A DNA stretch of 64,000 bases from Terramyces sp. JEL0728. Lineage: Eukaryota; Chytridiomycota; Chytridiomycetes; Rhizophydiales; Terramycetaceae. A program made the translations under genes and the position numbers. Shown in pieces: positions 1-64,000 of this stretch (the first letter of the stretch is position 1; every line of letters begins with the position of its first letter). Below the pieces are notes generated by a model. The model did not search any database. It worked only from the letters and a program-made list of their open reading frames with translations, and was not told the DNA's origin. The stretch is from positions 124,001-188,000 of the forward strand of contig JADIIU010000004.1 of assembly GCA_027603945.1 (NCBI GenBank), given 5' to 3'.

Positions 1-145
1 AACCCGGCGTTCTGGTTAATAAATTACTTTACTCTGTGTAAACCTCTCGCTCTCAAGAGCTGGTATAATGCTTCCCGGTACCGATTTTATTGAACCAGAT
101 GCATCTTTGCCATTCGCCTTTCGGAACATTTCTTTTAGGAGTATG

Positions 146-190
146 CTCGGTTTGTCGTCTTGTAGCTCGGTTTGTCGTCTTCTAGCTCGG
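146..190. repeat. 20-nt tandem repeat, 2.25 copies
   Basis: A 20-nt unit at 146-165 is repeated at 166-185 with one mismatch, followed by the first 5 nt of a third copy. It is AG/TTG-rich and lies outside coding sequence. Confidence 0.8.
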
Positions 191-432
191 TAATTTACAA
201 ATCATAAAAGAAATGGCCAGGGAACCCGTGAAATAAAAACAAAAAATCCACCGCAATCGCTCCAAAGTGGTCAATAATACCAGACTGCAGTGAAGCACAG
301 TATCGCTATACATACTGTCTTTGAGCCCCAACTTGCATACTCAATGTCTCCTTGTCGATCGATTTGTGCACTCGCAATTTTCTTTGCAAACTTTTTTCGG
401 CGGAGCGACTTCCAAACGCGGAATGTATGAGG

Positions 433-439
433 TATAAAA
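433..439 (+). promoter_or_regulatory. TATA box of the secreted protein gene
   Basis: GTATAAAAAA lies about 35 nt before the ATG at 468. If transcription starts the usual 25-30 nt downstream of TATA, the 5' leader is almost absent. The same arrangement precedes the two SOD genes and the PacC-like gene. Confidence 0.6.
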
Positions 440-467
440 AAGCGCTAAAAAAACCTGCCCCATTGAA

Positions 468-893
468 ATGCAATTCACTAAATTCGCTTTGTTCGTTGCC
501 GCTGTTTTTGCAAGAGGACCTGGAGGACTTGCTGCCGACCCATCTGGTACTGACATTGGAATCAAGACTGCTACTTCTGCAGGTACCAGACCTACTGATG
601 TTCCAGCTAGTGGAAAGACTGAACAAACCAGCACTCTTCCACCAGCACAGACTTCTAGCGTTGACATCCCAATCATCACTTCAGCTCCATCCGCAACCAC
701 TACCCAGGGTGGAAAGGTTGAAACCAGTGCTCCAGTAACCAAATTCACCACTGAATTCGTTACCACCGACATTATTATTTCATCCACCCTCGTCCACACT
801 GTTGTTCCTAAAGTCGTTCCAATTCTTTCTGGAGCTGCTTCCTACTCTGTTGTTGGTGCTGCCGCTGCTGCATTCGTTGCTTTGGCTTTGTAA
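468..893 (+). CDS. Secreted Ser/Thr-rich surface protein, probably GPI-anchored
   Basis: Intron-less, 141 residues. The first ~20 residues form a signal peptide (MQFTKFALFVAAVFA). Residues ~25-110 are rich in Thr, Ser, Pro and Ala, as in O-glycosylated fungal wall or surface proteins. The last ~22 residues are small and hydrophobic (Ala/Val), fitting a GPI-attachment tail and ending directly at the stop. No enzymatic domain is visible. An AATAAA-like signal follows the stop closely. The TATA box at 433 supports this ATG. The role in wall or cyst surface is inferred from composition only. Confidence 0.7.
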   Translation: MQFTKFALFVAAVFARGPGGLAADPSGTDIGIKTATSAGTRPTDVPASGKTEQTSTLPPAQTSSVDIPIITSAPSATTTQGGKVETSAPVTKFTTEFVTTDIIISSTLVHTVVPKVVPILSGAASYSVVGAAAAAFVALAL

Positions 894-973
894 GTTGATA
901 GATAAATAAATTCACGAATAACTTTATTGCATTCAACAATTGATTTGAATTTCATGTCATTGGTATTAACTTG

Positions 974-2621
974 CTAGTCGGTTCGTGTATATCCGCTTTG
1001 CTCTCGTATAAGATCTGCAATGACCTTATAACCATACTTTACGGCATCAGTGTAGGCTAATGTTACTGTCTATGTACCTGTTCCCTCCCACCGATCTTTG
1101 GCGTTCACATCCACCTCAGGATACTTTAACAGACACTTGACCATTTCTGTTTTCCCACTACATGCAGCCAGATGCAGCAAAGTTCTCCCGTCGTAATCAC
1201 TAGCGCCTGGCGAAACTCCACCTCGAATTAGCCGTAGCAGTTCCATCAAATCTCCTTCCGCTGCCGCATTAAATGCCGCCATCTTTCCTTCTCTCTCTGT
1301 AGCTATCTTGTTCAATCTTGGATTAACCCTAATTCTAGTTGCAGTGGGTTTTAGCGAATCGAAATTGTGGAAAATGAATTCATCCACCAGTCTAGTAAAG
1401 AATTCTACTCCCCGCACCGAATTTCCAATCGAATCTAGTGGTGGAGAGTATATACAGATGCAGCCAAAGTCGGGTATCACTGCATATATGCTGCCCGACA
1501 CGCCTGATTTTGCCGGTATCCCAACTCGAAATGCCCATTCACCACTATAATCATATAGACCGCAAGAATACATCAAGGAAAGACAATCCCTACAAGTTCT
1601 GGATTTAAGGACCTTTGTTCCCGTCGTAGGACATTCGCCCATATTTGCCAATGTAGCACCAGCAATTGCAAGCTTGTTACAATCCGTTTCTAACGAACAG
1701 CATTGAAAGTAAAAATCCAGAGTTTCATTCAAATCAGTGCCTTCTGGAAATGCTTTTTTCCCTTGCATCATGTATCCCAAACAAAAGTTACTATCCGCAT
1801 GCATCTTTTCCGATAGATATACTATATTAGAAAAGCCCCATTTCAATCCTCCACTCATTTTGCATAGCTGCTCATTGACATATTGGAATTTCTCGTATAT
1901 CGGCTCATTTGATTTGATTAGAGAGCATGCCATGATCGCGCCTAAGTTAATATCGAGTACCAGAGTTAATCATTGGATTGTGTGGTCTGTTTTTAGAATT
2001 CAAACATAGGGAGTTGAATGCAACCCCGCTTGGTTCCCTTCCGATGTGTTCATGAACTTTTTCTGTTCCGTGTTCTTCTAACGCAAGGCAATATGTTAAT
2101 GGTTTACAGCAGGATTGAACTGAGAATTCGACTTCAGAATCCCCCATTTGAAATCTCTGGCCATCGATTGTGCAAACAGACATTCCGAAATATTCTGGGT
2201 TGACCTGTGCTAATTTTGGGATATAATCTGCATTTTTACCAACAGTATGGCTGACAGATGCTTCAACTTGATTAAATAACTTGTTTAGTCTGTCGCAAAA
2301 GTCTTTAAAATCGGGAACTACCAGATTTCCTTTGAATGCACGCTCAATCAAAGTAGAGTTTTCCACTGTGGACAGCATTTCAGCAAACACTTCTGGAGTG
2401 ATGTCTTTCCGGTATTCGTGGTCAGCAGTCATAAGTTTTTGAAAGAAGGATTTCAAACGAGGATCATCTGGCAATAACCCACTGGATTTGAGGAAATTGG
2501 AAATTTCTGCTGCATTTACTGTTCCATTTTCTACTGCTGTTTTTTCTTCGATGAATCTACAAGATGCTGGGAATTTGGCCATTGGCGGATAGAGGTCTGT
2601 TGATGGTCTTCGTTTCCCCAT
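974..2621 (-). CDS. GLS: Kidney-type (animal-like) glutaminase with ankyrin repeats
   Basis: Hydrolyses glutamine to glutamate and ammonia. Three exons, introns at 1942-1960 (19 nt) and 1057-1077 (21 nt); spliced length 535 aa. Residues ~15-120 match the N-terminal helical (EF-hand-like) region of metazoan GLS. The serine-dependent glutaminase domain follows, with the catalytic Ser-x-x-Lys in QSCCKPL and conserved PHNPMINSG, FPEGTD and SCGLYDYSG. Two ankyrin-like repeats form the C-terminus (DYDGRTLLHLAA; VNAKDRW). The last exon, AYTDAVKYGY to the TAG at 974, is recovered only by splicing. No clear mitochondrial presequence is seen, unlike human GLS. The animal-like architecture is unusual for a fungus. 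Confidence 0.9.
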
Positions 2622-2960
2622 TGATTATTCTCCTTTCCGATAACAGTAAACAAACAAAATCCAATGCGCACAAAAGAAACTTTTCGCTGCTATTCACATG
2701 CTCATAACCTCTCATCTTCATCTCTAAGCTATCACGCTAACCAACACATGACGACTCGTATTAGATTAAAATAATACTGCAGGCATGCAATAGAGAGTGT
2801 GGATTGTTTACCCTGTGTTGCCATATTCAATTATAATTTAAGATCCATGCAACACCCATAAAAATGCATCTCAATGCCAGTTATCTGCGACACCATCTCT
2901 CATTCAAATAAAGTGATACAATTGAGCTCAAATGGCGCAACTAAAATTTTCCTCAAATTT
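2622..2960. other. Shared upstream region of divergent GLS and Maf genes
   Basis: AT-rich intergenic stretch between two divergent start codons (2621 minus, 2961 plus). No coding or RNA feature is supported. An in-frame ATG at 2874 would lengthen Maf by 29 residues but has no family support. Confidence 0.5.
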
Positions 2961-3585
2961 ATGCTTCCAATTGTACTGGGATCCTCCTCTTCATTCAGAG
3001 CTGGACTGTTGAAATCAAGAGGACTAGCATTTACTCAAAAGTCTCCGGATATTGACGAGAAAAGTATTGGCGTACATCACAGAAAGGCAAACAAAGCTGA
3101 TTTGCTGGTTCTCGAAGTAGCACGGGCTAAAGCTACTGCATTGTTAGAGACAGTAAAAGAACATAGTATCCTGATAACCTGCGATCAAGTGGTTGTCTGT
3201 AACGGGAAAATCAGGGAAAAGCCTGTTGATGAACTGGTAATTGGTTCTGATACTAGGAAGCAAGAAATTATCTGGAAAGTTATGCAGACTATCCAGCTGA
3301 AACCCATTCGGCAATTGTTGTCGTGAATACTGCATCTGGGAAAAGTGCTTCTGGTGTTGATGTCGCCAAGCAATATTTCCATCGCATACCGTCAGATGTA
3401 ATTGCCCAAGCAATTAAAGAAGGAAATGTGATGAAATCAGCCGGTGGGTTTCTTATTGATGATCGTACCCGTGATTAACTGTAGCGCTGTTTACTCCATA
3501 TTTGAAATCGAGAGAAGGCGAGGAAGATTCTATTATTGGATTGCCTCTAGATCTACTGGAGCGTCTGGTGCTCAAAGTTGCTTAA
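2961..3585 (+). CDS. Maf/ASMTL-type nucleotide pyrophosphatase
   Basis: Maf proteins hydrolyse non-canonical nucleoside triphosphates and m-/UTP-type substrates. Introns at 3237-3256 and 3465-3484 (20 nt each); spliced length 194 aa, normal for the family. The start MLPIVLGSSSSFR is the usual Maf N-terminus, so the upstream in-frame ATG at 2874 is not used here. Conserved elements are TCDQVV near residue 75, EKPVD, SGVDVAKQYF, SAGGFLIDD and the C-terminal EDSIIGLPLDLL. The last 36 residues appear only after removing the second intron. The next gene starts 11 nt after this stop on the same strand. Confidence 0.88.
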
Positions 3586-3596
3586 TAAAAAAACTA

Positions 3597-4520
3597 ATGA
3601 AAATCCATGTTTTAGGTGCAGGCGCAATTGGATTGTTCCATGCCCAGTATTTAAATCACATTTCCAATTCCGTTGTATTGTTGAAACGCAAGCTTGTAGA
3701 ATCAAGCTGTACCATCAAGTTAACCAACTTGGATGGATCAATTCAGGAATCAAAATGTAGGATCGAATCAGCAGCTAGTAAAGGCGATATTGAAACATTA
3801 TTAGTGTGCACAAAGGCAAACGACGCTCTCTCGTCAATCCAGCAATATATCGGCAGATTATCAAAGGATTCCAACATCATTCTGCTAACCAACGGCGGAT
3901 TACAAGTAAAGAATGACCTGCTCGAGTTTCTCAAAGCTGAAAATGTAAAGACGAATATCATATCTGGACTAACCACTCACGGTGTCAAGCGGACCGGCGA
4001 TTACTCTGCACTGCATACCGGCCAAGGAGAAACTTGTTTGGGCATCTTGGAAGCTGCAGCCCCTGCATTCGCAACTTCCATCCTCGTCCATTTTGCGAAA
4101 GCTTTGGCGGATATTCATTTCTCCACCCTTGAACCATCGCAAGTGCACGAACGACTACTCTTGAAAACGCTGGTAAATTCCTGCATCAATCCGTTAACCG
4201 CTATTTTGGGATGCAAAAACGGTGGGATTTTAAACCAATGGTGTATGGATGTGATACACAAAACGGTCGAGGAGATCAAGTGTGCTACCCCAGAATTGGA
4301 TAAATACACGGTTCAAGAACTGAATTCTATGGTAATCAAGGTCGCCCAAAATACTTTTGAAAACACAAACTCGATGCTTGTCGATGTTAGCGGAGGGCGA
4401 CAGACGGAAATTGATTTCCTAAACGGGTATTTCCTCAAACGACACGCCGACATGCCAGTCAACAACACGCTGTACCAACTAGTAAAGGCAAAAGAATTCC
4501 TTGCAGATGGAGAGCCGTGA
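3597..4520 (+). CDS. Ketopantoate reductase-like protein (PanE/ApbA family)
   Basis: Single exon, 307 aa, the usual length for 2-dehydropantoate 2-reductases, which use NADPH in pantothenate and CoA synthesis. The N-terminal nucleotide-binding loop is GAGAIG at residues 7-12. The family motif LLTNGG is near residue 98, and the conserved Lys/Asn pair is in LKTLVNSCINPLTA. The C-terminal helical domain is present. The ATG at 3597 lies only 11 nt after the Maf stop. Substrate is inferred from family; divergent members act on other 2-oxo acids. Confidence 0.82.
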   Translation: MKIHVLGAGAIGLFHAQYLNHISNSVVLLKRKLVESSCTIKLTNLDGSIQESKCRIESAASKGDIETLLVCTKANDALSSIQQYIGRLSKDSNIILLTNGGLQVKNDLLEFLKAENVKTNIISGLTTHGVKRTGDYSALHTGQGETCLGILEAAAPAFATSILVHFAKALADIHFSTLEPSQVHERLLLKTLVNSCINPLTAILGCKNGGILNQWCMDVIHKTVEEIKCATPELDKYTVQELNSMVIKVAQNTFENTNSMLVDVSGGRQTEIDFLNGYFLKRHADMPVNNTLYQLVKAKEFLADGEP

Positions 4521-4910
4521 AACTCTCGCTTAATATATACTTGCACTAGAATCTCGTTTGTGTTTTTCGGCATTCCAAACTAGTCGTGGCGAATCATTTT
4601 TGCGTCAGACTCTTACCCCCTCGCGGTTTCCTTTTTGGGCCTACCAAAGTCATTTCGAGGTCACTGCAAAAGGATGGAAGGTGAAAGCAGGGTTGATTGA
4701 GGCTCTTGCGGATAGTTTCTTTGGGAAAACTTTGAAAGGGCAGGCAGCAAACTGTTTCGAAATGTCCTGGCCCCAAACCTATCATCCTGCGACGATTTTT
4801 AATTTTTTGGATTTCCCAATTTGTTCTGATCAAGTGCCACATTAAAGCACAGACTATTCCTGTGTAACGCATTTCTCCCCTTAAAAATTCAACCAGCTTG
4901 TAACACTTCC
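4521..4910. other. Intergenic, no gene seen
   Basis: Open frames exist on both strands (for example 4594-4845), but none shows family similarity, a sensible start or splice sites. I read it as the promoter region of the NDT80-like gene at 4911. Confidence 0.5.
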
Positions 4911-6501
4911 ATGTCTGAACAGTACTGTGTTTGCTAACAAAAGGGACAAATCGTTTAATAGAAATAAGTTATACATTGACACTTCAATCGGAGCATCAAC
5001 TAATCAACAGCCCTTAGCTTCCCCTCTACCACCGCCAGAATGGCCCCAAGAGACAACCCCGTTCTTCTTACCCACCTCAACGCTAGTAGTTTTATATGCA
5101 GCTGACAGTTCAATGCAGCTATTGCCTAAAATCAAACCTAAAATGGATAGAGGATTTTTTATCACCCCAAATGGAGCTGGAAGCGACTGGACATGTTACA
5201 GAAGAAACTATTTTCAAATTTCAAGTGCTTTCGCATTAGAGGATCAAGACGGGATGGAATGCAACGCTCCATGCTATTTGAAAGATCAAGGCACCTCTTA
5301 CGCAGTAGAGTCCTTTGCGATTGGTATTGATGCCAAAGTATGTCACGGGGATAGAAAAATAGGGATTGTGCAGCACACTCCAAAGAGAGACAAAGGTCCT
5401 CAAATCACTCCGACTCCAAAGGAAGTATTGGCTGGAGGGAATCCGTTCCAGTACAGCGGCTTAAGCGCAAGCAAGTTTGTAGCAACTTTTGAACGCCTGC
5501 AGTTTAAAAGCGCTACCGCAAATAATGGAAAGCGCCGTGCAGCTCAACAGTTTTTCACAATCATTTTAGATTTGTACGCTGTTGTCAACGGCAAGCATTT
5601 GAAGGTTGCCACTTGCGAGTCTTCACAGCTAGTCGTCAGAGGAAGATCCCCAGGGCACTACTCTGACAATGCTGTTGAACCATCAGTGCATTTCCATGAG
5701 ATGCAGCCTAAAAATGGCGAAAAATCTCCAACTGAAGAGCATTCTCCCTATCCTCCTAATTCCGCAAACTCTCTGGTATCTCCAGCGTATCCTTACTTGA
5801 CTCCTGAAAGTCGGTTCAATCCTTATCCCACTGCAACTTCGACTTCTTCAAGCTGGTTAAGATCCAGGGGGGATTCTGCTGAATCTCTCCAATCTTACAT
5901 CACAAACGATTCTTATGCCTCCTCCTTTGATGACGGCAAGCCGGATAGACAGCCAGCCTTAAACTTCAGCAACCCAGCTTTCCCAAGGTTGGCCCAATAC
6001 TCACCAATTACTGAAGATGCAAACAAGTTCCAGTCACCTTTCCCAAGAGCAGAAAATAGGTTCTATTCTGGGATCAAAAACAGTCAGATCGGACAAGTGT
6101 TATCTCCAGTAACTCCAATTGCAACAGACACTTTAATCCCGCCATCTGTAGAAGACAATCAAACCCCAGATTTTGACAATACTACACGATTTACTTATGA
6201 CAATACCGACAGATCCTACAATAATCGGCTCTTGCGTTTACCTAAAGGAGTGCCGTATGGCAACGAAGAGTTGTATACGAACAGACAAGACTCTTTCCAA
6301 TCTCAGGATTCATTCCAACGGCACGACACGTACACTTCACAAGAATCATTTCAACCTTCTTTTACAGAAAATCGAGACTCTTATACACCGTCGTTTACAG
6401 AACCTAATGGTGATACTTATAGCAACCATTTGTATTCTGTAGATAACTTTGGCAATAATGCTAAAATGGAATATACCCAATCCCAGACTGAAAGCCAATA
6501 G
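4911..6501 (+). CDS. NDT80/PhoG-domain transcription factor (first copy)
   Basis: NDT80-type factors bind DNA through an Ig-like PhoG domain and control meiosis, sporulation or nutrient responses in fungi. A 22-nt intron at 4922-4943 joins the first codons MSEQ to DKSFNRNKL; without it the frame has no ATG near its start. Spliced length 522 aa. The PhoG region runs about residues 55-240, with WTCYRRNYFQIS, IVQHTPKRDKG, LERLQFK-type and VRGRSPGHY motifs. The rest is low-complexity, rich in Ser, Gln, Asn, Pro and Tyr, with QDSFQ/HDTYTSQESFQ repeats near the end. A paralog lies at 8544-10192 in the opposite orientation. Confidence 0.85.
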
Positions 6502-6594
6502 ACTCACTGTTTTTACTATCAATAAAATTGTAATAATCTCAACAGTTGTTTTGTGGATGAGTAGTGGACTAATCAAGATTGGAAACATACATAT

Positions 6595-7160
6595 TTATTG
6601 TGCCATCTTTTGCAAATTCTTTTTCAATTCCTCATTCGCCTTCTGTGCAGCTTGTTTTTCTTGATCTTCCAACCCTTTCAAGGCACTTCTAATACCAGGA
6701 TCTTGGGGAGCCAATCGCGCTGCATCCTTCATAATCTTGATCGCCTTTGAAGTTTCCTTCATTGCAGCATAAGCTTGACCCTTTCTAAACATTGCCTACG
6801 TTACCAGCATTTACTTTTGCATTCTTGTCATCCAAAGCCAACGTTTTTTCACAACTTGTAATTGCCTTGTCGTTCTTTCCAAGTTTCAAGTAGCACGCTG
6901 CCATATTAGAGTGCGTTGCAATCAACAGCTACGTTAGCGAGGATTACTTTGCTGATTTCTTGTTTGGTCTCTTCAGGTAATGGATTAGCCTGTGGTACAC
7001 CCATGCTGATTTTAGAATTGTCCAACCCAGTTAGGTACAAGATTGCGTTGTAGTATTCGCCCAATGCTTTTTGGTGTTCGCTGTTCTTGAAATATTGGTT
7101 TCCCTTATCCTTGTGTTCTGCTCCTTTTTGGAGTTTACCATCCACTGAAAGTGTTGTCAT
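6595..7160 (-). CDS. TPR protein, TTC9-like
   Basis: Small cytosolic tetratricopeptide protein of 175 aa. Introns of 19 nt at 6929-6947 and 6796-6814. Three TPR units are visible: KDKGNQYFKNSEHQKALGEY, NMAACYLKLGKNDKAITSCE and AMFRKGQAYAAMKETSKAI. A longer first loop (LTGLD and a following ~25 residues) and overall size resemble vertebrate TTC9C and the TPR part of FKBP-type immunophilins. There is no isomerase domain. The C-terminus is a Lys/Glu/Gln-rich helix. It starts 31 nt after the LAS1 stop on the same strand. A chaperone-cofactor role is inferred only from the family. Confidence 0.8.
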
Positions 7161-7191
7161 TTTTAGATCAGGAACAGAAATTGAAAAATAG

Positions 7192-8462
7192 TTACAGTAG
7201 AGTGAATTTTATTGGTTTTGCTTCTTCTGCCGACTCTGCCGCCATAGTGACTTGCTGTGGTGTATTATGCAAGACCGGGATAGACAACAAGCCCTGTTCG
7301 TTTAGCCAAACCATATCGTCAAATCTCACGTCCAATGTCAAGTCTGGGACTCCATTAGCATCTACTGCTCCAATAGGGCATGCATTCCAGTCAGCTGCTG
7401 ACCAATTCTCTTGCCCGACTTTCTCCTGATGTTCCGTTTTCTGGATTCTGCCTTCCAACTCTAAAATTTCATTTTGCATATCCTCATTGGACACCTCAAC
7501 ATCCATGCCATCATCTTTTATAGTTGGTTTAGACAGACTAGTCTTGCTAAACTCGCACATCTTGTTGTATACCTCTGGCAACTTTGAAATTCCTGCAATG
7601 TAGTCAAATATTTTTAAAGTTCTGGAATTAATCGACACATACTGAATAGTAGGAGATTCCAAGCAAGCCAGTGCAAACGTGGATCTATCTGAAGCGGCAA
7701 GGGAGAGCTCTTTGCAAAAAGTTACTAGGTTAATTCAATTGTACAAAGCCCTTTACGTTTAGAGGTCCGCAAAACTTGGACCAGCGAGTCAAATAAAGCT
7801 TTGCTGAATCCCTCCCACTGGGGTTCACAATAGTTTGCCAATTCCATAAATTTTGCTCTATTTTCGTCCTTAATTCTATCTGTAATGGTAGATATTAAAA
7901 TATGCACATGAGAATCTATAAATACCAAGTCGTTTAACCCGGCACCATCGGCCAAAAACTGCTCTACTATATCTGCTATCCTCTGTTTGGCAATTTCAGG
8001 AACGTAGAGCTCCTTTTCCCAATAATTTACACGGAGCCATTCCAGCGCTTGTTCCCTCCCCCTGCGCAAGTACTGAAGCGAAGGCAATTTATCATGCGTA
8101 GCTGAATGACGAAGTTCTACAAACCATAACGGCAATCCAATCTGTTCGGCAATGCTGGTTTGAGAATTTGCAAAATATCCTCTTTGAAGGGAGTCAATGA
8201 GTCCGTTAACGAATCTAATTATAGCAACTGAGAGTAGTAAGGATATTTCTCGGTTTGAGCAAGTTGAAAATCTGGTTGGTTGGTCCTGCATCCCAATTTC
8301 AACGAATATGGATGTTGATTCTATGGAATGTGGAAGTTTACCCCGACTAGACCAAGCCTTTACTCTATTAACACCAAGTTTCCGCCTTTCTGTATCCTGC
8401 GAATACAAATTTTCAAAAGTCTCTTTCCATTCTTGTGTGTCAATCCAAGGTGTGAACCGCAT
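7192..8462 (-). CDS. LAS1: LAS1 ribosome-biogenesis endoribonuclease
   Basis: Las1 is the HEPN nuclease that, with Grc3, cuts ITS2 of pre-rRNA in the nucleolus. One 20-nt intron at 7725-7744 joins KRKGL to LTFCKELS; spliced length 416 aa. The HEPN catalytic motif R-H-x-x-x-H is in ELRHSATHDKLPSL, near residue 127. The start MRFTPWID.QEW matches the family N-terminus. The C-terminal ~150 residues are less conserved, with an acidic stretch and a WNACPIG-type tail. Grc3 is not in this window. Confidence 0.9.
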
Positions 8463-8543
8463 ACTAAAATATTTTTAGGAAAAAAAGTTGCAGATATTTC
8501 AATTATATTAGGTATAACATTACATTATTAAGGCATATCCATA

Positions 8544-10192
8544 TTATTGCGGATCGTCTAAATTGGGATAGTTGAATTTGATATCAACACTTAGCGCATC
8601 CACAACATCTTTTGAGAGTTGTTCAAATTGAACAGAGTCTTGGGAATAAGGGTCAAACGGAGTAGTACCTTGTGAATCCAGCATTTGAGGCGGGGTGTAT
8701 CCAAACCCATTGAAAGATTGGGATAGCCCACTCGGTTGTGCAGGGGTTGGAATAGGAGTGCCAGTTTGAAAATTATTCCCAGGCGAACTACTTCTTATTA
8801 ACGGTGTTCCGGTAAAGATTGGTGTATTACTTCTTGGGATTGCAGCCATATCGTTAGCATTGGCGTCCTGTCTTTGATATGGTTGGTTTGCACCAAAAAA
8901 TTCCACCTTTTTTATAGGAGCAGAGAGAGGCCCTCTTGCATTTGTAGGGTGGTATGGTATTTTACGGTTATATGAAAGTGGCAGCTCAGTGTACTGTTGA
9001 AAGTTTGCCCCTTGTGTGCTGAAAGAGTTCTTTGGTTCGGACCACAGACAGGAGCCACCATATGCAGTATCAAAATTACTATGAACGTTGGCGGAATTCG
9101 GCGTAGTAGGAGGCACCATTCGTTTAGGATTTACAAGATTAGGACCAGTAAAGCTTTCGCGAAGTAGCTCATTTGAGTCAGGAGGATATTCAGTAGAATC
9201 GAGATTTTCAGCGACAGACTCTTGGCAATCAGTATTGCTATCTGGAATTTCTTGAGTTTCTTCATAGTTTCCATCTTCCGCTTCAATGGACACGATTGTT
9301 TTGTATTCTTTGCCCTGAGCATCGTAGTGACCAGGTGACCTGCCTCTAACTATGAACGGAACACTTTCTTTTGTTGCTACTGCGACTGTCGATTCCATTT
9401 CAATGAATGCAGGCACTAGCGGCACACCGTTTCCATCCAAAACCAAATTTCCGTCAGAATCCCGTATTGGCCCATGTTTTGTTGGCTCGTATAGAACTTC
9501 TTCTCTGATTACACATTTTAGTATAACTACAAACCTAAAAAACTGCTGTGGTTTTTTAGAAGTCCTTGTGTTCTGAGTCGCGCATTTAAACTGCAACCGT
9601 TCCAGTTTAGGCGCTCCATTTTCCTCTGGTAACATTGTATTTGGCGATAAAACCATTGGTGCAGCTTTCTGTGCTTTATCCCTTTTTGGAGTGTGCTGCA
9701 AAATTTCAATCGTCTTATTCCCATCCAAAACTCTTGCTTCTGCCGTAACTTCAAACCGCAAAATTTCATGTGCTTGGTTTGTTTGTCTATCGTACAAAAA
9801 GTACGGCTTTGGTGTATAGATGTTTTTGTCGTCTTTAATGTAGAGCTTGCAAGACAAACTAAAGTAATTCCTTCGGTAGCAGTACCAGGTGTCGTTCAGC
9901 GTAAAGAACTTGTCTAGCAATGTTTGTAATTCGACTGTTAAACTACATTAGCACGGAATTTACTAATTTTTGTCTGCACACAAAATAGGTGCATGTTGAC
10001 ACGTTGGACCGAAATCCGGAGTTCCTTGGGAAGGGTCGATATGACTCTCTTTCACTCTTTTCTTTGGCGAAAGTTTTTCTTTCCGTTGAGCTCGATTCGC
10101 ATTATTGTCGATTGCGGTATTAATTTTCAGCCCTGCTGCTTTGCTAAATTAATTTCGAATTACGATTTCTTCTCTGTGGATTTCTTTGGCAT
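8544..10192 (-). CDS. NDT80/PhoG-domain transcription factor (second copy)
   Basis: Three exons with introns at 10144-10163 (20 nt) and 9943-9963 (21 nt); 535 aa. The first exon is only 29 nt (MPKKSTEKK). The second adds a basic segment PKKRVKE that could be a nuclear localization signal. The PhoG domain covers about residues 55-300: WYCYRRNYFSLS, ILQHTPKRDKA, LERLQFKC and VRGRSPGHYD. The C-terminal half is Pro/Asn/Ser/Gln-rich. Without the two short 5' exons the frame begins at a TTG, so the true start is recoverable only through splicing. It converges with its paralog at 4911-6501 across the TTC9-like and LAS1 genes. Confidence 0.85.
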
Positions 10193-11017
10193 ACACCCAG
10201 TAACCGACTTTTTGCTTTCGCTTCTTATATATTATTTCAATGCCCAATTTCGATATGTGGCGTTAGTTACACAAAACGTCTAAGCGTCATTTCCTATCCC
10301 CTGTAAATTTACTCTGTGGTCAATAATATTCAATCGAGTTGGGGTATTCGCCAGTTAAGTGTGCTGGGAGCGATGGATTCCGCTCGGTCAGGCTGGAATA
10401 GATTTTCTCAACACGAGATTTTGTGCACTCAATGAAACATTGCGTGGGCACCAAGTTTTTTGTCTATCTCTCATTTGAATGTTGGATGGTGTTGTACCAC
10501 CTCACTTCTGCCCCTTTTGGCCATTCTTTTAGGATCAAAAACAAGAATTCCACGTTAAGCAAAAGATTACAGGCGTTGAAATACTTGTAAAATGCTTTTT
10601 TGACGGTCGAGGATTAATTCTTCCAGTGCGGATCCGCATTTCGCAACTCTTAGAGTCATTGATCATCCAGCAAAGGGCTATGTGATTCATTTATTTCGAG
10701 TCATAAAATACGTGGAATTGCGTGCTTTGAAATAGCTGTAGATTTCATCTACATCCACTCATACATGGCACTTGTCACCACTCTGTTGCTCTTTATCTGC
10801 TCCGTTCAAGTTTCTGGTAGACCCAAAATTGCAATTAAAGACACGCACTGACCCACAAGAAAAAAGTACGAAAATCCAAGTTTGAATTGGAACTGCATAC
10901 TTCTGGCATGGAGATTTCACAAGGGCCGTTTGACCCAAATTGGTGAATGGGACCTACTAGGCCGAAATGATCTCCAGCAAAAGAAAAGCATGTAGTGGAA
11001 ATACTTTTTTCAATAAT
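10193..11017. other. 825-nt intergenic region
   Basis: Longest gene-poor stretch in the window, between two genes both on the minus strand (start of the NDT80-like gene, stop of TAD2). A short secreted-peptide frame at 10765-10851 is the only coding candidate. I found no tRNA cloverleaf or repeat. It probably contains the upstream region of the NDT80-like gene. Confidence 0.4.
10765..10851 (+). CDS. Possible small secreted peptide
   Basis: 28 codons starting ATG and ending TGA. The translation begins MALVTTLLLFICSVQVSG, a textbook signal peptide, followed by only ten residues. A 24-nt intron-like segment inside it would not change the frame. No homolog is recognised, and such frames occur by chance, so this is weak. 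Confidence 0.2.
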   Translation: MALVTTLLLFICSVQVSGRPKIAIKDTH

Positions 11018-11580
<563 letters not shown>

Positions 11581-11722
11581 TAATTTAAAAATGTAAAAAA
11601 ATTATCGAAATTTCGCATATGGAATCTATCATTTCCATTTCCATATGCTGATAATGAGTGGAGATCGAGGCATTGTTCTCATTCACACAATTTGTAGCTG
11701 TGAAAATATTCTCCAAATCAAA

Positions 11723-14038
11723 ATGAAGGCGACGGCAGTGAAAGCACTAGACAATCTACACGGGTTCCTAACGACAGCGCTAGAAGTTGATACTAATTCT
11801 CAATTAGAATGCTGGATTGGTACTCCTGGCGTAACATTAGCTCAAGCTTGCGATCCACAAATGAATGCTACACCAAATTTGGGTTTGAATATGGAAATTT
11901 GCGATCTAATCAACAAGAATTTAAAGACATAGTATAGATCTCATTAAAATAGTTCTCGTGATGCAGCTTTTTGCATTGTAAAGTATATCAACCACTCCCG
12001 CGAGACGGCAAGTTTGGCTTTGGTGGTACACGATTCAATAATGTTAGTTGCTCGACAACTGCGCAAAGAACTGCGGGTATCCATTCCATATTGTAATGAG
12101 GTGCTTTTGCCATTGATTATAGTTCCAAAGAATTCCTGAATCTACTAGTCAGACGATTTCCAGAAACTGCAAAAGTATTAATATTCTAAATTAGCATGTT
12201 TCACATACCCAAGGAAAGATTCTGGAATTGATCGGGGAATGGAACTATATTTATGCTCAAAAGTCCAGATATAAGGAAGATTTTAAGCATATCAATGACA
12301 TGTACCGATTATTGGAATACAAAGGCTACAGATTCCCTAGGCTCAATGAAGCTGCGCTTGGATTCGAACCGGACGTTGTACTATTTTGCTTATTTAGAAT
12401 TTAAAAACCGAAGAGCAATTGGAAGAAGAAGATAAAAAGAACCAAGGCACCAAGCTGGAAGCGTTGATTAGAAAGGGCACCCCTGCAGCCCTTGCAGAAG
12501 CAAATGAAATGATGAAATTCATGTCTGGATATGTAAATATTGGCTGATAGCAGGACACATCCAAGAAACCGGATTACAAGCAGGAAGTAGCTTCAGAATT
12601 AGATAGAATCGAATCAAAAGTCATTTTACTGAATGATATGCTCAATCAAAGGACTCCAGAAGATTTCAAATCCAAATCTGATTCTACAATCGAGGTACCA
12701 AGTTGTTGATATCAGGAATTATACACATCTGCAAAAACTGCTCAAACCAAACTGCAAAAGTTTATTGAAGAAAACGACGATGAAGATCGTTTGGGCCGAC
12801 TGTTGGAAATGAATGGTATTTTCCATTTTATGTAGATTTGATAAATATTGTTGTCCAAAAGTACAGCGATTTGAAGAAAGGAAAAGCCGTCCAAAAGAAC
12901 GACTTTGACAGAAAGGAGCCAAGTCAAGCTAGCAAAGCTGCAGAAAAAGGAGCAATCAACCTCATTGACTTTGATGATTTCGGGTCCTTACCACCAGCCA
13001 ACAACAACACTAATGATGTACTTGGAGGGATTGCATCGCTTAACTTTGGCGCTCCAGTCCAAAATCAATACGCACAGCCAACTCAATTTGCTCAGACAAA
13101 CCAATTTGCTCAACCACAGTTAACTCAGTATAGCCAACCACAGTTAAATCAGTATAGCCAACCACAAATAAGCCCACAAAGCAACCAGTTTGCTCAGCAA
13201 GCACCGCCAAGTAATCAAATGTCTGGTGGATTTGATGCATTCAGTGGATTTGGGTCTCAAAAGCCAGTTACCCAAGCTCAACAGCAAAAAGCAGCTTCTC
13301 CATTTGATGATTTGTTGTCAATGAATGATTTAAAGCCAGTTCAAAACAATGCGCCAAAGAATGATCTGCTCGGGCTATTTGATGGTAAATCAGTATTAAT
13401 GTTAGCTTCACCAGCTCAAAACAAAGCTGGAACACCGCAACAATCTTTTGGTACACCAAAACAATCCACACCGCTTAATCAAATGGGCGGTATGCAACAA
13501 TTTGGAACTCCACAGCCAGTTGGACTTGGTCTCCAACAACAGCAATTTGGGCTGCAACAATTTGGAATGCAACAGCCATTTGGCACGGCACAGCCAATCG
13601 GATTGCAAAATTCTGGATCTAATTTTGCAAATTTACCAGGGCTTAATAAAGAATGTAAGAGTGAATGTAGAATGGGTCTAACCATAGATGTTATATTTGA
13701 CAAGAACGGGATGCAAATCAAACTGCAATTGCCAACGCCAACCGCAGTGCCAACACTAAAGGCAAAAGCAATCTTTGTAAACGTTACGCCAGTGCAGTTC
13801 ACTGGATTAAACTTTCAGATAGCATTACCAAAGGTAATTCTTATTAAAATAGACAATGACTGTTGAAATGGAACCAATTTCTAGCGCTGTTCTTGCACCA
13901 CTAAACCAATCTCCAACCACTCAAGTGTTTAACGTGGCCAACCCTGCAAAGGAACCATTACGAATGCGATTTAAAATCCAATACGGCGTTAACGGGGCTG
14001 TAGTTAATGAGAATGGAGAATATGCTCTAACAGTTTAG
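11723..14038 (+). CDS. GGA: GGA-type clathrin adaptor (VHS-GAT-GAE)
   Basis: Arf-dependent adaptor for trans-Golgi to endosome sorting. Eleven introns at 11820-11840, 11932-11952, 12026-12047, 12101-12122, 12175-12194, 12378-12397, 12533-12553, 12695-12715, 12816-12835, 13385-13405 and 13834-13852; 695 aa. The VHS domain (residues ~20-160) has ALVLLDNCAKNCG and SKEFLNLLVRRF. The GAT domain (~180-320) has LIRKGTPAALAEANEMMK. A Gln/Pro/Asn-rich hinge follows, then the gamma-adaptin ear ending QYGVNGAVVNENGEY. The introns at 11820 and 13385 are 21 nt and in frame with no stop; they are called from consensus and VHS alignment. An alternative in-frame start is at 11645. The 12533 intron could end at 12550 instead. 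Confidence 0.87.
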
Positions 14039-14072
14039 AAAAAAGTTTTCAATATATTTGATTTTACAGTTA

Positions 14073-15550
14073 TTAATCAGCAATCTTTTGAGCCGTACTG
14101 TCCTTTCTAAAGGTCTCAATGTACGCAACAGTCTCTTTTTCAAGCCGGATATTCTACGTTAGCCTTGATTACTTTGATGATTAGACTGACAATCTTTGTT
14201 GAAGTCAGTCCCTTAAGCATTGTCATCATTGAAGCTGCTGAAAAGGCATTGCCAGAGACGTCCAACTCGGTTAGTGATCCTACATCAGGGAAAACAAACT
14301 ATTTGACTCTACTGCTTTCCACAATCCTGCAAATGAACCATCATCCATTCTGGTATAACTCAAATTTAGGCTCTTGATTGCTGCAGATTTCCCAAGGTAG
14401 CTGATAAAGCAATTTCCGTTGTCTCCAACTCCATTGTGGGAAAGATCAAGTTTACTGAGAACAGTGTTATCCTGCCTTAGTAGTATTTACCTTTGCTCCG
14501 TTCAAGAACCCAGCAATACCTCTAATCCTCATCTGGTTCCAAGATACATTGAGTTCTCTTAACCCTTCATTGTGCAACAATCCATTTCCAAGCGCTATCC
14601 CGCCAATATCCCCAATATCATTTCGAGAGATATCCAAAACTTGATTAGGACATAGTACCTTGCAGAAATTGGTTCTGTCTGATACCTTCGGCAATAAAAG
14701 TTGCTTCTTTATCGCCAAATTCGTTCCCAGATAGGATCAGAGTCTTGAGTGTGCTGTTATCACTCATCATGGTTGCAATTTCGGGACCGCAGCCTCCTAT
14801 GATTAGCATAAAGTACTCAATGAGTTATTTGCCAAGTTCAAATAGCTTACTTTGTGGTTTGCGGCCAAACTAAGAGCCAATGCTTTCCCTCCTTGTTCAA
14901 TGCTATTGTTGGAAAGGTCCAGATGGGTAACAAAACTATTTTGCTTGATTAATGACATCATACTCCAATCACTTTACTGAACGCGATTGCTCTTAGATAT
15001 CCCAGGCCGTGGTAAGGCATTATTATTTCGCTTTTGTCCAATCTTTCGGCAATATATGACACTGGAACTAATCCGAATTCAGCACATGCTGCTATATAAG
15101 GCTCTTTTTCATTCTTGCGATTGATGATTACTGATTAATGTTGATTTACCACTCACATCCAAATCTGATTCCCACCCTGCATCTTCCTCTTCAAGCAAAC
15201 ACAATGAAGGTTCATCGTTCTTTTTATTGTTTCCGTTTTTATTGGCATTTTCGTCCTCTTTAGCCTCATTCATTGCATCAGTTTGCAAAGCGATTGTTTT
15301 ATCGTCTAAAGAATCCTGATTGACGGCTTGCTTCTTTGATGGTCCTTTTCCTCCTTTTTGTTTTCCCTTGCCTTTCACTGGAGCCGGTTTCTTTGTTGGC
15401 GTAGAAACAACCTTCCCGTTCTTGCCTTTCTTTGCTGCAATCTCATCCATTCCCAATGCATGGTCCAGTTTCTTTTCCGGGATATCATCATTGCCGATAT
15501 CTAAATTATCTTCTTCTTTTCATTAAGTAATTGTAACCTGCAGTTGCCAT
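14073..15550 (-). CDS. Leucine-rich repeat protein, LRRC74-like (RNI type)
   Basis: Eight introns of 19-22 nt at 15516-15537, 15131-15149, 14963-14982, 14797-14816, 14640-14658, 14472-14490, 14280-14299 and 14154-14172; 439 aa. The N-terminal ~115 residues are charged, with a Lys/Gly-rich run and an acidic run. EPYIAACAEFGLVPVSYI and MPYHGLGYLRAIA resemble the start of the LRRC74/NOD3-like repeat block. Repeats follow, such as VTHLDLSNNSIEQGGKA, LKTLILSGNEFGD, VLDISRNDIGDIG and LRELNVSWNQM. Homologs are often linked with ciliated cells, so a flagellar role is plausible but inferred. Confidence 0.8.
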
Positions 15551-15588
15551 TTCGCGTCAAATTGAAAAAGGACTAAGAAAAACTGAAT

Positions 15589-16074
15589 TTATTCAAATGC
15601 AAGGCAACTACAGTTCATTACATAAGGAGAGTTTTCGTCTGATACACTGGCAACTTTGGTATTTCCAAGTTCAGTTGCTACACAGGACAATAAATACAAG
15701 TCCTTCATTTCACCAAAAGTACCATCCTTGGAAAGGTCACATTCAACTCTGGCGGATGTGAGTGTAGTCTCTGAATCAGTATCATCAAATCCGCATTCTA
15801 CCCCAGTCTCATCGTCGGTTGTGTCAATGTCAATTTCTGATTCATCAATCTTCACTTTCCTTGAATTCTTGGCTACTGACTTTTTCCCAGCTCCTATTCG
15901 TTTGGATCCAGGCTCTGCCTTGTTGATCTTGTTGCATTGGTGAACCCATCGAGATACCATTGACTTGTGAATATCATATTTGCGGGATGCTTCTGCTTGA
16001 CTATGGCAAAGTGCGTATGAGATTATGCGCATTTTACTTGCGGCGGTGTAAGAGATTCGTTTCTTCAATGGCAT
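15589..16074 (-). CDS. Small helix-turn-helix (psq/Brinker/CENPB-type) DNA-binding protein
   Basis: Single exon, 161 aa from MPLKKRIS; nine in-frame residues upstream (to 16101) are possible. Residues ~3-50 (SYTAASKMRIISYA, SQAEASRKYDIHKSMVSRWV) form an HTH like those at the N-terminus of pogo/Tigger transposases and Brinker-type factors. The rest is acidic (DIDTTDDETG, DDTDSETT) with no DDE catalytic domain. It may be a domesticated remnant of a transposase DNA-binding module, or a small transcription regulator. No terminal inverted repeats were seen nearby. Confidence 0.65.
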   Translation of the reverse strand: MPLKKRISYTAASKMRIISYALCHSQAEASRKYDIHKSMVSRWVHQCNKINKAEPGSKRIGAGKKSVAKNSRKVKIDESEIDIDTTDDETGVECGFDDTDSETTLTSARVECDLSKDGTFGEMKDLYLLSCVATELGNTKVASVSDENSPYVMNCSCLAFE

Positions 16075-16269
16075 GCTAATTTTTGTTGCTTGAAAAGTCA
16101 ATTTTACTGCAGTTTTAACTGTGCCATTCTTGTCAATTTCAGTCTGGGAATTACGACACTGTCAATAAATTAAGCAATAAAAACTGATTAGCGGTGCTAG
16201 ATTGATTTAATTCACCCGCTGAGTGAAATATAGAAGCAAATTTTTCTGAAAAACACGCTCTCAATAATA

Positions 16270-18067
16270 ATGGTGTCGATAGAGCCAAGCACGTTAAGAT
16301 TTCCTTTTGATGAGACTACTTCCGACAATCAACCAATAGAATTCACAAAGATTATCAAATTGCGAAATGTAGGGGTTTCAAAAACGCGATTTGGAATCCA
16401 TATATTGGAACACAGTGAATTTACAATCGAACAGCAAAAGACTGGCGCAATTTTTCCTGGAGAATTTGAAATTATTAAAGTCCACTTCACTCCAAAGAGC
16501 TGGAACGTTTGTCAAGGAAAGTTTTACGTCAATGGCAGCAAACAAGGGGAAATGCTTCCAGTTTATTTAACAGGTTTTCAGTAAATAACATCCAGCATAT
16601 CCTGTGCTTAATAAAATCAACATCCCAAAATCTATTGACTTTGGGCAGTGTCTGCTATACGAACCAAACGTGAAAACAATCTCAATATTCAACGACCTGC
16701 CAATTGATTTTGAATATTCAATAGCCGTCGAGGAAGAGTTACCTCCAAATTATTTTATCATTAGTCCTCAGAAAGGTTATTCCTTCTGACTCTAGGAGTA
16801 TTAAGAAACATGGAAACCAAAGAGATTTCAATTGCATTTGCTCCATTGACTCTATGTCAAGCACAAATGGTAATCAAAATTGATATTTCACAAGAAGAAT
16901 TTAGTCCGATATATTGCAGATTGTATGGAACCGGAGATTTGACTTTACCAGAGAGGTAAAATCCGTCTTACCAGACCTGTCAAAGCAGCAAAGAAGAAGA
17001 AGAAATTGGATAAATTGATGCACGGGTTTGTTTTTAAAGCCAAAACGATGCTCGCTTCGATTGAGGAATCAAGGAAAAAGTCCCTAAGAAATGTTGGGGA
17101 GCTGGATTTATTTGACTTTGAACTTCAAAATAATGTACTTGTGCCTTTATTATAGACTAAGCCAAAGCAGCACAATGAAATTTGTAGATATGTGACCATT
17201 GGATACAACGAAATCCCAGAAATCCCCGACAGAGCACCAAAATATAACAGAAAAAACAAAGATTTCAGAATCCAAGTGCCGCAGATTAATATTTTACCGT
17301 ATGTTAGCTGCCAAACTGACAGATCATCAACCCGATTGATTCAAATCTTCAAAAATGCGATCTACACGCATATTTACAGAATCAGGGCTCAAAAGAGACT
17401 GAAAGCTTTAAAGCTATCAAAGGGTATTAGTTGATTAATTCTAGGCGACAATTCCATTGTAGTAAACAAGACCGAAACATTTAATATTCCTGAATTCCCT
17501 CTGTCTAAATTTGAAATTATGAAATCAGCTAAACCACCAAAGAACTATGCAACTTCCAAAAAAGTAGACATTGTCGTCCCAGAGTTACCAGAGTTAGTTA
17601 CGAAAGTGTTGATTCCCCCTATGGAACCAACTTTTGTTGAAAAGATTGGTTGGCAGCCACTGGAAGTGCCAAAGGAAGACAGATATCTGGAAATTGAAGT
17701 GCCTCCACTCCATTTTGAAACGGCTGGTATATATTATTAACATTGATGGCAACGACACTAATGAAATCTTGCCCAAAGTCACGCAAGTACCAATGGACAT
17801 CCACTCTGCGGCGTTTCCAAGATCTTCGATCCACGTAAGCCCTGCTAATCTTAGGTTCCTGTACCTGGAGTGATTCCGCTGTTGTATGACTTTCACAACA
17901 TACACGACGAGTCTTCAGCTCACTATGTGTTCCATTCGCAGAATCCACACAATTACAACGGCTACAAAAAAATAGTAGAGCTGGAGAACGAGCTGCGATT
18001 GAAAATTCATGAGATGGACAGCTCATTCTTTGACACGTATGATATTTTACATAATAAACGTTACTGA
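16270..18067 (+). CDS. CFAP221: Central-pair flagellar protein CFAP221 (PCDP1)
   Basis: CFAP221 is a calmodulin-binding part of the C1d projection of the axonemal central pair. Introns at 16574-16595, 16776-16795, 16956-16974, 17135-17155, 17424-17444, 17727-17745 and 17835-17854; 551 aa. Two ASH/MSP-like beta domains (residues ~1-105 and ~110-215) match the human order, including AYPVLNKINIPKSIDFGQ and ISPQKGV. A basic segment (AAKKKKKLDK) and RAQKRLKALK follow, then a Pro-rich tail. The 17727 intron has no AG at its expected end (GT...TG, see findings). Its presence implies a motile 9+2 flagellum. Confidence 0.85.
17727..17745 (+). other. Intron with apparent GT-TG borders
   Basis: In CFAP221, a 19-nt segment starts GTATAT and carries TTAAC at the usual branch position, but ends ATTG where all other introns end AG. 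Removing exactly these 19 nt restores the frame (ETA joined to DGNDTNE). The only canonical alternative is a 52-nt intron ending at 17778, which also keeps the frame but is far outside the size range. Confidence 0.5.
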
Positions 18068-18107
18068 TTTTGTATGAAAAAGCCACGAAACTTTTTCCTT
18101 GGCAATC

Positions 18108-19298
18108 ATGAAAGCTTTAATTTTAGTAGGAGGTAAATTTAAAATAAAATTAGGATACGGAACCAGATTGCGTCCACTCACATTTTCTAAACCGAAACCG
18201 CTAGTAGAATTTGCCAACAGACCAATGATCCTTCACCAAATCGCAGCGCTTGCCAAAGTAACTTTAGATTTAAATATTAGGTCGGGGTAAAGGAAATTGT
18301 CTTGGCAGTCAACTATCAACCGGAAGTGATGGTTTCTGCCATGAATCAAGTGGAGGAAGAATTTAAAGTTAAAATCACTTTTTCAATTGAACCAGAACCG
18401 CTAGGAACAGGTGATTAGAGCTAATCTTAGCTGGTCCGTTATCTTTGGCAAGAGAAGTATTGGGCAAAGGGGACGAGCCGTTCTTTGTTTTGAACTCTGA
18501 TGTTATATGCGAGTTTCCATTCCAATATCTATTAGATTTCCACAAATCCCATGGCGCAGAAGGAACTTTAATGACTACTCCTGTGGAGGATCCTTCAAAG
18601 TACGGTGTCGTATGTTTAAAAACCGGTTCAACGCAGATTGAACGATTTGTTGAGAAACCACAAACATGGGTTGGCGACCAAATCAATGCTGGAATTTATA
18701 TCTTTAACCCAGCTATTTTAAAGAGAATCACACACGTACTATGTTGCTAAGATAGGAAAGACCAATGTCCATCGAAAAGGAGGTGTTTCCGCATATGGCT
18801 CGCGCTGGGCAATTGCATGCTACTCCGTTGGAAGGATTCTGGGCAGATGTTGGACAGCCAAAAGATTTCTTGACCGGGTCAGCTTTATATTTAGAATCTT
18901 TATCCAAAAAAGCAGACGCTGGATTACACAAAGCAGACTATATTTCAGGAAATGTAATGGTAGATGCAAGCGCAAAGATCGGAAAGGGCTGCAAGATTGG
19001 GCCGAATGTAGTCGTTGGTCCAAACGTAGTTATTGGAGATGGGGTAAGAATAAAGGATTCTGTGGTTATGGGTGGGGCACACGTTAAGGATTTTGCCTGG
19101 ATTAACAAATCTATTATTGGATGGTTCTCCTCAGTTGGACGCTGGACTCGCATTGATGATATTACAGTATTGGGCGAAGATGTGCATGTCAAGGACGAAA
19201 TATTCACGAATGGAGCAACAGTATTGCCTCACAAGGTGGATTATATCTAATTATAGAGCGTTGGAGCAAATATTTCTTCACCCCAGATTGTCATGTAG
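18108..19298 (+). CDS. PSA1: Mannose-1-phosphate guanylyltransferase (GDP-mannose pyrophosphorylase)
   Basis: Makes GDP-mannose for glycoprotein, GPI-anchor and wall synthesis. Introns at 18133-18153 (21), 18258-18280 (23), 18411-18430 (20), 18736-18755 (20) and 19236-19256 (21); 361 aa, the same as yeast Psa1. The nucleotide-binding motif [11 protein letters not shown] spans the first splice junction. FVEKP and the left-handed beta-helix hexapeptides ([20 protein letters not shown]) follow. The last exon restores the conserved C-terminus LPHKS...IVM. The ATG at 18108 lies 40 nt after the CFAP221 stop. Confidence 0.95.
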
Positions 19299-19369
19299 GT
19301 CAATAAAGAAGAATGAAATCAATCGAGCACTTTATATTGAATCAATTGTATTATTACAATACTAGATAC

Positions 19370-19845
19370 TTATTCTTGATCAAAAGTTTCAGTTTCGACA
19401 AGATCTGGAATTTCATCGTCGTCTTCAGCCTTCTTTTCTCCTTGAGCTGCTGCTTGTTGAGCTTGGAATTGTTCAGCCATTCTGCGTAATTCGCCAAGGG
19501 CTTCAGGTCCAAGTTGAGTCAAAATTCCAGGTAATAATTGTGTTAGATCCTTGGTTACTCCGTATCCGTTAATTACAAAGGTATTTGAGGCAACGGATGC
19601 TTGAACTGATATTAGCTACATGTACCTGATGGCTTCTTGAAGTGATAGATCTTTCCGTCGTTTCTAAACATGTTGACTTCTTCAACTCCAGTCATTGGTT
19701 GCACATTCAATTTGGTGAGAGTGGTTTGAAGTTTCTTTTCTTCATTTTCAGGTGCTTTGTGAACCTTCTTGACCTTTCTTCTTGGGGTTCCTTTGCCTCC
19801 GATGCGCACTTGGGATTGGAGTTTAGCGAGCTTCTCTGGATTCAT
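19370..19845 (-). CDS. EGD1: Nascent polypeptide-associated complex subunit beta
   Basis: Ribosome-bound chaperone subunit that pairs with NAC alpha. One 20-nt intron at 19606-19625; 151 aa. The N-terminal ribosome-binding motif is in [15 protein letters not shown]. The NAC domain spans residues ~35-100 ([32 protein letters not shown]). The C-terminal tail is acidic ([11 protein letters not shown]). Length is typical. It converges with the GDP-mannose pyrophosphorylase gene (72 nt between stops). Confidence 0.93.
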
Positions 19846-20067
19846 GTTTATGTGAAGTGAGAAGAAAAATTTTCCTTAACTTGGCTCTGATTGGTCAAAT
19901 ACGAAAAAATTCTCCTCAAGCAAAACATGATTGCATACAAATAATCTCGCCGGATTAATGCTCTGGTTTCATTCGTAAGGAGCGGCGTTGGGATTGTTAT
20001 AGATCAGTCAGTCTGAGATAGCTGCACCCGTACACTGCGAGCATAAGATATTTTCCAATTTTATTAT

Positions 20068-21966
20068 TTAATCAATTTTGATTGACTTGTAAATTGTTCT
20101 AACAAAGTAAAGTGCAGCCAAGTGTCCAACTGTGCCTGTAAAGATTGACAGCATAATTGACATGACAAGGGACCAAGTGAGATAAATAACAATAGATGCC
20201 GCGTCTTTCAATTCCAATTTGCCAGTCAAAAAGATGATGGAGTATACAAACATGTAGAATCCGGATGCGGCGGAAGCATTGAATGATTTCCATGCCCACA
20301 AGTAGTCCTAATGTTAATTTCTCTTACTTCTGCACACAAAATAAAGTACGTCAACAATACAGACACCAAGCAACAGGTAACAATCAAAATCAGGAATACA
20401 AAGAACAAGAATCCAAACATGTAGTATAATCTATGGTTCCAGATGGATGTCATGATAAAGAACAATTCAATAAAGATGGCTCCGAAAGGCAAGATACCTC
20501 CAATCAATGCGGAAAATACGGCAGTAAAGTACCAAGGCTATTGTTAATAGTAATTACTTGAGGTGGAATCTGTCTTGGGATTTGGTTGGTTTTGCAAGGC
20601 GGTTCAAAGCCTGGATGTCTGAATCCAAAATAGGATCCAACAATACATAACGGAATGGATACCAAGAACCACAGTCCAATCAATGCCAAGAAAGTGCCAA
20701 ATGGAACCGCAGATGAAGATTCGTGGGCAATTAAAATAAAGTTAAGAGCAATTAGAATTCCAAAAACAATGCCTGGCACCAAAATTGCAGTGAGCAACAC
20801 ATTTTGCTTTCTGTTTTCTCCGCCATACGTCTTGTACATCACTGAAGATACATATCCCGAAACCACAGAAAATAGGACATAGAAAACAAGTGCCATAGTG
20901 CCCAAGGAACCGCGGCTGGATGGCGACAAGAACCCAAGAACTGCAAATGCAAGAGTAACACCTAGCATGCAAATCAATTGTGCACCGGTGCCCAATAAAA
21001 CACAGAGAATCATTCTGAACGCTGGTGCCCTGAATACATCTGCATGAACCATCTTCCATCCAAAATCATCTTGGGCTCCATCTTCATCCCCTAATGTATT
21101 GTATCTAGAAATATCTTTGTGTAAAGCTCTCAACAAAATCATTGTAACCATACTTGCCAAGATCAAAATGATTACAATTGCGTTGATAATACTGAACCAG
21201 TGAATTTGAGGGTCATAAACGTGCAAATAGTGATCCCATCTGGTCCCCCAAGAAATTGGGTCTTGCTACAATTAGAAATGAACTACATTCCACACAAGAG
21301 TGTAAGTAAAAGCAACTTCAGTCGGTTTACCAGCATATAACACTAGAGGTTCAGTTCCAGTAATTTCGCAATCAGCCTCCTTTTCATGCGATAAACTGCT
21401 ATTAATGATGTTTACCTTGCGAGATTAACAATTACGCCAACTACCCTAATTTTATCCGCATCCTTATTATGATAGTGGACATGAATTACATAGTGGTTGT
21501 GCAGCATTGTTTGATCGCCGTCAACATATCCTAAAGGCAGTCCAGGATAATAGAAAAATTCGGAGGTAGATTCATCCTTGTAGAGTTGAGCAGCTGGTAA
21601 TCCATCTATCACCCAATTAACTAAATAAGCTTCGTCGATTCTTTTCATCAAAAAATCCACACTAGTAGCAGAAACTTGTGATTTGCAAATTGTCTTACAA
21701 GTTTGATTTTCCAGAGCTGGTAATTCGATAGGAGAATTGTACAGTCTATCTCCAAACAAGATACTTCCTAGCGATTCATGCTGAGAAATTTCTTTACCTG
21801 GTGGACAGAATGAAAATCCTGGATGATAGTAATCGTAAGGTAGCAGAGAGTCTTTTGCAGTGAGTGCGTTGACAAGCACTGGAACTATTTCTCCTTTCTT
21901 ATAGTCCTTTGGAGCTACTCCTGGTAAATAAAAGCTGTGAACGAGTGCTGGTAGTAACACTAGCAT
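20068..21966 (-). CDS. Transmembrane 9 superfamily protein (TM9SF/EMP70)
   Basis: Nonaspanins act in Golgi/endosome membrane protein sorting and adhesion. Introns at 21396-21415, 21266-21286, 20538-20557 and 20308-20327 (20-21 nt); 605 aa, normal for the family. MLVLLPALVHSFYLPGVAPKDY gives the signal peptide and the family N-terminus; an upstream in-frame extension to 22023 is less likely. The lumenal domain is followed by nine hydrophobic segments, with conserved HADVFR, QPWYFTA (across a splice junction) and CAEDYLWAWKSF. It ends with a Lys-containing tail, IYKSIKID, fitting COPI retrieval. Confidence 0.92.
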
Positions 21967-22231
21967 GTGATTGAAAAAGCAAACGTGGAAGTGAAAGAAC
22001 ACAAAAAAAGTGCTTGTGGACAAACCGTAAGAAAATTAACAGGCTTGGAAGAATACTGCGATGTAATGGTTACCCTCTGGAAATCGCGAGGCGGTTTGCA
22101 GAAAGTCCAACTGTAAACGCTGCTTAAATTACCAGCAGATTCGTTAGAAGTGCAAATACCTACTAGAGTGCAAAGATCTACTAGAGTGTAAATGGCCCTC
22201 GTGGGTTAGGGAAATTTTGTCCGATATTGAC

Positions 22232-24981
22232 ATGCAGCGAATCTGGAATACTTTTCGAAATTATTCAGTTAGAGCGCCATTGAAGAAAATCAAACTCAAT
22301 CTAACGGCTAATTCGTCTATTATTGAAGATCGCCAACCAACGAAACTGAAAAAGGAGTTGGACACTCTGCAAGAACAGCATCCAAACCATGTCTTGCTGG
22401 TTCAAGTTGGAATGTTTTACGAGATATATGATTGCGGGAATTACTTGGATGAAATATCGAATTTGTTGAATTTAAGAATTGCACACCATAAAAGCAGTGA
22501 TTCAAATAATGATCATCGGTATATGCGGTTTGCTGGATTTCCTATGGTATCACTTAAATCTTACTTGCCCACTCTATTGTCTAACGGCAATTCGGTCGCA
22601 ATTGTTAATCAGAGCCAAAAAGACAACCTGTCTAATACAATTACGCGGAGAGTTGCCAGGATAATCACCCCTGGGACAGTGCTGGATGAATTGGACACTG
22701 TAACAAACGAGAATACCTTTTTGCTAGCTATCAATTCGGGTACCTCTACTAGAAGCAAAAAATTAGGGCTGGCATGGTTGGTATTTCGAATTGACGTTAG
22801 GATATTAGCACTGGCGAATTCTACTTTTCAAACTCCACAATAAAAGAGTTGCAAAGCGAATTGGTACGGATACAACCAAAGGAAATACTGATAACTGAAG
22901 AGCTTGCAGAAAGGCAAGATATCATCAAAGAATTGGAAAACCAAAATGCCGTTATCACAAAAAAACCCAAAGAATTCTTTATATCTGAAGAATCCAAAGT
23001 CTTGCTATCAAATGCAATAGTAGCAAATGAGCCAGCTAGGGCTATTTTGGCTGTCTCGCACGGTGAAATCCTCAAGGGGTTGAAACCGCTTGTTCTGGAA
23101 GCTGCAGCTGGAATACTTTCATATATATCTGAAAATTTTCCAGAAATTAATCCAGTAGTACACCCGCCGTTAGAAATTGAAACAAAGAATACCTTGAAAT
23201 TGAATTCAATATCAATTCAGTCGCTGGAAATAATAAGAAACCTGCGAGATAGGACAAGAGCTGGAAGTTTAATATCTGTAATCGACAACACAAAGACAAG
23301 CAGCGGATCCAGGCTTCTTGCATCAAGATTAACCGCTCCGAGCACCAATATCACTTTAATTAATTCAAGACTGGATATGATTAATGTATTCTACAATGAC
23401 AGTCCGCTTACAAACAAAGTATTAGCATTATTATCGCAGTGCAAAGACGTTGAAAAAGCACTGCAGCGAATACACTTCAAAAACGGAAGCCCGATAGATG
23501 TATATAATATTATTTCAACGTTAAAACATGCCGGCGAGATTAAAACTGTTCTAAGTGAAAAGGATACCTCTTGTCTTCAGGCGAAAAACAATTTGGGAGA
23601 TTTCAGAGAAATTGTAAAGAATATGGCTGGGATATTCAATCCAGATAATTTTAGGAATAAAATTGAACCAGGCACTATTAATGATGGGGTTGATGGAGAG
23701 CTGGATAAATTGCGAACATCATGCAAAGATTTGCAAGAAAAGAAAGATAAATTAATGGGATATCTGCAATCTATTTTCAGTACAGCTACCTCCTAATTCT
23801 AGATATTAAAGTAGTATTAGGCAGCGACAGTAAATATGGCCCTGTGGTTTCTTTTGGCAATGTGGTTGAATCTACCAACTTGCGTATACAGAGTATAGTA
23901 AAGAAAACGCCTACCATGAACTTTATTTCCACTGGCAAAACTAATTTGAAGATTCAGCATCAAGTATAACGTGTTAACCAGGAATGGACCCAGTTGCATA
24001 GCCAGATTGAAGAGCTGCAAGATAGAGTTATTGGACATGAAATCACGTTATTTGAAGAAGCTTGCGAAAAGGTAGATTGAAATTGATGCCAGATCAAAGC
24101 ACAGAGTTTAAATATCATGAAAATGAGCGAGGCTTTGGCTGAAGTGGATGTGTGTTGCTCAAACGCCAAGTTTGCTCTTGAAAATGGATACGTTAAACCT
24201 GAAATCGTCCCCGGGTAATTGGATATTAATGCAGCTCACAAATTGCTGTCGAGGGAGGGAGACACCCGGTGGTAGAGAATTGCCAACTAGCAAGAGGAAA
24301 CACTTTTGTTATCAATGACGTTTCGCTAACTAATAAGGAAAAAGTCAAAGTTATTACCGGACCAAATATGGTTGCCTGTTTCTCATTTAGGGAGGTAAAT
24401 CCACGTATCTAAGACAATGGTAAATTTGGTTAATCCAAGCGCTCTAATTACAATTTTGGCTCAAGCCGGCCTATATGTTCCTTGTACCCGTGCCCAGCTT
24501 GGTATCGTAGACCAAATATTCACGCGAATTGGGTCTTCAGATGACTTGTCAAACAACAAATCTACGTTCATGGTAAGATGAGATAATATAGGTTGAAATG
24601 GAAGAAACCGCTTATATCCTGAAGAATGCAACGAAATCGTCTTTGATAATTATGGACGAAGTAGGGAGGGGTACTTCCACCAAAGATGGTTTATCTCTAG
24701 CTTTATCCATCTTGGAATATATTGTGAATGAAGCAAAATCCGTGTGCTTATTTGCGACTCACTACCATGAACTAGGGCCGTTGATTGCAGAAAAGAAATT
24801 GAAAGGAATAGTCTTTTATCAAGCTAAAGCCACCGAAACGGATGACTCCTTGACTTGTCTTTACAAGATCCTGCCAGGTATCATGGACCAATCACATGGA
24901 ATAATGATGGCCAAGATGGCTGGAATCCCTCAATCAATAATTTCCAACGCGAAAGCATACTATAAATCATTTATATTGTAA
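22232..24981 (+). CDS. MSH1: Mitochondrial MutS homolog MSH1
   Basis: Mismatch-binding ATPase that maintains mitochondrial DNA. Eight introns at 22781-22800, 23780-23802, 23964-23981 (18 nt, the shortest), 24072-24092, 24215-24234, 24371-24390, 24420-24439 and 24573-24591; 862 aa. [14 protein letters not shown] is Arg-rich without acids and fits a presequence. The mismatch-contact Phe-x-Glu motif is in [11 protein letters not shown] near residue 60. The Walker A (GPNMGGKST) is split by an intron. Walker B is [13 protein letters not shown], and the FATHYHEL switch follows. The MSH1-type N-terminal motif [11 protein letters not shown] supports MSH1 over MSH2-6. Confidence 0.9.
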
Positions 24982-24987
24982 AATATA

Positions 24988-25212
24988 TTATCCTATTGCT
25001 TCAATGTTCGCTTCTATACTCGTAATAATATCAATTTCTTCGAATGAGTTGTGTATGGTGGATGAATCATCGCAGCAATCCGTATCTGATTCTTTTTGTC
25101 CGTAGCATGATAATATATACAGAAATACAGAATAGAGGAGCAGTAAAAACGGTACCGTGATTAACAGAATCGATAGGACTGTTGTAAGTGTATTGTCTGC
25201 TGTAGTCGACAT
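24988..25212 (-). CDS. Small single-pass membrane protein
   Basis: 74 aa from MSTTADN. One strong hydrophobic helix at residues ~10-36, then a Cys-containing loop (DTDCCDD) and an acidic tail. An upstream in-frame extension exists to 25296. No family is recognised. It converges with MSH1 with only 6 nt between the stops and starts about 90 nt after the BCKDH E2 stop on the same strand. Support is limited to size, membrane pattern and position. Confidence 0.5.
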   Translation of the reverse strand: MSTTADNTLTTVLSILLITVPFLLLLYSVFLYILSCYGQKESDTDCCDDSSTIHNSFEEIDIITSIEANIEAIG

Positions 25213-25304
25213 TGAATCGCGGTAAAACAACTTGGGGAAAAACACGTAAATGAGTAATGGCGAACTATACCATATTTGGTTAATCGTTAGAATCATGCAA
25301 TATA

Positions 25305-26674
25305 TTATTTCAAGTTTGCTGTCAAAACAGTTGGGTGTTCCAAGTAGTTTTTCCAGAGCTGAACAAATCTAGCAACAGTGGCACCGTCGATTACACGATG
25401 GTCGGCATTGAAACTAACATTGATGATTTGCTTTGCCGTAACAGTTTCAACACCATTGACAGTTTCGAATCTTGGCAATCTCTGAACCTTGCCAATTGCT
25501 CCAATACAGACTTCAGATGAAACCAAAACTGGATGAAGCAGAGTGCCGCCAATATTTCCTACATTTGATAATGTGATGGTTCCGTTTTGCAGGTCAGTAT
25601 TGCTGATTTGACCTGATTTGCCTTTATTTTTCAAAACTTCAAGATCTGCTGCAATTTCCAAAATTGATTTGTCTTGGACATTTTTAACATTTGGGACGAT
25701 CAATCTATGATTAAGTAGCAAGTACCCTTGCGGTGTATCCATGGCAATACCGATATTGTGTGAATGGCGATATAATAGAGACGGGGTAGTATCTGCATTG
25801 GTGATTTGGGCATTCAAAATTGGGAAATCCAAGAGTGCTTGGGACATTGCTTTCAAGAATATTGGCATGTAAGAAATCTTTTCAAAGCTGTGCTTTCCAT
25901 TGGAATTTTTTAAATAAGAGTTGATTTCAGCTCGGAATTTGGCCATTGCGTCGAATTCGATTTCGTCCGAGAAACCAAAGTGAGGAATAGTAAGGGACTT
26001 TGTCATTGATTTAAACATTGCTTTTTGAATTGGAGTGAGTTGCTTGGTGTGGTCCTTTCCTTCAGATTTTTGTTTTGCTAGAGATCAGCGATAGTTACCT
26101 GGAGCAGATGTTTGTTCTCCATTAACAAATGCGAGGATATCTCCTTTCAAAATGCGGCCTTGAGGTCCGGTCCCAGTTACTTGGCGGATATCAATATTGT
26201 TTTCTTTGGCAATTCTGCGTACTGCTGGGGCTGCAAAGGTTTGTTTACCATCGTGCTCTTTAACCTCAGCAGGGGCATGTTGGACATCTGGGGTGCTTGG
26301 GGCAGCAGGCTTTGCAGCAACTTTTTCAGGCTCAGATTGAGTTTCTATAGCATCATCAGTCTCAATATCTACTAATGGTGCTCCAACTTTTGCAATTCCA
26401 CCAACTTCATGGTAGAGTTTCAAAATCTTTCCTTCATAGCGGGATGAAATTTCAACAGCTGCTTTATCTGATTGAACTTCGCAAATTTTACTGAATTCTT
26501 CAACTGTATCGCCTGGTTTGACAAACCTGTTGTTAGTTGAGATTACCATTGGATTAGCTCGACTTCCGAGATACCTTCGCCAATATCTGCCAAGTTGAAT
26601 GGAGTGGTTGCAAACCATGGGCGAGTGGTGATGAAAGATCGTTTTGGCGCTAGTCTTTTGATTCTGCTCAGCAT
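25305..26674 (-). CDS. DBT: Branched-chain 2-oxoacid dehydrogenase E2 (lipoamide acyltransferase)
   Basis: Core acyltransferase of the mitochondrial complex that degrades Val, Leu and Ile. Introns at 26527-26546 (20) and 26078-26098 (21); 442 aa. MLSRIKRLAPKRSFITTRPW is a clear mitochondrial presequence. The lipoyl domain follows, with the lipoylated Lys in VQSDKAAVEI. The E3/E1-binding domain is FAAPAVRRIAKENNIDIRQV...GPQGRILKGDI. The catalytic domain ends with the His-x-x-x-Asp motif in DHRVIDGA. SDKA at the lipoyl site and the FGFSDE.E motif favour BCKDH over pyruvate dehydrogenase E2. Confidence 0.9.
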
Positions 26675-26897
26675 GTTAAATTTTTTGCAAAATTGCCCTG
26701 TGACTTGTGATGCCAAAACGGTTTGGAAAAGGAAAGTCATGAGAGCACTGTAATTAAAAAACTTGCAATTTATTCATGCATTTACATTAAAGCTAAAGAG
26801 GTTGTTTCCCTTGGCCGGCCTAGTCTGAAAGTCTTTTAAAGAGCGGCAGAGCAAGGAAGGCTCTGAACCGTATTCGCTTCTGCTGTTCAGCTATTAA

Positions 26898-27677
26898 TTA
26901 CCGCACAATCAGGTAGGGGTCAGATTCACCACACAAGTGATTCCCTGTCTGTACGTGAGTCAAGATTCCTTCCTCTCCAGGATTTACTACTTTGAATTCC
27001 ATTTCCATTCTGTAGCTATATTCCATCCATTCAAATTTCCTTTGATAAGCAAATACTCACCATAGTGAATCTGGGCCTTTCTCAAACGACAGAAAAGCCT
27101 TTTGGGAGCAGCAGTTCCAAGTATGAGTGGAAAAGGACCTTGCAGTGGAAGTCAAGTACAACTACATTAGCAATCCCTACTGGTTTGGATACTTGCGGCA
27201 GATTGATCTTGACATAAAACGCTTCTCCCCACCTTACTCTTTTATCCGGCTCGTTCAAATATGCCCTCTCCAATTGAAAAGTCGCTCTGGCGCGACCTTC
27301 GCGAGGATCTTGGCTGCTGGAAACAGTTACTGCGTTGACTTCATCATCTTTTAATTTTGGATAACTATCTGAGGGTACTGCTGCCAAGAACCCGTTCATT
27401 TTTTTACACTGATTTTAGTTTAATATCACGCCAATCATTATATTTTCATCAAATAGTAATTCCTTTGAAATTTCCGTCTACATTAACCTCGTTTACTCTG
27501 GAATTTGCAAGCGACAATCGGATGTCTTGCTTGCTCGATTCTCCTTCTCCGTTTTCCATCTTTGCGAGGAATTCTTTAAGCATTTCCTAGGTTAACTCCT
27601 TATACTTCTCTCAATACCGTCTCTTCGCACCAGTTACCTGACCTCTTTGATACTTTCTTTGGAATCTTTGTAGACAT
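26898..27677 (-). CDS. CFAP161: Flagella-associated protein CFAP161
   Basis: CFAP161 is a microtubule inner protein of axonemal doublets. Six exons, introns at 27587-27605 (19), 27478-27496 (19), 27409-27429 (21), 27162-27180 (19) and 27040-27060 (21); 226 aa. The first exon gives RSGNWCEETVLREE, matching the conserved GNW.ED..LEE start. The middle has FDENIMIG and DDEVNAVTVSS. The C-terminal part runs RWGEAFYVKI, LYLTSTAR, then HLCGESDPYLIVR. Exons are so short that no single open frame reveals the gene; the join is supported by order and frame. It lies 30 nt downstream of the CFAP119 stop. Confidence 0.8.
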
Positions 27678-27707
27678 TTCAATAAAATTACGTAACTTTA
27701 TTAACAA

Positions 27708-28637
27708 TCATTTTTTAGGTTTTCCAATTGGCTTCTTCTTGTCGTCTTCCTTTGTTTTAGCATTTGCAGCTTCTTCTTGGGCAGCAATCTTTTGAGAAAC
27801 TGTTGTTTTAATTTCATCCAATTTAGTTACCAATACCGACGTGATATAGGATTTCAACTCATTAATAGCAGCTTCGTGTTTAGGAGAGAGCAGCGGCGGG
27901 GGTTCGACCTGCTCTTCCACCTCTTGAAGAACTTCCTGTGCTGGAATCGGCTCCTCTGTTTTTTCCACTTCTGCTGGTTCTTCTTCTTCGGTTGGCTGTT
28001 CCTCTTCTTCTTGGTTCTTGATTAATTCTTTGGTCACTTCTTCGACTTTCTCTTCCTCTTCTTGGAGAATATTTGCACTTTTGACAGGCATAAAGTTTTC
28101 AATCACGAATTCAACCCTCATCTTCTTTGTGAAAGCATACTTGTACAAGAAATAATGGCGGAAATATCTAACTTTAGATTAAAGTACGTGTTGGTTACAT
28201 AATCAACCACTGATAGCATTTCCTTGTAAGAAAATATCTTTTCGCTGATGGGCGGCCTGTTGATTGAGTGCTTCAGAACCAAGTCTTTGAAATATCCATA
28301 GTCTCGTGCCCAGTTGATGTCGGAATTTGCTACTGTTAAAAGCAGATTACAGGTAACGTAGCGGTTGGTATCCTTCACGACAGAAAAAAACACCGAAGTC
28401 TGTTCTTCCTGAAACTTAGCCTTTTTCGCAAATCTTGTTAATTCGCTGTTACTCGATAGTGTAATAATACAAGTCTCGCAAGATTACTGAGCGTTCATCA
28501 TTCCCCAATCCAAATTGAAAATTAATATAATCTAACGACTCTGTCTTGTCTTTCAATGACAGGTAATCTTCTATTTGGCTTGCGGTTAAATCTCTCCAGA
28601 GCAACGAATCAGCCTGAGATGAAATATTGAATACCAT
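27708..28637 (-). CDS. CFAP119: Flagella-associated protein CFAP119 (CCDC189-like)
   Basis: Introns at 28434-28452 (19) and 28168-28187 (20); 296 aa from MVFNISSQ (the frame extends upstream only from a TTG). Conserved features are LRDLYYYTIEFAKKAKF, EQTSVFF, HSINRPPISEKIF and NTYFRHYFLYKYAFT, as in CCDC189/CFAP119, a C1a central-apparatus component. The second half is a strongly acidic Glu-rich run (residues ~165-220), then a predicted helix and a Lys-rich end. It sits directly upstream of CFAP161 on the same strand, two flagellar genes in tandem. Confidence 0.75.
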
Positions 28638-29004
28638 TGGAATACGCGTGAAAAAGTCAAAATAACTGTACAGTAGCAATAACTTGATAACTTGTCAATA
28701 TATTATTGGCAATGAGCTAAGGTTGGATTTATCGAATTTCGGCCCTCAATAAGTATCGAATAGGGATGCAGCTGATATGCCAATCTCGGAATGTAAATGC
28801 GTACATGCTTGAAACAAGAATAGTGATGGATACTAAATTTCAAAGGTAATCAGTGCCAACAGTCCGAGCAAACGGAAAACTATCCCTGTAATAGTGGCCA
28901 ACCAATGGCTCTTGAGCAGAGTACAATCGAAAATCAGTCCCTTAAGTCGGATGAATCACCCGTAATGTCTAATTCCGACGGGAAAAAAATTTATTGCATC
29001 TGAA
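28638..29004. other. Shared upstream region of CFAP119 and the m-AAA protease gene
   Basis: AT-rich stretch between divergent start codons. No gene or RNA feature is supported. Confidence 0.5.
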
Positions 29005-31245
29005 ATGTTAAAGAGAGCACTCACTGCTCTTCGACCAAGGAGCATAAAATTTTCTGGTTTGTCAACCCAACAGCCAGTGAAGCATTTCCATTTCACACCA
29101 TCAGTGCTCAATAAAGTTCCAAAGGGATTTGAAGAATTCTTCAAGAATCAAGGTTCTAAAAAGGAGCAGGATTCAGAAAAACCAAAGAAACAAGCTGAAG
29201 ATAATGAAGAACCAGAGCCTCCAAGGAAACAGAAACCAAAAAAGGAGAATGAACAGGATTTCTTTTTCAAAATCGATTTAAATGCAAATAATATCATAAT
29301 TTACGGGATTCCAATTATATATCTGTTATATTTAATTTATTCCGAAGGCAATGTTAGCAAGGAAATTTCATGGAACGATTTCAGAAACAATTTGCTTGAA
29401 AAAGGACTGGTGGATAAACTGGTGGTTGCAAACCGTTCTATTGTTCGCATTTACTTGAATCCAGGTGCACCACAAATGGCTGGACAGACTGGAAAAAGTG
29501 CATTCTATTTCACCATTGGTAGTGTGGAAAGCTTTGAACATAATTTGGAAATCGCACAACGAGAATTGAATATCCCTTCAAATCAAAGAATTCCAGTTTC
29601 CTATTCTAATGAAACTAGCATTGCCAATATCTTAATGAATGTCGCACCAACTTTGATGTTGATTGGTGTTTTGGTATGGCTATCGAGAAAAGCTACTTCT
29701 GGAGCTGCTGGAGGTCCTGGAGGAGTCTTTAACATTGGCAAATCAAAGGCAAAATTGTATAACCAGGAAACTGACATACAAGTCAAATTCAAGGATGTAG
29801 CTGGAATGGACGAGGCCAAACAAGAAATCATGGAATTCGTAAAGTTTTTGAAAGATCCTGGATATTTCGAAAGGCTCGGTGCTAAAATTCCGAAAGGTGC
29901 TATTCTTTCAGGGCCGCCAGGTACTGGTAAAACACTCTTGGCCAAAGCTACTGCCGGCGAAGCTGGTGTGCCTTTCTTGTCGGTGTCTGGTTCTGAATTT
30001 GTTGAAATGTTTGTTGGTGTTGGTTCTTCAAGAGTTAGGGATCTGTTTTCCAATGCCAAAAAGAACTCGCCTTGCATTGTGTTTATCGACGAAATTGATG
30101 CAATCGGTAAAGCAAGAGGAAAAGGTGGCCAAATGGGCGGCAACGACGAAAGAGAGAGTACATTGAATCAGCTTTTGGTTGAAATGGACGGGTTCAGCGT
30201 TAGAGAACATGTTGTTGTTCTTGCAGGTACCAACAGACCAGATGTTCTTGATGCTGCTCTCCTCAGACCAGGCAGATTTGATAGACACATATCAATCGAT
30301 TTGCCCGACATCAAGGGAAGAGTTGATATTTTCAAAGTGCATCTAAAAGTGATCAAAACTGACGAAGATCGCGACCAGCTTGCAAGGAGACTTGCTGCCC
30401 TCACTCCCGGATTCTCTGGTGCTGATGTTGCCAACGTTTGTAACGAAGCTGCTTTGATTGGAGCTCGTTATGAAGCAGCTTCTGTTACGCTGGCTCACTT
30501 TGAAGCTGCAATTGAGCGTGTTATCGCAGGGTTGGAAAAGAAGAGCAGGGTTTTGTCCCCGGAAGAAAAGAATATTGTAATTCTGTATTAATTTAAGGTT
30601 GCTCATCATGAAGCCGGTCACGCTGTCGCGGGATGGTTTTTGGAACATGCTCACCCACTATTAAAAGTATCCATCATCCCTAGAGGTGTTGGCGCGCTTG
30701 GGTATGCACAATACCTTCCTAAAGAAGACTACCTGCAATCCACCTCGCAAATGTTGGATATGATGTGCATGACTTTGGGCGGACGTGTTGCTGAACAAAT
30801 ATTTTTCAACTCCATCACCACTGGTGCACAAGATGACTTGCAAAAAGTTACAAAATCTGCCTATGCACAAGTAGCTACATATGGTATGACTAGCGCTCTG
30901 GGCAATATTTCATATGGCCGTATAGATCAACAAGAACAGAATTTCCAAAAGCCATACTCTGAATCAACTGCCCAGTTAATGGATGACGAAGTACGTAGCA
31001 TTATTGCAAAAGCATATGAACGCACTTTTAATCTTTTGACTGAAAAGAGAGAATCTGTTGAAAAGGTAGCTAGACTATTACTTGAAAAGGAAGTAATAGG
31101 AAGGGACGACATGATTCGATTACTAGGCCCTAGGTATTAATTATTTAATTGTAGACCATTCGCAGAGTCTGGAAATTACGTTGAATATCTTGGTGATGGG
31201 AATATTCATAGACTGCCAGATGTCACCCCAGAAACAAAATTGTAG
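29005..31245 (+). CDS. AFG3: Mitochondrial m-AAA protease subunit (AFG3/YTA12, FtsH family)
   Basis: Inner-membrane ATP-dependent metalloprotease. Introns at 30577-30597 (21, ending AAG) and 31134-31154 (21); 732 aa. The first ~45 residues are a mitochondrial presequence ([16 protein letters not shown]). Two transmembrane segments lie near residues 95-110 and 210-230. Walker A is GPPGTGKT, Walker B is [11 protein letters not shown], and the SRH has [10 protein letters not shown]. The zinc site HEAGH ([12 protein letters not shown]) begins right after the first intron. The second intron restores the C-terminal [16 protein letters not shown]. Domain order and length are complete. Confidence 0.96.
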
Positions 31246-31838
31246 GTTAACAATAAAAATTTAAGCAGATATTTTGCGTGGTACTAGGTTTAGAAATGTT
31301 GGCGGTAAGAAATCCTCTTGGCTGCGTTGGTTCATGCACACTTAATTGGCGCATCACTGAATTCTCAGACGCTAAACAAATTTTTACCAACCTACTTGAA
31401 ACGTGCCAAAACAATACACAAGGGATGAAACAACTTTATTGAAAAAAGAATATAGAAAGATTACACTGAATGATTGCGGCTCATTCAAACATCCATTCTT
31501 ATTTTGTTAATCCTCGGAACAGATATTCGCAGACACGCTCAGACTTATGTTTTTCAACTCGACGCCAAGGTCTTGCAAACAGTCGGCCGCAGTGTCTCAA
31601 AGTAAAACATAAACTGCTGAAAACCCTCACTACAGCTGATAGATAACAAAAGACTAAAGAGAAACTCCCCCGCATTCTTTTTGATTTTCAATTTTCATTT
31701 TTTTCTACCGTTTTTTAGATTTGGTTTGGACTTTGGTAGCGGGTGTTCCATTTGGCCGAAACGCCAGGTGGTGAAATAAATTGCGTTGGCATCGGGCAAA
31801 TATAAATAGCCCACAAAAATCGTCAAAGTGCTTCCCAA
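31246..31838. other. Intergenic with unclear minus-strand open frames
   Basis: Minus-strand frames at about 31504-31680 are open in two phases and look protein-like (one ends ERVCEYLFRGLTK, another NISLSVSANICSED). I could not find a start, splice sites or a family that joins them. The right end holds the PacC-like promoter. Confidence 0.35.
31801..31809 (+). promoter_or_regulatory. TATA box of the PacC-like gene
   Basis: TATAAATAG is 38 nt before the ATG at 31839, the same close spacing as at other genes here. Confidence 0.6.
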
Positions 31839-32517
31839 ATGGATTTGAAAAAAATTGTAAATTCAGACGAAGATGAATATTATCCTCTAGTACCCATTAA
31901 AACAGAAGTGGTATCTTCCAACCAACCCGTCACAATTATACTGAAAGAGTGTCTGTGGGGGAAACCTCATTGCTCCCAACTATTTCCCAATGATCAAGCG
32001 CTATTTGATCATGTCAATCAAGTTCATATTGGACGCAAAAAGACAGACAACCTGTGTCTCTCCTGTCACTGGGGAAACTGCAATGTGGTCTGCACAAAGA
32101 GAGACCACATCACTTCGCACATCAAAGTACATATCCCAGTAAAACCTTACAAGTGCAAGGTACGGACCAGCTTAATTATAGAAATGCACGAGATGCTTTA
32201 AACGAGCGCAAGATCTGACAAAGCACCAAAAGACGCATGAAGAGCCAATAGAAAAGGAAAAGCCAGTTCACAAGAGATCAATTTCGATATTTTCCGCAGT
32301 TTCGTCAGATACAACCGTTTCTTCTGTGATACCAGATGGATACATGTCGGACCCTGGAATTGAAATTGACGAGGTGATTAAACTACAGAAAGGGGATGAT
32401 ATATGGTGTGCCAAACCATTAGCACAGAAAAGAAAGAGGAATATAGTGTCTGAGCTTACTTACAAGATAAAGTCCAGGCGATTGGAAAAAGCTATACACT
32501 TGAGAGAGTCTGCATAA
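31839..32517 (+). CDS. RIM101: PacC/Rim101-type zinc-finger transcription factor (short form)
   Basis: PacC factors regulate alkaline-pH responses in fungi. One 22-nt intron at 32160-32181; 218 aa. Three C2H2 fingers occupy residues ~37-140. The signatures VHIGRK, CHWGNCN and [20 protein letters not shown] are diagnostic, followed by [15 protein letters not shown]. The C-terminal part is basic ([18 protein letters not shown]), possibly a nuclear signal. Ascomycete PacC is roughly three times longer and has a pH-cleaved regulatory tail that is absent here, so this may be constitutively active or regulated otherwise. Confidence 0.87.
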
Positions 32518-32932
32518 ATTGTAAATATCCCGCTTCTTAAACTTAATATAATTCGATTTCCTATTCCGTTTGTCGTGTGAGCCAATTTCTTACACTTGGC
32601 CGAACATCGGAAAAACTGATCCCGCCCGCATTACCAATCAAGCCTTCCATCTGATCAAATGATCAGTGGTGCAAATTGATCAATTTTGGTAAAACAATAA
32701 ACGCAGAAAATGGAGGTCTTCATTTGTGAAAAGTGCCGAAATTCTTCCTGAACCTCTTTCCCCTTACAAATGAGTGTTGTTGGTGTTTAAGCAGACAGGG
32801 CTGCATTGCATAGTGGGAAAAGAAGCCCCACTATATATATTAGTATAATTGTTCTTTCCGCACGGGGATATTGGCACGCATTTAGCTCTCGGCCCGAGGA
32901 TTGACTGAGAATTTTAAAGCAAAGCCAATTTA
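32518..32932. other. Intergenic between convergent genes
   Basis: Lies between the stops of the PacC-like gene and the coiled-coil/propeller gene. It contains a TATATATA run near 32833 and nothing that I can call as a gene. Confidence 0.45.
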
Positions 32933-35205
32933 TTAGTCAAATATAGACTTTTCCTTTGCCAGCTGCTCTGTTTTCCACTCGATAAAGTTCTTTAAGGATA
33001 CTATAGCCCAATGCTTGCCGTGCGTCATTACACATAAGCCAGAATCTTCATCCAGGACCCTGACACTGTATGATGGTTCCTTTGGATCTGCGACACTATT
33101 TCGAAGAATCTGCACTTCGGCGGTTATATCATCTGGATTTGCTGGATCATAAACAATCAGGGAATCTATATTAGCCAACATTACTGTGAGCGGTAATGGC
33201 CACCACAAAGTGTATCCCTTCTGTGGTAAAGACATAATCCGCTAGACACGCATAGCTGTCATTCTTGAAGAATTGAGATAAAATATTTGATTTAGTTGGC
33301 GTTAGGTCTTTTCTTCTGAAATTTCTGTCTAGATGGAATAGCCAAGGTTTAGAAACACACTTTAAATTTTCATTTTGATAAATTCTAACGAGACCATCGG
33401 TTGTTCCAACCAGCAGCTGTGTTTGAGATTTCGTTACACTGTACATTTCCCTGACTGATGTGATTGGACAATACTTTTGGTGCTGATGCGGCATTGGAAG
33501 GGTTTCTAGCGCATCAGGATCCTTTTCCTTGATGCTGGGTTCAACGTCAATTTTTTCAATCTAGATTAATATAATTTACTTCTAGACACCAAATCAGCTT
33601 TCCTGGCAGGTATTGCTTTTCGGTGGAAGATGCTTCTGCCTTGGATTCATTCAGCATGTTTGACGATCCCAGTTTCTGTGGCATCTCATCTCTTTGATAG
33701 ATAAAACGTACAACCACTCCAGTGCAAGTTCCAATCAACAAGCAATTGAACGTTGTGTCATACCCATAGGAGGTAACTATCGATTCCTCTGAAATTACTC
33801 TTAATTACCAGGCTGCCTCACTGTTTCTTTTTTATCGCTTTGATATTGCTCCTTGTTGACATACCTGGTACATCTATCATTCATAGTCAATCGAATCATA
33901 TCACACTTGCACGTCCACTCGATCTCAAATGTCAGCTGCACTCCTTGCAAAATATGTTCCCCGTATTTAGTGGTGATTTCCATTGCTATTAAAGGTGTTT
34001 GGTCAGCAAGGAAATAAAAGAATGCCAAGTTTACTGGCTGGCAAGATAGCTGCTGCGATATCCTAATCTGGCATTTGCAGGTACATTTCTTTGCAAAGAC
34101 ATCATAAGCAAACAGGATCTCTAGTAAACCACAGTCCCCATTTGCCGTACTAAAGAAATATGCAGCTCTATATTCTATGATTGGGGTTTCCATCAGTGTT
34201 ATTCCCGCCATTGATTGGAGCTCTTCAGGAGTGCAGTTCAATTTAGATGCGGCTTTGTTCAATAAATACTCATGCGTCAAAACGGTTCTATCCCTGCTTG
34301 GTAGCGAATCATCAGTAGTGCCTGACTCGTTCAAGTTAGTTTTGTGTTTCTTTGGGGTAGTGGGCATTTCTTCAGTGCTTCCAAACTTATGACTCCTATC
34401 TCTTTGTGCGTGATTAGACTTTGCCCTAGTTGGATATTGTGTTTGTAATAATCCAGGAATAAAATTACCCTGATCTTCCACTTGCGTCGTATAATCAAAC
34501 TCATGCTCCATATTTTGCTTGTACAATTCCGTAACGTAAATAATTGGAGCTCCGGGTAACTCAAATGCTACGGTTACAACAAAGCACCTTCTGAGATGTA
34601 ACTATCATCCTCTTTTGCACTTTCATCAAAGCTCAGATTCCAGATTTCCAGAGTATTTGTATCGGTAAACACGGCATAAGTATTTTCGGTCAGGCTTGAA
34701 CTGAGTAGTATATTTCCATATGGAGAATAGCAGTGCCGCAGGAATTTTGGCCCAGCTCAGTTATTTATTGGATACCTTTGTTGATTTCTTTCTTCCTGTC
34801 ATACCATTCCTTGGTTTTTGATATTTTCTTTTGCAACATTTCAGCACTATTTTGGTCAAAGATTTTCTATGATAAATAAACAAAATACTTTATCCGAACT
34901 CTGTGTTTCCTTTAATGCTTTGATACGTTCCAGCTCTTCCCTTGAGTTTTCAATCAAGTTCTCGACAGTGACCGGTTCGTCTGCTAATCCTTTCAATCCT
35001 GGATATACATTCAACCTTTTTCGGTATTGTATATGGTCCTTGTACCTCTTTTCTGATCCCTGCGTGAGAAATTCTCTACTTCTATCGCGACTTTCAGTCT
35101 TGCTATTTCTGATTTAATTTTGGCATATTCATTGGGTTGCGTATTAGTAGTAGTTTGTTTCTTTTCAGCTTGGGGTATTTGAAATTGGTTCGCCCTAAAT
35201 CTCAT
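32933..35205 (-). CDS. Coiled-coil and beta-propeller-like protein of unknown function
   Basis: Introns at 35060-35079, 34867-34888, 34756-34775, 34568-34587, 33789-33808, 33561-33579 and 33166-33184 (19-22 nt); 710 aa. Residues ~25-135 are a charged coiled coil (YAKIKSEIARLKVAIEGSEK; KKISKTKEWYDRKKEI). After it come WD-like strands: LRHCYSPYGNILLSSSL, TLEIWNLSFDE, CLLIGTCTGVVVRF, LLVGTTDGLVRIY. A basic, Thr/Ser-rich linker lies around residues 220-280. I do not recognise the family. The plan (N-terminal coil, divergent propeller) recalls kinetochore, THO or ciliary scaffold proteins, but no motif decides it. Confidence 0.7.
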
Positions 35206-35695
35206 TTCAAACGCGTAAAGTAAAGTGTTGCTTGAATTCTGCGAGAATATTGCTAGATTGGCCGAATTTAAATCTCTGGAAGCGCTCAGTATTCTCGAGT
35301 GCGCAAAGTTATTCAGTGCTGTAAAAGAACGCTAATTTCAATTTGACAACGCTATCACTCGCAGCCATCCTTTTCCGTTAATTCCATACAGATTATCTCA
35401 TTGAAACCCTTTGCACCGTTGAAATGTGACGCAATGGCTACCATTTCTGTTCTGCAAGATTAGTAGGACTGGCTAATGAAATCCCAAACGGTAAACGCGA
35501 ATTTAATACGTTTGCGATTACCGGAGTTTGGAATTAATTAAAGATCCACGAGTTGCGTAATCTTATCGAATATTAGGTCTATCCGTGCGTGACTGCCATT
35601 GTTCGAGAGGCGTAATGAAATCGTCACCTACTTTAAAAAACTTTTGTTTCTATCTAGTAAAGTGAATCAATTTAATGATCAACGATATTATACAG
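35206..35695. other. Intergenic between divergent genes
   Basis: About 490 nt between the start codons of the propeller gene (minus) and the membrane-protein gene (plus). Several short frames exist, none with family or splice support. Confidence 0.45.
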
Positions 35696-37268
35696 ATGTA
35701 TATCAACATCGTATGTATAGCAATGCGCTATGTGTTTATCGGATACGTTTTTTCTATTGCCTTCATGGTATGCTTGATCTAATGTAGGGCTGTAAAATAA
35801 CATGGATCTGTGAAATGCTGGAAGATATTTATTATTTTACATGCTCGTTCTGGATACTACGATGTGTAATCTCTGTCGTATCTCTTGCTGTATACAAACT
35901 TGTCCTCCTCCCTTTTGGCTGCTTTACTCTCGGATTTGCATTCTGCTTCGAGACTTTCTTTTATATGATCGGATTTGCGCTCTACCAGCTTTATCATTTC
36001 TCTCTCTTTGCTATTGATGTCAGAAAGGAGCTGATTAGCAATATTTTACTTGATTATGAAGCCCAAAGACTGTACAAGCTATCAGACGTGATATATTCTA
36101 AAAGCCACGACTACCAGATGTTTGAATACCGCAAAGAAGATTATATTTACGAAATATACGCCTTGGCGTCGGTTGCCCAATTTCTACTCTCAAAAAGCTC
36201 AATGTCCACTTTTTATTTGGACAAGAACCCACAAATCAAAGATATATTATCACTGCTAATGATTGAAGACGTCAAAATACGCATTCAGCACCTTTCGCAC
36301 GCGATGGCAATTGACTGCGAAACGGAATCAATTTCACACCTTGACAAACTGTGTGATACTATCGCTACAAAAGTAAATCTTTCCTGATATAGTATCCCGA
36401 ACAAAAGAATATTAGAGAACTTGGTCGTGGATCCAATTGGATCGTGTTTGATTTTGAAGTTGTGTTATTAAACATTACTACTACAAAAGAAGTTATTGAA
36501 CGAACTGAAATTCCTAAATGCGAAAGCCCGACACCTGAATCCAATTTGCAACGTGTGAATTCTGATAGGACACTTTGCCAACAAATGTCGTCGTTTTCTC
36601 TCTCCACTAGTCGGCCAGATTTGCACGGAAACGAAGAATTTGAAGGGGTTCTTTCTGGCACTACCTGCACACCAAGCTCTGCCCATACACCTGTTAAAAA
36701 ACGGGTGCGGTTTTCTGAAAAATTGGAAGACTATTCGCCTTGTTCAGATGAAGACTGCCTTCCGTCTTCAGATAAGCAAGATGAAGTGACTTCTGAAGGG
36801 ACTTTAGAACACTTGCCTTTTACCAGACCAGCCATGTCCCGCCAATCGTCGGGAAGCTCTGAAGGAACTCTTGTTGATAATTCGTCTGGCGAACGGGTTA
36901 TTTCTCCAAGATCCAGACAAGGAGCACAGGTATGGTATATGGTAAAGAAATTCACTGCTATTGATCCTGGATTGAAAAGCGGCGATGATTATGAATACAG
37001 AGGCTTACCAGATGATTCTGGCCAAAACCAAATTCAAATTACTCCAAATGCAACTGAACATAATATACCACATGTAAATACCACTGCACTGCAAGACAAT
37101 CCATTGAATGAAATGCCCTTTTTGTTATCCTTACCATTCAGAGCGGCTGATGCTACCTTTGACTTGGCAACAGATGTAGCAGCAGGGTCAATTAAATTGA
37201 TAGTAATTAAACCAATCTCCATTGCAACATCCCCTCTCCGGTGGATAACAAAGTTTTGTAAATTTTGA
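35696..37268 (+). CDS. Multi-pass membrane protein with Ser-rich cytosolic region
   Basis: Introns at 35768-35787 and 36373-36392 (20 nt each); 510 aa. The first intron joins MYINIVCIAMRYVFIGYVF...FM to GCKITWICEML, giving an ATG at 35696 instead of 35815. Hydrophobic segments cover about residues 1-25, 45-65 and 70-100. A soluble helical part follows. Residues ~265-420 are Ser/Thr/Asp-rich with probable phosphosites (PVKKRVRFSEK, SSGSSEGTL). A moderately hydrophobic C-terminal segment ends it (LPFRAADATFDLATDVAAG). No family recognised; RVRF resembles a PP1-docking motif, which is inference. Confidence 0.65.
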
Positions 37269-37282
37269 AATAAACTTTATTG

Positions 37283-40159
37283 CTAATTTTTCTTTTCAGT
37301 TCTAGCGCGCCATTTACCTTCTCCGATAACTGGTCTGGAAGGAGCATCTCCACTTCTTGGCGGTGCGTCGGCTCTTCTTGGAGGTGGCAGGTTGTCACCT
37401 GGTCTTCTACTGTCGCCATCTCTGGCTGGAGGTCTGTTAGATCCAAACGGACTTGGTCTTGGAGGGACAGAGTTTTCTGACTTTCTCCAAGGTTGTTGAG
37501 GTGGGCCACCTGGTGGAGCTTCAGATCTCCTTGATGGTTTCCAAGCAGTAACTCTTGGAGCAGCTGGTGGAGCAGATTGGGCTGAAAGTTTTGCTTCAAT
37601 TTCTGCTTCTCTTTCATGCTGCTTTCTTGCTTGTTCATCGAGTTTTCTTTGTCTCTCAGCAGCAGCCTCTTCCCTAGCTTTCTTATCAGCAGAAGCTTCT
37701 ATTGTTAACGTATATTACTTTCGGCAGCAATTCTGGCACCTTCCTTTGCCAGTTCTTCCTTTGCCAGCTTTTCCTTGTGTTCTGCAATACGGTTTGCTTT
37801 TGCAGCAGCAATTTTTTCATTTGCTTCAGCTATGAGCTGGCTGTAATGTTCATCTCTGGCAGCTACCAAAACAGATTTGTGAGAACTGTAATCTTCCAAC
37901 ATCCTGGACACTCTTGCCTTCATTTCCATGCTTTTCTTGTGCTTTTCGGCTGCGGTTTCCTTCAAAGTCTTGATATTGGCATTATAAGCCTCACGATCTT
38001 GAACTTGTTGCTTATCGTAATCCGCTTTCAGCAACGGAATTTCCAAGAGTCTGGTGGCCCTTTCAGTGTGATCAACCTTTTTCATGATGCTTTTTGTTTT
38101 GATGGCAAGCTCCCTGCGTTCTTTTTCCAATTGTTGAACTTGCAGTTCCATCAACTTGTTGGTGTCCAGAATTTCCTGTGGTCAATTCATTACTTACATC
38201 ATCCTTAATTTTGACATTCTTTTCACGAAGCTCTCCGGCAATCTTTTCTGCCAATTTTTGTGCTTCAGCTCGTTCAATCTCCTTTCTTTGCTGTTCCAAT
38301 CTTTCAGCTGCAAATTTCTTTTCCAATTCCGCGAGTCTTGCAGCTTCAGCAATTTGAAGCTCGATGGCTTTCTGCTGACGGAGTTTTTCCTGATTTGCTA
38401 AATCTTCCTCTTTCTTTTGTTTCTTCAATTCGATCAAGCTCTTGCGGTGCAATACCTCTCTTCGATCAGCTTCGATACTTTGGGCTGCGATTTCAAACAA
38501 TGACTTTCTGGATTGAATAATTTCTGCAGCAATAGATGGGTTGACAACTGCCACAGCTTGATGTAATCTTTTGGCGAATTGCTGTAATTGCAGCATGATA
38601 GGATCCGCTGGCAAAGCGTGCAACTTGGATTCAATGTACGAATCAGAAGCTTGGAAAATGTTGGAATCAAACATCAACGATTTAGTTTGGTGATTGATTC
38701 TAATGGAAAACTCGCCCCTCTTGCAACCATTCATTACAAAGTTTTCAATATGGTGTGCGTCGTAGTTGTATGGTGCAGGGAAAGCGGTCAACTTTACAAC
38801 AGTTTCGATCTTGATGGTAGAGTAGACTTGGGAAAGTTGTTGCAGCAATCGAGTGAGAATGACTTGGTGAAGTGGTTTAACATATCTGCTAAGATGTTCG
38901 TTCCCTTTTGCAGCGAATGATTTGATAATTGGTGCAATCTTTTGACAAATGGACAGTGGGTGGAATTGAACTTCCAAGAGTTCATAAAGTTCCTTGATCT
39001 GCGGACTAACAAGGGAGAACAGATTCTTGGTTAGAGCATGTTGGAGCAGGCTCTCGCGAGTAGGAACTTGGTTAACATGCAGCAAAGACGTCAATCGGCT
39101 ATTCTTTGCTTTTTCGTCTTCCAAATGCACATTGCCTGAATTGATAATTGGGATGGCTAATGCGGAAACTAAGAAAGTGGAAGCCATTCTGGAGCTAAGT
39201 TCCTGGGTCAAATCCGTCTTCTTGCCCATGATGGAAAGATACTTGAAGAATGCGGCAGAGTGATACAAATAGTTTTCTCCAACCATTAATATCTTTGCAA
39301 GCTTTTCATAGTAGTTGGCCATCATGTAGAGCTTTGGTGCTTTCTTGGAAGCTTCCAATAGATTGTAAATATCTTCAACTGAACGGAAACCTTCTTGCCA
39401 CAATTCTAATTCGGCAGCAGAGTTCAATTGCTTGAATCTCGTTTCCAAATGTCTGCGCAGTGTTTCTGGTTCATTCAAATCAATTGCAAATGGCTGATGA
39501 GCGTATTTGGCAGCCGAGCTGATGTGTTGTCGGAGAGTTTCACACAGACGACGGAATTCAGTCTTACGATCATATTCCAAGCAGAATGCGAACGCTCCGT
39601 TTGCAACTTCTTGATATACACCTTCCAATCTTGCGTTGTTTCTCAAGGTATCCAATGCAGTGCGATATGCTTCCCATAAAAATCTGAGCCAGGGAGTGAT
39701 GACTTGGCGGTCAGTTCTATCCTTGCTCTGTTCATTGGAAAGAGTGTTCATCATAATGGATTCCGGGGTCTCTGCTGCTTCCAAATCATCGATGTTGACA
39801 AGATTGATTTGATTAGCCTTCTTCTTGGCCTTTTCTAACTTGTCCTTTGCTAATTCCAAAAATTTCTTGATTACCAAATCAATTGTTGCAACGGTGGTGT
39901 TTTGTGCGATATTTTTGTATTGGAACAATCCTTCTCTCGCCATTTTACCTTTACCAAGCAAGACACACAATTCAATGAATTTCAAAACGATTGGTTCCAA
40001 AGTTGGAAGAGGGGTAGCCCTTGCACGCTTTGAAAGGATTATCTCATGCAACAGGGTGAGTGCTGATGCGTGCTGGGATACAGCGACCAATTCTATTGTT
40101 ATCTTTAAACTACCTTCTGCTCTCTTGAGAGCATTTTCTGGCTTTTGGAATGGAGCCAT
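37283..40159 (-). CDS. TIF32: Translation initiation factor eIF3 subunit a
   Basis: Largest scaffold of eIF3 on the 40S ribosome. Introns at 38176-38197 (22) and 37699-37718 (20); 944 aa. The start MAPFQKPENALKRAEG is the family N-terminus. The PCI domain sits in the middle (about residues 330-510: RHLETRFKQLNSAAELELWQ, then KIETVVKLT). A long charged coiled coil follows (residues ~560-820, Glu/Lys/Arg/Gln/Ala-rich). The Arg/Pro/Gly/Asp-rich tail ends EGKWRARTEKKN. AATAAA begins 2 nt after the stop on the minus strand. The start is only 33 nt from that of the divergent WD40 gene. Confidence 0.95.
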
Positions 40160-40192
40160 TTTCTGTAGAGAAAAAAAAAGTGAAATCCAGCA

Positions 40193-41593
40193 ATGGAATC
40201 ACAAGAAAAAAAGGAACAGCGATTATTGAAGCAGAAAGTGGAGGTTCTGGAAAGAGAAAACTACGCACTAAAGAAATCTCTATATGAACTCAGTACGCGG
40301 TATAATTCAATGAAGCTTCCGCCATTTGCTCTTGGAGAGCTGCTACATTCACTAGATAACGTCGATACACTATTTGAAACTAAAGAAGAGCTCGGGTTAA
40401 AGAAACAGTTTTATCACAAGCAAGAATTGAAGGGTCATCAAGGGGCGGTATATCAAGTGCAGTATTCGAATTGCGGTAGATGGATATCATCTGGATCATT
40501 TGATAGAACTGTACGAATCTGGGATCCAGCACAGTCAAAAGAAGTAGTCGCTTATTCACACTAGCTCCACTGCCTGACCGGCCATGCCCTCAATATATCC
40601 GATCTTTCTTGGTCTGATTGTTCCACGGAGCTATTATCAGGCGGATACGATCAAACTTGTAAAACCTGGAATGTAGAGCAAGGAAAGTTGCTGGAATCCT
40701 TTGATTCAGATGGGTTTGTGCAATGTGTGCAGTTCAATCCGCAAAATAAGAATATATTCTTTTCGGGGTCATCTAGAAATATTTTGGCTATAACGGATAG
40801 GAGACAGCCTAGTGCAGCAATCGGATTAAGGAATGACAGTATGGTGAATACCATGTATATATTTGTTGATCTTAGATCGGTATTCCAAAATGGGCTGTAT
40901 GTAATATCTGGAGATGCGAATGGGTACATTAAAGTCTGGGATGTCCGCACAGGTATTTGATGAGTAACTTGAGGCACATGTGTTAGTGAGCATTTGAATG
41001 AACAGTCCAAGAAACCCATTTCACACATTTCCACCTGCTTTGCTGAAGCGGATGAAGAACCGAGATATATGGCTGTGAACAGTTATGACAATGGTACATG
41101 TTACTAATCCAGTATTACGGATCTATGATCGCGGCCTGACATTTTCAATGAATTCATTTGAGCTCGTGCATTTGCTGAAAGGCCACAAGAACAAGAACTG
41201 GCCAATCCGAAGTTCATTCTTTAAAGTCAAAGAACGTAACTATACCCTAAATTAGCAACCATGTTTTCCACAAAAGTATCTGAAGAGATATTTGCAAAGG
41301 CTGAAATACCAACAGAAAATAGAGACCCAGTGTTTGAGCTAGAGAAGCAGGATGTTAGCCATGTTCTTGCGACGGGTTCAGCTGATCCCTTCATCTATGT
41401 GTTTTTAGTTGGACAAACAGAAGTAATAGATTCCTGATTGTAGGGCTCGTCTGAAATGATACAAAGATTAGAAGGACATACTGACAGAGTTTATGCATGC
41501 CATTTCCATCCCACCGAGCCTGTCCTAGTGTCTGGATCTGCAGATTTCTCTGTTCGAATTTGGTCTTTAAACTGGAAGAAAAGAGCAAAATGA
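40193..41593 (+). CDS. Coiled-coil WD40-repeat protein
   Basis: Introns at 40544-40564, 40855-40875, 40953-40973, 41094-41112, 41236-41255 and 41423-41443 (19-21 nt); 425 aa. Residues 1-45 form a coiled coil (LLKQKVEVLERENYALKKSL). Six to seven WD blades follow: LKGHQGAVYQVQYS...RTVRIWD, LTGHALNISDLSWS...CKTWN, LYVISGDANGYIKVWD, LEGHTDRVYACHFHPTEP...FSVRIWS. LLKGHKNKNWPIRSSFF is reminiscent of WDR25-like proteins, but I cannot fix the orthology. The 40855 intron is in frame and stop-free; it is called from consensus and blade spacing. Confidence 0.78.
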
Positions 41594-41964
41594 TGTAATA
41601 AATTATTAAATATTCTTGTAGCAGGTAGCAAACCTCATGTGTTGAGTAAACAAGACTATGACGTACTGTTGCTCAGCCTTAAAGGCAATGTAAGCAAATG
41701 TATTCATGTCATGTACGCACAGAGTGGGGCGAAGTACCTTTCAAGACTCTTTTGAAGTTGGATACCACTAGCAAAAATGCCTCGGTACTCTGGGACCTTT
41801 CGGGACCAAAGACACATTTCTTTGATTACTGAAAACTGATTTTCGACGAATTTAACTGTCGGGCAAAACGCTACTGAATCCAACCTCCTACTGTAGCACT
41901 AATGCCGAGGCTGTGGATTTTTCCCTGTAGCAATCAGCAGTCCAGCTTGATTTCTGTCCCTGTA

Positions 41965-41978
41965 CCAATGTTTGTGGC
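41965..41978 (+). promoter_or_regulatory. CCAAT-containing element upstream of first SOD
   Basis: CCAATGTTTGTGGC occurs here, 104 nt before the first SOD ATG, and again exactly at 42804-42817 before the second. Conservation of 14 nt in both copies suggests a shared upstream site retained after duplication. Confidence 0.45.
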
Positions 41979-42028
41979 ACTAATGATCTCATGGGGTACT
42001 GGCCAAAAAAGGATTAGGCAGTCGCGAG

Positions 42029-42037
42029 GTATAAAAG
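42029..42037 (+). promoter_or_regulatory. TATA box of first SOD gene
   Basis: GTATAAAAG lies about 39 nt before the ATG at 42069. Confidence 0.65.
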
Positions 42038-42068
42038 GGAGGGAAACCAGCTGGAATTCAATAACCCA

Positions 42069-42779
42069 ATGCTCGCTGCTTCTCTTCTTTTCGCCGCTGC
42101 GCTAGTAAACGCCAAAACTGCTCAAGTTCAATTGAAGCCTGATAGCACTGGTCCTCTTGGTGCAAATGTTACTGGCACAATTACCTTGGAACAGCCAGAC
42201 AAGGACACTAAAATCAAGATTACTCTTGACATTGCTGGATTGGCTCCAAGCAGCACTCACGGATGGCATGTGCACAACCTCGCAGTTCCAGCTTCCCAAA
42301 ACTGTACTGCTGCAGGTCCACACTTTAACCCAATGAACAAGACCCACGGTGCTCCAGAAGACGAAATCCGTCACTTTGGAGACTTGGGCAACTTTGTCAC
42401 CGATGCCAATGGCAAAGCTTCTATTACCGTAACTGACAGACTATTATCTCTGTTCGGTGATGCCCCAGTTAATGCCTTGAACAGAGGGTTTGTTATTCAC
42501 CAAAACGCTGACGACCTTGGAAAAGGAAACACCACAGCTTCCTTGACTACGGGAAATGCCGGTGGCCGTCTTGCCTGTGGTAACATTGCTGAATTGACTT
42601 CCAACACTACCACTGCTGCTGGTTACACTACCTCTATTCCAGTAACACAAGGATATGCAACTACTACTCAAGGCGCATACCCATCTAAGCCAACTACTAC
42701 TGGATATGGAACTATTAATGGGGCTGCTGCTGCTGGCTCTGCTGCCATGTTCCTTTCCTTGGCTGTTTTCATGTTGTAA
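42069..42779 (+). CDS. Extracellular Cu/Zn superoxide dismutase, GPI-type (copy 1)
   Basis: Single exon, 236 aa. Signal peptide MLAASLLFAAALVNA. The dismutase domain covers residues ~20-170 with all metal ligands: GWHVHN (two His), GPHF and THG (His), RHFGD (His and Asp) and the late Cu ligand in VIHQNADDLGKG. The disulfide cysteines are in QNCTA and LACG, and the active-site Arg is in GGRLACG. A Thr/Tyr-rich stalk and a hydrophobic tail (AAMFLSLAVFML) suggest GPI anchoring at the cell surface, where it would detoxify external superoxide. Tandem paralog follows at 42945. Confidence 0.93.
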   Translation: MLAASLLFAAALVNAKTAQVQLKPDSTGPLGANVTGTITLEQPDKDTKIKITLDIAGLAPSSTHGWHVHNLAVPASQNCTAAGPHFNPMNKTHGAPEDEIRHFGDLGNFVTDANGKASITVTDRLLSLFGDAPVNALNRGFVIHQNADDLGKGNTTASLTTGNAGGRLACGNIAELTSNTTTAAGYTTSIPVTQGYATTTQGAYPSKPTTTGYGTINGAAAAGSAAMFLSLAVFML

Positions 42780-42803
42780 CTTTATAATTAATAAATCCAT
42801 CTG

Positions 42804-42817
42804 CCAATGTTTGTGGC
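42804..42817 (+). promoter_or_regulatory. CCAAT-containing element upstream of second SOD
   Basis: Exact 14-nt copy of the element at 41965-41978, here 141 nt before the second SOD start and 25 nt after the first SOD stop. Confidence 0.45.
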
Positions 42818-42912
42818 TTGTTATATTCATTCTGATTCTATTGTTTATCGCGCAATTAGTTTCAATGCCATTGTTGTTGCATGATCCACCCCTCACATGG
42901 GTTCACGTTGGA

Positions 42913-42919
42913 GTATAAA
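42913..42919 (+). promoter_or_regulatory. TATA box deciding the start of second SOD
   Basis: GTATAAAAAA about 31 nt before the ATG at 42945. It lies inside an in-frame extension that begins at an upstream ATG (42897), so that upstream codon is probably not used. Confidence 0.65.
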
Positions 42920-42944
42920 AAATAAACAATTATGCGAAAAGTTA

Positions 42945-43667
42945 ATGCTTCCATCTGCTCTCTTGCTCGCTTCCCTGCTCAATGCAAAAACCGCAATTGT
43001 TCACTTGTTGCCTGACAGCAACTCAAACTTGGGTAACGGTATCAGCGGGACTGTAACTTTTGAACAGCCAGACAAGGACACTAAAATCAAGATTACACTT
43101 GTTATTTCCGGGTTAGCTGCAAGCAGCACTCACGGATGGCATGTTCACAACCTCGCAATTCCCGCCTCCCAAAACTGTACTGCTGCAGGTCCACACTTTA
43201 ACCCAATGAACAAGACCCACGGTGCTCCAGAAGACGAAATCCGTCACTTTGGAGACTTGGGCAATTTTGTAACAGACTATAGCGGAAAAGCTTCTGTTAC
43301 CGTAACTGACAGACTTTTGTCATTGTTTGGGGATACTCCTGTCAATGCTTTAAATAGAGGATTAGTCATTCACAAAGACCAAGATGATCTCGGCAAAGGA
43401 AATACTCCAGATTCTTTAACTACAGGCAATGCCGGTGCTCGTCTAGCTTGCGGCAACATTGTAGAAGTGGTAAATTCTTACACAACAACCCAGCCAGTCG
43501 CTTATGTCACTACCACTACAAATGGGGTTACGGTTACTCAATCGATTGCTCCAGGGTATACCACAGCAGCTCCAGAAGATTACCACGTTGTTAGTGGAAC
43601 TACTGCAGTCGGTTCTGCTTTTGCTTTCATTCTTGCATTAGGTGGATTCTTATTGGGAATGATGTGA
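42945..43667 (+). CDS. Extracellular Cu/Zn superoxide dismutase, GPI-type (copy 2)
   Basis: Single exon, 240 aa from MLPSALLLASLLNAKTA, which aligns with the signal peptide of copy 1; 16 extra upstream codons are rejected because the TATA box lies within them. All Cu/Zn ligands, the disulfide cysteines and the active-site Arg (GARLACG) are kept. The copper-site loop reads VIHKDQDDLGKG. The stalk differs from copy 1, and the C-terminus is hydrophobic (AFAFILALGGFLLGMM). The catalytic core shares a 98-nt identical stretch with copy 1 (43167-43264 against 42294-42391), suggesting gene conversion. Confidence 0.93.
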   Translation: MLPSALLLASLLNAKTAIVHLLPDSNSNLGNGISGTVTFEQPDKDTKIKITLVISGLAASSTHGWHVHNLAIPASQNCTAAGPHFNPMNKTHGAPEDEIRHFGDLGNFVTDYSGKASVTVTDRLLSLFGDTPVNALNRGLVIHKDQDDLGKGNTPDSLTTGNAGARLACGNIVEVVNSYTTTQPVAYVTTTTNGVTVTQSIAPGYTTAAPEDYHVVSGTTAVGSAFAFILALGGFLLGMM

Positions 43668-43701
43668 GGAATAAAGAATATACAGTTCTTTATAACAAAT
43701 T

Positions 43702-44848
43702 TTACAGCGATGCTACGCACACTACTGGGAATATTCCAGTTTCTCCTGAATCAAGGACTCCTTGTCCCCATCCGTCAGCGAAAACTGATAACACATGGAT
43801 TGACTGGCCAATTTTAATTGTCAACTCGTCATCTTTAACGGCAGTATAATCTTGAGTAACAATTGTTGAGTAGGCGTTTAATTCAGTCTCGCCAGAACTG
43901 TTGCTGTTGCGCTAACGTTAGTAAAATTTACCTTTGAAGGCTTGACTTCAAAAGTCTTTTCATCAAAAGAAAGATCTAATGGCGGTGGTTTAGTAAAAGC
44001 CTTGTCCAAATCATGTGCAGAAAATATATCTGGGACTTTTTGTTGAATCGCCAAATTCTTGGCTTTTCGGCTGTTTCGAAGCATAGTTACAGCAAAGAAG
44101 GCTAACGCTGACACAACAGCCAAGGACAGCACAGCGATTAACACTATAATCCCAACAGATAATCCAGCGTTTCCAGAGTTGGAAGATGCCCAAGGTTGGA
44201 CATTTGCAACATCCGGACCAAGATTAGAAGCAGGGGATGATTGCCTATTTTGACTAACCGATTTACAACAGGTTTCAAAGGGTCTCAAGTTGCACCACTG
44301 GCTAGATAACGAAAGCCCCATTGCAGAATTGCCGAAGCCTGAATTAGCAATAACTTACCGCAGTTATTATCCTCTGAATTTACCGACATGACGCAGCCCC
44401 CACTATTATCTACACTGCAACTAGCACCGGCTGAATTTACTAGGATTTGTCGCGCCATTTGTATATTAGTGTCGAAAGTAGCGGGACAAAGACTCGCATT
44501 GTTGATTGCAGACTGAAGACTATGTTGGAAGATCGAACAAGAATCATAGCACATTGCAGTGTTCCTCGTATCCGCTGCAGATTTGCAACTATTCTGAGCA
44601 ATTTCTAGTGTGCACGTAAAAGTGGTTGCGTAGCGTAGAGCTCCTTGAAGATCTCCGCTAGTCAATAAACTAGCTAATCCAGGGCATTCTAATGGCTTTA
44701 CCAAGTTGAGGAGTGACGAGTATGGTTGTACTGCTGACTCAAATGCTGCGGCTGTGATGTTGACTTGATTGGTGTATGCAGAACAAACGGAATTAGAAGG
44801 AATCGAAGCGCAATCGGCTCTAACAAATCCTGATAGTAGTAATAACAT
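43702..44848 (-). CDS. Receptor-like protein: Cys-rich ectodomain, one TM helix, cytosolic SH3
   Basis: Introns at 44339-44358 and 43912-43931 (20 nt each); 368 aa. Signal peptide MLLLLSGFVRA. The ectodomain (~residues 12-210) has many cysteines (CSAYTNQ, TFTCTLEIAQNSCK, CYDSC, CSVDNSGGCV, FETCCK). A membrane helix lies near residues 230-255 (VGIIVLIAVLSLAVVSALAF). The cytosolic part ends in an SH3 domain, recovered only by removing the second intron: DYTAVKDDELTIKIGQ, then GWGQG and TGIFPVVCV. This plan resembles fungal surface sensors of the Sho1/Fus1 type in outline only. It converges with the second SOD. Confidence 0.8.
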
Positions 44849-45083
44849 TTATGTCTAAGATGCAAGAAATTCCAATGGGGCGATTTTCTTTTAGTCTTTG
44901 ATGAAACGCAGGCTGGTCCTTTTTGAATGTAGACCATATTTGTGCAGCGCCAATCAATCCAAAATTAGAAATCAATGGCGGAATGGTTTGCCGATACAAG
45001 CATTGCCCAATACCGTCTGATTGACTAATTAGCCATGAAGAGGATATAATTTGTGTTTTATTAATCAAGATTTGCCACATTCT

Positions 45084-45602
45084 TCAATATCCTTGCAGGG
45101 CAGACGCCGCAATAATTCTCTGTTCAACCTCGTCCTTGTTTGGCACACCAAATGCTTTGGTGATGAATTTCGCATCGCTGTTGAATTGCAAATCCTCTCC
45201 ATAATCACCTTGAATGTATTTTTCGAGGTCAGATAGCCTTTCGTCTTCTATGATGATGACTATTTCGCTTGTTTTCTTGGTTAACCCAAAATTTTTGAAA
45301 GCTTCAGAGATACTGGTGTTGTGTGAAAAAGATAGTAGTATTTCAGTGTATATCGATTTCGATTTCATTTTATGGCTCAACTGATTCAAATATGCCTTGG
45401 TACAAGCTTGCTGTATTTGGAATAGAGATAGAAGGTGTTGTGCATCCAGTACTGTGCAGTTGGGAAATGCTGATTCTGGATTTTTCATCAGTCCCAATAA
45501 CTCTTGAGAATTCTTTAAATTACTGAAATAGTAGCAGTGGAGATTATCCTTGAGCTGGTGTAATTCGTCATTTACAATAACTGGGGACAGATTTAATTTC
45601 AT
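45084..45602 (-). CDS. CGI121: KEOPS complex subunit Cgi121 (TPRKB)
   Basis: Regulatory subunit of KEOPS, which makes the t6A modification of tRNA and influences telomeres. Single exon, 172 aa, typical size. VLDAQHLLSLFQIQQACTKA, the TEILLSFSHNTSISEAFKNFG core and the C-terminal QRIIAASALQGY match the family. Its ATG at 45602 is 13 nt from the ATG of the divergent hydrolase gene; a minus-strand TATAAA at 45622-45627 lies inside that neighbour's coding sequence. Confidence 0.88.
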   Translation of the reverse strand: MKLNLSPVIVNDELHQLKDNLHCYYFSNLKNSQELLGLMKNPESAFPNCTVLDAQHLLSLFQIQQACTKAYLNQLSHKMKSKSIYTEILLSFSHNTSISEAFKNFGLTKKTSEIVIIIEDERLSDLEKYIQGDYGEDLQFNSDAKFITKAFGVPNKDEVEQRIIAASALQGY

Positions 45603-45615
45603 TTTTGTTCAAAAA

Positions 45616-46854
45616 ATGGAGTTTATAGCTACAGCCGCTTCGCTGACTCCGATAGCTTTGAGGGCACTTGTGGAATATCAAGTAAAAGGCCCTACTCTCC
45701 CTTCCTGGACCTTGAAGTTCCATGTAATATTCCATGTCCTCCGATACTTGCTGGATCGACAAAGCAAAAGTATGATGAACATACCCCGTGTACAGCAGTG
45801 GAGTAGCATACCAAATCCAAACACTTCGGTAAAGGCGACGGTTACAACAGATACTTGTAGAATCAGACAAGAAGCAATCGATTTCATGATAGCAACCAGC
45901 GAGCATGTTCCTGCAAATGCAAAAAGTACGGATAGGTTGATTCCTGGGGAATGGGTATCCGACGGAAAAGGACCTGATCATCCGAATGTGGTTTATCTAC
46001 TTCATGGAGGTAGTCAAAAGCTTATATGTAGGAGCGTATATGATTGGAAGTCCCCAAGTAAGCGAATTTAATATAGATGGAGAGGAAAATTGCTTATTAT
46101 ATTGCAAAGGCAGGATCTACCAGAACATTTGCAATCGCCTATCGTTTGTCTCCCCAGTATGAATTCCCTTGCGCGGTGATTGACGCAATATCCGGGTATT
46201 TGTATCTGTTAGACCTTGGCTATGAGCCGCACAATATTATTTTTAGTGGTTGCAGTGCAGGCGGCGGATTAGCAATGGCAGCTTTATTGGCAATTAGAGA
46301 CATGGGGCTTCAATTACCTGGCGGGGCAGCTTTGCTTAGTCCTTGGGTCGATTTGGAACACAGTTTCCCCAGCTTTACAAGAAATGAACTAACTGACTAT
46401 TTACCTTCAGACCATAACCTTGCGTTTGGAGACAGGTAAATGAAATTAATACAGAAAATACCCCTATGCGCCAAATGAAATCTTACATCATCAATTTGTC
46501 AGTCCAATTTGGGCAGAAAGGTAGCTATCGATTAACTCTAGTTTGGGCAATCTTAATCTCCCTTTCTTGGTTCAAGTTGGCAAGGCAGAGAGATTGTACG
46601 ACGAGGATGTCGAACTCGCAAAAAGGTTGACCGACGAAAATCCTTATCATGGTGCAATTCTGGAAGCATATGAAGAGCAAGTACACGTGTTTCACTTGTT
46701 CCATTTCTTGCCTCAATCTCGGCTGGCATTTGATAGAATTGGACAATTTGTAAGGAACACGTTCTTGGGGCTGAAGTTCACTCCTGCAGTTGTTACTGTA
46801 GATACAGATTGCGGGATTAAAAGCGAACAGGAACCCGTATTGGCCAAGTTGTAA
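45616..46854 (+). CDS. Alpha/beta hydrolase, HSL (hormone-sensitive lipase) family
   Basis: Esterase or acetylhydrolase of 385 aa. Introns at 46010-46031 (22), 46058-46076 (19), 46436-46454 (19) and 46521-46541 (21). The oxyanion motif HGGAY is formed across the first junction. The nucleophile elbow is GCSAGGG. The likely catalytic Asp is in RLYDED and the His in EEQVHVFHLF. An N-terminal ~100 residues with hydrophobic stretches could anchor it to membranes. Substrate (sterol ester, lipid acetyl ester or xenobiotic) cannot be told from sequence. Start codon separated by 13 nt from CGI121. Confidence 0.87.
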
Positions 46855-46884
46855 TTATGTCCGAATAAAACTTTCTGATTTTTA

Positions 46885-47584
46885 ATGGAGAATCAAATTG
46901 AATATTTAAAAACTCTCTCGGGATTCCTGAATCCAGACAAGAATCAAATGCTTGAAATCTTGAAATTTAATGAAGGGTTGGTCAACGCAGAAAGCAAACT
47001 GAAAGAAATGGAACAGGAATATCTGCTGGACATGGAATCGTTAAACCAAGAAGAAAAACTATTGAATAGCCTCGACAAACAAAGAGAAATGCTGCTGAAT
47101 ATTATTGCTAAAGTTCCGCAGCATCTTTTCGAACAAGCAGTGGAAGATATGCCGGTTGAATCTCCACCAAAACGTAAAAAGAAAGTCTCTATTGATATTC
47201 TATCTGAATCAGAATTAGCAACCGTTTCTAAATATGCCGGTACTATTTTCTAATTCAGTTGGCCGTATGACTCTGGGCAAAATCAATTCAATGATTGACG
47301 ATCTGAATATCATCTTGCAAGAAAAATATCACTTGCTAAATATCCCTCAGAGCAAAATGTCCAAATCCCAGAAAGATATTTACTGGGAACACAAAGAATT
47401 GGGGGCTGAAGAGACAAAAGGAAAGATGTATCTCTTAGAAAAAGATTTATTAAAGCGAGCATGGTCCTCAAAAAGTTCATTTACCTATAATGCCACTGGC
47501 CGTAATTTAATCGCGATTCTTCGCGCATTAGGCAAAATCAAAGAGGTTAGAAGAGGAGGACACACCAGAATAGTAGTGATCTAA
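46885..47584 (+). CDS. SKA1: Spindle and kinetochore-associated protein SKA1
   Basis: Microtubule-binding subunit of the Ska complex. One 19-nt intron at 47240-47258; 226 aa. The N-terminal half is coiled coil (residues ~30-80). After the junction comes the winged-helix microtubule-binding domain: GRMTLGKINSMIDDLN, MSKSQKDIYW, TKGKMYLLEKDL and the C-terminal KEVRRGGHTR. Most ascomycetes replaced Ska with Dam1/DASH, so its presence suits an early-branching fungus. It lies 30 nt after the hydrolase stop. Confidence 0.88.
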
Positions 47585-47862
47585 TAGTAATATATACAGA
47601 TCTTTGCCATATACCGTTTGAGAACCATATTAAATAGGGGTCGAGAATCTCCGACAAGGCCTGCTGTTCATCTGTGTGTCTAGCACTGATCAGCAAACGA
47701 AATCGACACCGACAATTTTTTAGATTTCGTTCCAGCATATATGGTAAGATTACCTGCTGTTTTTAAAGAACAGACTGACCTTAGAAGTCTCCCCGATCAC
47801 TACCTCCTTTGGCACCATATTCAAATCGCGCAAATCAACCCCCCGATCAAACAGCTGTCGAT

Positions 47863-48463
47863 ATGGAAGCAAATTACCCTGTAAATACTAGCATGAGGTC
47901 TGAAAATATGGAGCCGCTTGCTAAACGAAGCCAAGTTAAACATGCTTGTGGTACAGAATTTCTTATATAGTAAATTGCAGGAAAGCTTGCAAGAAATGCG
48001 ACGAAGTACGACCCTGCCAAAGGTGTTCACGATACAACATTGAGTGTTTCGATACTCAAAAGAAAGAGAGGATGAAAGGTACTCTTTCTGTAACATAGTC
48101 TCAAAGAAAATCAGCAGACGAGCAACAGCTTCAAAAGATGCTGAACCGTTATATGAACAATACAAGTTTGTCAACATGAATCATGATGACGAAACAGTTA
48201 CTTCTAGCCCTTCGAATACCACTACAGAATTGGAATGCTCGTTTCCACAAAAGAATTTATTCCCCTACCATCGACCTATAGAATCGCAGTTGGATATCCT
48301 TTCAAGAGTATGCGATATGATTCTTTGTGCTTCAAATAGACTACCAAGTATTTCCATGTTGCAGCAAAGCACTTTTCAAAGCGAGCGTGTAGTGCAACAG
48401 TACCTTCCAAAATCATACACTCCACCTTTTAATTTTTATAATGAAAAGTTTATACATAAATAA
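47863..48463 (+). CDS. Small Zn(II)2Cys6 transcription factor
   Basis: Introns at 47951-47970 and 48079-48098 (20 nt each); 186 aa. The first intron falls right after the first zinc cysteine: HACVNCRKACKKCDEVRPC and QRCSRYNIEC give the C-x2-C-x6-C-x5-C-x2-C-x6-C spacing, with one extra Cys inside the first loop. The layout resembles the Ert1/AcuK group that controls gluconeogenesis. Downstream is Ser/Thr-rich sequence and a C-terminal YLPKSYTPPFNFY segment. It is much shorter than most Zn2Cys6 factors, with no fungal-TF middle domain. Confidence 0.78.
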
Positions 48464-48546
48464 AATATCCAATAAGTATATTTCTGGGACCATGTTGCGT
48501 AATCGCGTCCAAACAGATTCAAAAATACCAGACTTTTATTTGATAA

Positions 48547-50856
48547 TCATGAATCTTGAATGACTTCTCGAGACGACATTACAGTTTTCTTGTGCTGTAG
48601 CTTCAGTGTATCGAGGTCGGCGTAAAGCAAAGCACGATATTCCGGATCCTTGACCTGAGAATTAATTGACTCTTCGATTTCTTTAATATCAATTTCAGAA
48701 ATGTCTTGTTCGTTTTGAAGAGTGATTTCGATACCAAACATTTTGCGAAGTTTGCGCAGTTTGTTCAGTTTGATCTTTCTGTCGTCTTCGTCACTATCAA
48801 GGGAATCTGCAAGGTTATTATCAAAGTCCTTTTCTTGTTCTTCATCATCCAAATTATCATCACTCTTGGTACCATAATTTACAATATTTTCAGCAGGCAC
48901 TGCAGAGCCCAACAATCTTTCCAATTTTCCAGCTTTCTTTTGGTACAACTTTTTCTCTTCCGTAGTCAAGGGTCTAGCAGTTTGTTGGGAGACAGCTTGG
49001 TAGTTGACTTCCGTTTCGGCTATTCTGTGTCCCAAGAAATGAGAAAGTTTATCCAACCTTTGTTTTTGAGTCAACTTTCCATCAATACTTTCAGAAGTAG
49101 AGTCTGATTGGTCAACTAGCTCTTCAGCTTTTGCGATTTCTTCAAATTCACTGCTATCAAATTCTGCCTCGTTAAACTTTCCAACAGGCTTTGTCGGGAT
49201 GGCTTCTGAAAGATTCTTTTGGTCAAGGTTTTCACCCAGCATCATCAGCAGCTTCTTTGCTCTCTTTGTCAATGCGCTCTTCTCTTCTGGTTTCAGTTCA
49301 TTGATTGTATCAATCAAGACTTCAGGGTCTCCAAGGGAGATTTCTGGCTTGATATCTGAGATTGACAAGGCTGACGATTGGGTCTCTTCCACGAGGTTTT
49401 GAGATTTCATTTGACGCTTAGGAAGTTGGTCGCCAAAGAATCCAGTGAGCTTATCAACTTTTTTGCGTTTATCTGCATCATCCAAAGAAGATTTTATAGA
49501 TTCTCTGTTTTCAGTTTCCTGTTCTCCTTCTTCGTCTTCATAAGGATGAGCAACCACCCTGGACCCGGCAGATATTTGGGACTGCATTATTTCTGTATCA
49601 GGTCTGTCTCCAAAGAACTTTGTCAGCTTTTTTTGTTTGTGCATTTTTTTGTGTTTTTGGGCCCATTCTTGACGAGAATCTGCATCAAAGTACCCAAATA
49701 TAACAGGGCTCACAATTGGAAGGTAGTGTGAGATAATGGTGCTGAGAACCCTTTGACGGAAGAGGGCAGAAGAAATTGAAGGATACTGGCCGTCAGCAAA
49801 CAGATTAAGGGCACGTTTTGCCTCTTCTGAGTTTGGATCTTCAATCAGCTCCAAGATTTCTATTTTATCCGTAATAATCTTTTGTCCTTTCAATATCATC
49901 ATTTCATCAAAGTCCCAAACGGTTTTTCCTTGAGTGTAAGAGTATCGATCTGTATTTAGCTATTAAGTACCGGTTTCTTTAAAGAGCAGGAATTTCTTGA
50001 AAGTAGAACTGGATTCGTATCTTGTATATGCATGCTGTTTAATCAAAATGTAGACCACATTCTGAATCTCGTCAAACATATCTTGCTGGGGATTATTTTC
50101 CAACTCTTCCTGAGATATTTCTTCCCTCAATTCAGCAGAGATATTAATACACAGTGGGGATCCAGGCTTCAAGTAATTCAAATAGATATGCCGTGCAAAC
50201 AACTTTCTATAGTCATCTTGAGAAATGGTTTTGAAAATTTCTACTTCTATCCAGAAGAGAACATTTTCTACTGCGTATTCCTGCAAACAGAACTCGTTAA
50301 AGAACTGTATGGCAATGATATTATGCAGTGTGGTCATCAACCGCATATCTATAGTAGAATCGGCGATTAAAACCGTGGAACAAGCTTCAGTCAAGAATAC
50401 TGAGCCCATTTCTTCTCGGACAGTAGTCAATTCAGCAGTCTGACACTCATCTAGAATTACTCCCAAACTACCCTCGTCTGACATGATTGGATAAACATAA
50501 TCATCAAACACAATAACGCTTCCTACTTTTTCTGAAAACGATATGGGTAAATTTGAGCTATCGTACAATTGGAAAATCGTGAGCATCTTGTTTTCAAAGT
50601 TTTCTTCGTGTAGCAAATCAGTCATTGATTTCATTTTATCGCTAGTGTTTCTTTTTTCTTCCAGCAAGTATCTACAAGTGTATTCTGCCTCGATTTGCTT
50701 TGCAATGTACTCCACAGTCATATTTCTGTCAACCATGATCGGAAATTCGTTGCCATCGGAGAGCCGTACGTGAATACGCAGAAAATCGTTGATATGCTTG
50801 GATACTCGTAGAGCTACACTCTTTCTTCGCTTGCTCGAGTTTCTCTGCAAGCTCAT
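48547..50856 (-). CDS. RA-like and RGS domain protein with KLxxFFG repeats
   Basis: One 21-nt intron at 49950-49970; 762 aa from MSLQRNSS (an in-frame stretch to 50970 has other possible starts). Residues ~20-110 resemble a ubiquitin-fold Ras-association domain (RIHVRLSDGNEFPIMVDRNM). Residues ~175-300 are an RGS domain (AIQFFNEFCLQEYAVENVLFWIEV), which speeds GTP hydrolysis on G-alpha. The C-terminal ~350 residues hold a motif repeated about six times: KLTKFFGDR, KLTGFFGDQ, KLSHFLGHR, KLERLLGSA, KKLLMMLGE, KLRKMFGIE, with acidic linkers. I do not know a named family with this architecture; it likely links heterotrimeric and Ras-type signalling. Confidence 0.8.
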
Positions 50857-50975
50857 GTAAATAAATAGCAAACTAAACTTGAGGGTTAGGGCTAGATTAG
50901 CGTTGTTTACATGACGTATGCCCTTGAAAGGAAATCTCATCAATACAATTATACCCGTATCTTTAAACAATTTAT

Positions 50976-51260
50976 TCAGTTGTACAGTAGTAAATCATTT
51001 ACAAATTCTTGAAGTTGCATTATTTCCTGATATATGAGCGAGCCTGGTTGTGCTGCTTGTGAAAGGTGGAGTAAAGCATCGGAAAAGAACCTTATTCCGA
51101 TATGGTCTAGGAATGGGATTGATTTTTCGATAGAGTCCCTATGCATGATCAGCTGCTGGTATAAGGAGTCGTTCTCTGCAATGTCGGACGCTTTGCAAAG
51201 TAACTTTGGGATTTTAGGTCTATATACTGGGCTGGCTGACAATTTGCGCTTCACAACCAT
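50976..51260 (-). CDS. Small protein of unknown function
   Basis: 94 aa, single exon. The N-terminus is basic (MVVKRKLSASPVYRPKIPK), and the rest is predicted helical with hydrophobic spacing (IRFFSDALLHLSQAAQ; IMQLQEFVNDLLLYN). Size and pattern suggest a subunit of a nuclear complex, but I recognise no family. It lies between the phosphatase and the RGS protein on the same strand. Confidence 0.5.
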   Translation of the reverse strand: MVVKRKLSASPVYRPKIPKLLCKASDIAENDSLYQQLIMHRDSIEKSIPFLDHIGIRFFSDALLHLSQAAQPGSLIYQEIMQLQEFVNDLLLYN

Positions 51261-51379
51261 TGGTTTTTGTCAAACTTGGCGGCTGGCGAAATAGCGTTTC
51301 ATCTGCAAAGGCATAAAGTGAAATTAAGGATTAATTTATTAGAATATTATTTACAAAATGAAGAACCGATTCTAAATGA

Positions 51380-52054
51380 TTAATTTGAGATATCCCACAA
51401 GTTTTCCATCGCCACCAGCTGCGCTATCAGCGATACGTTTGGTGATATTTTTGGCGCTTGTTTCCTCACAAAGGTGTATGCGCTCTGGCAGGATACTTTT
51501 TGCGACTTCATAATGTATCCAATTACCAATGCTGCTGATCGTGAGACTCCTTGCTGGCAGTGGACCAGCACGGGACGGTTTTCATTTTGGCATTTCTGAA
51601 TGATATCAATTGCGTCTTCTATCACAGGGAGGATATCTTGACAGTGTGTCCACTCAAATTTGTACTTGAAGACTGCGTTTTTTGGGGTGGGAGAATTTAC
51701 TTTAGTGCTTGCTATTGATTCAGTCGTGGAAGGTGTGTGCGGTTCAACACAACACGTACTGCTAATTGGTGGTTTAAATCCCGCACTGAAAAAAGACACA
51801 TTTGGTGAAGTGGGGGTTAGACACAGCTCTTTTGCGACATTCACGACAGTTTGAATGCTGTGTTTTTCGAGTACTGATTTGTCGGTTGCAACTTTTCCAC
51901 ATCCAAGATACAGTCCTGGCACTATTTCCGCAGGGCCGTTTATATATGGAGAGACAGTATTGTAGTCTTGATGCAGGGTCTGTACTATCGGTGTGTCTGG
52001 AACAATGATTGATAGTGGGCTGCGTCCCATCTTTGGTTTCTTTTGCACAAGCAT
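51380..52054 (-). CDS. Dual-specificity protein phosphatase
   Basis: Single exon, 224 aa from MLVQKKPKMG; the frame extends four codons further only to a TTG. The catalytic loop is VHCQQGVSRSA (Cys-x5-Arg), with the general-acid region upstream in the EWTHCQDI segment. PGLYLGCGKVA and VVNVAKE are typical DSP strands. An insertion of ~45 residues rich in Ser, Thr and Pro sits between the first strands and the active site, as in fungal Msg5-like MAPK phosphatases. The MAPK target is inferred. Confidence 0.87.
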   Translation of the reverse strand: MLVQKKPKMGRSPLSIIVPDTPIVQTLHQDYNTVSPYINGPAEIVPGLYLGCGKVATDKSVLEKHSIQTVVNVAKELCLTPTSPNVSFFSAGFKPPISSTCCVEPHTPSTTESIASTKVNSPTPKNAVFKYKFEWTHCQDILPVIEDAIDIIQKCQNENRPVLVHCQQGVSRSAALVIGYIMKSQKVSCQSAYTFVRKQAPKISPNVSLIAQLVAMENLWDISN

Positions 52055-52624
52055 AGCCAGTTTCAAAAAATCGAATTGTTTTCTTGCTGTTTTTAAATCA
52101 CCAAAAGGGAATTGGCCGTTTGCGGCGAATTGTTTCAGGTGGACTGGTTCCCTTGAAAGTGGACTATTTCTTAAAAATGATCTATCGAATTTCGCCAGAA
52201 AACAACTCAGTTCCAGCTTCGTACTATCACAGCGGGCTGATTTTCCCCTTTTTTCATTTCTGCATCTTCCACATCTTTAGTTTGCGCTCAAAATATTTGT
52301 TTCGGGAAATCTACGGAAGAGCGATTGGTTAACGTATTTCCATAAAAGTAAACTTAAGTCCGAGTAACTTTGAATAGCGTAAGCAAAGGAGGAAGGGAGT
52401 GTCGATATCAACCAGGTATTCCCTAGGATATCCAGCAGAGCCTGGTGGATGAATACGGTTTCTTTGGCAGCTGCTACCCGATATTAGGTTCAAACATGAA
52501 GCGATTTACTTGACCCATAACCAAACCGGATCCGTTCACCCGTATTTCACCCGTTTTTATGAATCTCCGACAAAGCCCAGCCCATTAAATTTGCATTAAA
52601 AATCTCTGATTATTACGCGCTAAC
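52055..52624. other. Intergenic between divergent genes
   Basis: About 570 nt upstream of both the phosphatase (minus) and the P450 fusion (plus). Short frames are present without family support. No RNA gene seen. Confidence 0.5.
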
Positions 52625-55600
52625 ATGGTGCAGTTCCATACAACAAATAGCGGTTCTTCAGTTGAAATCGATGTGAAGTCATACACTGATTTCCAAAGCT
52701 TGAAGAAGGATGTTTTCAAAGCTCTCGACCTTTCAGATGGACACTACTTCAAGTACGGAAACTCTATTTGCCAAGATTTAACCGCAATACAAGTTGCCGC
52801 TGATGTTATTCAAGTTTTACCAGTCAAACACGCTCAAGGCCCTCCCACCACTCCTATCCTAGGAAATATTCCAGATGTGATTTTCGGTCCTGGTCCCGAA
52901 GTAAATCTAAAGAGAAGTACCATGTATCTAACATAGTCTTCCAAGAATATGGCCCGGTTATCAAACTCTATACTTTCTCTACCGAGCAACGAAATGTAAG
53001 TGATCCAGCCGATGCCGAGGTTGTCGCCAGAGAAAGCGAGTACTTTACAAAAGAAATCAGATTTCCATTCAATGTCGCCAAATCGCTTGGAGGAGATGGT
53101 CTATTCACAAGCTCTACCAGTGATCCTCACTGGGAATTGGCACATAAGCTGCTTATGCCTACCTTTTCTCCAAAAGCAATCAAGAATTACACAGCAGAAA
53201 TATTCAACATTGCTAAAGCCCTCAAGAAGATTTTCGACACCTTTGCTAAAGATGGCACCCAAGTTTCTTTAAATCATCACATGACAAATGTTACATTTGA
53301 AAGTATTGGTCGCGTTGGTTTCGGGTAATCAGTCGTTAATTCCAAGATATTCATTCCATGTACTGGATTCTCCAGATGCAAAGTCGCACCCATTCCTCGA
53401 TGCCATGGGCTACTGTCTCGGAGAGTTGATCAACCGCATGCTTACTCCTGATTTTGTAAAAGCAATGCCATTACCGTCCAACAGGAAATTTGAAAACTGC
53501 ATTGCGCTGATGCGAAAAACTGTCGAAGATGTGATTGCAGCAAGAAAATCCAACCCAAAAGGCGAAAAGGACACAAAGGATTTGTTGGATTTCATGTTGA
53601 CTGCAGCTGATGAACACGGGACAAAGATGCCGGACGGTTTGATTCGTGATCAAGTCATTACATTTTTAATTGCTGGCCATGACACTACTTCCAACACGTA
53701 AATCAATTTAATTATAGATTGACATGGGCACTGTTGTTGCTTCACGAAAACCCAACTTGGTTAAAAAAAGTCCAAGATGAAGTGGATGCGCTAAATTGGT
53801 CATTAGATAGCGTTGAATCGATGGATATATCAAAACTAAATTTGATAGAGCGTGTCATTAAAGAAACGTTACGTATCCATCCACCTGTTCAAAGGTAGCT
53901 GTTCCTAACGAGAGACTTACTAGAGTTTGCAAAAAGGACACCGTATTGCCTTCAGGATACTTTGTTCCTGCGGACACCAATTGTACAATTTCCGTATGTG
54001 CTTTGCACAACAATGCAACTCTGTATCCTGAACCACAAACATTCAATCCCGATCGCTGGCTTCCTGAAGAAGAAAGTAAGAGAAGTCCATTCTCATGGCT
54101 ACCCTTCTCTATTGGATCAAGGGGATGCATCGGTAGGCAATTTGCAATGCTGGAAGCCAAGATTGTCTTGGCAACAATTGTGCGACACTACTTTTTCCTC
54201 ATTCCTGGTGCTGAAAATGTCAAGCCAATTTCTTCCTCGGCGATTCGAAAGCCAACACCATTCAATATCAAGCTGTTCCCTAGAGAAGTTGGCATTGCTC
54301 CTCCAAAACCAGAAGAGCTGAAAGAAGCCATTTCAACACCAGCACTTTCGCCTACAAAGATTGGCGCCGTTTCAAGGTCTATAGGAAAGCGAGTACCAGT
54401 CACTGTTCTATTTGGGTCCAATACTGGAACAGCAATGGACTATGCCGATCAAGTTGCAAACATTTACAAGGTACACTGCAAGTAACGTCTAGGATATGGG
54501 ATTTACAGTTCTTACAAAGTCATTAAACGATTGGGCTCCAGTCAAAGCTGGTGCTTATGAACCACTACCAGGAAACGATCTAATCAGAGAATTGGTTATC
54601 ATTGTCTCTGCAACCTACAATGGAAACCCACCTGAAAATGCAGAAATATTTGACAAATTCCTAAACAAAATGGTCCTAGCAAAGAGCTCTTTGGCAGGTA
54701 TCGGCTATTCGGTATTTGGATGTGGAAATTCTGAATGGCGGACTTACCAGGTTTTCCCAGTCAAGCTCAACAATGTATTTGAAGAACTTGGCGCGTACAA
54801 ATTTAATCCAAGAGGTGAAGCAAATGCCAAAAATGGTGATATGGATACTTCATTTGAATATTGGTCAGCAGCGCTTTGGACAATGACGGTCACTAAATTT
54901 GGATTGCAAGTTGAACAAGTGCCTCGAACCACTGAAGATGTTACTTACGACGATGCAAAGGTTGAGTGTGTTGATGTTTCGGATGTCGCAAGAAACTATC
55001 TTATCAAGCCAAATAATGCCAAGATAATATCCACCGCAGAAGAACAAGATTGCAAAACTACCGGGAGAAGCACCAAAAATATACTTTTAACGCTACCAGA
55101 AGGGCAATCCTACTTGCCAGGGGATCATTTAGAAGTATATCCGCAACAGGACGAAAAAATGGTGAAAGAATTTGCTGCGATTGCCGGTGTTGATTTGGAT
55201 AAAGCTTTCGAAATCAAGGAAATCCCAAACAGAGTCTCCGCCAGATCATTACTGGCCTCTGTCAAAGGACCATTTACCTTTAGAGCTTTACTAAGTGCTG
55301 CTGCAGACCTTACTTCCCCTCCAACTAGAACAATTCTCAAAGTATTTGGCGATGCACTACAAAAGGACTCCTCAACTCTTGAACTTGGAAAAAAATTTGT
55401 AGAAATGTCTTCGCCAGATGGAAAGCAGCTGCTAAATGAATTCCTGAAAGAACACCGAACAATATTTGACTTTTTCAAGCATTATGGAGAGTACACAAAA
55501 AAGCTCAAGCTGCGTGATTGGCTAGCCTGCATTCAAATTGTGCAACCGCGACGATATTCAATTTCGACTTCTCCAAAACAAGGTAGCGTTGTTGGCGTGT

Positions 55601-56199
55601 TGATTGCTGAGCATGTCGATGAAATCAGCAACAAGAAATATTTTGGTTTGGCATCCCATTACATGTGCCAATTGAAAGCTGGTGATCAAGTCTCTGTTCA
55701 TGTAAAATCTTGCAAGGATACTTTCCGCCTTCCTGAAAACGACTCGATTCCTGTGATTATGATTGGTGCTGGTACAGGTTTAGCGCCGTTTTTGGGATTC
55801 ATGGAAGACAGAAAACTAAACAATTTAAAGTCCATTTCAAAGGGAGGAAAATCAACCACTCATCTAATCTTTGGCTGCAGAAACGAAGGTGATACTTTGC
55901 TCAGGCAACAAATGGAAAAGTATGTTTCAGATGGAACATTGGATGGATTCCATGTTGCACTTTCCAGATCTGCTTCTGGCGGCAAAAAGTATGTTCAAGA
56001 TATCATCTGGGATAAAAAAGATTTGTTCTTTGACTTGGTAAAGAACAAGAATGCCAAGATCTATGTCTGCGGGGCAGGTACAATGTCCAAAGGTGTAAAG
56101 GAATCGTTTGAAAATGTCTTTGAGCACTTCAAGATTGGAAAAGCCTACTTTGAAACGGTAGCCAAGGAATCTCGCTTCTCTGAAGACACCTGGGGCTAA
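52625..56199 (+). CDS. Self-sufficient cytochrome P450-reductase fusion (CYP505-like) with added N-terminal domain
   Basis: Fatty-acid-type hydroxylase with its own NADPH reductase. Introns at 52893-52912, 53325-53346, 53698-53717, 53895-53914 and 54471-54492 (20-22 nt); 1156 aa. Residues 1-~72 are not P450 and look ubiquitin-like (VEIDVKSYTDFQSLKKDVF ... DVIQVLPV). The proline hinge GPPTTPILGN starts the P450 part: AGHDTTSNT (I helix), KETLR (ExxR), and the haem loop FSIGSRGCIGR. The reductase follows: FGSNTGTA (FMN), RRYSIST (FAD), GAGTGLAPF and the C-terminal EDTWG. No membrane anchor is seen. The first splice pair could be shifted (17 nt at 52901-52917) without changing frame. Confidence 0.9.
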
Positions 56200-56237
56200 G
56201 TTCAATAAACTCGTCTTCGTTAATTTACATTGCTTTA

Positions 56238-57744
56238 TTAAACATGGTCGAAAGCCAACCATACTCCTACAGAGCCTAACAACACATATTCAAAATGCCT
56301 ATTACATTTTCTGCCAACTCTAAAGTCCCACACAAGCAACCTTCTCCTACCTCCGCCATTGTCGTTTGGAGCACTATATGCAATAATCATACTATCGTCA
56401 AAATCCATTTTAGCAACTTGTATATCTCCAAGCTGCGGCACAGCAATGCTATATCTTTCCATTGACTTTAATTCTGAAATTGAATAATTTCTGGATATAT
56501 CTTTTACTAAGCAGGGTATTTCAAACTCTTTTGCCATTGTTAAACTCCCGCCGGTATATAGATTGCCACACTGTTTCACCGGTAGTGGTGGATTGATATT
56601 CCAAAATGTAATTTCATCTGGAAATGCACCATTTGTGAGCATGAAATTCGACTTTACTATCAGTGTGTACGGAGAATGGGTCTGTGCATGGTCTGATACT
56701 TCGCTGTCTTTGATTGTCCTGGTTAATATATAAGTGTGTTTAAGGGTGCTGGTTGAGACGCTTTTGTGTTTTTCAAACAACAAATTATCCCCATTATTCA
56801 GGCCAATAACAAGGTATTGCTCTCCTAAAACAATGCTGCTAGGAATCTTTAGCAACTCAACGTATGGTTGTATCAGCGAAAACATGGAAGTCATTGCCCC
56901 GCTGAACACGTCCCAGATAGCTATCGTTCCGTTATTAAACAAAACAGCAAAGGTGGTGTTTAAAATATCAAACGAAATTACTTTGCCGCTAAACCCCAGA
57001 GTACTTGTTAGTCGTGAAATACCTTGAACAAGTCGCAATTGGAAGACAGTCTCTCAATCCTGATATCTCCCAAATCAATAAATTATTAATATTATCAAGC
57101 GAAACCAACACCCCTCTCCCGTTATCCTTAATCTGCACTACATTTGCTGAATGTCCAGTAAGTGTAACCCTTCTATTTTCCACCAAGCTTTTTCCATAAA
57201 TTAGCGAATCGGAACAATAAAACAAGTAGTTGTTGTATAATAGAATCCTTGCTGACTGTTCTTTGATCACTGGCAATGCGCAAATGTACCTTCTTTCGTT
57301 TGGGAAATGATTGTCGACGGAATAGCCTTTGGTTTTAAAACTCACATGCTCCAAAGTTCTTGGCCGAATGTCACTCCAACCACCAGATTCCAGTGTTCCA
57401 TTTGTCTTTAAAGATATAAAATCATGAGTTCCATGTTTTAAATTTAGTCTGCATCCATACAAACTTTTCCATGTTGGAAACGATGCTGGCAAGCTATCAA
57501 TCTCCAATTTGAACTCTCTATATACAAGTGGTATCCACAAGTGCCTATCCAGCCTTTCCAGCATTGATTTCCATCTTTTGCATACCCGTTCACACAGCGT
57601 CAATTGAAAAGGAGATATCCAGGAAAAAACAAGTCTCCAGCACCGCTCCTACTATCAGGAATGATTTACATTGAATATAAAGGGCTTGGGAATAATTGGG
57701 ATCACCAGCGGTGCTTCCTCATACTTTCGTTTCTTCAAAACCAT
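56238..57744 (-). CDS. F-box protein with WD-like propeller
   Basis: Introns at 57649-57669 (21) and 57004-57022 (19); 488 aa. The first exon starts MVLKKRKYEEAPLVIP and joins FIFNERCWRLVF to SWISPFQLTLCERVCKRW, which completes an F-box (residues ~20-65). The remainder has propeller-like strands (VTLTGHSANVVQIKDNG, NNLLIWEISG, FNNGTIAIWDVFSG, RRLLVWDFRVG). It probably recruits substrates to an SCF ubiquitin ligase; the substrate is unknown. Without the first intron the frame begins at a TTG and the F-box is cut. Confidence 0.75.
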
Positions 57745-57785
57745 GAAAAAAGCGGCAAGTCACAAATGAAAATTTATAGGTTATT

Positions 57786-58533
57786 TTATCTAAGCATTAT
57801 ATCAGAAGTAGGTTCAAAATCACTCAACTGGGCCCAAATCATCGTTTTTGTTCCTGCTATCAGCAACTATTTACCTGAATGGTCCAGTCGTTCCCTTGCA
57901 ATCACAGTCTCTGATAGGAACATCCACAAGTGGCCGTTATTACAAGATGTCATGCATACATCGCAGGGTTGGGTTACATGGTAGCCTACGATATTACCGC
58001 TGCGATCAGTAAATATTACCATCCTAGACAAGCAACATCCCTGATTTTGCAGTGACAGTTCCTGGTGAGATAATCTTCCCCAACCAACTGCACACACCCT
58101 TTGCTAATATAATCTGTACTGTACAGTTCCACCTTGATCAAGTCTTTATTACCCTCGTGTCGGCCAACAAAATAGCTTTCATTCCCCTCTTGCAAATATT
58201 TTGCTGGCAGAATCCACATCCAATATGGCAAACTGTTTTGGTTCTGAAACTTGGATGCATGGAGGCGATTTGTCTACTAGTTCTACTTGCAACAGGAATT
58301 CTGTTTCTTCGCAGTATTTGAGCCATTGCTGATGAAGATAACGGCGATCGTTGATCAGACGGTAATCGGTATCTGGTTATATTCTCATCTGTCCTTCTAA
58401 TCTGTCTTTGTTGATTAGGGTTGGCTCTTGTACTCGATAGAGCATATTGATATAATCTGGATGCCATACTTTCCGATGGCATTGGCAGGTGATAGTTGTC
58501 TTCAGGGTATTCGGCGTACTCTTGATTATCCAT
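57786..58533 (-). CDS. FAM72: FAM72 family protein with N-terminal extension
   Basis: Introns at 58133-58152, 58000-58019 (20) and 57854-57874 (21); 228 aa. The FAM72 domain starts near residue 100: [57 protein letters not shown]. Conserved Cys pairs suggest a zinc ribbon-like fold. In mammals FAM72A binds uracil glycosylase UNG2. The first ~95 residues are an extra Ser/Arg/Gln-rich segment absent from the human protein. It is 41 nt upstream of the F-box gene on the same strand. Confidence 0.88.
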
Positions 58534-58845
58534 GCTGATGTTCTAATTTTCTTTTTCTTATAATGAAATTATTGAATAATGTACATTTTTCATTCATTGA
58601 CAAAATCAACAATGGAGTATCAATGGAATGAATAGCAGAGATTAGAAAACGAAAATCAATTAGCAATGTTATTTTCTATGGCTGTCGGTTGATCAGTATT
58701 TGAATTCCACCAGAACGTATTCGCGCCAAATAAATTCTGACATCCATAGTACATTTTCAAAACACTTATAAACGGATGGCATATCACAACAGAATCGAGG
58801 CCAGCAAGCATTGCTTACATTGTAGCAACTACAATAATGTAAAAT
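58534..58845. other. Intergenic, AT-rich
   Basis: 312 nt between the FAM72 start and the Reb1-like stop, both on the minus strand. No feature found. Confidence 0.5.
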
Positions 58846-60089
58846 TTATTCGTTTTCAATACTGTTGTACCAGTTAGCATCTGGATCATCAATCAGCAAA
58901 TGCAAGTTGTTCAATCCGTACATAACAGCGTCTACATTAACCCGATTGTACCTTTAAATTGGATTTGACTCAAATCAATCTTTTTCTTCATTCTTTCCAC
59001 CAGTAACAACCACTTTGTTCGCATGTATTTTGCACTCCACAAATCATCAGTAGTAACCAAATTCTGCCAGTTTATTTCAGAATCGTCTTGAGCTGTTTCG
59101 CATTGGACCAATAATCTGGATAATAAATCAATGAAATCATTTGCATTCCATTTTCGTTTCTTTTTTTCTAATTGCGGACCAAGCACTTTCCACCTGTTTG
59201 AACAGTCTCGATAAGTTCTGGTTTTCATAATGGCAGCTAATTCAGTAAATGAATGGAACTTTGTCGGATCATTGATGCCGTCTCTATCCATAATTTTCTT
59301 TGCTTCGCTGATTAGCAGGTCTGTTTCTTCACTAGTCCATTTCCCACTTTTTTCATTGTTGATAATATCAAATCTCTCTTTACAGCCAACCCTGCACATA
59401 TCCTGCTCTATTTCAGTCCACTTTCTGCCGTGAATGGCAACCAATTCCTTTAGCCTTTCATCTTCCTCTGGCCCCCATTTTTGCTTTCCAGTGTTGTAAA
59501 TAGAATATGCCCTGGACATAAACCAATATACTTGACCTACTGTTCTGTTAACGCCAGAATCATCCTTGATTTGACTGATGAATCCTTGGTATTTCTTGTC
59601 GCTGTAAGGATTTCTGTCTTGGAACCCGCTGCCTACAATCTTTTTCGATACTTTGGTTCTTCGTTTTATTAGGAAGTGTAAATCAGACCGCGGGATTTCA
59701 TTTTCGGTCAAATATCGCTCTACTGCTTCGTCAATCAAGTTGCGCTCAGTTTTGGAAAACATCCCCTTGTTGAAACTCTGTTTTGCTTCAATTTCTGCTT
59801 CTTTTGGTCTCCAGACAGTCGAGAATTCTCTTGTATCGGAGTCTGATTTGATTTTCCCAGTTTTAACAACCTTATTATTGATTTCGTTGATCCTAATGGA
59901 CTGTTTTGGTTCTGTTTTGTAATCTGGTATTTTTGTGAATGGATTTACTTGCTGGCCTTCATTTGGAAGCTGTATTGACAAGGTTCTTACGGGTGACTCG
60001 GCATCCGAATCTTCAATTATTTCCTTTGACAATTCCCTTGTGATTTTCGTTTCCAATTTCTGTTCTTTTCGTTTGCTCCTGCTCTTCAT
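58846..60089 (-). CDS. REB1: Reb1/TTF-I-like Myb-domain protein
   Basis: Reb1/TTF-I factors stop RNA polymerase I and organise chromatin. One 20-nt intron at 58932-58951; 407 aa from MKSRSKRK (23 further in-frame codons lie upstream). The N-terminus is basic and Ser/Glu-rich. Myb/SANT repeats cover residues ~125-345: GVNRTVGQVYWFMSRA, KWGPEEDERLKELVAIHGRKW, KWTSEETDLLISEAKKI, and RTYRDCSNRWKVL, followed by NWQNLVTTDDLWSAKYMRTKW. The last exon adds the short tail DAVMYGLNNLHLL. Assignment rests on the repeat arrangement. Confidence 0.8.
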
Positions 60090-60237
60090 TTTAGTTGAGG
60101 GTAGAAAAAAAATTCTTCCAGTCGTAATCATGTTATAATCATTATTAAATATGCCCAACTAATTTATTTCAACAAAATAGAAACCAGTCGAATGGACAGC
60201 TCAGAGTTGTCTTTTTTTCGCGTTCTGAAATCACAAA

Positions 60238-60636
60238 ATGGAAGACTTTCATGGAGTAGAAGAAAAAGCGTTCGTAGTAGATGAAGTCAACAACGTCATC
60301 AAAGAGGTATTTGATTTTAACCCAGTCTGTTGAATCAACAATACAAAATGCGCCGTACCATCACAACAAAGTAGGACAGTGGAACTCCAATATCGTCGAG
60401 CAAACGCTAAAGAAACTTACTGGATTGAACAAACCATTCAAATACATTGGTAGCTGGTGCTAATTTAGTTACTTGTACGATTATGCAAAAGAACGGCGCT
60501 GGACTTCACTCAGCTTCGTCTTGTTACTGGGACAATTCAAGTGATGGTAAATATTAGTAACGCAGGAAGCACCACTTATAAATATGATTCAAAAACCATG
60601 TATATCATTGTGAATGTTTTTGGATTGGCTATTTAA
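60238..60636 (+). CDS. DYNLT1: Dynein light chain Tctex-1 type (DYNLT1)
   Basis: Three 19-nt introns at 60307-60325, 60450-60468 and 60547-60565 give exactly 113 aa, the human length. Sequence is highly conserved: [48 protein letters not shown] and the C-terminal [11 protein letters not shown]. It binds the dynein intermediate chain in cytoplasmic and some axonemal dyneins. Because exons are short, no single long frame shows the gene. Confidence 0.95.
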
Positions 60637-60789
60637 TAAACTTTTTTTAATGGAAGGGTTTCCCGTAAGGCTTTCCCATAGTCCAGGTATACTGCAGACT
60701 CTAGTTACATAGGTGTGACCAACACAGATCATTAAAAGTAACTTTGGACCAGTGAGCGCCAGAACAACATCAAGATAAAGTGATTTTAT

Positions 60790-61636
60790 TTAAATGACAG
60801 AGGCATCCTTCAATTTTTGAATCAACTAGAGTTAATAATACTTACTTCATCAACGCTGGCGACTTTCCCTCCGCCGACTCTGGCAGGCGGTTCAGCTACA
60901 GAAACAGTTTCCAAAGTAGGAGTGATATCAACACCCAAGTCCTTTGCAGTAATTTTTTCAATTGGCTTCTTTTTAGCTTTCATAATGTTGGGCAGGGTAG
61001 CGAATCGAGGAGTATTTAATCTAATTAGAAAGACGGCTACCTCAAATCAACGGTCATGACTGCAGGAATCTTGGCTTCAAGGGTTTCTAATCCACCGTCA
61101 ATTTCACGAGTAACTGTGATTTTCTCACCTCCAACTTCCAACTTGGATGCAAAAGTTGCCTGCATTAATAAATAGTACTTGAGGCCACTTTAGTAATCCA
61201 GCAAGCATTTGCCCGGTTTGGTTTGAATCATCATCAATCGCTTGTTTCCCCAAAAAGACCAAATCTGGCTTGGCTTTTTCAGTGTATGCTTTCAATAATT
61301 TGGCAATCTATGTTAGTTGCGGGTACTTGTAGTGGTTGGATTTCTTGGTTTTCAGGTACTTCAATGTGAACTGCCTTGTCTGCTCCTAATGCCAAAGCAG
61401 TGCGAAGAGTTTCTTGAGATTTCATAGGGCCGACTGTAATTGCAATGACTTCCTTTGCGACTTTCTTTTCCTTTAATCTAATTGCTTCTTCAACTGCAAT
61501 TTCATCGAATGGATTCATGGAATGCTTCATTAGTAGAATTTACCTTGACGTTTGCGGTTTCTACTTTTCCTCCTGCAACTCTGATTTTAACTGCATAATC
61601 GATGACTCTCTTTACTGGAACTAGAATTCTGACCAT
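60790..61636 (-). CDS. ETFB: Electron transfer flavoprotein subunit beta
   Basis: Mitochondrial carrier passing electrons from acyl-CoA dehydrogenases to ubiquinone. Introns at 61525-61543, 61308-61326, 61160-61178 (19 each), 61021-61040 and 60826-60845 (20 each); 249 aa from [18 protein letters not shown]. Sixteen more in-frame residues begin at 61684 and could be a presequence. Conserved parts are [25 protein letters not shown], the AMP/FAD-binding [20 protein letters not shown], and the recognition loop plus C-terminal [14 protein letters not shown]. Complete and normal length. Confidence 0.94.
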
Positions 61637-61796
61637 TTTTGATTGTTGATGAATTGGAATTTTTTCAAATGCTCTGCGTGACATTTATTGCGGAAGAGCA
61701 AGAATAACTAATGTGTTAAAAGATGAGATCTGGCTCAATTTCATTTGATGGGTGTCGTTTATCACTACCTGAGGTGCCATTTTCTTTTTCTATTTA

Positions 61797-62085
61797 ATGG
61801 GCAGCTGTTGCGGAAAAGAATCACAAGGAGTGCGATTAGGAGGGGATGAAGTAGTAACAGGACAGCCGCAACCAAGAAATCAAATGGCAGACAAGCAAGC
61901 TGCGTTGGCTGCGGCAGAAGCTAGACGACAGGTATTACTTTTCTCATCGTAGAAACAAGAAGGATCCGGATCGTTATCAAAGAAGCTCAAAGAGCAAAGC
62001 GGAATTGGTCCTGGCAGAAATGCTCCTCAAGCTGCCGCACCAGGCGTAGAAGTAACTATTGCTAACTTAGTGGGATCCAAACTAA
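61797..62085 (+). CDS. SVIP: SVIP-like small VCP/p97-interacting protein
   Basis: 82 aa; introns at 61932-61952 (21) and 62052-62070 (19). MGSCCGKE is a typical N-myristoylation plus palmitoylation start. A VCP-interacting motif follows (QAALAAAEARRQ, residues ~34-45), as in SVIP, an ERAD inhibitor at ER and lysosome membranes. The basic middle SLSKKLKEQ and short Trp-containing tail (EWDPN) match the SVIP plan. The call rests on the VIM, the lipidation signal and the size. Confidence 0.7.
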
Positions 62086-62192
62086 ACAATATAAATACAG
62101 TGTAACTAATAAAAATTTAAATATACTGAATCAGTCGGACTGGCTTGGAAAAGAATGAAAGTATTATTTACACGAGAAATTTCTTTGACGTC

Positions 62193-63861
62193 ATGAGTTT
62201 TGCAACGATAGAACCGACAGTGATAGATGAAGAGCTAATTCGAAAAGCAATAAACGAACAGCTGAATCTGGAAATAGCAGAAATTGCCAAGAAGGAAGGC
62301 GTGGATCCGGAAGAAGTACAATCCTTACGTCTCGATTACAAAAGTAGAAATCGCTAATCCAGATATCCTCAAAATTGATAATCTATGGATATATGAGAGT
62401 ATTACAAAATTGCAGCTGGATAATAATATCATTGAGAAAATTGAAAATGTGAATTTCCTAAAGAATCTAAAATGGCTGGGTATCTACTTTCTAACAAGAC
62501 CTCTCGTTTAATAACATCACTGAAATTGAAGGGCTGAATTCATTAACCAAACTCACGGATTTGACTTTATTCAACAATAGAATATCAAAAATTGGAAATA
62601 TGGATGATCTCGTAAATCTGCAGGTATTCTCGATCGGAAACAACAACATACAAACCATAGAATCAGTAATATCTACTAATTTAGCTGGCATACTTGATCA
62701 AATTCGAAAATCTACGTGTATTGAATTTGACTGGTAATCCAGTTCACAAAAACCCAAACTACAAAAACTACTGTCTGGCTCACTTTAAAAACCTCAAATA
62801 TTTGGATTACAGATTAATTGACCAGGAATCAGTAATTATTTTTAATGAGATTGCGGTTGCTAGAGAAAAACACATTGATTCAATTATATCACAAGACGAA
62901 GAAGAAAAGATTAATGCGAAGCGAAAGCAAGACCAGAAAGCAAAACAAGAATTAGATAAATTACACCAGAAAGCGCATATTCTTTATATTGACTCGCTGT
63001 TTGATAGAATGTTTGATGAAGACCAAGATTATAAGCGTTTATTGCCAATCGCTCCAGCTATTTTGTCTGATATGAAAGAGGAGTACAGGGCTAAATTTGA
63101 AATTGTAGTCAAGGAACTAAAACACTTTGTACTGAAAAAATCGCAAGAAAAGCAAGATGATACAAATGCTATTCAATCGTGCCTGGACTCTGTAAAATCA
63201 ACCAGTGACAAAGATTGCTTGAATAAGCTGGAATTATTCCATCATCAAAAGAAACAGGTAAATGAAACTAATGGAAGCTGATCAAAATAGTTCAAATCTC
63301 TCGTAATCCAAAAGAAATTGACGATACAATCAAGGAATTACGTGATACCACTGGAAACCTCTCAGACCATTTGATGAATGCTGAAATAATTATAGTCGAG
63401 CAATTTGAAGAAGTGCTCAAAGATTTTGAAAGAAGCTACACGGAAATTTGCAATTCAATAGGAGAATGTGGGCAGTCTTCGTTTGCAAGATTAAGAGACT
63501 TGGAGAATGAATATTTGGAAAAATTCACTGAAAATATCCAAGTTATGTATGAAAGATTCAACAAGGGTGACGCAGAAGACGTAGACGATGAGATAAGAGA
63601 TGTACGATCTGTCTAATCTAGATCATGAGCGACAAAGATGTGCTGATGAACGCAGTGAATTCTTCACACGATTTCAGAATGCTGAAATTGGATCAACAGG
63701 AAGATGGGCTAGTCACTGGATTGGCAAAAGATTTAGAATCTATCGTTAAAGACATGTATCAGAACGAAATCAAGAGAAATAGGGATAGAGTCGGTGAAAT
63801 ACTTGCCCTGCTCGGTAAGACCAATTCCGAAATTGATTTTGCAGAAGAAAACTCTTATTAA
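62193..63861 (+). CDS. DRC3: Dynein regulatory complex subunit 3 (DRC3/LRRC48)
   Basis: Nexin-DRC subunit that regulates flagellar beating. Introns at 62344-62362, 62480-62498, 62666-62684 (19), 63258-63277 and 63602-63621 (20); 523 aa, equal to human DRC3. The start [16 protein letters not shown] is preferred over an upstream in-frame codon at 62145. Five SDS22-type LRRs follow ([61 protein letters not shown]). A long coiled coil fills residues ~190-420. The C-terminal [18 protein letters not shown] and [10 protein letters not shown] are conserved. Confidence 0.94.
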
Positions 63862-63920
63862 ATATAATATGTCTTGTTTCGCATTTATTGGGTTAATAAT
63901 AAAAGAGGGTAACTTTTACT

Positions 63921-64000
63921 ATGAATGTTTGCGAGCCACAAGTACCTAGGAGACAGATAATCCAACAGCGGGTTGAGATCTGCTTGGACAAGTTTGGAAA
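63921..64000 (+). CDS. Partial gene at right edge, unknown product
   Basis: An ATG at 63921 opens a frame to the window end (26 codons: MNVCEPQVPRRQ, then QQRVEICLDKFGK). It starts 59 nt after DRC3, a spacing usual here, but too little is visible to name it. It may instead be a chance frame. Confidence 0.35.
   Translation, partial: MNVCEPQVPRRQIIQQRVEICLDKFG

Follow-up and report, generated by a model that had tools for sequence, protein, structure and literature searches.

The window, that is, the whole 64,000-nt stretch of Terramyces sp. JEL0728 DNA that was analyzed, was searched with a gene finder that used tuned signals and a length prior. This predicted 121 introns in 33 of 40 genes, with the first intron-bearing gene beginning at 974 and the last one ending at 63861. 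All entries below are gene models, with strand, each intron's start (length in nt in brackets) and, where available, the position of its junctions in Pfam matches; names given by eye are marked so.

974..2621 (-): glutaminase and ankyrin gene; 1057 (21), 1942 (19); one junction in Glutaminase, one in Ank_2
2961..3585 (+): Maf-like gene (by eye); 3237 (20), 3465 (20)
4911..6501 (+): gene; 4922 (22)
6595..7160 (-): TPR-like gene (by eye); 6796 (19), 6929 (19)
7192..8462 (-): gene; 7622 (21), 7725 (20)
8544..10192 (-): gene; 9943 (21), 10144 (20)
11018..11559 (-): deaminase gene; 11080 (20), 11198 (20), 11415 (19); 1 of 3 junctions in MafB19-deam
11723..14038 (+): adaptor/clathrin-type gene (by eye); 11932 (21), 12026 (22), 12101 (22), 12175 (20), 12378 (20), 12533 (21), 12695 (21), 12816 (20), 13385 (21), 13667 (21), 13834 (19)
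14073..15550 (-): leucine-rich-repeat gene; 14154 (19), 14280 (20), 14472 (19), 14640 (19), 14797 (20), 14944 (20), 15131 (19), 15516 (22); LRR_6, outside the 43-junction count given below
16270..17740 (+): flagellar-type gene (by eye); 16574 (22), 16776 (20), 16956 (19), 17135 (21), 17424 (21)
18108..19298 (+): mannose-1-phosphate guanylyltransferase (GMPP); 18133 (21), 18258 (23), 18411 (20), 18736 (20), 19236 (21); 5 of 5 junctions in Pfam matches
19370..19845 (-): BTF3/NAC-like gene (by eye); 19606 (20)
20068..21966 (-): EMP70/TM9SF gene; 20308 (20), 20538 (20), 21266 (21), 21396 (20); 4 of 4 junctions in a single EMP70 match
22232..24981 (+): MutS family gene; 22781 (20), 23780 (23), 23964 (18), 24072 (21), 24215 (20), 24371 (20), 24420 (20), 24573 (19); 7 of 8 junctions in MutS domains, including three in MutS_III, where the match exceeds the profile by 105 residues
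25305..26740 (-): 2-oxoacid dehydrogenase E2-like gene (by eye); 25705 (21), 26078 (21), 26527 (20)
26902..27677 (-): gene fused to the preceding one by an artefactual 154-nt call, 26902 not being a defined 3' end; 27040 (21), 27162 (19), 27409 (21), 27478 (19), 27587 (19)
27708..28637 (-): CLAMP (flagellar C1a-32) gene; 28168 (20), 28330 (21), 28434 (19), 28614 (21); 3 of 4 junctions in a single match
29005..31245 (+): AFG3/FtsH-like gene (by eye); 30577 (21), 31134 (21)
31839..32517 (+): gene with a weak score; 32160 (22)
32933..35205 (-): gene; 33166 (19), 33561 (19), 33789 (20), 34568 (20), 34756 (20), 34867 (22), 35060 (20)
35675..37268 (+): gene; 35768 (20), 36373 (20)
37283..40159 (-): eIF3a-like gene (by eye); 37699 (20), 38176 (22), 40093 (21)
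40193..41593 (+): WD40 gene; 40544 (21), 40855 (21), 40953 (21), 41094 (19), 41236 (20), 41423 (21); WD40, outside the 43-junction count
43702..44389 (-): gene; 43912 (20), 44339 (20)
45616..46854 (+): alpha/beta hydrolase gene; 46010 (22), 46058 (19), 46436 (19), 46521 (21); 4 of 4 junctions in Abhydrolase_3
46885..47584 (+): gene; 47240 (19)
48547..50940 (-): gene; 49950 (21), 50451 (21)
52625..56199 (+): P450-reductase fusion gene (by eye); 52917 (20), 53325 (22), 53698 (20), 53895 (20), 54471 (22)
56238..57564 (-): gene; 57004 (19)
58846..60089 (-): gene; 58932 (20)
60238..60636 (+): Tctex-1 (DYNLT) gene; 60307 (19), 60450 (19), 60547 (19); 3 of 3 junctions in a single full-length match
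60790..61636 (-): electron transfer flavoprotein beta (ETF-beta) gene; 60826 (20), 61021 (20), 61160 (19), 61308 (19), 61525 (19); 4 of 5 junctions in ETF
61797..62085 (+): small gene; 61932 (21), 62052 (19)
62193..63861 (+): leucine-rich-repeat gene, DRC3-like according to an earlier note on this DNA; 62344 (19), 62480 (19), 62666 (19), 63258 (20), 63602 (20); 2 of 5 junctions in LRR_9

Length class of the predicted introns

In the window, 120 of the 121 introns were 18 to 23 nt long (18 nt, 1; 19 nt, 32; 20 nt, 43; 21 nt, 31; 22 nt, 11; 23 nt, 2). The sole exception, a 154-nt call at 26748 that bridges two adjoining gene models, was treated as an artefact. These independent models thus reproduced the picture drawn in the earlier note, which had reported about 120 introns in 36 genes between 974 and 63861, all of 18 to 23 nt and mostly of 19 to 21 nt; the integer codon counts to which it had also appealed follow from the method and prove nothing. 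With a length-neutral gene finder, a sharp GT-AG peak was found at 19 to 22 nt that was absent for wrong dinucleotides. When a flat length prior (8-150 nt in the control-pair searches) and no site model were used, 43 of 90 GT-AG introns fell at 18 to 23 nt, compared with 4 to 11 (of 64-78) for five control pairs; when site weights were trained on calls of all lengths, the values were 125 of 168 for GT-AG and 1 to 12 (of 86-118) for seven control pairs. The tuned model with its length prior, applied to the window plus 200 kb (264 kb), placed 405 of 419 calls at 18 to 23 nt. With flanks and length prior unchanged, eight decoy pairs gave 31 to 56 such calls, and about one-ninth of the tuned calls may therefore be wrong. 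A U12-type class, sought by AT-AC ends, yielded 50 calls of this length, like the other decoys.

When the 200 kb beyond the window were scanned by motif alone, 50, 62, and 25 matches were obtained at 19, 20, and 21 nt, respectively, over a baseline of 2.4 matches per length at 60 to 500 nt. The weights came from 86 window introns preselected at 18 to 23 nt, and the gene finder behind these calls had been exposed to the same 200 kb as well. Since published short fungal introns are longer (e.g., a mean of 63 nt in Cryptococcus, according to the available part of PMC8476143), it might be supposed that the organism has ordinary introns of 50 to 100 nt and that the short ones are a by-product of forced gene models. 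This is extremely improbable, as the flat-prior counts at 24 to 200 nt were within or under the control range, and the motif-only scan revealed no second length class up to 500 nt, the top count beyond 26 nt being 8, at 492 nt; a peak far above 23 nt, which the earlier note had regarded as telling against its claim, was thus not seen outside the window. Furthermore, calls at 18 to 23 nt were present in all 20 sampled stretches of eight further contigs of the 15-Mb assembly (1-32 each), though the one stretch that gave only one call may owe it to a false positive. Scaled from 405 calls per 264 kb less decoys, the genome would contain about 20,000 introns in total.

Splice signals and continuity of the encoded proteins

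The signals followed the build AAG/GTAATTnnnn-YTRAY-nn(n)-AG, in which the position of the branch A is suggested by the motif. A strict YTRAY box was found in 83 of the 120 window introns and in 276 of all 405, versus 54 of 840 random AGs, in calls that had themselves been made with a branch-box score; the other 129 introns lacked it. In calls made without any site model, the box was present in 30 of 43 introns at 18 to 23 nt versus 15 of 47 at other lengths. With the branch A placed by motif, the distance between first base and branch A was 13 to 14 nt in 330 of the 405 tuned calls, and that between branch A and intron end was 5 to 6 nt in 325, which agrees with the earlier description of a branch box nearly touching the 3' AG. 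Position +3 was A in 87% and position +6 was T in 55% of these introns, position -2 was A in 57%, and 174 of 405 were in phase 0. G at +5 was at background (76 of 405; 9 of 43 when no site model was used in calling), a lack of preference that does not appear in the earlier note.

Splicing in silico restored contiguous proteins. Pfam matches ran without interruption across 35 of 43 junctions (ten proteins), Tctex-1 spanned positions 1 to 95 of the 95-position model, and GMPP and ETF-beta, aligned to solved structures, had no intron-sized gap at the junctions. Unspliced U2AF_lg gave pieces of 251.7 and 27.9 bits, read through stops, whereas the spliced form was a single match of 334 bits, above the cut-off of 310.3. 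Likewise, SF1-HH rose from pieces of 66.2 and 42.9 bits to 113.5 bits over positions 1 to 114, and zf-U1 from 52.4 bits over 7 to 38 to 69.0 bits over 1 to 38. Spliced GMPP has 361 aa, which equals the 368-aa Boothiomyces model minus a 7-aa insert; the earlier note had given it exactly the ortholog length. The 7 extra aa, present in the models of two Boothiomyces, lie at the site of intron 18411, and these models apparently retain a 21-nt intron; in the public Terramyces ETF-beta model, an intron has apparently been stretched to 40 nt. Protein models of related genomes thus depart exactly at predicted intron sites.

The unusually uniform lengths, together with predictions made from DNA alone, would also fit segments that are never spliced and reflect translational bypass, DNA elimination, or assembly errors. 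This is very improbable in view of the GT-AG ends, the branch-like box enriched even without a site model, the splicing-factor genes, the calls in every sampled stretch, and the relatives' models that differ precisely there. Hence, the segments are very probably U2-type spliceosomal introns, reduced across the nuclear genome of this Rhizophydiales chytrid (Terramyces/Boothiomyces clade) to a functional floor near 19 to 21 nt, and the spliceosome would be what removes them. Two of its proteins place the organism in this clade, which is free-living and includes the named strains JEL0838 and JEL0728. Such near-record shortness of predicted spliceosomal introns in a fungal nucleus bears out their being extreme for a fungus-like nucleus.

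Spliceosome components and proposed assembly on 20 nt

The assembly encodes U2AF65 (matching positions 68-507 of the 510-position model), SF1 (helix-hairpin 1-114 of 114, KH, and zinc knuckles), U1C (zinc finger 1-38 of 38), and an RBM39-like protein. Since the U2AF65 and SF1 genes are present, the loss or change of these factors envisaged in the earlier note was not seen. Its suggestion to inspect U2 and U6 led to a U2 snRNA (140.2 bits) with an intact, standard branch-pairing stretch, GUAGUA, while U6 (Rfam model over cut-off and three patterns) and U1 (Rfam model) were not found in the 231-contig assembly, which may lack small RNA genes. Family searches, which can miss exon-split families and do not imply absence, did not find the U1-70K N-domain or RED_N.

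These gaps, together with the background level of G at +5 beside A at +3 and T at +6 in most introns, would be compatible with a spliceosome that has itself been rebuilt, with +5 unread via an altered U1 and/or U6 and with B-complex factors (RED/SMU1) lost or changed. This reading agrees with spliceosomal introns at a functional floor as to what the segments are, but it is rather doubtful: U1C, U2AF65, and SF1 are encoded, the assembly may lack small RNA genes, the searches can miss exon-split families, and Stentor, whose commonest intron also starts with GUAAUU, has a standard U6 ACAGAGA box (available text of PMC9505925).

On U2-type introns at such a floor, both spacings would be minimal, with 13-14 nt separating the first base from the branch A and 5-6 nt remaining up to the end. 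Because the footprints of U1, SF1, and U2AF65 could not fit side by side on 20 nt, recognition would proceed by hand-over: SF1 and U2AF65 would mark the YTRAY-AG block first, U2 would then displace SF1, and afterwards U6 would displace U1. The intron would be the unit of recognition, and the lariat loop would measure about 14 nt. In the human B complex, the U6-5'ss and U2-branch helices are about 21 nt apart (available part of PMC6692369); since this separation would be impossible on introns of about 20 nt, the B-complex stage would be remodelled or differently entered. Geometry would keep the introns from shrinking further, and deletion pressure or selection for compactness would keep them from growing. 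Of the earlier idea of a spliceosome adapted to tiny spacing, the geometry thus argues for an unusual assembly, whereas loss or alteration of U2AF or SF1 was not supported. A bolder and rather doubtful reading would be that this intron-rich nuclear genome works entirely with introns of this size, that the B-complex geometry is skipped or rebuilt, that +5 is no longer read, and that the design shared with Stentor and nucleomorphs was reached independently.

Comparison with other ultra-short introns

Uniform ultra-short introns have been reported from ciliates, mikrocytids, and nucleomorphs, and none of the papers considered here describes them in a fungus. As far as the available text of the cited papers goes, chlorarachniophyte nucleomorphs (Bigelowiella, Lotharella) come close: most of their introns are 18 to 23 nt, with 19 nt commonest; they are GT-AG with few exceptions, including GC-AG, and here GT-AG; and they share the phase-0 excess and the favoured A at -2. 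However, the B. natans nucleomorph is a relic endosymbiont nucleus with 852 to 951 introns, whereas here a fungal main nucleus yielded the calls (PMC4035089). The heterotrich Stentor coeruleus has introns of 15 to 16 nt, most often starting with GUAAUU, which matches GTAATT here; its branch A usually occupies the tenth of 15 positions, 5 nt from the end and close to the spacing here, and it keeps U2AF2, SF1, and U1C, just as their counterparts are encoded here. In contrast, the distance from first base to branch A is 4 to 5 nt longer here, and the clear YTRAY box differs from Stentor, for which that text reports no strong branch consensus (PMC9505925). The introns of Mikrocytos mackini (16-17 nt) are likewise numerous, uniform, and near the known floor, but this is an intracellular parasite with only 17 to 19 identified spliceosomal proteins, whereas here a handful were searched for and some found (PMC10245619). 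Paramecium also has only an ultra-short class, yet it is a ciliate with a longer mode of 25 nt (PMC5014332). Human short introns that need SMU1/RED pose the same physical problem of a short 5'ss-branch distance, although about 50 nt are needed there for efficient in vitro assembly, against 13 to 14 nt between these sites here (PMC6692369).

Nearly every intron predicted in this chytrid is thus only about 20 nt long, which approaches the smallest sizes known from any organism, yet several standard splicing proteins remain encoded. Since a chytrid is an opisthokont near yeast and human, from which spliceosome structures and factor names can be transferred, and named strains exist, the lower size limit of a spliceable intron becomes testable in a comparable machine. 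If the B-complex geometry is indeed skipped or rebuilt and +5 is unread, spacings of 13 to 14 and 5 to 6 nt would approach what the active site of the spliceosome physically allows. Finally, because introns of about 20 nt seem to have corrupted public protein models in the closest relatives, the clade's proteomes may have to be annotated anew, with the minimum intron length set near 15 nt.

Length distribution of GT-AG introns

The assembly comprises 15.0 Mb in 231 contigs, and the window, which sits at positions 124001-188000 on contig 4, was analyzed together with 20 stretches of 10 kb each from eight other contigs (264 kb with the window). Genes were predicted on both strands using codon-pair statistics derived from 69 long open frames, and an intron could be placed at any site bounded by the dinucleotide pair under test, in the untuned form of the finder without any preference for length. 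Without a splice-site model, 43 out of 90 GT-AG introns were 18-23 nt long, with 20 nt as the most frequent length, whereas each of five control pairs, in which wrong dinucleotides replaced GT-AG, gave 64-78 introns with 4-11 of them in this range. When site weights trained on the finder's own calls of all lengths were introduced, 18-23 nt introns made up 125 of the 168 GT-AG calls, compared with 1-12 of the 86-118 introns found with each of seven control pairs. A first training that included GT and AG themselves was discarded due to over-splicing (1512 "introns", just 238 of them at 18-23 nt). In the runs without length preference, the counts of GT-AG introns of 24-200 nt lay inside or under the control-pair range, and therefore no longer intron class was visible. 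Simple motif counts in the window alone gave too weak a signal.

The finder was then supplied with the learned length distribution, and this tuned annotation of the 264 kb contained 419 introns in 137 predicted genes, 111 of which had at least one intron (2.1 introns per kb of coding sequence). As many as 405 of these introns were 18-23 nt long, which, together with the GT-AG length peak that disappeared with the control pairs, bears out the claim of the earlier note that such introns occur throughout. The window held 121 introns in 33 of its 40 predicted genes, and calls of 18-23 nt (1-32 per stretch) were present in all 20 outside stretches. Under the tuned settings, eight decoy pairs yielded 31-56 calls of this size (mean 45.5), so about one in nine tuned calls may be false. 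Neither AT-AC nor GC-AG as a bulk class exceeded the decoy pairs in the tuned annotation. The richest gene model in the window (11723-14038) contained 11 introns of 19-22 nt. An in-frame stop was found in 74 of 97 introns with a length divisible by three, but this bias could not be judged as a signal because the finder tends to overlook such introns when they are open.

Furthermore, the other 200 kb were scanned without a coding model, with donor and branch weights learned on 86 window introns in the 18-23 nt range (two of 88 fell outside it and were left out). This motif-only scan, which was partly dependent because the finder that supplied the 86 introns had also seen the 200 kb, returned 4, 50, 62, 25, 9, and 3 pairs at 18, 19, 20, 21, 22, and 23 nt, respectively, over a baseline of 2.4 per length at 60-500 nt; beyond 26 nt, the top count was 8, at 492 nt.

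Protein continuity and gene models of relatives

The Pfam scan covered proteins of 12 of the 33 intron-bearing window genes. The LRR and WD40 proteins (14 junctions), with their many short repeat matches, were left out of the junction count, and in the ten proteins used, 35 of 43 junctions fell within a single contiguous match. Most of the junction-spanning matches fitted the profile length, e.g., EMP70 with 518 residues versus 515, while MutS_III (298 versus 193) and, slightly, MutS_II (132 versus 122) were over-long. Two of the genes were also compared with solved structures and with public models of relatives:

18108..19298, plus strand: mannose-1-phosphate guanylyltransferase (GMPP), five introns
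60790..61636, minus strand: electron transfer flavoprotein beta (ETF-beta), five introns

In the alignments of both proteins with the structures, no gap of intron size occurred at a junction, the GMPP version used still being without its last intron, which was added in the later tuned annotation. GMPP was 92% identical to that of Boothiomyces sp. JEL0838 and 74-76% to those of Polyrhizophydium, Gorgonomyces, and Batrachochytrium dendrobatidis, whereas ETF-beta showed 96% and 93% identity to two Boothiomyces proteins and 100% to that of Terramyces sp. JEL0728 over the aligned residues. By these two genes, the organism is a member of the Rhizophydiales, identified to the level of the Terramyces/Boothiomyces group. 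Terramyces and Boothiomyces are free-living chytrids kept in culture.

At the very position of the window intron 18411-18430, both public Boothiomyces GMPP models (P0001 and P0002) contain seven residues, GDFILIV. When back-translated in phase 1, these residues would fit a 21-nt intron with a GT start, CTAAT inside, and an AG end, and the insert is apparently such an intron that was retained. The N-terminus of P0002 differs too. In ETF-beta, the Terramyces model is seven residues short immediately ahead of junction 1, the pattern expected from a 19-nt intron extended to 40 nt. The B. macroporosus model diverges at junction 5 in the manner of a read-through intron. Both deviations look like annotation damage by tiny introns. 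The introns concerned lie at 61525-61543 and 60826-60845 of the window (public models P0122 and P0123). The ETF-beta model of Boothiomyces sp. JEL0838 has its full 249 residues, hence the public models are not always wrong. The relatives seem to have these introns in common with the window, and the errors probably stem from the minimum-intron setting of the annotation pipeline.

Splice signals and their spacing

In the 405 short introns of the tuned annotation, the donor was marked by A at -2 (57%), G at -1 (51%), A at +3 (87%), A at +4 (51%), and T at +6 (55%), while +5 was T in 43% and G in 19%. The +5 G was at background frequency (76/405; window 974-63861 and sampled loci). The branch boxes were chiefly TTAAT (91), CTAAT (60), TTAAC (44), CTAAC (35), and TTGAT (17), and in 325 introns the motif-inferred branch A preceded the last base by 5-6 nt, while in 330 it followed the first base by 13-14 nt. 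Since the tuned finder scores these very signals, they were re-checked on the 43 introns of 18-23 nt called without a site model: a strict YTRAY box was present in 30 of them versus 15 of 47 calls of other lengths, +3 was A in 36, +5 was G in 9 and T in 18, and the branch A kept its distance of 5-6 nt to the intron end in 31 and that of 13-14 nt to the first base in 33. The gap between branch box and AG was mostly 2-3 nt, in agreement with the near-contact of branch site and 3' AG that had been proposed, and leaves no space there for a polypyrimidine tract.

In the main block of strict-box introns, both spacings combined freely (68, 62, 35, and 36), and the 13+4 combination, which would make an 18-nt intron, was rare (2 cases); the pattern looks as if each of the two spacings were close to its minimum, and not as if a single total length were measured. 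The spacings were anticorrelated (Spearman -0.20, n=276), and a ruler for total length was dropped, as this anticorrelation owes partly to 17 introns with the box 9-10 nt from the end.

Splicing machinery and proposed mode of recognition

A loss or change of U2AF or SF1 had also been suggested, yet both are encoded. U2AF65 was recognized by family match (U2AF_lg, two pieces of 251.7 and 27.9 bits in unspliced sequence, one of 334 bits after splicing), and inspection of its motifs by eye shows an N-terminus resembling an RS domain along with a tryptophan motif, two RRMs, and a UHM at the C-terminus. Splicing likewise joined the SF1-HH matches of 66.2 and 42.9 bits into one of 113.5 bits covering the whole model and raised zf-U1 from 52.4 to 69.0 bits. 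SF1 comprises helix-hairpin, KH, and zinc knuckles, U1C has a complete zinc finger, an RBM39-like protein is encoded (SF-CC1, 381.6 bits), and U2 snRNA is canonical across the branch-pairing stretch. The genes of these splicing factors themselves hold introns of 19-22 nt. In the SF1 gene (locus L032, contig C39), one 21-nt intron with a GCAAGT donor is best read as GC-AG, based on homology judged by eye; a 17-nt GT-AG intron at this site was dropped because of the wrong frame, and a 168-nt intron called there by the tuned finder was spurious.

In the assembly, which may lack these genes, no Rfam match was found for U1 RNA at E 10, and U6 RNA was found neither by an Rfam match over the 44-bit cut-off nor by three patterns. 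Two weaker U6 matches (27.4 and 26.9 bits) were held as chance, ACAGAGA being present and the rest of the core absent by eye. They are nearly identical copies on different contigs (L022 on C199 and L023 on C111) and perhaps belong to a repeat family. The U1-70K N-domain and RED_N gave no match in an exon-by-exon search, which can miss split domains, of an assembly that may lack them, and a scan of a subset of loci for U1-70K-like motifs gave nothing convincing.

According to one study, a distance of about 15 nm, or 21 nt, separates the U6-5' splice site and U2-branch helices in the human B complex, and efficient in vitro assembly requires about 50 nt from 5' splice site to branch (PMC6692369), in contrast to 13-14 nt in all here. 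Either the two helices would form in succession, or the B stage would be differently shaped. The simplest reading is that U1, SF1, and U2AF65 would be handed over sequentially on a 20-nt intron, because U2AF65 and SF1 are kept though their footprints would overlap that of U1. As described in PMC9505925, Stentor resembles the present case in its 5-nt branch-to-end spacing and GUAAUU start. It has U2AF2 and SF1, and the ACAGAGA box of its U6 is conserved, all of which argues for the ability of a largely standard machine to splice such introns.

Introns this short are already known: the respective papers give mostly 18-23 nt for nucleomorphs (PMC4035089), 16-17 nt for mikrocytids (PMC10245619), and 15-16 nt for Stentor (PMC9505925), and one published survey spans 644 fungal genomes. 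Among the matches listed (CC0, CC BY, and CC BY-SA papers), none dealt with such introns in a fungus.
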